Shown here one piece after another: positions 1 to 64,000 of a stretch of DNA of 64,000 nt (position 1 is the first letter of the stretch; every line of letters begins with the position of its first letter). The position numbers were made by a program, and so were the translations under genes. Source of the DNA: Arenicola marina (lineage: Eukaryota; Annelida; Polychaeta; Arenicolidae); contig OZ025252.1 of NCBI GenBank assembly GCA_964019135.1, forward strand, positions 47,714,959-47,778,958, in the 5' to 3' direction. The notes beneath the pieces were generated by a model. It worked only from the letters and a program-made list of their open reading frames with translations, was not told the DNA's origin and ran no database searches.

Positions 1-1336
1 CCCTTCACCCGGTCAGCCACCCCTTCACCCCGTCAGCCACCCCTTCACCCCGTCAGCCACCCCTTCACCCCGTCGGCCACAACTTCACCCCATCAGCCAC
101 CCCTTCACCCCTTTAGACACCCCTTCACCCCATCAGCCACCCCTTCACCCTGTCTGCTACACCTTCACCCTGTCTGCCGCCCTTTCACCCCTTCAGCTAC
201 CCCTTCACCCCTTTAGACACCCCTTCACCCCATCAGCCACCCCTTCACCCTGTCTGCCACACCTTCACCCTGTCTGCCGCCCTTTCACCCCGTCAGCCAC
301 CCCTTCACCTCTTTAGACACCCCTTCACCACGTCAGCCATCCCTTCACTCCGTCAGCCATCATTTCACCCTGTCATCCACCCCTTCACCCTGCCTGCCAC
401 CCCTTCACCCTGTCAGCCATCCCTTCACCCCGTCAGCCACCTCTGCACCCCGTCAGTGACCCCTTCACCCTGTCTGCCACCCCTTCACCCCGTCAGCCAC
501 CCCTTCACCCCGTCAGCCACCTCTTCATCCCATCAACTACCCTTTCACACTGTCAGCCACCCCTTCACCCTGTCTGCCCACATTTACCCTGTCTGCCACC
601 CCTTCACCCGGTCAGCCACCCCTTTACCCCGTCAGCAACCCCTTCACCCCGTCAGCCACCTCTTCACCCCGTCAGCCACACTTTCACCCGGTCAGCCACC
701 CCTTCACCCCGTCAGCCACTCCTTCACCCCGTCAGCGACCCTTTCACCCCGTCAGAGACCCCTTCATCCCGTCAGCTATCCCTTCACTCCGGCTGCCACC
801 CCTTCACCATGTCTGCCACCCCTTCACCCCATCAGCCACCCCTTCACCCTGTCTGCCACCCCTTCACCCTGTCTGCCACCCCATCACCCCGTCAGTCACC
901 CCTTCACCCCGTCGGCCACAACTTCACTCCATCAGCCAGCGGCCCATTCACCCCGTCAGCCACCTCTTCACCCTGTTTGCCACCCCTTCACCCTGTCTGC
1001 CGCCTCTTCACTCTATCTGCCACCCCTTCACCCTCTCTGCCACCCCTTCACCCTGTCAGCCACCCATTCACCCCTTCAGATAACCATTCACCCCTTCAGT
1101 GGCCCCTTCACCCCGTCAGCCACCTCTTCACCCTGTCTGCCACCCCTTCACCCTGTCTGCCACCCCTTCACCCTGTCAGCCACCCATTCACCCCTTCAGA
1201 TACCCATTCACCCCTTCAGCAGCCCCTTCACCCCGTCAGCCACTTCTTCACCCTGCCTTCCACCCCTGCACCCCGTCAGCAACCCCTTCATCCTTTCAGC
1301 CACCTCTTCACCCCGTCTGCCAGTAGAACCACTTAA

Positions 1337-1575
1337 ATGACTGCCACGCTGGGTGGGATATACGTAAATATTTTATTCCCCCTCTTGTTAGACAAATGTC
1401 TCTGCATTATTGTGTGTTTATCACCGTCGCTATTTGTGAAAAGATTTGTGTTACGTTTTGTCTCATTGTCCATGCATTACGCTTCAGCTTATCTTGATAT
1501 AATTACAAAACAGTAAGTTCTTGGAAAAGGTACAAGTTGCAAGGGAACAGACGGCAACAATGTTTGAAATTCCAT
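1337..1575. other. Unique AT-rich island inside the 20-bp array
   Basis: About 240 bp of non-repetitive sequence (GTGGGATATACGTAAATATT and onward). It appears again at 5135-5373 as part of the 3.8-kb duplication. No coding or RNA signal seen. Confidence 0.7.
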
Positions 1576-1737
1576 CTGCCACCCTTCACCCCTTTAGACA
1601 CCCCTTCACCCCTTTAGACGCCCCTTCACCCCTTTAGACGCCCTTTCACCCCTTTACCGCTTCACCCCTTTAGACACCCCTTCACCCCTTTAGACACCCG
1701 TTCACCCCGTCAGCCATTCCTTCACTCCGTCAGCCAC

Positions 1738-1999
1738 GGGGCCGGCGCGACAGCTCAGTGTGTTAGAGCGCTCGCATTGAGTGCTCTGGTCACCTGAGAG
1801 CCTAACGACGCGTTGGTCGGTGGTTCGAGCCCTGCTGTGGCCATGTATGTGTGGTCGCAGAATAAAGATCCCATGTCTTTCTGCGTAAAGAGTAGGGGGT
1901 TATCCCCGGGGACATGGCTCCACTCTCCCTTCCTTCTCCCATTGACGCGATATGACCAAAAGTGGTTAAAGCGTCCTGAATAACCAACCAACCAACCAC
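1738..1999 (+). mobile_element. tRNA-derived SINE (family A)
   Basis: The head GGCGCGACAGCTCAGTGTGT matches a pol III A box; GGTTCGAGCCC at 1822-1832 matches a B box. A body of about 150 bp follows, then a tail of CCAA repeats (AACCAACCAACCAACC). Three independent insertions of the family lie in the window, plus one copy made by segmental duplication. Confidence 0.88.
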
Positions 2000-3202
2000 C
2001 TCTTCACCCCGTCAGCCACCCCTTCATCCCGTCAGCCACGCCTTCACGCCGTCAGCCACCCCTTCACCCCATCAGTCACCCCTTCACTCCCCGTCAGCCA
2101 CCCCTCCACCCCATCAGCCACCTCTTCACTCTGTCAGCTACCCCTTCACCCCGTCTGCCACCCCTTCGCCCCGTCAGCCACCCCTTCACCCTGTCAGCCA
2201 CCCCTTCACCCCGTCTGCCACCCCTTCACCCCGTCAGCCACCCCTTCACCCCGTCAGCCACCCCTCCACGCCATCAGCCACCCCTCCACCCCATCAGCCA
2301 CCCCTTCACCCTGTCTGCCACCCCTTCACCCCGTCAGCCACCCCGTCACCCCTTCACCCACCCCTTCACCCCATCAGCCACCCCTCCACCCCATCATTCA
2401 CCCCTTCACCCTGTCTGCCACCCCTTCACCCCGTCAGCCACCCCTTCACCCTGTCAGCCACCCCTTCACCCCGTCTGCCACCCCTTCACCCCGTCAGTGA
2501 CTCCTTCACCCTGTCAGCCACCCCTTCACCCTGTCAGCCATCCCATCACCCCGTCTGCCACCCCTTCACCCCGTCAGTGACCCCTTCACCCTGTCAGCCA
2601 CCCCTTCACACTGTCAGCCACCCCTTCACCCTGTCTGCCCACCTTTACCCTGTCTGCCACCCCTTCACCCCGTCAGCCACCCCTTCACCCCGTCAGCCAC
2701 CTCTTCATCTCATCAACCACCCTTTCACACTGTCAGCCACCCCTTCACCCTGTCTGCCCACCTTTACCCTGTCTGCCACCCCTTCACCCGGTCAGCCACC
2801 CCTTCACCCCGTCAGCCACCCCTTCACCCCGTCAGCCACCCCTTCACCCCGTCGGCCACAGCTTCACCCCATCAGCCACCCCTCCACCCCATCAGCCACC
2901 CCTTCACCCTGTCTGCCACCCCTTCACCCCGTCAGCCACCCCTTCACCCTGTCAGCCACCCCTTCACCCCGTCTGCCACCCCTTCACCCCGTCAGTGACT
3001 CCTTCACCCTGTCAGCCACCCCTTCACCCTGTCAGCCATCCCTTCACCCCGTCTGCCACCCCTTCACCCCGTCAGTGACCCCTTCACCCTGTCAGCCACC
3101 CCTTCACTCTGTCTGCCACCCCTTCACCCCGTCAGTGACCCCTTCACCCTGTCTGCCACCCCTTCACCCCGTCAGTGACCCCTTCACCCCGTCAGCCACC
3201 TA

Positions 3203-3257
3203 AAAAAAAACCCCCAAAAGTGGTTAAAGCGTCCTGAATAACCAACCAACCAACCAC
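3203..3257 (+). mobile_element. SINE family A 3' tail fragment
   Basis: A run of A and C (TAAAAAAAAACCCCC) joins AAAAGTGGTTAAAGCGTCCT and the AACC tail of family A. The head and most of the body are missing. The array continues on both sides with the same flank as the full element's 3' side, so this looks like an internal loss in a duplicated block. Confidence 0.75.
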
Positions 3258-5535
3258 CTCTTCACCCCGTCAGCCACCCCTTCATCCCGTCAGCCACGCC
3301 TTCACGCCGTCAGCCACCCCTTCACCCCATCAGTCACCCCTTCACTCCCCGTCAGCCACCCCTCCACCCCATCAGCCACCTCTTCACTCTGTCAGCTACC
3401 CCTTCACCCCGTCTGCCACCCCTTCGCCCCGTCAGCCACCCCTTCACCCTGTCAGCCACCCCTTCACCCCGTCTGCCACCCCTTCACCCCGTCAGCCACC
3501 CCTTCACCCCGTCAGCCACCCCTCCACGCCATCAGCCACCCCTCCACCCCATCAGCCACCCCTTCACCCTGTCTGCCACCCCTTCACCCCGTCAGTGACC
3601 CCTTCACCCTGTCAGCCACCCCTTCACTCTGTCTGCCACCCCTTCACCCCGTCAGTGACCCCTTCACCCTGTCTGCCACCCCTTCACCCCGTCAGTGACC
3701 CCTTCACCCCGTCAGCCACCTCTTCATCTCATCAACCACCCTTTCACACTGTCAGCCACCCCTTCACCCTGTCTGCCCACCTTTACTCTGTCTGCCACCC
3801 CTTCACCCGGTCAGCCACCCCTTCACCCCGTCAGCCACCCCTTCACCCCGTCAGCCACCCCTTCACCCCGTCGGCCACAACTTCACCCCATCAGCCACCC
3901 CTTCACCCCTTTAGACACCCCTTCACCCCATCAGCCACCCCTTCACCCTGTCTGCTACACCTTCACCCTGTCTGCCGCCCTTTCACCCCTTCAGCTACCC
4001 CTTCACCCCTTTAGACACCCCTTCACCCCATCAGCCACCCCTTCACCCTGTCTGCCACACCTTCACCCTGTCTGCCGCCCTTTCACCCCGTCAGCCACCC
4101 CTTCACCTCTTTAGACACCCCTTCACCACGTCAGCCATCCCTTCACTCCGTCAGCCATCATTTCACCCTGTCATCCACCCCTTCACCCTGCCTGCCACCC
4201 CTTCACCCTGTCAGCCATCCCTTCACCCCGTCAGCCACCTCTGCACCCCGTCAGTGACCCCTTCACCCTGTCTGCCACCCCTTCACCCCGTCAGCCACCC
4301 CTTCACCCCGTCAGCCACCTCTTCATCCCATCAACTACCCTTTCACACTGTCAGCCACCCCTTCACCCTGTCTGCCCACATTTACCCTGTCTGCCACCCC
4401 TTCACCCGGTCAGCCACCCCTTTACCCCGTCAGCAACCCCTTCACCCCGTCAGCCACCTCTTCACCCCGTCAGCCACACTTTCACCCGGTCAGCCACCCC
4501 TTCACCCCGTCAGCCACTCCTTCACCCCGTCAGCGACCCTTTCACCCCGTCAGAGACCCCTTCATCCCGTCAGCTATCCCTTCACTCCGGCTGCCACCCC
4601 TTCACCATGTCTGCCACCCCTTCACCCCATCAGCCACCCCTTCACCCTGTCTGCCACCCCTTCACCCTGTCTGCCACCCCATCACCCCGTCAGTCACCCC
4701 TTCACCCCGTCGGCCACAACTTCACTCCATCAGCCAGCGGCCCATTCACCCCGTCAGCCACCTCTTCACCCTGTTTGCCACCCCTTCACCCTGTCTGCCG
4801 CCTCTTCACTCTATCTGCCACCCCTTCACCCTCTCTGCCACCCCTTCACCCTGTCAGCCACCCATTCACCCCTTCAGATAACCATTCACCCCTTCAGTGG
4901 CCCCTTCACCCCGTCAGCCACCTCTTCACCCTGTCTGCCACCCCTTCACCCTGTCTGCCACCCCTTCACCCTGTCAGCCACCCATTCACCCCTTCAGATA
5001 CCCATTCACCCCTTCAGCGGCCCCTTCACCCCGTCAGCCACTTCTTCACCCTGCCTTCCACCCCTGCACCCCGTCAGCAACCCCTTCATCCTTTCAGCCA
5101 CCTCTTCACCCCGTCTGCCAGTAGAACCACTTAAATGACTGCCACGCTGGGTGGGATATACGTAAATATTTTATTCCCCCTCTTGTTAGACAAATGTCTC
5201 TGCATTATTGTGTGTTTATCACCGTCGCTATTTGTGAAAAGATTTGTGTTACGTTTTGTCTCATTGTCCATGCATTACGCTTCAGCTTATCTTGATATAA
5301 TTACAAAACAGTAAGTTCTTGGAAAAGGTACAAGTTGCAAGGGAACAGACGGCAACAATGTTTGAAATTCCATCTGCCACCCTTCACCCCTTTAGACACC
5401 CCTTCACCCCTTTAGACGCCCCTTCACCCCTTTAGACGCCCTTTCACCCCTTTACCGCTTCACCCCTTTAGACACCCCTTCACCCCTTTAGACACCCGTT
5501 CACCCCGTCAGCCATTCCTTCACTCCGTCAGCCAC

Positions 5536-5797
5536 GGGGCCGGCGCGACAGCTCAGTGTGTTAGAGCGCTCGCATTGAGTGCTCTGGTCACCTGAGAGCC
5601 TAACGACGCGTTGGTCGGTGGTTCGAGCCCTGCTGTGGCCATGTATGTGTGGTCGCAGAATAAAGATCCCATGTCTTTCTGCGTAAAGAGTAGGGGGTTA
5701 TCCCCGGGGACATGGCTCCACTCTCCCTTCCTTCTCCCATTGACGCGATATGACCAAAAGTGGTTAAAGCGTCCTGAATAACCAACCAACCAACCAC
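5536..5797 (+). mobile_element. tRNA-derived SINE, family A (duplicate of the copy at 1738)
   Basis: Same sequence and flanks as the first copy, shifted by exactly 3798 bp, so it was copied as part of the array duplication and not inserted independently. Confidence 0.9.
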
Positions 5798-7000
5798 CTC
5801 TTCACCCCGTCAGCCACCCCTTCATCCCGTCAGCCACGCCTTCACGCCGTCAGCCACCCCTTCACCCCATCAGTCACCCCTTCACTCCCCGTCAGCCACC
5901 CCTCCACCCCATCAGCCACCTCTTCACTCTGTCAGCTACCCCTTCACCCCGTCTGCCACCCCTTCGCCCCGTCAGCCACCCCTTCACCCTGTCAGCCACC
6001 CCTTCACCCCGTCTGCCACCCCTTCACCCCGTCAGCCACCCCTTCACCCCGTCAGCCACCCCTCCACGCCATCAGCCACCCCTCCACCCCATCAGCCACC
6101 CCTTCACCCTGTCTGCCACCCCTTCACCCCGTCAGCCACCCCGTCACCCCTTCACCCACCCCTTCACCCCATCAGCCACCCCTCCACCCCATCATTCACC
6201 CCTTCACCCTGTCTGCCACCCCTTCACCCCGTCAGCCACCCCTTCACCCTGTCAGCCACCCCTTCACCCCGTCTGCCACCCCTTCACCCCGTCAGTGACT
6301 CCTTCACCCTGTCAGCCACCCCTTCACCCTGTCAGCCATCCCATCACCCCGTCTGCCACCCCTTCACCCCGTCAGTGACCCCTTCACCCTGTCAGCCACC
6401 CCTTCACACTGTCAGCCACCCCTTCACCCTGTCTGCCCACCTTTACCCTGTCTGCCACCCCTTCACCCCGTCAGCCACCCCTTCACCCCGTCAGCCACCT
6501 CTTCATCTCATCAACCACCCTTTCACACTGTCAGCCACCCCTTCACCCTGTCTGCCCACCTTTACCCTGTCTGCCACCCCTTCACCCGGTCAGCCACCCC
6601 TTCACCCCGTCAGCCACCCCTTCACCCCGTCAGCCACCCCTTCACCCCGTCGGCCACAGCTTCACCCCATCAGCCACCCCTCCACCCCATCAGCCACCCC
6701 TTCACCCTGTCTGCCACCCCTTCACCCCGTCAGCCACCCCTTCACCCTGTCAGCCACCCCTTCACCCCGTCTGCCACCCCTTCACCCCGTCAGTGACTCC
6801 TTCACCCTGTCAGCCACCCCTTCACCCTGTCAGCCATCCCTTCACCCCGTCTGCCACCCCTTCACCCCGTCAGTGACCCCTTTACCCTGTCAGCCACCCC
6901 TTCACTCTGTCTGCCACCCCTTCACCCCGTCAGTGACCCCTTCACCCTGTCTGCCACCCCTTCACCCCGTCAGTGACCCCTTCACCCCGTCAGCCACCTA

Positions 7001-7052
7001 AAAAAAAACCCCCAAAAGTGGTTAAAGCGTCCTGAATAACCAACCAACCAAC
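7001..7052 (+). mobile_element. SINE family A 3' tail fragment (duplicate)
   Basis: Same junction and tail as the fragment at 3203, shifted by 3798 bp. Confidence 0.75.
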
Positions 7053-8196
7053 CACCTCTTCACCCCGTCAGCCACCCCTTCATCCCGTCAGCCACGCCTT
7101 CACGCCGTCAGCCACCCCTTCACCCCATCAGTCACCCCTTCACCCCGTCTGCCACCCCTTCGCCCCGTCAGCCACCCCTTCACCCTGTCAGCCACCCCTT
7201 CACCCCGTCTGCCACCCCTTCACCCCGTCAGCCACCCCTTCACCCCGTCAGCCACCCCTCCACGCCATCAGCCACCCCTCCACCCCATCAGCCACCCCTT
7301 CACCCTGTCTGCCACCCCTTCACCCCGTCAGCCACCCCGTCACCCCTTCACCCACCCCTTCACCCCATCAGCCACCCCTCCACCCCATCATTCACCCCTT
7401 CACCCTGTCTGCCACCCCTTCACCCCGTCAGCCACCCCTTCACCCTGTCAGCCACCCCTTCACCCCGTCTGCCACCCCTTCACCCCGTCAGTGACTCCTT
7501 CACCCTGTCAGCCACCCCTTCACCCTGTCAGCCATCCCATCACCCCGTCTGCCACCCCTTCACCCCGTCAGTGACCCCTTCACCCTGTCAGCCACCCCTT
7601 CACACTGTCAGCCACCCCTTCACCCTGTCTGCCCACCTTTACCCTGTCTGCCACCCCTTCACCCCGTCAGCCACCCCTTCACCCCGTCAGCCACCTCTTC
7701 ATCTCATCAACCACCCTTTCACACTGTCAGCCACCCCTTCACCCTGTCTGCCCACCTTTACCCTGTCTGCCACCCCTTCACCCGGTCAGCCACCCCTTCA
7801 CCCCGTCAGCCACCCCTTCACCCCGTCAGCCACCCCTTCACCCCGTCGGCCACAGCTTCACCCCATCAGCCACCCCTCCACCCCATCAGCCACCCCTTCA
7901 CCCTGTCTGCCACCCCTTCACCCCGTCAGCCACCCCTTCACCCTGTCAGCCACCCCTTCACCCCGTCTGCCACCCCTTCACCCCGTCAGTGACTCCTTCA
8001 CCCTGTCAGCCACCCCTTCACCCTGTCAGCCATCCCTTCACCCCGTCTGCCACCCCTTCACCCCGTCAGTGACCCCTTCACCCTGTCAGCCACCCCTTCA
8101 CTCTGTCTGCCACCCCTTCACCCCGTCAGTGACCCCTTCACCCTGTCTGCCACCCCTTCACCCCGTCAGTGACCCCTTCACCCCGTCAGCCACCTA

Positions 8197-8251
8197 AAAA
8201 AAAACCCCCAAAAGTGGTTAAAGCGTCCTGAATAACCAACCAACCAACCAC
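8197..8251 (+). mobile_element. SINE family A 3' tail fragment (duplicate)
   Basis: Same junction and tail again, shifted by a further 1196 bp. Confidence 0.75.
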
Positions 8252-11200
8252 CTCTTCACCCCGTCAGCCACCCCTTCATCCCGTCAGCCACGCCTTCACG
8301 CCGTCAGCCACCCCTTCACCCCATCAGTCACCCCTTCACTCCCCGTCAGCCACCCCTCCACCCCATCAGCCACCTCTTCACTCTGTCAGCTACCCCTTCA
8401 CCCCGTCTGCCACCCCTTCGCCCCGTCAGCCACCCCTTCACCCTGTCAGCCACCCCTTCACCCCGTCTGCCACCCCTTCACCCCGTCAGCCACCCCTTCA
8501 CCCCGTCAGCCACCCCTCCACGCCATCAGCCACCCCTCCACCCCATCAGCCACCCCTTCACCCTGTCTGCCACCCCTTCACCCCGTCAGTGACCCCTTCA
8601 CCCTGTCAGCCACCCCTTCACTCTGTCTGCCACCCCTTCACCCCGTCAGTGACCCCTTCACCCTGTCTGCCACCCCTTCACCCCGTCAGTGACCCCTTCA
8701 CCCCGTCAGCCACCTCTTCATCTCATCAACCACCCTTTCACACTGTCAGCCACCCCTTCACCCTGTCTGCCCACCTTTACTCTGTCTGCCACCCCTTCAC
8801 CCGGTCAGCCACCCCTTCACCCCGTCAGCCACCCCTTCACCCCGTCAGCCACCCCTTCACCCCGTCGGCCACAACTTCACCCCATCAGCCACCCCTTCAC
8901 CCCTTTAGACACCCCTTCACCCCATCAGCCACCCCTTCACCCTGTCTGCTACACCTTCACCCTGTCTGCCGCCCTTTCACCCCTTCAGCTACCCCTTCAC
9001 CCCTTTAGACACCCCTTCACCCCATCAGCCACCCCTTCACCCTGTCTGCCACACCTTCACCCTGTCTGCCGCCCTTTCACCCCGTCAGCCACCCCTTCAC
9101 CTCTTTAGACACCCCTTCACCACGTCAGCCATCCCTTCACTCCGTCAGCCATCATTTCACCCTGTCATCCACCCCTTCACCCTGCCTGCCACCCCTTCAC
9201 CCTGTCAGCCATCCCTTCACCCCGTCAGCCACCTCTGCACCCCGTCAGTGACCCCTTCACCCTGTCTGCCACCCCTTCACCCCGTCAGCCACCCCTTCAC
9301 CCCGTCAGCCACCTCTTCATCCCATCAACTACCCTTTCACACTGTCAGCCACCCCTTCACCCTGTCTGCCCACATTTACCCTGTCTGCCACCCCTTCACC
9401 CGGTCAGCCACCCCTTTACCCCGTCAGCAACCCCTTCACCCCGTCAGCCACCTCTTCACCCCGTCAGCCACACTTTCACCCGGTCAGCCACCCCTTCACC
9501 CCGTCAGCCACTCCTTCACCCCGTCAGCGACCCTTTCACCCCGTCAGAGACCCCTTCATCCCGTCAGCTATCCCTTCACTCCGGCTGCCACCCCTTCACC
9601 ATGTCTGCCACCCCTTCACCCCATCAGCCACCCCTTCACCCTGTCTGCCACCCCTTCACCCTGTCTGCCACCCCATCACCCCGTCAGTCACCCCTTCACC
9701 CCGTCGGCCACAACTTCACTCCATCAGCCAGCGGCCCATTCACCCCGTCAGCCACCTCTTCACCCTGTTTGCCACCCCTTCACCCTGTCTGCCGCCTCTT
9801 CACTCTATCTGCCACCCCTTCACCCTCTCTGCCACCCCTTCACCCTGTCAGCCACCCATTCACCCCTTCAGATAACCATTCACCCCTTCAGTGGCCCCTT
9901 CACCCCGTCAGCCACCTCTTCACCCTGTCTGCCACCCCTTCACCCTGTCTGCCACCCCTTCACCCTGTCAGCCACCCATTCACCCCTTCAGATACCCATT
10001 CACCCCTTCAGCGGCCCCTTCACCCCGTCAGCCACTTCTTCACCCTGCCTTCCACCCCTGCACCCCGTCAGCAACCCCTTCATCCTTTCAGCCACCTCTT
10101 CACCCCGTCTGCCACCCCTTCACCCCTTCACCAACCCCTTCAACCCGTCATCAACCCCTTCACCCCGTCAGCCATCCTTCACCCCGTCAGCCATCCTTCA
10201 CCCCTTCAGCCACCCCTTCACCCCGTCAGCCATCCTTCACCCCGTCAGCCACCCCTTCACCCCGTCAGCCATCCTTCACCCCGTCAGCCACCCCTTCACC
10301 CCGTCAGCCATCCTTCACCCCGTCAGCCATCCTTCACCCCGTCAGCCATCCTTCACCCCGTCAGCCATCCTTCACCCCGTCAGCCATGCTTCACCCCGTC
10401 AGCCATCCTTCACCCCGTCAGCCACCCCTTCACCCCGTCAGCCATCCTTCACCCCGTCAGCCATCCTGCACCCCGTCAGCCACCCCTTCACCCCGTCAGC
10501 CACCCCTTCACCCCGTCACCCCGTCAGCCATCCTTCACCCCGTCAGCCACCCCGTCAGCCACCCCTTCACCCCGTCAGCCATCCTTCACCCCGTCAGCCA
10601 TCCTTCACCCCGTCAGCCACCCCTTCACCCCGTCAGCCACCCCTTCACCCCGTCAGCCACCCCTTCACCCCGTCAGCCATCCTTCACCCCGTCAGCCACC
10701 CCTTCACCCCGTCAGCCACCCCTTCACCCCGTCAGCCATCCTTCACCCCGTCAGCCACCCCTTCACCCCGTCAGCCACCCCTTCACCCCGTCAGCCATCC
10801 TTCACCCCGTCAGCCATCCTTCACCCCGTCAGCCACCCCTTCACCCCGTCAGCCATCCTTTACCCCGTCAGCCATCCTTCACCCCGTCAGCCATCCTTCA
10901 CCCCGTCAGCCATCCTTTACCCCGTCAGCCATCCTTCACCCCGTCAGCCATCCTTCACCCCGTCAGCCATCCTTCACCCCGTCAGCCATCCTTCACCCCG
11001 TCAGCCATCCTTCACCCCGTCAGCCATCCTTCACCCCGTCAGCCATCCTTCACCCCGTCAGCCATCCTTCACCCCGTCAGCCATCCTTCACCCCGTCAGC
11101 CACCCCTTCACCCCGTCAGCCATCCTTCACCCCGTCAGCCACCCCTTCACCCCGTCAGCCACCCCTTCACCCCGTCAGCCATCCTTCACCCCGTCAGCCA

Positions 11201-14200
11201 CCCCTTCACCCCGTCAGCCATCCTTCACCCCGTCAGACATCCTTCACCCCGTCAGCCATCCTTCACCCCGTCAGCCATCCTTCACCCCGTCAGCCACCCC
11301 TTCACCCCGTCAGCCATCCTTCACCCCGTCAGCCATCCTTCACCCCGTCAGCCACCCCTTCACCCCGTCAGCCATCCTTCACCCCGTCAGCCACCCCTTC
11401 ACCCCGTCAGCCACCCTTCACCCCGTCAGCCATCCTTCACCCCGTCAGCCACCCCTTCACCCCGTCAGCCATCCTTCACCCCGTCAGACATCCTTCACCC
11501 CGTCAGCCACCCCTTCACCCCGTCAGCCATCCTTCACCCCGTCAGCAATCCTTCACCCCGTCAGCCATCCTTCACCCCGTCAGCCATCCTTCACCCCGTC
11601 AGCCATCCTTCACCCCGTCAGCCATCCTTCACCCCGTCAGCCATCCTTCACCCTGTCAGCCACCCCTTCACCCCGTCAGCCATCCTTCACCCCGTCAACC
11701 ACCCCTTCACCCCGTCAGCTACCCCTTCACCCCGTCTGCCACCCCTTCGCCCCGTCAGCCACCCCTTCACCCTGTCAGCCACCCCTTCACCCCGTCTGCC
11801 ACCCCTTCACCCCGTCAGCCACCCCTTCACCCCGTCAGCCACCCCTCCACGCCATCAGCCACCCCTCCACCCCATCAGCCACCCCTTCACCCTGTCTGCC
11901 ACCCCTTCACCCCGTCAGTGACCCCTTCACCCTGTCAGCCACCCCTTCACTCTGTCTGCCACCCCTTCACCCCGTCAGTGACCCCTTCACCCTGTCTGCC
12001 ACCCCTTCACCCCGTCAGTGACCCCTTCACCCCGTCAGCCACCTCTTCATCTCATCAACCACCCTTTCACACTGTCAGCCACCCCTTCACCCTGTCTGCC
12101 CACCTTTACTCTGTCTGCCACCCCTTCACCCGGTCAGCCACCCCTTCACCCCGTCAGCCACCCCTTCACCCCGTCAGCCACCCCTTCACCCCGTCGGCCA
12201 CAACTTCACCCCATCAGCCACCCCTTCACCCCTTTAGACACCCCTTCACCCCATCAGCCACCCCTTCACCCTGTCTGCTACACCTTCACCCTGTCTGCCG
12301 CCCTTTCACCCCTTCAGCTACCCCTTCACCCCTTTAGACACCCCTTCACCCCATCAGCCACCCCTTCACCCTGTCTGCCACACCTTCACCCTGTCTGCCG
12401 CCCTTTCACCCCGTCAGCCACCCCTTCACCTCTTTAGACACCCCTTCACCACGTCAGCCATCCCTTCACTCCGTCAGCCATCATTTCACCCTGTCATCCA
12501 CCCCTTCACCCTGCCTGCCACCCCTTCACCCTGTCAGCCATCCCTTCACCCCGTCAGCCACCTCTGCACCCCGTCAGTGACCCCTTCACCCTGTCTGCCA
12601 CCCCTTCACCCCGTCAGCCACCCCTTCACCCCGTCAGCCACCTCTTCATCCCATCAACTACCCTTTCACACTGTCAGCCACCCCTTCACCCTGTCTGCCC
12701 ACATTTACCCTGTCTGCCACCCCTTCACCCGGTCAGCCACCCCTTTACCCCGTCAGCAACCCCTTCACCCCGTCAGCCACCTCTTCACCCCGTCAGCCAC
12801 ACTTTCACCCGGTCAGCCACCCCTTCACCCCGTCAGCCACTCCTTCACCCCGTCAGCGACCCTTTCACCCCGTCAGAGACCCCTTCATCCCGTCAGCTAT
12901 CCCTTCACTCCGGCTGCCACCCCTTCACCATGTCTGCCACCCCTTCACCCCATCAGCCACCCCTTCACCCTGTCTGCCACCCCTTCACCCTGTCTGCCAC
13001 CCCATCACCCCGTCAGTCACCCCTTCACCCCGTCGGCCACAACTTCACTCCATCAGCCAGCGGCCCATTCACCCCGTCAGCCACCTCTTCACCCTGTTTG
13101 CCACCCCTTCACCCTGTCTGCCGCCTCTTCACTCTATCTGCCACCCCTTCACCCTCTCTGCCACCCCTTCACCCTGTCAGCCACCCATTCACCCCTTCAG
13201 ATAACCATTCACCCCTTCAGTGGCCCCTTCACCCCGTCAGCCACCTCTTCACCCTGTCTGCCACCCCTTCACCCTGTCTGCCACCCCTTCACCCTGTCAG
13301 CCACCCATTCACCCCTTCAGATACCCATTCACCCCTTCAGCGGCCCCTTCACCCCGTCAGCCACTTCTTCACCCTGCCTTCCACCCCTGCACCCCGTCAG
13401 CAACCCCTTCATCCTTTCAGCCACCTCTTCACCCCGTCTGCCACCCCTTCACCCCTTCACCAACCCCTTCAACCCGTCATCAACCCCTTCACCCCGTCAG
13501 CCATCCTTCACCCCGTCAGCCATCCTTCACCCCTTCAGCCACCCCTTCACCCCGTCAGCCATCCTTCACCCCGTCAGCCACCCCTTCACCCCGTCAGCCA
13601 TCCTTCACCCCGTCAGCCACCCCTTCACCCCGTCAGCCATCCTTCACCCCGTCAGCCATCCTTCACCCCGTCAGCCATCCTTCACCCCGTCAGCCATCCT
13701 TCACCCCGTCAGCCATGCTTCACCCCGTCAGCCATCCTTCACCCCGTCAGCCACCCCTTCACCCCGTCAGCCATCCTTCACCCCGTCAGCCATCCTGCAC
13801 CCCGTCAGCCACCCCTTCACCCCGTCAGCCACCCCTTCACCCCGTCACCCCGTCAGCCATCCTTCACCCCGTCAGCCACCCCGTCAGCCACCCCTTCACC
13901 CCGTCAGCCATCCTTCACCCCGTCAGCCATCCTTCACCCCGTCAGCCACCCCTTCACCCCGTCAGCCACCCCTTCACCCCGTCAGCCACCCCTTCACCCC
14001 GTCAGCCATCCTTCACCCCGTCAGCCACCCCTTCACCCCGTCAGCCACCCCTTCACCCCGTCAGCCATCCTTCACCCCGTCAGCCACCCCTTCACCCCGT
14101 CAGCCACCCCTTCACCCCGTCAGCCATCCTTCACCCCGTCAGCCATCCTTCACCCCGTCAGCCACCCCTTCACCCCGTCAGCCATCCTTTACCCCGTCAG

Positions 14201-15770
14201 CCATCCTTCACCCCGTCAGCCATCCTTCACCCCGTCAGCCATCCTTTACCCCGTCAGCCATCCTTCACCCCGTCAGCCATCCTTCACCCCGTCAGCCATC
14301 CTTCACCCCGTCAGCCATCCTTCACCCCGTCAGCCATCCTTCACCCCGTCAGCCATCCTTCACCCCGTCAGCCATCCTTCACCCCGTCAGCCATCCTTCA
14401 CCCCGTCAGCCATCCTTCACCCCGTCAGCCACCCCTTCACCCCGTCAGCCATCCTTCACCCCGTCAGCCACCCCTTCACCCCGTCAGCCACCCCTTCACC
14501 CCGTCAGCCATCCTTCACCCCGTCAGCCACCCCTTCACCCCGTCAGCCATCCTTCACCCCGTCAGACATCCTTCACCCCGTCAGCCATCCTTCACCCCGT
14601 CAGCCATCCTTCACCCCGTCAGCCACCCCTTCACCCCGTCAGCCATCCTTCACCCCGTCAGCCATCCTTCACCCCGTCAGCCACCCCTTCACCCCGTCAG
14701 CCATCCTTCACCCCGTCAGCCACCCCTTCACCCCGTCAGCCACCCTTCACCCCGTCAGCCATCCTTCACCCCGTCAGCCACCCCTTCACCCCGTCAGCCA
14801 TCCTTCACCCCGTCAGACATCCTTCACCCCGTCAGCCACCCCTTCACCCCGTCAGCCATCCTTCACCCCGTCAGCAATCCTTCACCCCGTCAGCCATCCT
14901 TCACCCCGTCAGCCATCCTTCACCCCGTCAGCCATCCTTCACCCCGTCAGCCATCCTTCACCCCGTCAGCCATCCTTCACCCTGTCAGCCACCCCTTCAC
15001 CCCGTCAGCCATCCTTCACCCCGTCAACCACCCCTTCACCCCGTCAGCCACCCCTTCACCCCGTCAGCCATCCTTCACCCCGTCAGCCACCCCTTCACCC
15101 CGTCAGCCATCCTTCACCCCGTCAGACATCCTTCAGCCCGTCAGCCACCCCTTCACCCCGTCAGCCATCCTTCACCCCGTCAGCCATCTGTCACCCCGTT
15201 AGCCATCCTTCACCCCGTCAGCCATCCTTCACCCCGTCAGCCATCCTTCACCCCGTCAGCCATCCTTCACCCCGTCAGCCATCCTTCACCCCGTCTGCCA
15301 CCCGTTCACCCTGTCTGCCATCCCTTCACCCCATCAGCGGCCCCTTCACCCCGTCAGCCACCTCTTCACCCCGTCAGCCACCCCTTCACCCCGTCAGCCA
15401 TCCTTCACCCCGTCAGCCATCCTTCACCCCGTCAGCCATCCTTCACCCCGTCAGCCATCCTTCACCCCGTCAGCCATCCTTCACCCCGTCAGCCACCCCT
15501 TCACCCCGTCAGCCATCCTTCACCCCGTCAGCCATCCTTCACCCCGTCAGCCACCCCTTCACCCCGTCAGCCACCCCTTCACCCCGTCAGCCATCCTTCA
15601 CCCCGTCAGCCATCCTTCACCCCGTCAGCCATCCTTCACCCCGTCAGCCACCCCTTCACCCCGTCAGCCACCCCTTCACCCCGTCAGCCATCCTTCACCC
15701 CGTCAGCCACCCCTTCACCCCGTCAGCCATCCTTCACCCCGTCAGCCACCCCTTCACCCCGTCAGCCACC

Positions 15771-16122
15771 CCCCTCCTACTCTTGCATGGCCCGCTATGC
15801 CTCGCTTCACCACATTGATCGATTGACAGGTAGGGGTTACCCGTATGACATGGCAGGGGTCACCCTGCCCTTCTCTCTCCCTTCCTAACAGGCTTGCATT
15901 ACCTTGGTAATAAACAACCTTGTGATGTCACCCCCCCACCCCCTCCCCCCATCCCACCACCCTCCGCGACCACGGCCATGGTAGGACTCTTGACCCCCAT
16001 CAACCCTACCCCCCACGTAGTAATTGATTCCACCCCTGGGAAACAACGGACACATAATGAGCGAGAGATTGAGATACCTGTCCAAGGGAAGAGCCACACC
16101 CACCTACACCTGTTGCTAACAG
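15771..16122. other. Non-repetitive sequence right of the 20-bp array
   Basis: Contains a C-rich tract (about 15932-15965). Also holds a donor-like GACAG|GTAGGG at 15830 and a strong acceptor-like CTCTCTCCCTTCCTAACAG ending at 15891. Reading CMARYASLHHIDRLT into GLHYLGNKQPCDV is possible across them but unsupported. Nothing else identified. Confidence 0.4.
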
Positions 16123-16194
16123 TTGCCATGACAACTACGTGGGTCTGATGGACTCGCTGGTTATCACGAGGAGATATAACAGAAGGGTTTTGAG
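16123..16194 (+). CDS. Candidate internal exon of an unidentified plus-strand gene
   Basis: A 72-nt segment between a good acceptor (ACACCTGTTGCTAACAG) and a consensus donor (GAG|GTGAGT). Only one frame is open and it reads CHDNYVGLMDSLVITRRYNR then RVL. The peptide looks protein-like (mixed helix-type composition) but I do not recognise the family. I could not join it in phase to a neighbouring exon: a second candidate at 15771-15829 has an incompatible phase. A chance open segment remains possible. Confidence 0.35.
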
Positions 16195-16303
16195 GTGAGT
16201 GCATTGGTCGGCTTGAAGGGTCCCTGATGTGGTTCAGGTCACGGTAACATTGCTTCAACGTTAAGTAAATTAATCCGCACAGTCCAGGCTTTTGTCTTCA
16301 CAG

Positions 16304-18183
16304 ACCACACATTGCCATTCGGTCATCAATCACACAGACCACACATTGCCATTACGTCATCAATCACACAGACCACACATTGCCATTACGTCATCAATCA
16401 CACAGACCACACATTGCCATTAAGTCATCAGTCACACAGACCAAACATTGCCATTCCGTCATCAATCACACAGACCACACATTGCCATTACGTCATCAGT
16501 CACACAGACCACACATTGCCATTACGTCATCAATCACACAGACCACACATTGCCATTACGTCATCAGTCACACATTGCCATTACGTCATCAATCACACAG
16601 ACCACACATTGCCATTACGTCATCGATCACACATTGCCATTACGTCATCAATCACACAGACCACACATTGCCATTACGTCATCAATCACACAGACCACAC
16701 ATTGCCATTACGTCATCAATCACACAGACCACACATTGCCATTACGTCATCAGTCACACATTGCCATTACGTCATCAATCACACAGACCACACATTGCCA
16801 TTACGTCATCAGTCACACAGACCACACATTGCCATTACGTCATCAATCACACAGACCACACATTGCCATTAAGTCATCAGTCACACAGACCAAACATTGC
16901 CATTCCGTCATCAATCACACAGACCACACATTGCCATTACGTCATCAGTCACACAGACCACACATTGCCATTACGTCATCAATCACACAGACCACACATT
17001 GCCATTACGTCATCAGTCACACATTGCCATTACGTCATCAATCACACAGACCACACATTGCCATTACGTCATCAATCACACAGACCACACATTGCCATTA
17101 CGTCATCAGTCACACATTGCCATTACGTCATCAATCACACAGACCACACATTGCCATTACGTCATCAATCACACAGACCACACATTGCCATTACGTCATC
17201 AGTCACACATTGCCATTACGTCATCAATCACACAGACCACACATTGCCATTACGTCATCAATCACACAGACCACACATTGCCATTACGTCATCAATCACA
17301 TAGACCACACATTGCCATTACGTCATCAATCACACAGACCACACATTGCCATTACGTCATCAGTCACACAGACCACACATTGCCATTACGTCATCAGCCA
17401 CACAGACCACACATTGCCATTACGTCATCAATCACACAGACCACACATTGCCATTACGTCATCAATTACACAGACCACACATTGCCATTACGTCATCAAT
17501 CACACAGACCACACATTGCCATTACGTCATCAATCACACAGACCAAACATTGCCATTACGTCATCAATCACACAGGCCACACATTGCCATTACGTCATCA
17601 GTCACACAGACCACACATTGCCATTACGTCATCAATCACACAGACCACACATTGCCATTACGTCATCAATCACACAGACCACACATTGCCATTACGTCAT
17701 CAGTCACACAGACACACATTGCCATTACGTCATCAATCACACAGACCACAAATTGCCATTACGTCATCAGTCACACATTGCCATTACGTCATCAATCACA
17801 CAGACCACACATTGCCATTACGTCATCAATCACACAGACCACACATTGCCATCACGTCATCAGTCACACAGACCACACATTGCCATTACGTCATCAGTCA
17901 CACAGACCACACATTGCCATTACGTCATCAGTCACACATTGCCATTACGTCATCAGTCACACAGACCACACATTGCCATTACGTCATTAGCCACACAGAC
18001 CACACATTGCCATTACGTCATCAATCACACAGACCACACATTGCCATTACGTCATCAATCACACAGACCACACATTGCCATTACGTCATCAGTCACACAT
18101 TGCCATTACGTCATCAGTCACACAGACCACACATTGCCATTACGTCATCAGTCACACATTGCCATTACGTCATCAGTCACACA
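16304..18183. repeat. 34-bp array with a CRE-like motif in every unit
   Basis: Plus-strand unit CCATTACGTCATCAATCACA, CAGACCACACATTG; shorter 21-23-bp forms lack CAGACCACACATTG-like segments. Roughly 55-60 units. Each contains TTACGTCA (TGACGTAA on the other strand), a variant of the CREB/ATF bZIP site. No stops occur in several frames, so open frames of 190-600 codons appear; they are low-complexity and not genes. Confidence 0.93.
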
Positions 18184-18684
18184 TACTCACGTATGTGAAG
18201 TACACATATCAAGAAGATACGTATTAACTATATAATTAATATTAATAAAACACATTAAACTCACATTATATACCTTTACAACTCCGTAATACATGTTAAT
18301 ACCATGCATCAATCATCTGTGCCGTGATTACGAGTCTTCGATTTGTCTTATACAGAGTTTGTCTTATACAGAGTTTATGGTTTATTACAAGCGTAATATA
18401 AGTATTCCTTGTCTACCACTAAACAATTAATAATAAGGTAAATTGGTTGGCCATATTGCTACATAATGAGCATTATGAAATCGAAAAGCATCCGGTATAC
18501 CATTGCACTGTCAGAAAATCTATGGTTCTTACATTCAAGTCCTAATGTGTAGCTATTAGAAACGTTTTTTCGTGACAGCAATACACTGTTCGTAATTTAG
18601 ACATGTGACTGTGTGTGTGATTGGAGGGTCAGGTGCATGTGTGATATCTCGATAGATAAAGAAACCAAGAGCCTTGGGCAAGAT
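18184..18684. other. AT-rich intergenic sequence
   Basis: No gene, RNA or strong repeat seen. A 17-bp tandem duplication (TTGTCTTATACAGAGTT) occurs near 18350. Confidence 0.6.
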
Positions 18685-18912
18685 GGGAAGTTCCCTTTGG
18701 TCTAATGCTGTTGGTGTTCGCCCTGGATGCGAAGAGTCGTCGGTTAGAACCCCGTCAGTTCGGGTTGTGAACTTGTCGGCGTCCATTCGGGCCTGCGGCC
18801 CAAAATACGACACGTGTACTGGTAGGAGTGTCCAGGTCATGTGTTTGTCTTGTCTGTCCAATCGTGCTGTATTGATTAGCGTTTTGTGGCCCATCCCAAT
18901 TGGATAGGCCAG
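18685..18912 (+). mobile_element. Probable tRNA-derived SINE (different family)
   Basis: TTTGGTCTAATGCTGTTGGT and CGGTTAGAACCCCG resemble A and B boxes with about 50 bp spacing. A GC-balanced body follows up to GGCCCATCCCAATTGGATAG. No clear tail or target duplication was recognised. Confidence 0.4.
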
Positions 18913-19424
18913 ATAAATAGAGACTTGGGGCCTCAGAAGCTATTAGTTCGATTAGTCCGAACACGGGACCAACCTCGATCCGGTGTTCCATGCCGAGATG
19001 CTCCACTGTGTCTATCATAACGACACCGTACGAACAAATGGAGCGGAGAGGGTCTCAATATAAGGTATTTATATAAGGGGGGCCTTTTCGCATGAGGTGG
19101 TGGGAGGGGAGGGGGGTGGGGGCGCATTTCCTCATGTCGCACCGGGATTGGATGCGGCGGAAGGTATGTTTGGCATATATGTTGTGCATAAAGGTTGTAT
19201 GACGTTGTCTTTATGCATTTGTCGAATAGATCAGTCACATCGAGATGTGTTTAACCTGTATCTCTGCTCGCCCAGCCCACCGCGGATATTTCCGCGCCAT
19301 ACTAAATCAGATACGCACTGAAAGGAATCCGATGCCTACCTGCTGAATGTTATCTATTGAAGAAAGTCAGTCCCAAGAGTACTTGGGATAGATGTAGTAG
19401 ACAGGCTTGTAGATATAGGTCTCA
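18913..19424. other. Intergenic sequence with an ambiguous open segment
   Basis: The stretch 18955-19070 is open on both strands (plus: TNLDPVFHAEMLHCVYHN; minus: MIDTVEHLGMEHRIEVGPVF). Neither is recognised. A G-rich stretch lies near 19095-19120. No confident feature. Confidence 0.4.
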
Positions 19425-20460
19425 GGCTTCAGTCATGGTCTCAGGCTTCAGTCATGGTCTCAGGCTTCAGTCATATAGTCTCAGGCTTCAGTCATAACGA
19501 TTCTTGGGTTCCGTCATAACGAGTCTCAGGATTCAGTCATAAAGAGTCTCAGGCTTCAGTCATAACGAGTCTCAGGCTTCAGTCATAACGAGCCTAAGGC
19601 TTCAGTCATAACGATTCTTGGGTTCAGTCATAACGAGTCTCAGGATTCAGTCATAAAGAGTCTCAGGCTTCAGTTATAACGAGTCTCAGGCTTCAGTCAT
19701 AACGAGTCTAAGGCTTCAGTCATAAAGTCTCAGGCTTGTCATAAAGAGTCTCAGGCTTCAGTCATAACGAGTCTCAGGCTTGTCATAAAGAGTCTCAGGC
19801 TTCAGTCATAACGAGTCTTGGGCTTCAGTCATAAAGAGTCTCGGGCTTCAGTCATAACGAGTCTCAGGCTTCAGTCATAAAGAGTCTCAGGCTTCAGTCA
19901 TACGAGTCTCAGGCTTCAGCCATAAAGAATCTCAGGCTTGTCATAAAGAGTCTCAGGCTTTAGTCATAACGAGTCTCAGGCTTCAGTCATAAAGAGTCTC
20001 AGGCTTCAGTCATAACGAGTCTAAGGCTTCAGTCATAACGAGTCTAAGGCTTCAGTCATAAAGCGTCTAAGGCTTCAGTCATAACGAGTCTCAGGCTTGT
20101 CATAAAGAGTCTCAGGCTTCAGTCATAACGAGTCTCAGGCTTCAGTCATAACGAGTCTATGGCTTCAGTCATAAAGAGTCTCAGGCTTCAGTCATAACGA
20201 GTCTAAGGCTTCAGTCATAAAGAGTCTAAGGCTTTAGTCATAAAGAGTCTCAGGCTTCAGTCATAACGAGTCTCAGGCTTCAGTCATAACGAGTCTAAGG
20301 CTTCAGTCATAAAGAGTCTCAGGTTTCAGTCATAACGAGTCTAAGGCTTCAGTCATAAAGAGTCTCAGGCTTCAGTCATAACGAGTCTAAGGCTTCAGTC
20401 ATAAAGAGTCTCAGGCTTCAGTCATAACGAGTATAAGGCTTCAGTCATAACGAGTCTCAG
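19425..20460. repeat. Intergenic array: 23-bp unit downstream of Nup133
   Basis: Units of GAGTCTCAGGCTTCAGTCAT plus AAC or AAA, with shortened variants (GGCTTGTCATAAAGAG). About 44 copies between the Nup133 polyadenylation signals and AT-rich DNA. Confidence 0.93.
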
Positions 20461-20515
20461 ACAGGGTGCATGGGCCGAACAATCAAGAAATCAGTATGTA
20501 CAAGACTTGACACAC

Positions 20516-20531
20516 TTTATTCCACTTTATT
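20516..20531 (-). promoter_or_regulatory. Tandem polyadenylation signals
   Basis: On the minus strand AATAAA occurs twice ten bases apart (20526-20531 and 20516-20521), about 520 bases after the Nup133 stop codon. A TGTG-containing stretch follows downstream. The position suits 3' end formation for the gene. Confidence 0.65.
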
Positions 20532-20794
20532 CTGTGTAAACAATGTTCTGGCGACGCGGGCGAGTCGAGAGGAATAACACAAACTTGTATGTCATGATTG
20601 CCTCGAGGTCCAAGCTTAGCTTGAACACCAGGCAGGAACAGAAAGATAATGCATTTTAGAGAATGTAATTCGTTTGGGGGACCGATATTTGAGACTAAAG
20701 CGAGTGAAATGAAATATATAAAAATTGATTTGTTGAATCATCACAGGTCTCGCAAAGTCTCACGTGATGTGGGACCACTCGGTGTTTGTTCAGA

Positions 20795-20995
20795 AGGGTT
20801 GATGGGGCGTGGAGGGGTGGGGCGTGGGGAGGTGGGGCGTAGCGGGGTGGGGCGTGAAGGGTGGGGCTTGAGGGTTGGGGCACGAGGGACGGGGCGTAGC
20901 GGGGTGGGGCGTGAGGGATGGGGCGTGGAGGGGTGGGGCGTAGCGGGGTGGGGCGTGAGGGATGGGACGTGGAGGGGTGAGGTGGCGGTTACGGA
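20795..20995. repeat. GC-rich tandem repeat in the 3' UTR
   Basis: Variants of GGGGCGTAGCGGGGTG and GGGGCGTGAGGGATG alternate for about 200 bp on the plus strand. The minus strand, and so the inferred transcript, is C-rich here. Confidence 0.8.
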
Positions 20996-21048
20996 GGGGC
21001 TGGTTGTCACTGGTAAATAGTCACAAAAGGGGAATGCAGGGACCATTA

Positions 21049-21185
21049 TCAGGTCAGCAGTCGCTGCATCTGTTCGTAGCCGGCTTTCAGCAGGAATTGG
21101 AAGTTGGCGCCTTCCCTAATATCGCCCAGCTCGTCACTGGCGAGCAGCGCCTCGACCCGGGGCAGCACCTGGCGGATGTCCAGCC
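21049..21185 (-). CDS. NUP133: Nup133 last coding exon with stop codon
   Basis: Encodes [20 protein letters not shown] then [20 protein letters not shown] and RLLT, then TGA. Phase 1 start. Matches human [44 protein letters not shown], the end of the Nup107-binding domain. Acceptor GCTGTTGCAG follows a CT-rich tract that is copied through the intron. Confidence 0.97.
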
Positions 21186-24100
21186 CTGCAACAGCGGGAG
21201 AGAGAGCTGAGCGGTTACACCACGGCCCACGGTAATCAGCGGGAGAGAGCACTGGGCGGTTACACCACGGCTTACGGTAATTAGCGGGAGAGAGAGCACT
21301 GGGCGGTTACACCACGGCTTACGGTAATTAGCGGGAGAGAGCACTGGGCGGTTACACCACGGCTTACGGTAATTAGCGGGAGAGAGCACTGGGCGGTTAC
21401 ACCACGGCTTACGGTAATTAGCGGACAGAGAGAGAGCACTGGGCGGTTACACCACGGCTTACGGTAATTAGCGAGAGAGAGAGCACTGGGCGGTTACACC
21501 ACGGCTTACGTTAATTAGCGGGAGAGAGAGAGCACTGGGCGGTTACCCAACGGCTTACGGTAATTAACGGGAGAGAGAGCACTGGGCGGTTACACCACGG
21601 CTTACGGTAATTAGCGGGAGAGAGAGAGCACTGGGCGGTTACACCACGGCTTATGGTAATCAGCGGGACAGAGCACTGGGCGGTTACACCACGGCTTACG
21701 GTAATTAGCGGGAGAGAGAGAGCACTGGGCGGTTACACCACGGCTTACGGTGATTAACGGGAGAGAGAGCACTGGGCGGTTACACCACGGCGTACGGTAA
21801 TTTAGCAGGAGAGAGAGAGCACTGGGCGGTTACACCACGGCTTACGGTAATTAGCGGGAGAGAGAGCACTGGGCGGTTACACCACGGCTTACGGTAATTA
21901 GCGGGAGAGAGAGCACTGGGCGGTTACACCACGGCTTACGGTAATTAGCGGGAGAGAGCACTGGGCGGTTACACCACGGCTTACGGTAATTAGCGGGAGA
22001 GAGCACTGGGCGGTTACACCACGGCTTACGGTAATTAGCGGGAGAGAGAGCACTAGGCGGTTACACCACGGCTTACGGTAATTAGCGGAGAGAGAGAGAG
22101 CACTGGGCGGTTACACCACGGCTTACGGTAATTAGCGGGAGAGAGAGCACTGGGCGGTTACACCACGGCTTACGGTAATTAGCGGGAGAGAGAGCACTGG
22201 GCGGTTACACCACGGCTTACGGTAATTAGCGGGAGAGAGAGCACTGGGCGGTTACACCACGGCTTACGGTAATTAGCGGGAGAGAGAGCACTGGGCGGTT
22301 ACACCACGGCTTACGGTAATTAGCGGGAGAGAGAGCACTGGGCGGTTACACCACGGCTTACGGTAATTAGCGGGAGAGAGAGCACTGGGCGGTTACACCA
22401 CGGCTTACGGTAATTAGCGGGAGAGAGCCCTGGGCGGTTACACCACGGCTTACGGTAATTAACGGGAGAGAGAGCACTGGGCGGTTACACCACGGCTTAC
22501 GGTAAATAGCGGGAGAGAGCACTGGTTGGTTACACCACGGCTTACGGTAATTAGCGGGAGAGAGAGCACTGGGCGATTACACCACGGCTTACGGTAATTA
22601 GCGGGAGAGAGAGAGCACTGGGCGGTTACACCACGGCTTACGGTAATTAGCGGGAGAGAGAGCACTGGGCGGTTACACCACGGCTTACGGTAATTAGCGG
22701 GAGAGAACACTGGTTGGTTACACCACGGCTTACGGTAATTAGCGGGAGAGAGAGAGCACTGGGCGGTTACACCACGGCTTACGGTAATTAGCGGGAGAGC
22801 CCTGGGCGGTTACACCACGGCTTACGGTAATTGGCGGGAGAGAGAGCACTGGGCGGTTACACCACGGCTTACGGTAATTAACGGGAGAGAGAGCACTGGG
22901 CGGTTACACCACGGCTTACGGTAATTAACGGGAGAGAGAGCACTGGGCGGTTACACCACGGCTTACGGTAATTAGCGGGAGAGAGAGAGCACTGGGCGGT
23001 TACACCACGGCTTACGGTAATTAGCGGGAGAGCCCTGGGCGGTTACACCACGGCTTACGGTAATTAGCGGGAGAGAGAGCACTGGGCGGTTACACCACGG
23101 CTTACGGTAATTAGCGGGAGAAAACACTGGTTGGTTACACCACGGCTTACGGTAATTAGCGGGAGAGAGAGAGCACTGGGCGGTTACACCACGGCTTACG
23201 GTAATTAGCGGGAGAGAGAGCACTGGGCGGTTACACCACGGCTTACGGTAATTAGCGGGAGAGAGAGAACACTGGGCGGTTACACCACGGCTTACGGTAA
23301 TTAGCGGGAGAGAGAGAGCACTGAGCGGTTACACCACGGCTTACGGTAATTAGCGGGAGAGAGAAAGCACTGGGCGGTTACACCACGGCTTACGGTAATT
23401 AACGGGAGAGAGAGCACTGGGCGGTTACACCACGGCTTACGGTAATTAACGGGGGAGAGAGCACTGGGCGGTTACACCACGGCTTACGGTAATTAGCGGG
23501 AGAGAGAGAGCACTGGGCGGTTACACCACGGCTTACGGTAATTAGCGGGAGAGCTCTGGGCGGTTACACCACGGCTTACGGTAATTAGCGGGAGAGAGAG
23601 CACTGGGCGGTTACACCACGGCTTACGGTAATTAGCGGGAGAGAACACTGGTTGGTTACACCACGGCTTACGGTAATTAGCGGGAGAGAGAGAGCACTGG
23701 GCGGTTACACCACGGCTTACGGTAATTAGCGGGAGAGAGAGAGCACTGGGCGGTTACACCACGGCTTACGGTAATTAGCGGGAGAGAGAGCACTGGGCGG
23801 TTACACCACGGCTTACGGTAATTAGCGGGAGAGAGCACTGGGCGGTTACACCACGGCTTACGGTAATTAGCGGGAGAGAACACTGGTTGGTTACACCACG
23901 GCTTACGGTAATTAGCGGGAGAGAGAGAGCACTGGGCGGTTACACCACGGCTTACGGTAATTAGCGGGAGAGAGAGCACTAGGCGGTTACACCACGGCTT
24001 ACGGTAATTAGCGGGAGAGAGAGAGCACTGGGCGGTTACACCACGGCTTACGGTAATTAGCGGGAGAGAGAGAGCACTGGGCGGTTACACCACGGCTTAC

Positions 24101-27100
24101 GGTAATTAGCGGGAGAGAGACTGGTTTACTGTGATGCTATGAACGCCCAGTCACTGGTGCCCTACCTGTGGTGTAGGCTAGCTCCAGGGTCTTAAAAAAC
24201 ACGGTCTCCTTGCAGGCGTCCAGGGGCTCGTCCGTGTCCAGGTCACACCACCTGCCAAATAAACATTGCCATATCATCAATTGAAGTCCTTATAAATTAT
24301 TTCATTTGGTTTCAACTAATGAATGTCTAAATGTACATATTCCCGCCCTGGTAGTAAGGTCCCTGGTTGGAGAATGGCGGAAGATAAGAGTTGAATCAGG
24401 CGTGGAGGTAAGGGCCGAAACAGGGGTGCAGGTAAGGGTTGAAACAGGGGTGGACCTAGGGTTGAAACAGGGATGGAGGTAAGGGTTGAAACAGGGTGGA
24501 GGTAAGGGCTGAAACAGGGGTAGAGGTAAGGGTTGAAACACGGGGTGGAGGTAAGGGTTGAGACAGGGGTGGAGGTAAGGATAGAGACAGGGGTGGAGGT
24601 AAGGGTTGAAACAGGGGTGGAGGTAAGGGTTGAAACAGGGGTGGAGGTAAGGGCGAACACAGGGGTGGAGGTAAGGGTTGAAACAGGGGTGGAGGTAAGG
24701 GTTGAAACAGGGGTGGAGGTAAGGGTTGAGACAGGGGTAGAGGTAAGGGTTGAGACAGGGGTGGAGGTAAGGGTTGAAACAGGGGTGGAGGTAAGGGTTG
24801 AGACAGGGGTGGAGGTAAGGGTTGAGACAAGGGAGGAGGTAAGAGTTGAAACAGGGGTAAAGGTAAGGGTTGAGACAGGGGTGGAGGTAAGGGTTGAAAC
24901 AGGGGTGGAGGTAAGGGTTGAGACAGGGTTGGAGCTAAGGGTTGAGACAGGGGTGGAGGTAAGGGTTGAAGCAGGGTGGAGGTAAGGGTTGAAACAGGGG
25001 TGGAGGTAAGGGTTGAGACAGGGGTGGAGGTAAGGGTTGAAACAGGGGTGTAGGTAAGGGTTGAGACAGGGGTGGAAGTAAGGGTTGGTGTAGGAGATGG
25101 AGATTAAATTTGGGGTAGGGGTACAGGTAACGGCTGGGGTACAGGTAATGACTGGGGTACAGAGGTTAGGGTAGGGGTGGAGGGTGGAGCCACGTGCAGG
25201 GGCTAAGGCTCAGTGTCCCGGTTACTGACCTGTCTCGGAGCAGGGCACGTGACCAGATGTGGAGCAGGATGCCCTCATAGTCGACGGAAGTGGATGACTG
25301 CAGCAGACAAAATGGCGGCACATGACAAATATAGCCTCGGATGGCAGATTAAGTTAAAGCTACAATTATAGTTAATGCATTAATAAATATCTACGTCTTC
25401 AGGTAGTCTCAGTTAACTCATTATCAAAGACACCAAGAGTTATAATGCAGTATAAACTCCTAACGATGCGGATATATTTCCCCGCTCCTCGGAGCCGTTG
25501 TTGTACGATAATGCTGCAGTGACGCACACTGCCGGGTTCTGTAGTGACGTACACTGCTGGGTGCTGCAGTGACGTACACTGCTGGGTTCTGTAGTGACGC
25601 ACACTGCCGGGTGCTGCAGTGACGTACACTGCTGGGTGCTGCAGTGACGTACACTGCTGGGTTATGTAGTGACGTACACTGCTGGGTGCTGCAGTGACGC
25701 ACACTGCTGGGTTCTGTAGTGACGTACACTGCTGGGTGCTGCAGTGACGTACACTGCTGGGTTCTGTAGTGACGCACACTGCTGGGTTCTGTAGTGACGC
25801 ACACTGCTTGGTGCTGCAGTGACGTACACTGCTGGGTGCTTGGGGTCTTACCTTGTCGACATAAGACAGCAGGTCCAGGGCCTTCTTGAAGTCAAACTCG
25901 TTACTGTTAAGGTTCATCTCGCCCACGTACATCTGCAAGAGTAGAATTGCTCATTGGCTAACATTATTGAATTCAAGTGGTTGGTTAGTTGTATATTCAG
26001 GACGCTTAACCACTTTTGGTCATATCGCGTCAATAGGAGAAGGAAGGGAGAGTGGAGCCATGTCTCCGGGGGTAACCCTCTACTCTCCACGAAGAAGGAC
26101 ATGGGATCTTTATCCTGCGACCACACAGACATGACCACAGCGAGGCTCGAACCACCGATCCACGTGTCGTTAGACTCTCAGGTGGCCAGAAGACTGAAGA
26201 CGAGCGCTCTAACCCACTGAGCTACCGGGCCGGCCCCTAGATTTCAAGTGGTTATCAATGTCTAGCAAACATGTAAACGACCAAGAAAAGACGAGAGACG
26301 GGGAGAGTGATCTGTCAGAGGTCACTTCAATGTCATCAGCACTGCAGACTGATGACGATGGCGGTGAAGGACTGATCCGTGCTATAGTCTCAGAGTCATC
26401 AGGGTCCACGCCAGAAGGACGAGGTTACCTACGTCTATTAGATAACTTACGTTTATCAGATTACTTACGTCTATTAACTCCAATGGACTGAAGACTCGCA
26501 TGTTGTCACTGTCCATATTCATCGCCTACAACGTATAAAGACACAGAACCATCAGAAACAATCGCCATACACTGAGTAATTGAGGAGCTTTTGCGGTTAC
26601 TATATTATGTTAAAATTATTGTAAAACAAAGTGAAATAAATTAAAAAAAAATATATATCTCATGCTTTCCAATTTCACAATATGCTTACAGACAATGAAG
26701 AAATGTTCTTTTAAACAACGAAAACAAAGAAATGTTGTTATGCAAGAACACTGAGAGAGGTAGGTGATGACCACTGACCTCGACCACTTCCGCCGGAAGT
26801 TGTTCCTGGTGCAGCAGCGTGTCCTGCTCCTCGTTAATCACTGAAATGACGTCAGTCGGCAGTGAAGTTTATATTTTTAATTTATTTATAACCAGGTCAA
26901 GGTGATATATCATAGTCGCTCATACAGCGAAGAAACTTGTTAAATCTTTTAAATAGATATGATTTATTAGGTCCTTACTTCATGAATACGGACTGTGTTT
27001 ACAGTTTTGTTAATTCAGTGATTTGTTTTAAATCATTAGAAACATGAATGCATTAAAATAAAAGAATTTTATTGGAACGCCGCAAGAAGGAATTATGTGC

Positions 27101-30100
27101 GCTGACTCGCATTGGATTCATTGACTCAAAGGAATCACGTGTTAGTAAGAATCTCGTGAATCGGTTGTCATGGGGTCATCTTATCCCTTTGGACAACATT
27201 TTACTGATGGAGTTAATTCTGTCACTGCCGGGCGTCCCTACCTTCAAGGTTATTGTGTATGACCTCTGGTGGGTCTTCCACCGCCAGTGCCGCCAACTTG
27301 CTCAGACTCAACAACGTCTGTAAAACGGATAAACACAAAAACGTAAAGAGGTGCTCAGGTGTTTATGTGTAACCAGTGACCTGGTGGTACACACACCATA
27401 TCAAACAAACAGAGGGGACCTTGGCCTGTTAATGTTCATCCTCAAGACATTTATAGCACATTATTCAATATTGGCACGAGGAGGTCTCTGTATCACAACG
27501 TGATCGCGCGGATGTTTGGCAACTATGGATATCTGAGGGTTAGTGAAACTGACGAACCTTTTTCTTGGCGGCAAAGTCCTTTTCGTCCAGACCGAGATCC
27601 AGTAACGTCCGGTGGGCCTGCAACAATGGAAGCGTCACCATGACAACACAACCCCCAGGCACTGGTGTGGGGAGGCCTGACCGCTTATACACGTCAACGT
27701 GACAACACAACCCCCGGGCACTGGTGTGGTGACAAACCCTGACCACTTACCAGACATCACCCAGTCATAATAATATTCACATAATATTATAACTTAAATA
27801 TAGCACCGACCTCGGCAAACATGCTTTCATGCTCAATGTTACTGAGCAGATCTATAACGGAATCCTAAAAATATAGCTATAATACGGTTATAATATCAGT
27901 TTTGGGCTTCGTTTTCGCCATCATTTCTTCAAAATACTTCTACCCTATTTGAGGTGGGTGAGAACCTTATCTACAGTGAGTTCGGGTCTGGCACACTGAC
28001 TGACCTGCAGGAAGTCGTTGGCCTGGATGTCGTGAAGCCAGCTCATGAACTTGTTCTGGTCGGTCTGCAGGAATCGACTAAGGTCCGGGTGGCCAGCCAG
28101 CGAGGGGGTCATCAGCTTGCCTCGCTTACCTGCAGCCATAGCAACAGCGGGGTGTGGGTCAGGCCACAGGGGGGCTATACTGGGCTAACATCTCCCGTCA
28201 CAATGAAGTGGCAGTTTGGTGTTTTATGTCACTTGTGTGCACAGAAGTGTTATACTGGACTAACACAACTCCGTGACAATGATACGGGGTTGGACGAAGC
28301 GTGCCCTTCCTATACTTGATGGTCGGCACTACAGCTACCAGCTGAGCCACAAAGACCCCCCAAGGCGGGAAGGAGCGGTCAAGCTTCAGACGAGATCAAC
28401 ACTAAGCTGGTCATCAAAGTCATTGAGGTGAGCATATGTCGCGAAAATGTAGTTTTTCTGCACAAGTGAATAAAATAATGTGTTTTTGTCACGACACTAT
28501 ATCGCTGAGTGGACCATACACAGCTACACGTCACTGTAAAGAGCGTCAAATACAGTTTGACGAGACGTTCAGTCGTCGTTACTGCCACCCTAAGAGACGT
28601 GACTCCCCCCTCCCCCCTGTTGATGGAGGTGCCTTAGAGACGTGACTCCCCCTCCCCCCTGTTGATGGAGGTGCCTCAGAGACGTGACTCCCCCCTCCCC
28701 CCTGTTGATGGAGGTGCCTTAGAGACGTGTCTCCCCCCTCTCCCCTGTTGATGGAGGTGCCTTAGAGACATGACCCCCTCCCCCCTGTTGATGGAGGTGC
28801 CTTAGAGACGTGACTCCCCCTCCCCCCTGTTGATGGAGGTGCCTTAGAGACGTGACTCCCCCCTCTCCCCTGTTGATGGAGGTGCCTTAGAGACGTGACT
28901 CCCCCTCCCCCCTGTTGATGGAGGTGCCTTAGAGACGTGACTCCCCCCTCCCCCCTGTTGATGGAGGTGCCTTAGAGACGTGACTCCCCCTCCCCCCTGT
29001 TGATGGAGGTGCCTCAGAGACGTGACTCCCCCCTCCCCCCTGTTGATGGAGGTGCCTTAGAGACGTGTCTCCCCCCTCTCCCCTGTTGATGGAGGTGCCT
29101 TAGAGACATGACCCCCTCCCCCCTGTTGATGGAGGTGCCTTAGAGACGTGACTCCCCCCTCCCCCCTGTTGATGGAGGTGCCTCAGAGACGTGACTCCCC
29201 CCTCCCCCCTGTTGATGGAGGTGCCTTAGAGACGTGACTCCCCCTCCCCCCTGTTGATGGAGGTGCCTCAGAGACGTGACTCCCCCCTCCCCCCTGTTGA
29301 TGGAGGTGCCTTAGAGACGTGTCTCCCCCCTCTCCCCTGTTGATGGAGGTGCCTTAGAGACATGACCCCCTCCCCCCTGTTGATGGAGGTGCCTTAGAGA
29401 CGTGACTCCCCCTCCCCCCTGTTGATGGAGGTGCCTTAGAGACGTGACTCCCCCCTCTCCCCTGTTGATGGAGGTGCCTTAGAGACGTGACTCCCCCTCC
29501 CCCCTGTTGATGGAGGTGCCTTAGAGACGTGACTCCCCCCTCCCCCCTGTTGATGGAGGTGCCTTAGAGACGTGACTCCCCCTCCCCCCTGTTGATGGAG
29601 GTGCCTCAGAGACGTGACTCCCCCCTCCCCCCTGTTGATGGAGGTGCCTTAGAGACGTGTCTCCCCCCTCTCCCCTGTTGATGGAGGTGCCTTAGAGACA
29701 TGACCCCCTCCCCCCTGTTGATGGAGGTGCCTTAGAGACGTGACTCCCCCTCCCCCCTGTTGATGGAGGTGCCTTAGAGACGTGACTCCCCCCTCTCCCC
29801 TGTTGATGGAGGTGCCTTAGAGACGTGACTCCCCCTCCCCCCTGTTGATGGAGGTGCCTTAGAGACGTGACTCCCCCCTCCCCCCTGTTGATGGAGGTGC
29901 CTTAGAGACGTGACTCCCCCTCCCCCCTGTTGATGGAGATGCCTTAGAGACGTGACTCCCCCTCCCCCCTGTTGATGGAGGTGCCTTAGAGACGTGACTC
30001 CCCCCTCCCCCCTGTTGATGGAGGTGCCTTAGAGACGTAACTCCCCCCTCCCCCCTGTTGATGGAGGTGACTTAGAGACGTGACTCCCCCATCCCCCCTG

Positions 30101-33100
30101 TTGATGGAGGTGCCTTAGAGACGTGACTCCCCCATCCCCCCTGTTGATGGAGGTGCCTTAGAGACGGGTCTCCCCCCTGTTGATGGAGGTGACTTAGAGA
30201 CGTGACTCCCCCCTCCCCCCTGTTGATGGAGGTGCCTTAGAGACGGGTCTCCCCCCTGTTGATGGAGGTGCCTTAGAGACGTGACTCCTCCCTCCCCCCT
30301 GTTGATGGAGGTGCCTTAGAGACGTGACTCCCCCTCCCCCCTGTTGATGGAGGTGCCTTAGAGACGTGACTCCCCCCCCCCCTGTTGATGGAGGTGCCTT
30401 AGAGACGTGACTCCCCCATCCCCCCTGTTGATGGAGGTGCCTTAGAGACGTGACTCCCCCATCCCCCCTGTTGATGGAGGTGCCTTAGAGACGTGACTCC
30501 CCCATCCCCCCTGTTGATGGAGGTGCCTTAGAGACGTGACTCCCCCCTCCCCCCTGTTGATGGAGGTGCCTCAGAGACGTGACTCCCCCTCCCCCCTGTT
30601 GATGGAGGTGCCTCAGAGACGTGACTCTCCCCTCCCCCCTGTTGATGGAGGTGCCTTAGAGACGTGTCTCCCCCCTCCCCCCTGTTGATGGAGGTGCCTT
30701 AGAGACGTGACTCCCCCTCCCCCCTGTTGATGGAGGTGCCTTAGAGACGTGACTCCCCCCTCTCCCCTGTTGATGGAGGTGCCTTAGAGACGGGTCTTCC
30801 CCCTCCCCCCTGTTGATGGAGGTGCCTTAGAGACGTGTCTCCCCCCTCCCCCCTGTTGATGGAGGTGCCTCAGAGACGTGACTCCCCCCTCCCCCCTGTT
30901 GATGGAGGTGCCTCAGAGACGTGACTCCCCCTCCCCCCTGTTGATGGAGGTGCCTTAGAGACGTGTCTCCCCCCTCCCCCCTGTTGATGGAGGTGCCTTA
31001 GAGACGTGACTCCCCCTCCCCCCTGTTGATGGAGGTGCCTCAGAGACGTGACTCCCCCCTCCCCCCTGTTGACGGAGGTGCCTTAGAGACATGACCCCCT
31101 CCCCCCGTTGATGGAGGTGCCTCAGAGACGTGACTCCCCCCTCCCCCCTGTTGATGGAGGTGCCTTAGAGACGTGTCTCCCCCCTCCCCCCTGTTGATGG
31201 AGGTGCCTTAGAGACATGACCCCCTCCCCCCTGTTGATGGAGGTGCCTTAGAGACGTGACTCCCCCCTCCCCCCTGTTGATGGAGGTGCCTTAGAGACGT
31301 GACTCCCCCCTCCCCCCTGTTGATGGAGGTGCCTTAGGGACATTACCCCCCCTCCCCCCTGTTGATGGAGGTGCCTTAGAGACGTGACTCCCCCTCCCCC
31401 CTGTTGATGGAGGTGCCTTAGAGACGGGTCTTCCCCCTCCCCCCTGTTGATGGAGGTGCCTTAGAGACGTGTCTCCCCCCTCCCCCCTGTTGATGGAGGT
31501 GCCTCAGAGACGTGACTTCCCCTTCCCCCCTGTTGATGGAGGTGCCTTAGAGACGGGTCTCCCCCATCCCCCCTGTTGATGGAGGTGCCTTAGAGACGTG
31601 TCTCCCCCCTCTCCCCTGTTGATGGAGGTGCCTTAGAGACATGACCCCCTCCCCCCTGTTGATGGAGGTGCCTTAGAGACGTGACTCCCCCTCCCCCCTG
31701 TTGATGGAGGTGCCTTAGAGACGTGACTCCCCCTCCCCCCTGTTGATGGAGGTGCCTTAGAGACGTGACTCCCCCCTCCCCCCTGTTGATGGAGGTGCCT
31801 TAGAGACATGACCCCCTCCCCCCTGTTGCTGGAGGTGCCTTAGAGACGTGACTCCCCCTCCCCCCTGTTGATGGAGGTGCCTTAGAGACGTGACTCCCCC
31901 CTCTCCCCTGTTGATGGAGGTGCCTTAGAGACGTGACTCCCCCTCCCCCCTGTTGATGGAGGTGCCTTAGAGACGTGACTCCCCCCTCCCCCCTGTTGAT
32001 GGAGGTGCCTTAGAGACGTGACTCCCCCTCCCCCCTGTTGATGGAGATGCCTTAGAGACGTGACTCCCCCTCCCCCCTGTTGATGGAGGTGCCTTAGAGA
32101 CGTGACTCCCCCCTCCCCCCTGTTGATGGAGGTGCCTTAGAGACGTAACTCCCCCCTCCCCCCTGTTGATGGAGGTGACTTAGAGACGTGACTCCCCCTC
32201 CCCCCTGTTGATGGAGATGCCTTAGAGACGTGACTCCCCCTCCCCCCTGTTGATGGAGGTGCCTTAGAGACGTGACTCCCCCCTCCCCCCTGTTGATGGA
32301 GGTGCCTTAGAGACGTAACTCCCCCCTCCCCCCTGTTGATGGAGGTGACTTAGAGACGTGACTCCCCCATCCCCCCTGTTGATGGAGGTGCCTTAGAGAC
32401 GGGTCTCCCCCCTGTTGATGGAGGTGACTTAGAGACGTGACTCCCCCCTCCCCCCTGTTGATGGAGGTGCCTTAGAGACGGGTCTCCCCCCTGTTGATGG
32501 AGGTGCCTTAGAGACGTGACTCCCCCCTCCCCCCTGTTGATGGAGGTGCCTTAGAGACGTGACTCCCCCTCCCCCCTGTTGATGGAGGTGCCTTAGAGAC
32601 GTGACTCCCCCCCCCCTGTTGATGGAGGTGCCTTAGAGACGTGACTCCCCCATCCCCCCTGTTGATGGAGGTGCCTTAGAGACGTGACTCCCCCATCCCC
32701 CCTGTTGATGGAGGTGCCTTAGAGACGTGACTCCCCCATCCCCCCTGTTGATGGAGGTGCCTTAGAGACGTGACTCCCCCCTCCCCCCTGTTGATGGAGG
32801 TGCCTCAGAGACGTGACTCCCCCTCCCCCCTGTTGATGGAGGTGCCTCAGAGACGTGACTCTCCCCTCCCCCCTGTTGATGGAGGTGCCTTAGAGACGTG
32901 TCTCCCCCCTCCCCCCTGTTGATGGAGGTGCCTTAGAGACGTGACTCCCCCTCCCCCCTGTTGATGGAGGTGCCTTAGAGACGTGACTCCCCCCTCTCCC
33001 CTGTTGATGGAGGTGCCTTAGAGACGGGTCTTCCCCCTCCCCCCTGTTGATGGAGGTGCCTTAGAGACGTGTCTCCCCCCTCCCCCCTGTTGATGGAGGT

Positions 33101-36100
33101 GCCTCAGAGACGTGACTCCCCCCTCCCCCCTGTTGATGGAGGTGCCTCAGAGACGTGACTCCCCCTCCCCCCTGTTGATGGAGGTGCCTTAGAGACGTGT
33201 CTCCCCCCTCCCCCCTGTTGATGGAGGTGCCTTAGAGACGTGACTCCCCCTCCCCCCTGTTGATGGAGGTGCCTCAGAGACGTGACTCCCCCCTCCCCCC
33301 TGTTGACGGAGGTGCCTTAGAGACATGACCCCCTCCCCCCGTTGATGGAGGTGCCTCAGAGACGTGACTCCCCCCTCCCCCCTGTTGATGGAGGTGCCTT
33401 AGAGACGTGTCTCCCCCCTCCCCCCTGTTGATGGAGGTGCCTTAGAGACATGACCCCCTCCCCCCTGTTGATGGAGGTGCCTTAGAGACGTGACTCCCCC
33501 CTCCCCCCTGTTGATGGAGGTGCCTTAGAGACGTGACTCCCCCCTCCCCCCTGTTGATGGAGGTGCCTTAGGGACATTACCCCCCCTCCCCCCTGTTGAT
33601 GGAGGTGCCTTAGAGACGCGACTCCCCCTCCCCCCTGTTGATGGAGGTGCCTTAGAGACGGGTCTTCCCCCTCCCCCCTGTTGATGGAGGTGCCTTAGAG
33701 ACGTGTCTCCCCCCTCCCCCCTGTTGATGGAGGTGCCTCAGAGACGTGACTTCCCCTTCCCCCCTGTTGATGGAGGTGCCTTAGAGACGGGTCTCCCCCA
33801 TCCCCCCTGTTGATGGAAGTGCCTTAGAGACGTGACTCCCCCTCCCCCCTGTTGATGGAGATGCCTCAGAGACGTGACTCCCCCCTCCCCCCTGTTGATG
33901 GAGGTGCCTTAGAGACATGACCCCCTCCCCCCTGTTGATGGAGGTGCCTTAGAGACGTGACTCCCCCCTCTCCCCTGTTGATGGAGGTGCCTTAGAGACG
34001 GGTCTTCCCCCTCCCCCCTGTTGATGGAGGTGCCTCAGAGACGTGACTCCCCCCTCCCCCCTGTTGATGGAGGTGCCTTAGAGACGTGACTCCCCCCTCC
34101 CCCCTGTTGATGGAGGTGCCTTAGAGACGTGACCCCCCCTCCCCCCCTGTTGATGGAGGTGCCTTAGAGACGTGACTCCCCCTCCCCCCTGTTGATGGAG
34201 GTGCCTTAGAGACGTGACTCCCCCTCCCCCCCTGTTGATGGAGGTGCCTTAGAGACGTGACTCCCCCTCCCCCCCTGTTGATGGAGGTGCCTTAGAGACG
34301 TGACTCCCCCCATCCCCCCTGTTGATGGAGGTGCCTTAGAGACGTGACCCCCCCCCTGTTGATGGAGGTGCCTTAGAGACGTGACCCCCCCCCCTGTTGA
34401 TGGAGGTGCCTTACCTTTACTGACGTACCACTTGAACACAAACTCCGCAAACCCCTGAAATAAACATAAAATATATGTATCTCCCATCAAGTTCATTACA
34501 TATAACGACCAGCGGTATCTGTCATCATGTATGTATCACCCATCAAGTTCATTACATATAACGACCAGCGGTATCTGTCAACATGTAAGTATCTCCCATC
34601 AATTTCATTACATATAACGACCAGCGGTATCTGTCAACATGTAAGTATCTCCCATCAAGTTTATTACATATAACGACCAGCGGTATCTGTCATCATGTAT
34701 GTATCACCCATCAAGTTCATTACATATAACGACCAGCGGTATCTGTCAACATGTAAGTATCTCCCATCAATTTCATTACATATAACGACCAGCGATATCT
34801 GTCATCATGTATGTATCACCCATCAAGTTCATTACATATAATTACATATCAAGTTCATTACATATAACGACCAGCGGTATCTGTCATCATGTATGTATCT
34901 CCCATCAAGTTCATTACATATAACGACCAGCGGTATCTGTCATCATGTATGTATCACCCATCAAGTTCATTACATATAACGACCAGCGGTATCTGTCATC
35001 ATGTATGTATCACCCATCAAGTTCATTACATATAACGACCAGCGGTATCTGTCATCATGTAAGTATCACCCATCAAGTTCATTACATATAACGACCAGCG
35101 GTATCTGTCATCATGTAAGTATCACCCATCAAGTTCATTACATATAACGACCAGCGGTATCTGTCATCATGTATGTATCTCCCATCAAGTTCATTACATA
35201 TAACGACCAGCGGTATCTGTCATCATGTAAGTATCTCCCATCAAGTTCATTACATATAACGACCAGCGGTATCTGTCATCATGTATGTATCACCCATCAA
35301 GTTCATTACATATAACGACCAGCGGTATCTGTCATCATGTATGTATCACCCATCAAGTTCATTACATATAACGACCAGCGGTATCTTTCATCATGTAAGT
35401 ATCTCCCATCAAGTTCATTACATATAACGACCAGCGGTATCTGTCATCATGTAAGTATCTCCCATCAAGTTCATTACATATAACGACCAGCGGTATCTGT
35501 CATCATGTATGTATCACCCATCAAGTTCATTACATATAACGACCAGCGGTATCTGTCATCATGTAAGTATCTCCCATCAAGTTCATTACATATAACGACC
35601 AGCGGTATCTGTCATCATGTAAGTATCTCCCATCAAGTTTATTACATATAACGACCAGCGGTATCTGTCATCATGTATGTATCTCCCGTCAAGTTCATTA
35701 CATATAACGACCAGCGGTATCTGTCATCATGTAAGTATCACCAATCAAGTTTATTACATATAACGACCAGCGGTATCTGTCATCATGTATGTATCTCCCA
35801 TCAAGTTCATTACATATAACGACCAGCGGTATCTGTCATCATGTATGTATCACCCATCAAGTTCATTACATATAACAACCAGCGGTATCTGTCATCATGT
35901 ATGTATCACCCATCAAGTTCACTACATATAACGACCAGCGGTATCTGTCATCAGTTTGATATGGCCATTAATGCCGCCAATACTACTGAACGTCAGTCCA
36001 GAATGGACAGAAAGCGGGAAGTGTCCACATGTGGCAGACCAGCTGGCTACAGGCGGAATGAAAACGGGGGAGAGGGTAAGGAGGTAGGGAGAGAGGCGGA

Positions 36101-39100
36101 GGGAACAGGGGGCACTGACCTGGCTTTGGAACTGGTTCATGTAGCGCTTCAGTCTGTCCTGGTTGTCCGTCAGTTCACACAGAGACACCAGGATGTCGAA
36201 GTCCATGTACTTCTCGGCCATGGAGGCTGCGCGCTCATACTGGCCGTGCTCCACTGGACGCGGCGGGAGAGAGAAGTCAGAGTGAGGTCAGAGTGAGGCT
36301 GAGGTCAGTGTGAGGTCACTGAGGCTGAGGCTAGAGTGAGGCCGGCCGGAGTGAAGCCAGAGGGAGGCCGGGAGCGTCTAGTGTGGCCCTCCTCCCTGTT
36401 CCCTCAAGGTGACATCATAGGATACAATGTCTTCAGAGATCGTCAAGAGATCATGTACATCTCGTTGGTTTGCTATAAAAGTAAGCATTTTTGTTGTCAT
36501 GGAGTCCTTCATGAGCTTAGACACTTATCGGTGCATTTACATCAGGTCATATTTATAATTTTACCGATTTACTGTTGTAATTATGCGGATGACGTCACGG
36601 CGTCTCTTACTGAATGGACCAATGAGGGCGGCGCGGAGCTGTTCAAAGCGCTCCCTGACGTCCCTGTAGTGGGCGCTGTGACCGCTGTGACCCGCGCCCT
36701 GACCCGCGCCCGGCTTGAGCGTCTGGAGCTGCCGGAAGTACCCGTCCAGACACAGGTCCGTCAGTTCGACCGCCTGCTGGCAGAGGGCGCCGCGCTCCTG
36801 GACATCGCTGGCTTCCGGTAGCGCCTGGTTCACCGTCATGTGGTGCTATACACAGGGACAAAGGAACAGAGGTAATCTACCGATACGGAAGGCAAATACA
36901 ATTACAACTATCATATTACTATCATATACTAACATATACTAACATATTACAGACTACAAACAGCTAACCATGTGTCACTTACTTGGCGCGGCTATTGGTC
37001 GGTCGTTACCTGTTTGATGAGGATGTCTCGCAGGCCGCGAGGACCGTCCGAGGCGGTCCAGGGTAGGTACTCCGGGTCAGGGTCGCCCTCCCCGCCCGCC
37101 ACCCCGCCCGGCACCCCGCCGTACTGGGAGGACTTGGTCGTGCGGTACTGGAGCGCCTCAAACAGGACACCCTATGTAGAGGGGCAATAAAAAATGGAAT
37201 GTATTAATAGAAACATCAATAAAATGGTAAAAAGTTACATTTGTGACAAGAGCAAAATATCAAAAATTCAAATTTGCAAAAAAAAAAAAATCACAATTTA
37301 TTTTTGTAATTACTAGTTCATGACATCTGATTATATTTTATCATACGTTTTCTAAACACCATTTAGCGCACCTTTTTTAGAACATACATTTCTTGGTTTA
37401 ACAGTTATACAAACAAATGTTATACCAAGGCATACCTAATGATAAACACCACGACGGCAGCCTGACACACTGACATCGTGTAGAACGCCACGATGACAGC
37501 CTGACACACTGACATCATGTAGAACGCCACGATGCCAGCCTGACACACTGACATCATGTAGAACGCCACGATGGCAGTCTGACACACTGACATCGTGTAG
37601 AACGCCACGATGACAGCCTGACACACTGACATCATGTAGAACACCACGATGACAGCCTGACACACTGACATCATGTAGAACACCACAGCCTGACACACTG
37701 ACATCATGTAGAACGCCACGATGACAGCCTGACACACTGACATCGTGTAGAACGCCACGATGACAGCCTGACACACTGACATCATGTAGAACACCACAGC
37801 CTGACACACTGACATCGTGTAGAACGCCACGATGACAGCCTGACACACTGACATCGTGTAGAACGCCACGATGACAGCCTGACACACTGACATCATGTAG
37901 AACACCACGATGACAGCCTGACACACTGACATCATGTAGAACACCACGATGACAGCCTGACACACTGACATCATGTAGAACACTACAGCCTGACACACTG
38001 ACATCATGTAGAACGCCACGATGACAGCCTGACACACTGACATCATGTAGAACACCACGATGGCAGCCTGACACACTGACATCATGTAGAACACCACGAT
38101 GGCAGCCTGACACACTGACATCGTGTAGAACGCCACGATGACAGCCTGACACAGACATCATGTAGAACACCACGATGGCAGCCTGACACACTGACATCGT
38201 GTAGAACGCCACGATGACAGCCTGACACTGACATCGTGTAGAACACCACGATGACAGCCTGACACACTGACATCATGTAGAACACCACGATGACAGCCTG
38301 ACACACTGACATCATGTAGAACACCACGATGACAGCCTGACACACTGACATCATGTAGAACACCACGATGACAGCCTGACACACTGATATCATGTAGAAC
38401 ACCACAGCCTGACACACTGACATCATGCAGAACGCCACGATGACTGCCTGACACACTGACATCATGTAGAACACCACGATGACAGCCTGACACACTGACA
38501 TCATGTAGAACACCACGATGACAGCCTGACACACTGACATCATGTAGAACACCACGATGACAGCCTGACACACTGACATCATGTAGAACACCACGATGAC
38601 AGCCTGACACACTGACATCATGTAGAACACCACGATGACTGCCTGACACACTGACATCATGTAGAACACCACGATGACAGCCTGACACACTGACATCATG
38701 TAGAACACCACAGCCTGACACACTGACATCATGTAGAACGCCACGATGGCAGCCTGACACACTGACATCATGTAGAACACCACGATGACAGCCTGACACA
38801 CTGACATCATGTAGAACACCACGATGACAGCCTGACACACTGACATCGTGTAGAACGCCCCGATGGCAGCCTGACACACTGACATCGTGTAGAACACCAC
38901 GATGACTGCCTGACACACTGACATCATGTAGAACACCACGATGACAGCCTGACACACTGACATCATGTAGAACACCACGATGACAGCCTGACACACTGAC
39001 ATCATGTAGAACACCACGATGACAGCCTGACACACTGACATCATGTAGAACACCACGATGACAGCCTGACACACTGACATCGTGTAGAACACCACGATGA

Positions 39101-42100
39101 CAGCCTGACACACTGACATCATGTAGAACACCACGATGACAGCCTGACACACTGATATCATGTAGAACACCACAGCCTGACACACTGACATCATGTAGAA
39201 CGCCACGATGACTGCCTGACACACTGACATCATGTAGAACACCACGATGACAGCCTGACACACTGACATCATGTAGAACACCACGATGACAGCCTGACAC
39301 ACTGACATCATGTAGAACACCACGATGACAGCCTGACACACTGACATCATGTAGAACACCACGATGACAGCCTGACACACTGACATCATGTAGAACACCA
39401 CGATGACTGCCTGACACACTGACATCATGTAGAACACCACGATGACAGCCTGACACACTGACATCATGTAGAACACCACGATGACAGCCTGACACACTGA
39501 CATCATGTAGAACACCACGATGACAGCCTGACACACTGATATCATGTAGAACACCACAGCCTGACACACTGACATCATGTAGAACACCACGATGACAGCC
39601 TGACACACTGACATCATGTAGAACACCACAGCCTGACACACTGACATCGTGTAGAACGCCACGATGACAGCCTGACACAGACATCATGTAGAACACCACG
39701 ATGGCAGCCTGACACACTGACATCATGTAGAACGCCACGATGGCAGCCTGACACAGACATCATGTAGAACACCACGATGGCAGCCTGACACACTGACATC
39801 GTGTAGAACGCCACGATGACAGCCTGACACTGACATCGTGTAGAACACCACGATGACAGCCTGACACACTGACATCATGTAGAACACCACGATGACAGCC
39901 TGACACACTGACACCATGTAGAACACCACAGCCTGACACACTGACATCATGTAGAACGCCCCGATGACAGCCTGACACACTGACATCATGTAGAACGCCA
40001 CGATGACAGCCTGACACACTGACATCGTGTAGAACGCCCGATGACAGCCTGACACACTGACATCATGTAGAACGCATCTACTTACCGTGACGATAGAGTT
40101 GACGGCGGTTACCAGGGCGACGACCTCCCTGGGGGGTATGTCTGCCGCTAGCTGCTGCTCCTCCCCCTCCACCAGACACTCCAGCACCTCCTGCACCCGG
40201 GACACCTGGCAACACACGGGGTGGGGGGGGAGTCAGCGGAAAGTCATGGGGTTTTAGGTCACACTGGTGCACAAGGAAGTGTGAACGGAGCTCTACACTG
40301 ACGCGGCCATCAGACATTATGTACAACCCCACACTGTAACGTGAACCATTCCCTTACAGCTCTACACTGACGCGGCCATCAGACATCATGTACAACCCCA
40401 CACTGTAACGTGAACCATTCCCTTACAGCTCTACACTGACGCGGCCATCAGACATCATGTACACCCCCACACTGTAACGTGAACCATTCCCTTACAGCTC
40501 TACACTGACGCGGCCATCAGACATCATGTACAACCCCACACCGTAACGTGAACCATTCCCTTTCGCTCTGTGTTTCTAAATTATTATGGATATAGACACT
40601 CTCCCTCCTGCTGTGTTTCTAGTTTATTATAGACATAGATACCTAGACATATATGGATACAGATACCTGGCCCTTCCGTGCCGATATTTTGTTTCGCATA
40701 TTGGATGGGTGCAGTACCTCTCTGTAGAAGACGTCCTGGGGGGTGAGTCCAGAGGGTGGAACAGCGGCGCCCCGCTGTGCGAGCACTCTCTGAATAGCGC
40801 CATCTATGAGGCCCACGTGTCTGCGGCAGTGATAACATCGACAGTGTATAATGAATGGTTTAGGTGTGAAAGGCCACTTCGCGTACATCAAGGCTAAACT
40901 GACACAGGAAATATACCGGGACCCTGCCACGGCGCTGGATGGAAGAGAACCCAGAAGCAGGTCCCAGGGCGCGAACGCACGACCTGTTGATCTGCAGCTT
41001 ATTCGGCTTACCATCTGAGCAAGAGAGGTTTAAGGTCAAGGTCTGGCTATAATGAAGCCTTGTTTTTTTGGGCCGTGTTGCGCAGACGAGGGTTACCTAG
41101 TTATAATAAACGATATGAACCAATGCTATCGACATGTAGAGTTGAGAGTCCATCCTTCTGCACAGAGCAGCTCCACTGTGGAGGTAACAGGTCTTTACTC
41201 ACTGGCCGTGCAGCTCCCGCAGTATGTGTTACTGATAGCAGGACGTTACTCACTGGCCGTGCAGCTCCCGCAGTATGTGTTACTGATAACAGGACGTTAC
41301 TCACTGGCCGTGCAGCTCCCGCAGTATGTGTTACTGATAACTGGACGTTACTCACTGGCCGTGCAGCTCCCGCAGTATGTGTTACTGATAACAGGTCGTT
41401 ACTCACTGGCCGTGCAGCTCCCGCAGTATGTGTTACTGATAACAGGACGTTACTCACTGGCCGTGCAGCTCCCGCAGTATGTGTTACTGATAACAGGTCG
41501 TTACTCACTGGCCGTGCAGCTCCCGCAGTATGTGTTACTGATAACAGGTCGTTACTCACTGGCCGTGCAGCTCCCACAGTATGTGTTACTGATAACAGGT
41601 CGTTACTCACTGGCCGTGCAGCTCCCGCAGTATGTGTTACTGATAACAGGACGTTACTCACTGGCCGTGCAGCTCCCGCAGTATGTGTTACTGATAACTG
41701 GACGTTACTCACTGGCCGTGCAGCTCCCGCAGTATGTGTTAATGATAACAGGTCGTTACTCACTGGCCGTGCAGCTCCCGCAGGATGTGTTACTGATAAC
41801 AGGACGTTACTCACTGGCCGTGCAGCTCCCGCAGTACGTGTTACTGATAACAGGACGTTACTCACTGGCCGTGCAGCTCCCGCAGTATGTGTTACTGATA
41901 ACAGGTCGTTACTCACTGGCCGTGCAGCTCCCGCAGTATGTGTTACTGATAACAGGACGTTACTCACTGGCCGTGCAGCTCCCGCAGTATGTGTTACTGA
42001 TAACAGGACGTTACTCACTGGCCGTGCAGCTCCCGCAGTATGTGTTACTGATAACAGGACGTTACTCACTGGCCGTGCAGCTCCCGCAGTATGTGTTACT

Positions 42101-45100
42101 GATAACAGGACGTTACTCACTGGCCGTGCAGCTCCCGCAGTATGTGTTACTAATAACAGGTCGTTACTCACTGGCCGTGCAGCTCCCGCAGTATGTGTTA
42201 CTGATAACAGGACGTTACTCACTGGCCGTGCAGCTCCCGCAGTATGTGTTACTGATAACAGGTCGTTACTCACTGGCCGTGCAGCTCCCGCAGTATGTGT
42301 TACTGATAACAGGACGTTACTTACTGGCCGTGCAGCTCCCGCAGTATGTGTTACTGATAACAGGACGTTACTCACTGGCCGTGCAGCTCCCGCAGTATGT
42401 GTTACTGATAACAGGACGTTACTTACTGGCCGTGCAGCTCCCGCAGTATGTGTTACTGATAACAGGTCGTTACTCACTGGCCGTGCAGCTCCCGCAGTAT
42501 GTATTACTGATAACAGGACGTTACTCACTGGCCGTGCAGCTCCCGCAGTATGTGTTACTGATAACAGGACGTTACTCACTGGCCGTGCAGCTCCCGCAGT
42601 ATGTGTTACTGATAACAGGACGTTACTCACTGGCCGTGCAGCTCCCGCAGTATGTGTTACTGATAACAGGTCGTTACTCACTGGCCGAGCAGCTCCCGCA
42701 GTATGTGTTACTGATAACAGGACGTTACTCACTGGCCGTGCAGCTCCCGCAGTATGTGTTACTGATAACAGGACGTTACTCACTGGCCGTGCAGCTCCCG
42801 CAGTATGTATTACTGATAACAGGACGTTACTCACTGGCCGTGCAGCTCCCGCAGTATGTGTTACTGATAACAGGACGTTACTCACTGGCCGTGCAGCTCC
42901 CGCAGTATGTGTTACTGATAACAGGACGTTACTCACTGGCCGTGCAGCTCCCGCAGTATGTGTTACTGATAACAGGTCGTTACTCACTGGCCGTGCAGCT
43001 CCCGCAGTATGTGTTACTGATAACAGGACGTTACTCACTGGCCGTGCAGCGCCCGCAGTATGTGTTACTGATAACAGGACGTTACTCACTGGCCGTGCAG
43101 CTCCCGCAGTATGTGTTACTGATAACAGGTCGTTACTCACCGACCGTGCAGCTCCCGCGGTATGTGTTACTGGTAACAGGTCGTTACTCACCGACCGTGC
43201 AGCTCCCGCGGTATGTGTTACTGATAACAGGTCGTTACTCACTGGCCGTGCAGTTCCCGCAGTATGTGTTATTGATAACAGGACGTTACTCACTGGCCGT
43301 GCAGCTCCCGCAGTATGTGTTACTGATAACAGGTCGTTACTCACCGGCCGTGCAGCTCCCGCAGTATGTGTTACTGATAACAGGACGTTACTCACTGGCC
43401 GTGCAGCTCCCGCAGTATGTGTTACTGATAACAGGACGTTACTCACTGGCCGTGCAGCTCCCGCAGTATGTGTTACTGATAACAGGTCGTTACTCACTGG
43501 CCGTGCAGCTCCCGCAGTATGTGTTACTGATAACAGGTCGTTACTCACTGGCCGTGCAGCTCCCACAGTATGTGTTACTGATAACAGGTCGTTACTCACT
43601 GGCCGTGCAGCTCCCGCAGTATGTGTTACTGATAACAGGACGTTACTCACTGGCCGTGCAGCTCCCGCAGTATGTGTTACTGATAACTGGACGTTACTCA
43701 CTGGCCGGGCAGCTCCCGCAGTATGTGTTACTGATAACAGGTCGTTACTCACTGGCCGTGCAGCTCCCGCAGGATGTGTTACTGATAACAGGACGTTACT
43801 CACTGGCCGTGCAGCTCCCGCAGTATGTGTTACTGATAACAGGACGTTACTCACTGGCCGTGCAGCTCCCGCAGTATGTGTTACTGATAACAGGTCGTTA
43901 CTCACTGGCCGTGCAGCTCCCGCAGTATGTGTTACTGATAACAGGACGTTACTCACTGGCCGTGCAGCTCCCGCAGTATGTGTTACTGATAACAGGTCGT
44001 TACTCACTGGCCGTGCAGCTCCCGCAGTATGTGTTACTGATAACAGGACGTTACTCACTGGCCGTGCAGCTCCCGCAGTATGTGTTACTGATAACAGGTC
44101 GTTACTCACTGGCCGTGCAGCTCCCGCAGTATGTATTACTGATAAGAGGACGTTACTCACTGGCCGTGCAGCTCCCGCAGTATGTGTTACTTATAACAGG
44201 ACGTTAGTCACTGGCCGTGCAGCTCCCGCAGTATGTGTTACTGATAACAGGTCGTTACTCACTGGCCGTGCAGCTCCCGCAGTATGTGTTACTGATAACA
44301 GGTCGTTACTCACTGGCCGTGCAGCTCCCGCAGTATGTGTTACTGATAACAGGTCGTTACTCACTGGCCGTGCAGCTCCCGCAGTATGTGTTACTGATAA
44401 CAGGTCGTTACTCACTGGCCGTGCAGCTCCCGCAGTATGTGTTACTGATAACAGGACGTTACTCACTGGCCGTGCAGCTCCCGCAGTATGTGTTACTGAT
44501 AACAGGTCGTTACTCACCGACCGTGCAGCTCCCGCAGTATGTGTTACTGATAACAGGACGTTACTCACTGGCCGTGCAGCTCCCGCAGTATGTGTTACTG
44601 ATAACAGGTCGTTACTCACTGGCCGTGCAGCTCCCGCAGTATGTGTTACTGATAACAGGACGTTACTCACTGGCCGTGCAGCTCCCGCAGTATGTGTTAC
44701 TGATAACAGGTCGTTACTCACTGGCCGTGCAGCTCCCGCAGTATGTGTTACTGATAACAGGTCGTTACTCACTGGCCGTGCAGCTCCCGCAGTATGTGTT
44801 ACTGATAACAGGACGTTACTCACTGGCCGTGCAGCTCCCGCAGTATGTGTTACTGATAACAGGACGTTACTCACTGGCCGTGCAGCTCCCGCAGTATGTG
44901 TTACTGATAACAGGACGTTACTCACTGGCCTTGCAGCTCCCGCAGTATGTGTTACTGATAACAGAACGTTACTCACTGGCCGTGCAGCTCCCGCAGTATG
45001 TTACTGATAACAGGTCGTTACTCACTGGCCGTGCAGCTCCCGCAGTATGTGTTACTGATAACAGGACGTTACTCACTGGCCGTGCAGCTCCCGCAGTATG

Positions 45101-48100
45101 TGTTACTGATAACTGGACGTTACTCACTGGCCGTGCAGCTCCCGCAGTATGTGTTACTGATAACAGGTCGTTACTCACTGGCCGTGCAGCTCCCGCAGTA
45201 TGTGTTACTGATAACAGGTTGTTACTCACTGGCCGTGCAGCTCCCGCAGTATGTGTTACTGATAACAGGTCGTTACTCACTGGCCGTGCAGCTCCCGCAG
45301 TATGTGTTACTGGTAACAGGACGTTACTCACTGGCCGTGCAGCTCCCGCAGTATGTGTTACTGATAACAGGTCGTTACTCACCGACCGTGCAGCTCCCGC
45401 AGTATGTGTTACTGATAACAGGTCGTTACTCACTGGCCGTGCAGCTCCCGCAGTATGTGTTACTGATAACAGGTCGTTACTCACTGGCCGTGCAGCTCCC
45501 GCAGTATGTGTTACTGATAACAGGTCGTTACTCACCGACCGTGCAGCTCCCGCAGTATGTGTTACTGATAACAGGTCGTTACTCACTGGCCCTGCAGCTC
45601 CCGCAGTATGTGTTACTGATAACAGGTCGTTACTCACTGGCCGTGCAGCTCCCGCAGTATGTGTTACTGATAACAGGTCGTTACTCACCGACCGTGCAGC
45701 TCCCGCGGTATGTGTTACTGGTAACAGGTCGTTACTCACCGACCGTGCAGCTCCCGCAGTATGTGTTACTGATAACAGGTCGTTACTCACTGGCCGTGCA
45801 GCTCCCGCAGTATGTGTTATTGATAACAAGACGTTACTCACTGGCCGTGCAGCTCCCGCAGTATGTGTTACTGATAACAGGTCGTTACTCACTGGCCGTG
45901 CCGCTCCCGCAGTATGTGTTACTGATAACAGGTCGTTACTCACTGGCCGTGCAGCTCCCGCAGTATGTGTTACTGATAACAGGACGTTACTCACTGGCCG
46001 TGCAGCTCCCGCAGTATGTGTTACTGATAACAGGACGTTACTCACTGGCCGTGCAGCTCCCGCAGTATGTGTTACTGATAACAGGACGTTACTCACTGGC
46101 CTTGCAGCTCCCGCAGTATGTGTTACTGATAACAGAACGTTACTCACTGGCCGTGCAGCTCCCGCAGTATGTTACTGATAACAGGTCGTTACTCACTGGC
46201 CGTGCAGCTCCCGCAGTATGTGTTACTGATAACAGGACGTTACTCACTGGCCGTGCAGCTCCCGCAGTATGTGTTACTGATAACTGGACGTTACTCACTG
46301 GCCGTGCAGCTCCCGCAGTATGTGTTACTGATAACAGGTCGTTACTCACTGGCCGTGCAGCTCCCGCAGTATGTGTTACTGATAACAGGTTGTTACTCAC
46401 TGGCCGTGCAGCTCCCGCAGTATGTGTTACTGATAACAGGTCGTTACTCACTGGCCGTGCAGCTCCCGCAGTATGTGTTACTGGTAACAGGACGTTACTC
46501 ACTGGCCGTGCAGCTCCCGCAGTATGTGTTACTGATAACAGGTCGTTACTCACCGACCGTGCAGCTCCCGCAGTATGTGTTACTGATAACAGGTCGTTAC
46601 TCACTGGCCGTGCAGCTCCCGCAGTATGTGTTACTGATAACAGGTCGTTACTCACTGGCCGTGCAGCTCCCGCAGTATGTGTTACTGATAACAGGTCGTT
46701 ACTCACCGACCGTGCAGCTCCCGCAGTATGTGTTACTGATAACAGGTCGTTACTCACTGGCCCTGCAGCTCCCGCAGTATGTGTTACTGATAACAGGTCG
46801 TTACTCACTGGCCGTGCAGCTCCCGCAGTATGTGTTACTGATAACAGGTCGTTACTCACCGACCGTGCAGCTCCCGCGGTATGTGTTACTGGTAACAGGT
46901 CGTTACTCACCGACCGTGCAGCTCCCGCAGTATGTGTTACTGATAACAGGTCGTTACTCACTGGCCGTGCAGCTCCCGCAGTATGTGTTATTGATAACAG
47001 GACGTTACTCACTGGCCGTGCAGCTCCCGCAGTATGTGTTACTGATAACAGGTCGTTACTCACCGGCCGTGCAGCTCCCGCAGTATGTGTTACTGATAAC
47101 AGGACGTTACTCACTGGCCGTGCAGCTCCCGCAGTATGTGTTACTGATAACAGGACGTTACTCACTGGCCGTGCAGCTCCCGCAGTATGTGTTACTGATA
47201 ACAGGTCGTTACTCACTGGCCGTGCAGCTCCCGCAGTATGTGTTACTGATAACAGGACGTTACTCACTGGCCGTGCAGCTCCCGCAGTATGTGTTACTGA
47301 TAACAGGTCGTTACTCACTGGCCGTGCAGCTCCCGCAGTATGTGTTACTGATAACAGGACGTTACTCACTGGCCGTGCAGCTCCCGCAGTATGTGTTACT
47401 GATAACAGGACGTTACTCACTGGCCGTGCAGCTCCCGCAGTATGTGTTACTGATAACAGGTCGTTACTCACTGGCCGTGCAGCTCCCGCAGTATGTGTTA
47501 CTGATAACAGGACGTTACTCACTGGCCGTGCAGCTCCCGCAGTATGTGTTACTGATAACAGGTCGTTACTCACTGGCCGTGCAGCTCCCGCAGTATGTGT
47601 TACTGATAACAGGTCGTTACTCTATGGCCGTGCAGCTCCCGCAGTATGTGTTACTGATAACTGGACGTTACTCACTGGCCGTGCAGCTCCCGCAGTATGT
47701 GTTACTGATAACAGGTCGTTACTCACTGGCCGTGCAGCTCCCGCAGTATGTGTTACTGATAACAGGACGTTACTCACTGGCCGTGCAGCTCCCGCAGTAT
47801 GTGTTACTGATAACAGGTCGTTACTCACTGGCCGTGCAGCTCCCGCAGTATGTGTTACTGATAACAGGACGTTACTCACTGGCCGTGCAGCTCCCGCAGT
47901 ATGTGTTACTGATAGCAGGACGTTACTCACTGGCCGTGCAGCTCCCGCAGTATGTGTTATTGATAACAGGTCGTTACTCACTGGCCGTGCAGCTCCCGCA
48001 GTATGTGTTACTGATAACAGGACGTTACTCACTGGCCGTGCAGCTCCCGCAGTATGTGTTACTGATAACAGGTCGTTACTCACTGGCCGTGCAGCTCCCG

Positions 48101-51100
48101 CAGTATGTGTTACTGATAACAGGTCGTTACTCACCGACCGTGCAGCTCCCGCAGTATGTGTTACTGATAACAGGTCGTTACTCACTGGCCCTGCAGCTCC
48201 CGCAGTATGTGTTACTGATAACAGGTCGTTACTCACTGGCCGTGCAGCTCCCGCAGTATGTGTTACTGATAACAGGTCGTTACTCACCGACCGTGCAGCT
48301 CCCGCGGTATGTGTTACTGGTAACAGGTCGTTACTCACCGACCGTGCAGCTCCCGCAGTATGTGTTACTGATAACAGGTCGTTACTCACTGGCCGTGCAG
48401 CTCCCGCAGTATGTGTTATTGATAACAGGACGTTACTCACTGGCCGTGCAGCTCCCGCAGTATGTGTTACTGATAACAGGTCGTTACTCACCGGCCGTGC
48501 AGCTCCCGCAGTATGTGTTACTGATAACAGGACGTTACTCACTGGCCGTGCAGCTCCCGCAGTATGTGTTACTGATAACAGGACGTTACTCACTGGCCGT
48601 GCAGCTCCCGCAGTATGTGTTACTGATAACAGGTCGTTACTCACTGGCCGTGCAGCTCCCGCAGTATGTGTTACTGATAACAGGACGTTACTCACTGGCC
48701 GTGCAGCTCCCGCAGTATGTGTTACTGATAACAGGTCGTTACTCACTGGCCGTGCAGCTCCCGCAGTATGTGTTACTGATAACAGGACGTTACTCACTGG
48801 CCGTGCAGCTCCCGCAGTATGTGTTACTGATAACAGGACGTTACTCACTGGCCGTGCAGCTCCCGCAGTATGTGTTACTGATAACAGGTCGTTACTCACT
48901 GGCCGTGCAGCTCCCGCAGTATGTGTTACTGATAACAGGACGTTACTCACTGGCCGTGCAGCTCCCGCAGTATGTGTTACTGATAACAGGTCGTTACTCA
49001 CTGGCCGTGCAGCTCCCGCAGTATGTGTTACTGATAACAGGTCGTTACTCTATGGCCGTGCAGCTCCCGCAGTATGTGTTACTGATAACTGGACGTTACT
49101 CACTGGCCGTGCAGCTCCCGCAGTATGTGTTACTGATAACAGGTCGTTACTCACTGGCCGTGCAGCTCCCGCAGTATGTGTTACTGATAACAGGACGTTA
49201 CTCACTGGCCGTGCAGCTCCCGCAGTATGTGTTACTGATAACAGGTCGTTACTCACTGGCCGTGCAGCTCCCGCAGTATGTGTTACTGATAACAGGACGT
49301 TACTCACTGGCCGTGCAGCTCCCGCAGTATGTGTTACTGATAGCAGGACGTTACTCACTGGCCGTGCAGCTCCCGCAGTATGTGTTATTGATAACAGGTC
49401 GTTACTCACTGGCCGTGCAGCTCCCGCAGTATGTGTTACTGATAACAGGACGTTACTCACTGGCCGTGCAGCTCCCGCAGTATGTGTTACTGATAACAGG
49501 TCGTTACTCACTGGCCGTGCAGCTCCCGCAGTATGTGTTACTGATAACAGGACGTTACTCACTGGCCGTGCAGCTCCCGCAGTATGTGTTACTGATAACA
49601 GGTCGTTACTCACTGGCCGTGCAGCTCCCGCAGTATGTGTTACTGATAACAGGACGTTACTCACTGGCCGTGCAGCTCCCGCAGTATGTGTTACTGATAA
49701 CTGGACGTTACTCACTGGCCGTGCAGCTCCCGCAGTATGTGTTACTGATAACAGGTCGTTACTCACTGGCCGTGCAGCTCCCGCAGTATGTGTTACTGAT
49801 AACAGGACGTTACTCACTGGCCGTGCAGCTCCCGCAGTATGTGTTACTGATAACAGGTCGTTACTCACTGGCCGTGCAGCTCCCGCAGTATGTGTTACTG
49901 ATAACAGGACGTTACTCACTGGCCGTGCAGCTCCCGCAGTATGTGTTACTGATTAGAGAACGTTACTCACTGGCCGTGCAGCTCCCGCAGTATGTGTTAC
50001 TGATAACAGGTCGTTACTCACTGGCCGTGCAGCTCCCGCAGTATGTGTTACTGATAACAGGTCGTTACTCACCGACCGTGCAGCTCCCGCAGTATGTGTT
50101 ACTGATAACAGGTCGTTACTCACTGGCCGTGCCGCTCCCGCAGTATGTGTTACTGATAACAGAACGTTACTCACTGGCCGTGCAGCTCCCGCAGTATGTG
50201 TTACTGATAACAGGTCGTTACTCACTGGCCGTGCAGCTCCCGCAGTATGTGTTACTGATAACAGGTCGTTACTCACCGACCGTGCAGCTCCCGCAGTATG
50301 TGTTACTGATAACAGGTCGTTACTCACTGGCCGTGCAGCTCCCGCAGTATGTGTTACTGAAAACAGGACGTTACTCACTGGCCGTGCAGCTCCCGCAGTA
50401 TGTGTTACTGATAACAGGTCGTTACTCACTGGCCGTGCAGCTCCCGCAGTATGTGTTACTGATAACAGGTCGTTACTCACTGGCCGTGCAGCTCCCGCAG
50501 TATGTGTTACTGATAACAGGACGTTACTTACTGGCCGTGCAGCTCCCGCAGTATGTGTTACTGATAACAGGTCGTTACTCACTGGCCGTGCAGCTCCCGC
50601 AGTATGTGTTACTGATAACAGGTCGTTACTCACTGGCCGTGCAGCTCCCGCAGTATGTGTTACTGATAACAGGTCGTTACTCACTGGCCGTGCAGCTCCC
50701 GCAGTATGTGTTACTGATAACAGGACGTTACTCACTGGCCGTGCAGCTCCCGCAGTATGTGTTACTGATAACAGGTCGTTACTCACTGGCCGTGCAGCTC
50801 CCGCAGTATGTGTTACTGATAACAGAACGTTACTCACTGGCCGTGCAGCTCCCGCAGTATGTGTTACTGATAACAGGTCGTTACTCACTGGCCGTGCAGC
50901 TCCCGCAGTATGTGTTACTGATAACAGGTCGTTACTCACTGGCCGTGCAGCTCCCGCAGTATGTGTTACTGATAACAGGACGTTACTCACTGGCCGTGCA
51001 GCTCCCACAGTATGTGTTACTGATAACAGAACGTTACTCACTGGCCGTGCAGCTCCCGCAGTATGTGTTACTGATAACAGGACGTTACTCACTGGCCGTG

Positions 51101-54100
51101 CAGCTCCCGCAGTATGTGTTACTGATAACAGGACGTTACTCACTGGCCGTGCAGCTCCCACAGTATGTGTTACTGATAACAGGTCGTTACTCACTGGCCG
51201 TGCAGCTCTCGCAGTATGTGTTACTGATAACAGGACGTTACTCACTGGCCGTGCAGCTCCCGCAGTATGTGTTACTGATAACAGGACGTTACTCACCGGC
51301 CGTGCAGCTCCCTCAGTATGTGTTACTGATAACAGGACTTTACTCACTGGCCGTGCAGCTCCCGCAGTATGTGTTACTGATAACAGGACGTTACTCACTG
51401 GCCGTGCAGCTCCCGCAGTATGTGTTACTGATAACAGGACGTTACTCACTGGCCGTGCAGCTCCCGCAGTATGTGTTACTGATAACAGGACGTTACTCAC
51501 TGGCCGTGCAGCTCCCGCAGTATGTGTTACTGATAACAGGACGTTACTCACTGGCCGTGCAGCTCCCGCAGTATGTGTTACTGATAACAGGACGTTACTC
51601 ACTGGCCGTGCAGCTCCCGCAGTATGTGTTACTGATAACAGGACGTTACTCACTGGCCGTGCAGCTCCCGCAGTATGTGTTACTGATAACAGGACGTTAC
51701 TCACTGGCCGTGCAGCTCCCGCAGTAGGTGTTACTGATAACAGGTCGTTACTCACTGGCCGTGCAGCTCCCGCAGTATGTGTTACTGATAACAGGACGTT
51801 ACTCACTGGCCGTGCAGCTCCCGCAGTAGGTGTTACTGATAACAGAACGTTACTCACTGGCCGTGCAGCTCCCGCAGTATCTTGGCAGCACTCAGCTTCT
51901 CGGCGTGCTCACAGAGTAACAGGCGAGTCAGCATGGGACGGTCTCGCACCATGGTCAGTGCCAGCTGTAAAGAGTGTTGAATGAGTTTTGTGCACACACG
52001 AGCCAGACTTGGCTAAAGAACCTCCCTGGACGACGAAGGATGAATGAATTAAACACCCCAGATTAGGTGGCCGGGCTCGGTTGGTGGCTTTTATATTGAG
52101 GACGCTTTAACCATTTATGGTCATATCGCGTCAATGGGAGAAGGAAAGGAGAGCCATGTCCCCGGGGGTAACCCCCTACTCTTTGCGAAGAAGGATATGG
52201 GATCTTTATCCTGCGACCTCACAAACAAGGCCACAGCGGGGCGCGAACCAGCGATCCACATGCCGTTAGGCTCTCAGGTGGCCAGAACACTCAATGCGAG
52301 GGCTCTAACAGACTGAGCTATCGAGGCGGCCCGCCCGGGCCCGGCATCGAGCCCTATTGAGCTGAGGTCTAGCGCACTAACCACTACACCAGGGAGATGT
52401 GGTCTACGTCACGCGTAGTAAATACAGGCGATAATTGTTTGACGTATTAATCATAAATGGGGAAATAAACGTGTTATTTAATGCATATAGATCTACAAAA
52501 CATATTAACTTGCATGTCCTATCGACCTCAACCACTGTTTATTTTGGGCACTGGCTTCTCCACTTGGCCTACAAACGGTGTTTATTATGCAACACACAAT
52601 GTTGATACATCGTCACAACGACACCACAGCCGACAGGAAGTGACGACCACGTGACAGGCTCCACGTGACCGCCCACTCACCCGAGTCCAGATGCCAGAGG
52701 TCTTCAGGAAGGGCAGCAGGTACTCGTGCACTGTCATCTTCCCCTCCAGCTGGTGCATCAGGATCAGCGACCCGGAGCTGGTGCCGCCATCTAGCGGGAC
52801 ACAAGATAGATGACCGGACTTGTAATTCACAGGACTAAAAAAATACTGACATATAAATACAGCAACTGGGGGTCAGACTAGGGGTATATGACTGACCCAG
52901 ACGCCTGGACTAGGCCCACCGGGGGTCGGACTGGGGGTATATGACTGACCCAGACGCCTGGACTCGGCCCACCGGGGGTCGGACTGGGGGTATATGACTG
53001 ACCCAGACGCCTGGACTAGGCCTACCGGGGGTCGGACTGGGGGTATATGACTGACCCAGACGCCTGGACTCGGCCCACCGGGGGTCGGACTGGGGGTATA
53101 TGACTGACCCAGACGCCTGGACTCGGCCCATCGGGGGTCGGACTGGGGGTATATGACTGACCCAGACGCCTGGACTAGGCCTACCGGGGGTCAGACTAGG
53201 GGTATATGACTGACCCAGACGCCTGGACTCGGCCCACCGGGGGTCGGACTGGGGGTATATGACTGACCCAGACGCCTGGACTAGGCCTACCGGGGGTCGG
53301 ACTGGGGGTATATGACTGACCCAGACGCCTGGACTAGGCCTACCGGGGGTCGGACTGGGGGTATATGACTGACCCAGACGCCTGGACTCGGCCCACCGGG
53401 GGTCAGACTAGGGGTATATGACTGACCCAGACGCCTGGACTCGGCCCACCGGGGGTCGGACTGGGGGTACTCGTCGATGATCTCCTGGCTGAGGGCCGCC
53501 ACCAGCTGATCCAGATCTGATCCGGGTTCCTCTGTGGAGGGCAGTCCGACCGGAAACATGTCGTCCACGATATCCTGAGCCTGGTCCTGGAGCAATACAA
53601 ACACGGCATGTAAGTCCGGAGAGTGAGAAGGCAAGGTGGCACAGATGTATGATTAATATTAACATGTGGGTCAATAACTCTTTAGAACAACGTCAGTGAT
53701 GAGATAAGACAAGTTCATCTTGCTTATTAGTCTCCACGAAATGGACGTTCTAGGGTAACACACATAAACCCAATCGCTGTTACTCCCCGTGAGTATCCAC
53801 CATGACGTCATAGGCACGAAGCGTTGAAATTAAACTGAGACATCAGCCCACCCACCAAAACCTTCTCGCTTGTGACCACGCCGTACCCCTTTCTTGCGGG
53901 TGGACAGCAGGAATGCCCTTCCCCACCCCCCCTGGCCTCCCTACCCCTTTCTTGCGGGTGGACAGCAGGAAGGCCGCCCCCCCCCCGGGACGCCTTACCC
54001 CTTTCTTGCGGGTGGACAGCAGGAGTAGCACCCCCCCCCCCCCCCGGGACGCCTTACCCCTTTCTTGCGGGTGGACAGCAGGAATGCCCCTCCCCACCCC

Positions 54101-57100
54101 CCCCCCTCTGGCCTCCCTACCCCTTTCTTGCGGGTGGACAGCAGGAAGGCCGCCCCCCCCCCCCCCGGGACGCCTTACCCCTTTCTTGCGGGTGGACAGC
54201 AGGAGTAGCACCCCCCCCCCCCCCCGGGACGCCTTACCCCTTTCTTGCGGGTGGACAGCAGGATTGCCCCTCCCCACCCCCACCCCCTCTGGCCTCCCTA
54301 CCCCTTTCTTGCGGGTGGACAGCAGGAAGGCCGCCCCCCCCCCCCCCGGGACGCCTTACCCCTTTCTTGCGGGTGGACAGCAGGAAGGCCGCCTTCAGCC
54401 TCCCGATCTTGTCTTCGCGCATGCTCATCTCCTGTATCTGTGTGAGGTCCATGGCGCCGAAGGCCGTGGTGTCCATGTGGGTGGCCGGGTCCATCAGGAT
54501 CGACTCGCTGAGCCTGAGCCGGCCACAGCGACAGCCGGGGAAACCAAGGCAACGTGAGATACAGTACACAATACAAAGACATCATACAATATGGACTAAT
54601 TTATTAAGTTGAAAGTAAATCGGCTCTATCAATATCTATGAGTTTCTGATCGGTTAATAATGAACGCACCACATGGGACTAGTAAGCAATAATGCTATGA
54701 ATGGATCCCTTTTTTGTTCGTTAAATGCAGTTAAACAAATTGTTTATCTTGATAATAACATTCACAATCTCTTTATTATAGCGAAATCATGCCCGAGTGT
54801 TCACATTGACGAGTCACAATGCTTGATAGGCTGGCTGAATAACACTTTAACATTCGTTACTCTGTTTTACCAAGATATGCCTACAATATTTCGCAGGTAA
54901 CACAGATTGAGTTTCCCGTCTGAGCCACAATATATAATCTAAGTGCTACATGTACACATATGATTGTCATGAGCATAAAGCATGGTGTGACCCTTGACCT
55001 TTGACCTACATGGATTCGTCGGCACCCCTCAGCTGGGGACTCTCCCTGACGGACACCAGACCCCGGACCCCAGAGAGAAACAGGGCCGTGTTGTCATGGT
55101 GACCTGCAGAGATACACGCAACCTGGGGCTTCAACGTGTTTTTATGTCGCAAAGCCGATTATAACAAAGTCATCTTGCTGAGGTACTCCATTATTACAAC
55201 ATCATTAAATTATTAAAGGCACCTCATAAATTACGTTTATACACAAAACAAAGAATGAAAAACAATTCCAGATGTGGAAAACGCTCTTGTTATAAATATA
55301 GATCAATGTTTTGTTTAAACCAGGGGTGAGAAGCAGCCAAGAACACCGCCCAAGAAGTCAGACAGTGAGAAGCGCCAGAGACTGATGTTAGATATCATGA
55401 ACCTTAACACGACCGCTCTTTAAGAAAAACTCATGGATCACGAAATTAGTTGTTTACCCCGAGAGGGACACGCAATCTTTAATCTAACTAAGACTCAGAC
55501 CATCATAAATGTTGCTCAGCAATCCGCCACTGTCATACACAGTGCCGTGACTGGGTAGGTAGTCCTCAGTGACTGTCTTATATACTATGAGAGTGTCAGG
55601 GTACGGGGGTGAGTTGTTACCTGCTCCCAGGACTTTGTCCCCGCTGGCCTGGAACTTGAGGCTGTCCACGGCTTGGGGGGGACTGGAGACTGAAAGCAAA
55701 GCACAGGGCACGTCAGGCCGCTTTGGTGCACACACCAGGTAAATCAGTCCAGCTTGAGTCAGAGATCACTGGCGGGTCGAGCTGGAGACGTTAACGCCCT
55801 TGGAGTATCAGTTACTGGTATACCCTCAGTGGTATGGTGTTGTATGTAAGCCACATTGCAGAAGACATGCATACACTTGTTTCTAGTAAAACTCACGTAT
55901 TACTCACACCAAATTACTGCAATAATCCCCTATATGCATCCCAAAGTAGAAGCTGTATCTTGAAAAACGTCCTAAATGTCCCCAGTGGGGACATGCCGGT
56001 TAGTAGAACTTAATATAGCTTAGCATAACTGTTATACTCACGATATAGATAAGTATAACTGTTATACTCACAATATAGATTAGTATAACTGTCATACTCA
56101 CAATATAGATTAGTATAACTGTCATACTCACAATATAGATTAGTATAACTGTTATACTCACAATATAGATTAGTATAACTGTTATACTCACGATATAGAT
56201 TAGTATAACTGTTATACTCACGGGACATGCACAGGGCGGTGTGTTCATCGTAGACATAGACGGAGGAGGCGGCTGGGTTGGGCAGCACCATCCTGTACCG
56301 CAGCCCACTGTGCTCATCCTCCGCCTGTCAAAGTATCAACGACTCACTGTCATCATCGAGGTCATGGTGTGATCACGTGCTCACTGGTCTTATTACCTTC
56401 TGATGACAGTTTGGTGATGCCAGTTAGATCTTGAATATTTGTATTTGTCACAGATGGAACCTCTACAAGCAATCCCTTACATCAACCTGCTTTAAAACTC
56501 GACAAATGCGAAGTCTAAAAAGAAATTACCACATATGACCGGATTTCCCTGGTTATACAAGTTCCGGTCCAGGCCGGGTTCCCCTAGTGACAGGCCGGGT
56601 TCCCCTAGTGACACGCCGGGTTCCCCTAGTGACACGCCGGGTTCCCTAGTGACACGCCGGGTTCCTCTAGTGACACGCCGGGTTCCCCTAGTGACACGCC
56701 GGGTTCCCCTAGTGACACAACGGGTCCCCCAAGTGACACGCCGGGTTCCCCTAGTGACACGCCGGGTTCCCCTAGTGACACGCCGGGTCCCCCTAGTGAC
56801 AGGCCGGGTTCCCCTAGTGACACGCCGGGTCCCCCCAGTGACACGCCGGGTTCCCCTAGTGACACGCCGGGTTCCCCTAGTGACACGCCGGGTTCCCCTA
56901 GTGACAGGCCGGGTTCCCCTAGTGACACGCCGGGTTCCCCTAGTGACACGCCGGGTTCCCCTAGTGACAGGCCGGGTTCCCCTAGTGACACGCCGGGTCC
57001 CCCCAGTGACACGCCGGGTTCCCCTAGTGACACGCCGGGTCCCCCTAGTGACACGCCGGGTTCCCCTAGTGACACGCCGGGTCCCCCCAGTGACACGCCG

Positions 57101-60100
57101 GGTTCCCCTAGTGACACGCCGGGTTCCCCTAGTGACACGCCGGGTTCCCCTAGTGACAGGCCGGGTTCCCCTAGTGACAAGCCGGGTCCCCCTAGTGACA
57201 GGCCGGGTTCCCCTAGTGACAGGCCGGGTTCCCCTAGTGACACGCCGGGTTCCCCTAGTGACACGCCGGGTTCCCCTAGTGACACGCCGGGTTCCCCTAG
57301 TGACACGCCGGGTTCCCCTAGTGACACGCCGGGTCCCCCTAGTGACACGCCGGGTCCCCCTAGTGACACGCCGGGTCCCCCCAGTGACACGCCGGGTTCC
57401 CCTAGTGACACGCCGGGTCCCCCTAGTGACACGCCGGGTTCCCCTAGTGACAGGCCGGGTTCCCCTAGTGACAGGCCGGGTTCCCCTAGTGACAGGCCGG
57501 GTTCCCCTAGTGACAGGCCGGGTTCCCCTAGTGACAGGCCGGGTTCCCCTAGTGACAGGCCGGGTTCCCCTAGTGACACGCCGGGTTCCCCTAGTGACAG
57601 GCCGGGTTCCCCTAGTGACAGGCCGGGTTCCCCTAGTGACACGCCGGGTTCCCCTAGTGACACGCCGGGTTCCCCTAGTGACACGCCGGGTTCCCCTAGT
57701 GACAGGCCGGGTTCCCCTAGTGACACGCCGGGTTCCCCTAGTGACACGCCGGGTTCCCCTAGTGACAGGCCGGGTTCCCCTAGTGACAGGCCGGGTCCCC
57801 CTAGTGACAGGCCGGGTCCCCCTAGTGACAGGCCGGGTTCCCCTAGTGACAGGCCGGGTTCCCCTAGTGACACGCCGGGTTCCCCTAGTGACACGCCGGG
57901 TTCCCCTAGTGACACGCCGGGTTCCCCTAGTGACAGGCCGGGTTCCCCTAGTGACAGGCCGGGTTCCCCTAGTGACACGCCGGGTTCCCCTAGTGACACG
58001 CCGGGTTCCCCTAGTGACACGCCGGGTTCCCCTAGTGACAGGCCGGGTTCCCCTAGTGACAGGCCGGGTTTCCCTAGTGACAGGCCGGGTCCCCCTAGTG
58101 ACAGGCCGGGTCCCCCTAGTGACAGGCCGCCCCGCCCCCCCCACCTGGTGGTACGTGGTGTGCCGTGGGATGGTGAAGGCGATGAAACTGAGCGGCGCAT
58201 CCTCGCCTTCCGAATGCAGCGTCCCTGTAACACAGCCGGGGGGGGGGTCAAGTCAGCAACAGGGGGGGGGGGGGGGTCAAGTCAGCAACAGGGGGGGGGG
58301 GGGAATCAGTCAACAACAACTGCTGAAAGTGGTATTCTTTAGTTTCCACAATATGTATCAATCACAATCATTAGTAAGCTCACTCAATAGGTCAACATTT
58401 GCATAAAAAAACTCAGTATCGCTCTCACGTTTAAACATACCTATGACGTAGCACATTTCTGCGGACCCCTCGGGGTTCATGCACACATACCTATGACGTA
58501 GCACATTTCTGCGGACCCCTCGGGGTTCATGCACACATACCTATGACGTAGCACATTTCTGCGGACCCCTCGGGGTTCATGCACACATACCTATGACGTA
58601 GCACATTTCTGCGGACACCTCGGGGTTCATGCACACATACCTATGACGTAGCACATTTCTGCGGACCCCTCGGGGTTCATGCACACATACCTATGACGTA
58701 GCACATTTCTGCGGACACCTCGGGGTTCATGCACACATACCTATGACGTAGCACATTTCTGCGGACACCTCGGGGTTCATGCACACATACCTATGACGTA
58801 GCACATTTCTGCGGACACCTCGGGGTTCATGCACACATACCTATGACGTAGCACATTTCTGCGGACCCCTCGGGGTTCATGCACACATACCTATGACGTA
58901 GCACATTTCTGCGGACACCTCGGGGTTCATGCACACATACCTATGACGTAGCACATTTCTGCGGACACCTCGGGGTTCATGCACACATACCTATGACGTA
59001 GCACATTTCTGCGGACCCCTCGGGGTTCATGCACACATACCTATGACGTAGCAAATTTCTGCGGACACCTCGGGGTTCATGCACACATACCTATGACGTA
59101 GCACATTTCTGCGGACCCCTCGGGGTTCATGCACACATACCTATGACGTAGCACATTTCTGCGGACCCCTCGGGGTTCATGCACACATACCTATGACGTA
59201 GCACATTTCTGCGGACACCTCAGGGTTCATGCACACATACCTATGACGTAGCACATTTCTGCGGACACCTCGGGGTTCATGCACACATACCTATGACGTA
59301 GCACATTTCTGCGGACACCTCGGGGTTGATGCACACGTACCTATGACGTAGCACATTTCTGCGGACACCTCGGGGTTCATGCCGGCTCCCAGTATGAGGA
59401 CCCCGTCACGCGTCACTTGCATGTCGAGCAGCCAGGACTTGAGGCCGCGCAGGTTGCCTGGCTGCTGGTGCTGCTCAACGGGAAGAATACAGTGAGCGTC
59501 AGGCAACGAGACTTACGCACGAGATGCGGCGAGACTCGTCCCACCGAGTGGCTCTGACAAGTTCACGGCGTGAAACCAGCAGTATATCACAGACAGTCTG
59601 GCTTCGCCACCATAATTTACTGAACTGTCAGTTGTTGCGGTAATTATAACAAATGGAGGCGAATATGTTCCCACTTATGTAGCCAGATGCTTTTAATATA
59701 ACTCTATAGCCAAGGAAGCCATCCTCTGTGAACCCTGTACGACATCGTTCTGCGTTCACTACACGAGGCGGAACGGTCAATCAATCTCCACATTCCATCT
59801 CTCCGTTCAATCTCTGCACGCCACTCCCCATTACTTACCCAGATACTTTCCGCCAAGCAGTCGCGCACAAAGGCATCCACATTGCACTGATACAGCAACT
59901 GCACAAAGGAAATGATAATTTGTTATGCCGGGTGTTCATTATGAGACAGTAGGCTGAACGAGCTGTTGTTAGAGGGTATTACTAATATTTCCCTTCAGGC
60001 CTTGTAACATCATGCTAATACAAATCTCCATTCCCTCAGATCGAGAAATTTGGAGTTGTTGAAGTATGGACTGCGGAGATTAGTCACTTGTCCGGACGCC

Positions 60101-63100
60101 GACACGGACCGTGTGACAGGGTGTAGGGGTCACCGACAGAGGTCACTGCGGGCGTTGAGCACTGACCTTCTCGGCGTCTCCCGCCAACGCCCACTTCTGA
60201 AGGTTACAGCCGGCCAGCACGTAGAAGGTAGGGCGGCCGTCAGCCAGGTTCTCGCCAGCCAGCAGCTGAAGCAGCTTCTGTGAAGGGATGAGCAGACATA
60301 ACAACAGTTTACTAGAATGTTGGCTGGCCTCTGATGGGTCTACTACAATACATAAACCAGAATAATGTTCATTTATAATGTTTCTGATGGCCCGCCCCCC
60401 ACCCCCCCCCCCCCTGTTAACTCACCCGCGTTCTCATGCTGTTCCTTCATCCACCACCCCACCCCCAGTTTACTCATCGCGCCCTCGGGCTGTTCCTTTC
60501 TTCACCCCGCCCCCCCGTTTACTCACCGCGCCCTCGGGCTGTTCCTTCCTCCACCCTGCCCCCCTGTTTACTCACCGCGCCCTCGGGCTGTTCCTTCCTT
60601 CACCCCCCCCCCCCCCCAGTTACTCATCGCGCCCTCGGGCTATTTCTTTCTCCGCCCTGCCCCTGTTTACTCACCGCGCCCTCGGGCTGTTCCTTCCTCC
60701 ACCCCGCCCCCCAGTTTACTCACCGCGCCCTCGGGCTCTTTCTTCCTCCGCCCCGCCCCCCCTGTTTACTCACGACGCCTTCGGGCTATTCCTTCCTTCA
60801 CCCCTCCCCCCACTTTATTTACCGCGCTCTCGGGCTCTTTCTTCCTCCACCCCGCCCCCGGGCTGTTCCTTCCTCCACCCCGCCCCCCCGTTTACTCACC
60901 GCGCCCTCGGGCTCTTTCTTCCTCCGCCCCGCCCCCCCTGTTTACTCACGACGCCTTCGGGCTATTCCTTCCTTCACCCCTCCCCCCACTTTATTTACCG
61001 CGCCCTCGGGCTCTTTCTTCCTCCACCCCGCCCCCGGGCTGTTCCTTCCTCCACCCCGCCCCCCCGTTTACTCACCGCGCCCTCGGGCTCTTTCTTCCTC
61101 CACCCCGCCCCCGGGCTGTTCCTTCCTCCACTCCGCCCCCCCGTTTACTCACCGCGCCTTCGGGCTCTTTCTTCCTCCACCCCGCCCCCGGGCTGTTCCA
61201 TCCTCCACCTCGCCCCCTCTGTTTACTCACCGCGTCCTCGGGCTATTTCTTCCTCCGCCCCGCTCCCCTGTTTACTCACCGCGCCCTCGGGCTGTTCCTT
61301 CCTCCAACCCCCTCCCCGGTTTACTCACCGCGCCCTCGGGCTGCTCCTTCCTCCCCCCCCCCACCCTCTGTTTACTCACCGCGCCCTCGGGCTGTTCCTT
61401 CCTCCAACCCCCTCCCCTGTTTACTCACCGCGCCCTCGGGCTGTCCCTTCCTCCACCCCGCTCCCCCTGTTTACTCACCGCGCTCTCGGGCTGTTCCTTC
61501 CTCCCACCCCCACCCTCTGTTTACTCACCGCGCCCTCGGGCTGTTCCTTCCTCCAACCCCCTCCCCTGTTTACTCACCGCGCCCTCGGGCTGTCCCTTCC
61601 TCCACCCCGCTCCCCCTGTTTACTCACTGCGCCTTTGGGCTGTTCCTTCCTCCACCCCGCCCTCCCTGTTTACTCACCGCGCCCTCGGGCTGTTCCTTCC
61701 TCCGCCCCGCTCCCCTGTTTACTCACCGCGCCCTCGGGCTGTTCCTTCCTCCGCCCCGCTCCCCTGTTTACTCACCGCGCCCTCGGGCTGTTCCTTCCTC
61801 CACCCCGCTCCCCTGTTTACTCACCGCGCCCTCGGGCTGTTCCTTCCTCCAACCCCTTCCCCTGTTTACTCACCGCGCCCTCGGGCTATTCCTTCACCCC
61901 CCCCCCTCCCCTGTTTACTCACCGCGCCCTCGGGCTATTCCTTCACCCCCCCCCTCCCCTGTTTACTCACCGCGCCCTCGGGCTATTCCTTCCTCCAACC
62001 CCCTCCCCTGTTTACTCACCGCGCCCTAAAGCTGTTCCTTCCTCCAAACCCCTCCCCTGTTTAATCACCGCGCTTTGGGCTGTTCCTTCCTCCACCCCGC
62101 CCTCCCTGTTTACTCACCGCGCCCTCTGGCTGTTCCTTCCTCCGCCCCGCTCCCCTGTTTACTCACCGCGCCCTCGGGCTGTTCCTTCCTCCAACCCCCT
62201 CCCCTGTTTACTCACCGCGCCCTCGGGCTGTTCCTTCCTCCGCCCCGCTCCCCTGTTTACTCACCGCGCCTTTGGGCTGTTCCTTCCTCCACCCCGCCCT
62301 CCCTGTTTACTCACCGCGCCCTCGGGCTGTTCCTTCCTCCGCCCCGCTCCCCTGTTTACTCACCGCGCCCTCGGGCTGTTCCTTCCTCCAACCCCTTCCC
62401 CTGTTTACTCACCGCGCCCTCGGGCTATTCCTTCCTCCAACCCCCTCCCCTGTTTACTCACCGCGCCCTCGGGCTGTTCCTTCCTCCAACCCCCTCCCCT
62501 GTTTACTCACCGCGCCCTCGGGCTGTTTCTTCATCCCCCCACCCCACCCTCTGTTTACTCACTGCGCCCTCGGGCTGTCCCTTCCTCCACCCCGTCCCCC
62601 CTGTTTACTCACTGCGCCTTTGGACTGTTCCTTCCTCCACCCCGCCCTCGGGCTGTTCCTTCCTCCGCCCCGCTCCCCTGTTTACTCACCGCGCCTTTGG
62701 GCTGTTCCTTCCTCCACCCCGCCCTCCCTGTTTACTCACCGCGCCCTCGGGCTGTTCCTTCCTCCGCCCCGCTCCCCTGTTTACTCACCGCGCCCTCGGG
62801 CTGTTCCTTCCTCCAACCCCTTCCCCTGTTTACTCACCGCGCCCTCGGGCTATTCCTTCCTCCAACCCCCTCCCCTGTTTACTCACCGCGCCCTCGGGCT
62901 GTTCCTTCCTCCCCCCCCCCCACCCCCTGTTTACTCACCGCGTCCTCGGGCTGTTCCTTCCTCCAACCCCCTCCCCGGTTTACTCACCGCGCCCTCGGGC
63001 TGTTCCTTCCTCCAACCCCCTCCCCGGTTTACTCACCGCGCCCTCGGGCTGTTCCTTCCTCCGCCCCGCTCCCCTGTTTACTCACCGCGCCCTCGGGCTG

Positions 63101-64000
63101 TTCCTTCCTCCAACCCCTTCCCCTGTTTACTCACCGCGCCCTCGGGCTGTTCCTTCCTCCAACCCCTTCCCCTGTTTACTCACCGCGCCCTCGGGCTATT
63201 CCTTCCTCCAACCCCCTCCCCGGTTTACTCACCGCGCCCTCGGGCTGTTCCTTCCTCCAACCCCCTCCCCGGTTTACTCACCGCGCCCTCGGGCTGTTCC
63301 TTCCTCCGCCCCGCTCCCCTGTTTACTCACCGCGCCCTCGGGCTGTTCCTTCCTCCAACCCCTTCCCCTGTTTACTCACCGCGCCCTCGGGCTATTCCTT
63401 CCTCCAACCCCCTCCCCTGTTTACTCACCGCGCCCTCGGGCTGTTCCTTCCTCCCCCCCCCCCCACCCCCTGTTTACTCACCGCGTCCTCGGGCTGTTCC
63501 TTCCTCCAACCCCCTCCCCTGTTTACTCACCGCGTCCTCGGGCTGTTCCTTCCTCCAACCCCCTCCCCTGTTTACTCACCGCGCCCTCGGGCTGTTCCTT
63601 CCTCCCCCCCCCCCACCCCCTGTTTACTCACCGCGTCCTCGGGCTGTTCCTTCCTCCAACCCCCTCCCCGGTTTACTCACCGCGCCCTCGGGCTGTGGGG
63701 TGGCCGCCCGGAAGATGAATGTGGACATCCTCCGCCCTATGCCAGCCATCATACCACGTGACGCGTGCAGCTCCCGACATTGCAGGGCGTTCTGAAAGGT
63801 GCAAGAGGTATTTGTTCACGTCACATATCACAGACATATATGGGAGTCGAAGTGGCAGTCATAACACTCTATTTGTTGTCCATGTTTGTGGAATAGCCTT
63901 GCATGGGCAGCAGTCCACATTTAAAGGAAACCGCCAGCCTGGCCTCTAACGCTGCTTACCGATTCATATAATACCCAATTGTCTATCCTCCAAATTCCAG
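21049..64000 (-). CDS. NUP133: Nuclear pore complex protein Nup133 (gene span, 5' end beyond window)
   Basis: Nup133 is a scaffold subunit of the Y-shaped Nup107-160 complex of the nuclear pore. It sits at the tip of the Y stem and binds Nup107 through its C-terminus. Twenty-nine minus-strand exons (first one partial) join with unbroken phase into 975 residues ending at a TGA at 21049. Segments recognised against vertebrate Nup133, from memory: GIGRRMSTF (ALPS motif), [128 protein letters not shown]. Residues 1 to about 295 are the end of the beta-propeller; the remainder is the alpha-helical domain. Human Nup133 is 1156 residues; roughly its first 230 are missing here, off the right edge. 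Exons total about 2.9 kb in 43 kb; most introns are swollen by minisatellites. The span includes introns; exons are listed separately. Confidence 0.95.
21190..24118 (-). repeat. Intron 28 array: ~47-bp unit, about 62 copies, acceptor-like
   Basis: Gene-strand unit: CTCTCTCTCCCGCTAATTAC then CGTAAGCCGTGGTGTAACCG, CCCAGTG. It runs to the acceptor of the last exon, whose own tract reads CTCTCTCTCCCGCTGTTGCAG. Each unit therefore repeats the pyrimidine tract plus GCTAAT, a good branch-point match, but lacks the terminal CAG at that position. Confidence 0.95.
24166..24251 (-). CDS. NUP133: Nup133 exon 28 (C-terminal region)
   Basis: Encodes [20 protein letters not shown] then TLELAYTT, phase 2 to 1. 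Matches human [29 protein letters not shown]. Acceptor TTTGGCAG, donor GTAGGG. Confidence 0.95.
24375..25090. repeat. Intron 27 array: 24-bp unit, about 30 copies
   Basis: Plus-strand unit GGGTTGAAACAGGGGTGGAG plus GTAA. The gene strand is pyrimidine-rich (TTACCTCCACCCCTGTTTCA). GAGGTAAGG looks like a donor but lies on the antisense strand of Nup133. Confidence 0.93.
25230..25297 (-). CDS. NUP133: Nup133 exon 27 (C-terminal region)
   Basis: Encodes [20 protein letters not shown] then RD, phase 0 to 2. Matches human INDLKLEILCKALQRDN. Acceptor TGCTGCAG, donor GTCAGT. Confidence 0.94.
25505..25850 (-). repeat. Intron 26 array: 25-bp unit, about 13 copies
   Basis: Gene-strand unit CAGCAGTGTACGTCACTGCA with CACCC or AACCC. 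Starts 8-10 bp after the exon 26 donor. Each unit has GTACGT, a possible weak donor, and a TGACGT half-site on the plus strand. No exon sequence is included. Confidence 0.93.
25852..25932 (-). CDS. NUP133: Nup133 exon 26 (C-terminal Nup107-binding region)
   Basis: Encodes [20 protein letters not shown] then LLSYVDK, phase 0 to 0. Matches human [26 protein letters not shown], inside the C-terminal region known to bind Nup107. Donor GTAAGA. Confidence 0.98.
25975..26237 (-). mobile_element. tRNA-derived SINE, family A, in Nup133 intron 25
   Basis: Reverse complement of family A. The head (GTAGCTCAGTGGGTTAGAGC on the minus strand) and B-box-like GGTTCGAGCC are at the right end, and the CCAA-type tail at the left end is short. 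Several substitutions separate it from the array copy, so it is an independent insertion. Confidence 0.87.
26427..26468 (-). repeat. Intron 25: three donors at an 18-bp period
   Basis: On the gene strand AATAGAC-GTAAGT is followed by AAAC-GTAAGT and AATAGAC-GTAGGT, each 18 bp apart. The first is the real exon 25 donor (26463-26468); the others are at 26445-26450 and 26427-26432. This looks like an early stage of the donor-seeded arrays seen elsewhere. Confidence 0.85.
26469..26525 (-). CDS. NUP133: Nup133 exon 25 (helical domain)
   Basis: Encodes [19 protein letters not shown], phase 0 to 0. Matches human SAMPVLTAPQLIGLY. Acceptor GTTGTAG, donor GTAAGT. The exon end and donor recur twice at an 18-bp period in the intron. 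Confidence 0.92.
26779..26840 (-). CDS. NUP133: Nup133 exon 24 (helical domain)
   Basis: Encodes [20 protein letters not shown], phase 1 to 0. Matches human [20 protein letters not shown]. Acceptor CATTTCAG, donor GTCAGT. Confidence 0.95.
26841..27241 (-). other. Nup133 intron 23
   Basis: AT-rich intron without tandem array or recognisable element. Ends in a normal acceptor. Confidence 0.8.
27242..27317 (-). CDS. NUP133: Nup133 exon 23 (helical domain)
   Basis: Encodes [20 protein letters not shown] then HNNLE, phase 0 to 1. Matches human [24 protein letters not shown]. Acceptor TTTTACAG, donor GTAGGG. Confidence 0.97.
27558..27617 (-). CDS. NUP133: Nup133 exon 22 (helical domain)
   Basis: Encodes [20 protein letters not shown], phase 0 to 0. 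Matches human [20 protein letters not shown]. Acceptor TGTTGCAG. The donor GTTCGT has an unusual T at +3; moving it to the better GTCAGT four bases on would break the frame. Confidence 0.95.
27618..27810 (-). repeat. Intron 21 with a two-copy repeat
   Basis: TGACAACACAACCCCCAGGC and the following CACTGGTGTGG recur after about 60 bp (27640 and 27701), diverged by a few bases. The rest is AT-rich. Confidence 0.7.
27811..27864 (-). CDS. NUP133: Nup133 exon 21: candidate 18-residue cassette exon
   Basis: A 54-nt open segment, phase 0 to 0, encoding [18 protein letters not shown]. Acceptor TATTTTTAG, donor GTCGGT. Human Nup133, as I remember it, has no counterpart: skipping this exon gives [14 protein letters not shown], the same length as human INSQELEKAHATLL. 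The peptide itself resembles the end of the previous exon plus the join, so it may be a duplicated or alternative exon, or not an exon at all. Confidence 0.6.
28005..28129 (-). CDS. NUP133: Nup133 exon 20 (helical domain)
   Basis: Encodes [20 protein letters not shown] then [20 protein letters not shown] and Q, phase 1 to 0. Matches human [32 protein letters not shown]. The exon itself begins GTAAGCG right after its acceptor, so a donor-like sequence lies inside it. Donor GTCAGT. Confidence 0.97.
28270..28368 (-). mobile_element. Degraded tRNA-like sequence in intron 19
   Basis: On the minus strand TTTGTGGCTCAGCTGGTAGC is a good A-box match; the B-box position (GCTTCGTCCAACCCC) is weak. Possibly the head of an old SINE. 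Confidence 0.35.
28583..34410 (-). repeat. Intron 19 array: 35-47-bp units, about 130 copies, G-rich on the transcript
   Basis: Gene-strand unit: CTAAGGCACCTCCATCAACA, then a G6AG5-like run, then AGTCACGTCT. It matches the first ~20 nt of the intron after exon 19 (GTAAGGCACCTCCATCAACA) except that the donor GT is CT. A block of about 2.23 kb is duplicated: GACGG variant at 31071 and 33305; long C run at 30371 and 32601. Confidence 0.95.
34415..34454 (-). CDS. NUP133: Nup133 exon 19 (small, 40 nt)
   Basis: Encodes [13 protein letters not shown] plus one base, phase 0 to 1. Matches human NFSDFLFRWYLEKG. Acceptor TTTATTTCAG, donor GTAAGG. Flanked by a 1.5-kb array upstream and a 5.8-kb array downstream. 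The small size leaves it dependent on splice-site recognition between repeats. Confidence 0.95.
34490..35955. repeat. Intron 18 array: 56-bp unit, about 26 copies
   Basis: Plus-strand unit holds CATCAAGTTCATTACATATA then ACGACCAGCGGTATCTGTCA and CATGTATGTATC. It lies on the acceptor side, ending within about 35 bp of exon 19, and carries no obvious splice signal. One copy (about 34840) is partly duplicated. Confidence 0.95.
36120..36253 (-). CDS. NUP133: Nup133 exon 18 (helical domain)
   Basis: Encodes [20 protein letters not shown], then [24 protein letters not shown]. Phase 1 to 0. Very close to human [40 protein letters not shown]. Donor GTCAGT. Confidence 0.98.
36254..36610 (-). other. 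Nup133 intron 17
   Basis: Unique sequence apart from a short GAGGTCAGAGTGAGGCT-type repeat at 36270-36365. No gene or element seen. Confidence 0.75.
36611..36845 (-). CDS. NUP133: Nup133 exon 17 (helical domain, longest exon)
   Basis: Encodes 78 residues, phase 0 to 1. Starts [12 protein letters not shown] and continues through [16 protein letters not shown] to [19 protein letters not shown]. Matches human QHEIVLKVAYPQA, LIDCFLDGYVSQLKSV and [20 protein letters not shown]. A Gly/His-rich loop ([13 protein letters not shown]) is specific to this sequence. Acceptor GTGTATAG, donor GTAAGA. Confidence 0.94.
37010..37171 (-). CDS. NUP133: Nup133 exon 16 (helical domain)
   Basis: Encodes 54 residues, phase 0 to 0. 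[12 protein letters not shown], a Gly-rich insert, then [20 protein letters not shown] and IKQ. Matches human LQAASHYRQNR and [23 protein letters not shown]. The Gly/Pro-rich stretch ([13 protein letters not shown]) replaces a charged loop in human. Donor GTAACG. Confidence 0.95.
37440..40078 (-). repeat. Intron 15 array: 39-bp unit, about 67 copies
   Basis: Gene-strand unit TTCTACATGATGTCAGTGTG, TCAGGCTGTCATCGTGGTG, with some 24-bp short forms. It starts about 8 bp after the exon 15 donor. Each unit contains GTCAGTGTG, which resembles the GTCAGT donors used by six other exons here. Period 39 gives spurious open frames of 240-526 codons. Confidence 0.95.
40086..40205 (-). CDS. NUP133: Nup133 exon 15 (helical domain)
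   Basis: Encodes [20 protein letters not shown] and, further on, [13 protein letters not shown], phase 0 to 0. Matches human VSQVDTICECLLEHEEQVL and AEVVINVNNIL. Acceptor TTGCCAG, donor GTAAGT. Confidence 0.95.
40291..40566. repeat. Intron 14 tandem repeat: 69-bp unit, four copies
   Basis: CTCTACACTGACGCGGCCAT begins a 69-bp unit at 40291, 40360, 40429 and 40498, with only a few differences. It does not include exon or donor sequence. Confidence 0.9.
40718..40820 (-). CDS. NUP133: Nup133 exon 14 (helical domain)
   Basis: Encodes [20 protein letters not shown] then [14 protein letters not shown], phase 2 to 0. Matches human [33 protein letters not shown]. Acceptor CTGCCGCAG; the donor GTACTG is weak. 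About 10.9 kb of intron separates it from the exon upstream. Confidence 0.96.
40935..41040 (-). mobile_element. Probable tRNA-derived SINE in intron 13
   Basis: On the minus strand CTTGCTCAGATGGTAAGCCG (A-box-like) and CGTGCGTTCGCGCCC (B-box-like) are about 40 bp apart, as in a tRNA-related head. The body is not well defined. Confidence 0.45.
41170..51857 (-). repeat. Intron 13 array: 51-bp unit, about 209 copies, each with a GTGAGTAAC donor
   Basis: Gene-strand unit: ATACTGCGGGAGCTGCACGG, CCA, then GTGAGTAACG and about 18 bases of intron. The first 23 nt equal the end of exon 13. The 51-bp period is a multiple of three, so all frames that avoid TGA stay open for up to ~1850 codons. Variants (CACGGTCGGTGAGT, TGTTATC/TCCAGTTATC) define higher-order blocks with internal shifts of about 1171 bp (44998 to 46169) and 1428 bp (47622 to 49050). 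Confidence 0.97.
51858..51964 (-). CDS. NUP133: Nup133 exon 13; source of the 51-bp array
   Basis: Encodes [20 protein letters not shown] then RELHG, phase 0 to 2. Matches human [20 protein letters not shown]. Acceptor CTTTACAG, donor GTGAGTAAC. The exon's last 23 nt plus the donor make up nearly half of each repeat in the following 10.7 kb. Confidence 0.97.
52075..52337 (-). mobile_element. tRNA-derived SINE, family A, in Nup133 intron 12
   Basis: Family A on the minus strand. The head reads CCTCGATAGCTCAGTCTGTT and the body ends CATAAATGGTTAAAGCGTCC. The B-box region is degraded (GGTTCGCGCCC). It lies directly downstream of a second tRNA-like head. Confidence 0.85.
52338..52410 (-). mobile_element. 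Second tRNA-like head next to the SINE
   Basis: On the minus strand TCCCTGGTGTAGTGGTTAGT contains an A box, and GGGCTCGATGCCGGG a B-box-like element. It abuts the family A head, which gives a dimeric tRNA-SINE arrangement or a nested insertion. Confidence 0.55.
52681..52790 (-). CDS. NUP133: Nup133 exon 12 (helical domain)
   Basis: Encodes [20 protein letters not shown] then [10 protein letters not shown], phase 1 to 0. Matches human [30 protein letters not shown]. Acceptor CCGCTAG, donor GTGAGT. Confidence 0.96.
52886..53426 (-). repeat. Intron 11 array: 10 copies of a 53-bp exon-end plus donor unit
   Basis: Exact 53-bp period (donors at 52891, 52944, 52997 and so on to 53421). Each unit is 43 nt of the exon 11 end, including the sequence that encodes [10 protein letters not shown], followed by GTCAGTCATA. 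The conserved protein motif makes clear that the exon is the source and the intron copies are derived. Confidence 0.97.
53427..53586 (-). CDS. NUP133: Nup133 exon 11 (helical domain; [11 protein letters not shown] motif)
   Basis: Encodes 53 residues, phase 0 to 1. Contains [11 protein letters not shown], then [18 protein letters not shown], then [10 protein letters not shown], matching human AQMVVDELF, SELDRAVTQISVDLMDDY and [10 protein letters not shown]. Acceptor TTGCTCCAG, donor GTCAGT. The 3' 43 nt, which encode the conserved [10 protein letters not shown], are repeated 10 times in the following intron. Confidence 0.96.
53880..54359 (-). repeat. Intron 10 array: 8 copies of exon 10 end plus donor, in a 3-unit higher-order pattern
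   Basis: Each unit contains TCCTGCTGTCCACCCGCAAG and AAAGGG, the last 26 nt of exon 10, followed by a donor. The donors are GTAAGG (four), GTAGGG (three) and GTACGG (one). Units repeat as GTAGGG, GTAAGG, GTAAGG at a period of about 178 bp (seen at 53941, 54117, 54295). Poly-G runs of 8-14 on the gene strand separate units. Confidence 0.95.
54360..54513 (-). CDS. NUP133: Nup133 exon 10 (linker and start of helical domain)
   Basis: Encodes 51 residues, phase 2 to 0. [20 protein letters not shown] aligns with human [21 protein letters not shown] (around residue 517), where the alpha-helical domain begins. The preceding [20 protein letters not shown] aligns with the acidic, Ser/Thr-rich human linker. 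Donor GTAAGG. The last 26 nt with the donor are the unit of the next intron's array. Confidence 0.95.
54514..55009 (-). other. Nup133 intron 9
   Basis: Unique AT-rich intron sequence. The short plus-strand open frame at 54673-54900 has no recognisable similarity and no splice or promoter context. Confidence 0.75.
55010..55103 (-). CDS. NUP133: Nup133 exon 9 (end of beta-propeller)
   Basis: Encodes [20 protein letters not shown] then [10 protein letters not shown], phase 1 to 2. Matches human VPIIFSRNSGLVSITSRE. The donor is placed at GTAGGT, so the split codon ATG is completed by the next exon; reading on would give an immediate stop. Window residues 236-265. Confidence 0.9.
55104..55620 (-). 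other. Nup133 intron 8
   Basis: Unique AT-rich intron sequence without tandem repeats. Nothing further seen. Confidence 0.75.
55621..55689 (-). CDS. NUP133: Nup133 exon 8 (beta-propeller)
   Basis: Encodes [20 protein letters not shown] then GA plus a split Gly, phase 1 to 1. Matches human LPQEKIVFNAQGDSVLGAG. Acceptor CTTTCAG, donor GTAACA. Confidence 0.95.
56012..56221 (-). repeat. Intron 7 array: 30-bp unit repeating the exon 7 donor
   Basis: Gene-strand unit GTGAGTATAACAGTTATACT plus ten AT-rich bases. Seven copies of GTGAGTAT occur 30 bp apart; the one ending at 56221 is the real donor of exon 7, leaving six downstream. Exon sequence is not included: the bases before decoy donors are ATT or TCG-like rather than the exon's CCC. 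Confidence 0.93.
56222..56324 (-). CDS. NUP133: Nup133 exon 7 (beta-propeller)
   Basis: Encodes [20 protein letters not shown] and HTALCMS, phase 0 to 1, matching human [28 protein letters not shown]. Acceptor TTGACAG, donor GTGAGTATAAC. That donor sequence recurs every 30 bp through the next 210 bp of intron. Confidence 0.94.
56570..58135 (-). repeat. Intron 6 array: 21-bp unit, about 74 copies
   Basis: Gene-strand unit is GTGTCACTAGGGGAACCCGGC with G/C variants at one position and GGACC/GAACC variants. Because 21 is a multiple of three and the unit lacks stops in several frames, it creates open frames of 540-620 codons on both strands; they are not genes. The unit does not contain exon 6 sequence. 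The array starts within about 15 bp of the exon 6 donor. Confidence 0.95.
58145..58224 (-). CDS. NUP133: Nup133 exon 6 (beta-propeller)
   Basis: Two bases then [20 protein letters not shown] and HTTYHQ, phase 1 to 0. Acceptor GTGTTACAG. The donor GTGGGG is weak and runs straight into a poly-G tract. Corresponds to the human YYSLITIEDNG to EVTQYNPPF strands. Window residues 152-177. Confidence 0.85.
58238..58310 (-). repeat. Acceptor-side short repeat before exon 6
   Basis: Two copies, plus a partial third, of a poly-C tract followed by TGTTGCTGACTTGAC on the gene strand, immediately upstream of the exon 6 acceptor. GCTGAC fits a branch-point consensus (CTRAC) and the C run fits a polypyrimidine tract. 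Confidence 0.75.
58431..59340 (-). repeat. Intron 5 array: 18 copies of a 50-bp exon-end plus donor unit
   Basis: Exact 50-bp period from 58441 to 59341. Each unit holds 40 nt identical or nearly so to the end of exon 5, then GTATGTGTGC. A single C/A variant distinguishes two unit types (GGGTCCGCAG versus GTGTCCGCAG); the exon has the latter. The copy farthest from the exon is followed by GTATGTTTAAAC, probably the original intron start before duplication. Confidence 0.97.
59341..59470 (-). CDS. NUP133: Nup133 exon 5 (beta-propeller); source of the 50-bp array
   Basis: Encodes 43 residues plus one base (phase 0 to 1): [20 protein letters not shown] aligns with human [20 protein letters not shown]. 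Acceptor TTGAGCAG, donor GTACGT. The last 40 nt, encoding [12 protein letters not shown], recur 18 times downstream in the intron, each followed by a GTATGT donor. Confidence 0.93.
59471..59838 (-). other. Nup133 intron 4
   Basis: Unique intron sequence. No array or element recognised. Minus-strand reading after the exon 4 donor stays open for some 45 codons, which is not conserved and not counted as coding. Confidence 0.75.
59839..59898 (-). CDS. NUP133: Nup133 exon 4 (beta-propeller)
   Basis: Encodes [20 protein letters not shown], phase 0 to 0, acceptor TTTGTGCAG, donor GTAAGT. Aligns with human NRALKENITDAIW. Window residues 88-107. Confidence 0.92.
60167..60277 (-). CDS. NUP133: Nup133 exon 3 (beta-propeller)
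   Basis: Encodes 37 residues, phase 0 to 0, acceptor TTCACAG, donor [27 protein letters not shown] aligns with human [22 protein letters not shown], a propeller blade. Window residues 51-87. Confidence 0.93.
60420..63680 (-). repeat. Intron 2 array: ~54-bp unit carrying the exon 2 end and its 5' splice site
   Basis: Roughly 60 tandem copies. On the gene strand each unit holds ACAGCCCGAGGGCGCG followed by GTGAGTAAAC. The first block is the last 16 nt of exon 2 and the second is its donor. The rest of the unit is a variable G-rich spacer and GGAGGAAGGA. Copies with GAGGACGCG, GAGAGCGCG and AAGGCGCG variants recur at intervals. The array begins at the real donor at 63680 and ends about 140 bp before the next exon. 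Confidence 0.95.
63681..63791 (-). CDS. NUP133: Nup133 exon 2: ALPS membrane-curvature sensor loop
   Basis: Encodes 37 residues (window residues 14-50), phase 0 to 0, with acceptor TTTCAG and donor GTGAGT. The segment [15 protein letters not shown] aligns with the human ALPS motif (around residues 245-267, GMLSGIGRKVSSLFG). That motif is an amphipathic helix in a propeller loop that senses curved membrane at the pore. The end of this exon (about 16 nt) plus its donor is the core of the array filling the following intron. Confidence 0.92.
63960..64000 (-). CDS. NUP133: Nup133 exon 1 of window (partial, beta-propeller)
   Basis: The open frame reads [13 protein letters not shown] up to a GTAAGC donor and joins in phase 0 to the next exon. 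The tryptophan-rich strand fits a propeller blade just before the ALPS loop. The upstream end lies outside the window. This is the least certain exon because it is short and cut by the window edge. Confidence 0.7.

Follow-up and report, generated by a model that had tools for sequence, protein, structure and literature searches.

The original paper on intronic 'mirages' is reportedly Canestro 2002. In amphioxus, these minisatellites span exon-intron boundaries at Adh3 and at globin genes, can occur at either boundary and apparently leave splicing undisturbed (PMC3087553). PGBD5 was added to the mirage genes in a paper that describes first repeats abutting 5' splice sites and also cites troponin C (PMC3902484). 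A comparable effect in chicken, termed 'sequence stuttering' or 'exon stuttering', is described for 236 introns of 115 genes, 190 on dot chromosomes (Hron et al. 2026; PMC12954441). There, the multiplied sequence is the border of an exon together with its donor or acceptor, the exon part being 20-187 bp (median 36) in 1-44 copies; the same paper ties stuttering to GC-rich coding sequence and mentions gerbil genes, with data not shown (PMC12954441). The authors call the chicken effect novel, and their article contains neither 'mirage' nor 'lancelet', with 'amphioxus' in one reference title only (PMC12954441). Introns full of tandem repeats are also known from an earthworm paper (PMC12783039) and from a paper on GC-rich avian genes (PMC6792250), in the available passages of which exon seeding is not seen. 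Among the matches listed from the open-licence literature, gathered without a Nup133-specific query, there were no such arrays in other invertebrates. The intron arrays of the Nup133 gene described here fit both the mirage and the exon stuttering descriptions, and the phenomenon itself is not new.

The DNA analysed (the window) is a stretch of 64 kb in which Nup133 lies on the minus strand and runs through 28 exons from ~63.8 kb to 21.05 kb. The joined exons form a 2887-nt CDS of 962 codons without a stop, with GT..AG at 27/27 introns. The top PDB match of the protein is the Nup133 chain 5a9q_3 (residues 247-1150, E = 1.5e-167), followed by the Nup133 chain 6lk8_J (E = 2.2e-156), which we take to be the human and Xenopus proteins, respectively; Pfam Nucleoporin_C is matched as well (E = 5.2e-19). 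Over ~610 aligned C-terminal residues, identity is 43.6% to the human chain and 43.3% to the Xenopus chain, and these two chains are 71.7% identical to each other, a divergence that points to a non-vertebrate animal as the source. Because the PDB match begins at Nup133 residue 247, more 5' exons are expected upstream of the window. The intron and exon numbers used here are those of the earlier note and remain nominal, as does its count of 28 introns, of which the window holds 27. Coding sequence is GC-rich (CDS GC 0.61, GC3 0.79), and two AATAAA signals lie 519 and 529 nt past the drawn end of exon 29. Exon 21 (27811-27864, 54 nt) falls in a gap of both Nup133 chain alignments and could be lineage-specific or alternatively used.

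Tandem Repeats Finder (TRF) places 19 intronic arrays in 17 of the 27 introns, covering 32,111 of 39,854 intron nt (80.6%) and leaving a median residue of 263 nt per intron after array removal. Two other TRF arrays were excluded as non-intronic, one past the stop codon (20803-20979) and one within exon 16 (37090-37120); the latter is a small internal repeat of the coding sequence, 12 nt x 2.6. Thirteen of the 19 arrays carry no exon sequence at all, so that exon seeding belongs to a broader expansion of the introns. At least 45 nt separate the donor from the start of each array in introns 14, 16, 17, 18, 27 (two) and 28 and of the second array in intron 5. The main arrays and the exons from which some of them derive are as follows.

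63681-63791, minus strand: exon 2 of the spliced gene model, source of the intron 2 array
60404-63696, minus strand: intron 2 array, ~49-nt unit (last 16 exon nt, GTGAGT and 27 intron nt), 60 junction copies
59341-59470, minus strand: exon 5 of the spliced gene model, source of the intron 5 array
58435-59382, minus strand: intron 5 array, 50-nt unit (last 41-42 exon nt and 8-9 intron nt from the donor), 18 junction copies
58238-58318: second intron 5 array, short, with long G/C runs
56573-58129, minus strand: intron 6 array, 21-nt unit of intron sequence only, from +16
56012-56221, minus strand: intron 7 array, 7 x 30 nt from +1, donor repeated without exon sequence, unit in frame
54360-54513, minus strand: exon 10 of the spliced gene model, source of the intron 10 array
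53878-54390, minus strand: intron 10 array, ~59-nt unit (last ~31 exon nt, donor and a G run), 8 junction copies
53427-53586, minus strand: exon 11 of the spliced gene model, source of the intron 11 array
52868-53469, minus strand: intron 11 array, 53-nt unit (last 43 exon nt and GTCAGTCATA), 10 junction copies
51858-51964, minus strand: exon 13 of the spliced gene model, source of the intron 13 array
41185-51880, minus strand: intron 13 array, 51-nt unit (last 23 exon nt, GTGAGT and 22 intron nt), 209 junction copies
37445-40073, minus strand: intron 15 array, 39-nt intronic unit, from +13
28589-34413, minus strand: intron 19 array, 43-nt unit from +2, 138 copies (TRF)
26469-26525, minus strand: exon 25 of the spliced gene model, source of the intron 25 mini-array
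26430-26474, minus strand: intron 25 mini-array, 2.5 x 18 nt (last 6-7 exon nt and donor), unit in frame
25512-25840, minus strand: intron 26 array, 25-nt intronic unit, from +12
21193-24120, minus strand: intron 28 array, 47-nt unit, stopping 7 nt short of the last exon, no acceptor-junction copy
21051-21185, minus strand: exon 29, the last Nup133 exon, drawn to the first base of the stop codon

Copies of the exon-intron junctions were sought in the 27 introns with 18-nt probes (12 exon and 6 intron nt, up to 3 mismatches, the real junction excluded). Extra copies of the donor junction are found in introns 2 (60), 5 (18), 10 (8), 11 (10) and 13 (209), and none in the other 22 of 27 introns, the mini-array of intron 25 having escaped the 18-nt search; acceptor-junction copies number 0 in 27/27 introns under the same search with up to 3 mismatches. 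Inspection of copy consensus against exon end, which covered 11 of the 27 introns, shows contiguity with the exon end over 16 nt (intron 2), 42 nt (intron 5), 43 nt (intron 11) and 23 nt (intron 13), and for intron 10 over 27 nt to the first mismatch, or 31 nt by the TRF border. Together with intron 25, six introns thus carry boundary-spanning units, all at the donor side. The statement in the earlier note that the units of introns 2, 5, 10, 11 and 13 consist of the last 16-43 nt of the exon plus the donor is therefore borne out. Its statement that introns 7 and 25 repeat the donor itself is right for intron 7, where the unit begins at +1 and holds no exon sequence, and falls short for intron 25, where 6-7 exon nt are included; the range it gave, 41170-63680, leaves the mini-array of intron 25 outside. 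Copies in the intron 19 array read CTAAGG where the donor reads GTAAGG, so that no donor is copied there.

Conservation bears on which of the two, exon or array, came first. The copied ends of exons 10 (LKAAFL) and 11 (the SDPRWAES stretch) are conserved Nup133 coding sequence common to both vertebrate chains, and for introns 10 and 11 the direction from exon to array is clear. Conservation is lower at the ends of exons 2, 5, 13 and 25, yet these lie within the same open frame, which suggests the same direction for introns 2, 5, 13 and 25. Compared with one another by blastn at E 1e-3, the 23 arrays of the window gave two weak matches only, both to the array at 58238-58318. The units look separate in origin and, being unrelated, the seeding events look independent, as the earlier note had also held of its different units.

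How strongly the arrays favor donors depends on the null. Uniform placement of whole arrays, under which 7 arrays lie at or over the donor vs 0.11 expected (P = 6e-12), gives junction-crossing seeds no room and is misleading; it was set aside. In a seed-drop null, one unit is dropped on the pre-array intron and purely exonic seeds are excluded. For the 19 arrays, 6 donor-spanning cases were then seen vs 2.7 expected (P = 0.037), and 0 acceptor-spanning cases vs 2.7 expected (P = 0.048). The donor-spanning expectation is 3.45 if acceptor-crossing seeds are barred (P = 0.097), 4.0 if the 3' 20 nt are barred (P = 0.17) and 5.1 if the 3' 50 nt are barred (P = 0.37). An early count without intron 25, which became the sixth case later, gave 5 exon-spanning arrays vs 3.14 expected (P = 0.18). 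Donor-spanning arrays number 5 of the 13 with at least 5 copies (2.1 expected, P = 0.042) and 5 of the 15 with at least 4 copies (2.4 expected, P = 0.068). All these P values are nominal and come from a single gene picked for being striking, under variants that comprise two seed-slot counts, 0, 20 or 50 nt barred at the 3' side, no minimum copy number or one of 4 or 5, and four start cut-offs. Introns are short once arrays are removed, so that random unit-length seeds cross donors often, and exon seeding as such is close to expectation for short minisatellite-filled introns. The view that nothing should make an ordinary minisatellite begin at the end of an exon is not supported as stated, given that random seeds yield 2.7-5.1 donor-spanning arrays of 19 vs 6 seen.

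The position of array starts within introns departs further from random seeding. Eleven of the 19 arrays start at or before +17, vs 4.0 (P = 0.00025) to 6.7 (P = 0.017) expected, and among arrays of at least 5 copies the figure is 10 of 13 vs 3.0 expected (P = 2e-5), whereas just 2 of 19 end as near the acceptor. Arrays lie a median of 12 nt from the donor and 210 nt from the acceptor (Wilcoxon, P = 0.049 for the 19 arrays and 0.019 for the largest array of each of 17 introns). This excess over the nulls argues against purely random seeding, and the 5' bias of array starts is not fully explained by it. In this gene, starts at or before +17 are commoner than chance, and donor-spanning arrays are near it.

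Both the early starts and the asymmetry of distances are what would be expected of a process linked to the 5' splice site, in which duplications at or just inside donors are favored by pausing of transcription, by R-loops or DNA damage, or by replication stress at GC-rich exon ends. The GC-rich CDS (GC3 0.79) points the same way, as the chicken cases are GC-rich too (PMC12954441), and so do the first repeats of lancelet PGBD5 that abut 5' splice sites (PMC3902484). However, the exon-spanning count itself is near chance (P = 0.04-0.37), and the early starts come from one striking gene, several cut-offs and nominal P values. Moreover, sense-strand G skew in the 8 donor-anchored arrays is no different from that in the other 11 (P = 0.22), giving no sign of the R-loops to which the earlier note had linked the arrays. 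Folding, which took in 12 of the 19 units (those of introns 2, 6, 7, 11, 13, 15, 18, 19, 26 and 28 and of the major arrays of introns 5 and 27), gives no support for hairpins in the donor- or exon-seeded units of introns 2, 5, 7, 11 and 13 (z -1.5 to +0.95). DNA hairpins better than shuffles were observed for the units of introns 26 (z -3.1) and 15 (z -2.5), neither of which is exon-seeded. A donor-targeted process is possible and not implied, contrary to what had been claimed, and we regard it as rather unlikely to be the main cause.

Another account is probably correct, namely that the intron arrays are minisatellites of the 'mirage' or 'exon stuttering' kind, tolerated where the first donor is kept and removed where the seed lies at the acceptor. 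Short tandem duplications would arise throughout the introns of the gene, by local break repair or slippage. A duplication across an exon/donor junction may be tolerated, since the real exon would keep an intact first donor and normal splicing, and growth through unequal exchange, conversion or repeat-length change would then add one spare donor per unit. Duplications straddling an acceptor would mostly be lost to selection, as they would place a competing AG and a broken exon start upstream. The lack of acceptor-spanning arrays could accordingly reflect selection on the branch point, pyrimidine tract and AG. Such selection is not absolute elsewhere, acceptor junctions being copied too in amphioxus and chicken (PMC3087553, PMC12954441).

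Tolerance of this kind supposes that one donor is used among many. Within the seven introns 2, 5, 7, 10, 11, 13 and 25, 316 GT hexamers anywhere in the intron differ by at most 1 mismatch from the intron's own donor. By this measure the earlier figure of more than 300 potential donors stands, whereas a donor matrix built from the 27 donors of this gene, with the 25th percentile of their own scores (6.7 bits) as the cut, passes only 186 sites across all 27 introns. Of those, 62 fall in intron 15, the unit of which does not come from an exon, and 39 in intron 13, and intron 5 contributes 0; the real donor of intron 13 itself scores 5.3 bits, below the cut. Read-through past the first donor meets a stop after 1 nt in intron 13, 47 in intron 5, 54 in intron 2, 123 in intron 10 and 137 in intron 11, and the first spare donor, at 49 nt in intron 2, 50 in intron 5, 58 in intron 10 and 53 in intron 11, is out of frame in each case. 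Inner donors in these five introns would therefore break the protein. In introns 7 and 25, units of 30 and 18 nt keep the frame, and the first stops come at 209 and 84 nt, beyond the spare donors. Splicing at the first donors yields the 962 open codons. Because read-through hits stops or shifts the frame, an intact protein depends on the first donor, and on sequence grounds it should be used most of the time.

Spare donors might instead have been kept for a function, as a U1 sponge, as a shield of long introns from early polyadenylation, or as a source of in-frame peptides in introns 7 and 25. Of the full-length copies in intron 13, 205 of 207 retain the GT, as do 10/10 in intron 11 and 18/18 in intron 5, and the units of introns 7 and 25 stay open past the last spare donor, as such a function would predict. 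However, the donor does not stand out clearly from the rest of the unit in conservation: six-column windows at least as invariant as the donor, the donor window included, number 13 of 51 in intron 13, 29 of 53 in intron 11 and 21 of 50 in intron 5. Copy spacing in these three introns indicates that no copy was skipped; two intron 13 copies with 49-nt spacing were dropped. Donor conservation in intron 2 looked strong at first and was not relied on, its copies having been chosen by donor match, with only 39 at 49-nt spacing. Selection on spare donors shows no clear sign, the 138-copy intron 19 array (TRF) copies no donor at all, and a function for the spare donors is very improbable.

Growth of the arrays has left traces in intron 13, where the 209 copies fall into 40 distinct forms, a run of 29 copies repeats exactly at 1428 nt and a run of 21 at ~1.17 kb. 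This array undergoes block turnover and block-wise homogenization. An assembler that inflates repeat number or duplicates blocks could produce the same exact 200-mers at kilobase lags as recur in some arrays. However, non-array intron and open exons flank the arrays, the intron 13 copies are diverse, and an assembler would not invent units joining an exon end to its own donor, so that an assembly artefact is scarcely credible. Outside Nup133, in a 15.8-kb array with a 20-nt C-rich unit (1-15772), exact 200-mers return at lags between 3.3 and 12.1 kb, and two further arrays lie downstream of the gene, at 16299-18184 (34-nt unit) and 19419-20460 (23-nt unit), the latter beginning ~50-70 nt beyond the AATAAA signals. 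The window also has an element in two dispersed copies (25979-26236 and 52079-52332) that share 84% identity over 259 aligned nt and, by eye, have a tRNA-like end, presumably a SINE; ARAGORN (bacterial code) found no tRNA and Rfam at gathering scores no match in the window.

Set beside the described systems, the Nup133 arrays resemble the amphioxus mirages (Adh3, BflGb6/BflGb9, troponin C, PGBD5) in their boundary-spanning tandem units within introns, intact exons and concerted evolution (PMC3087553, PMC3902484). Adh3 mirage units are 10-72 bp long (PMC3087553), and units here are tens of bases too. Amphioxus copy numbers are 6 and 3 units in two haplotypes of BflGb6 and 2-7 in PGBD5, at either boundary, whereas here they reach 209, at donors only. 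Allelic and somatic instability is reported there (PMC3087553 and PMC3902484), whereas one haplotype is seen here. In another described case, a tandem duplication across an intron-exon boundary carried splice signals with it and made a new intron; here, existing introns grew and no new one is seen.

The likeness to chicken stuttering lies in local repeats with units of tens of bases that fill the introns and are in part seeded at an exon border with its splice site, in GC-rich coding sequence and in intact exons, with 80.6% of intron nt in arrays and 17/27 introns affected here. The exon part is 20-187 bp in chicken and 6-43 nt here (PMC12954441). Copy numbers there are 1-44, at donors or acceptors, vs 8-209 here in the five main arrays, at donors only, and introns 2 and 13 exceed those chicken values (PMC12954441). 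This Nup133 would not be on an avian dot chromosome, judging from 43.6% identity to human vs 71.7% between Xenopus and human; the arrays work like exon stuttering, and no identity with the avian phenomenon is claimed. That mirages and exon stuttering are one general GC-linked exon-end instability, in which a 5'-splice-site mutational process seeds donor duplications across lineages as distant as lancelets, birds and this one, donor-only here, is a doubtful generalization.

Altogether, mirages (2002-2013) and exon stuttering (2026) share the same anatomy, and the six exon-seeded introns of a further, probably non-vertebrate gene suggest that the instability is more widespread and open to a genome-wide count. 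Intron 13 offers a natural test of spliceosome choice, with one donor among some 210 near-identical ones. Compared with the described cases, what is unusual in this locus is its copy number, with 209 in one intron, and its donor-only polarity.
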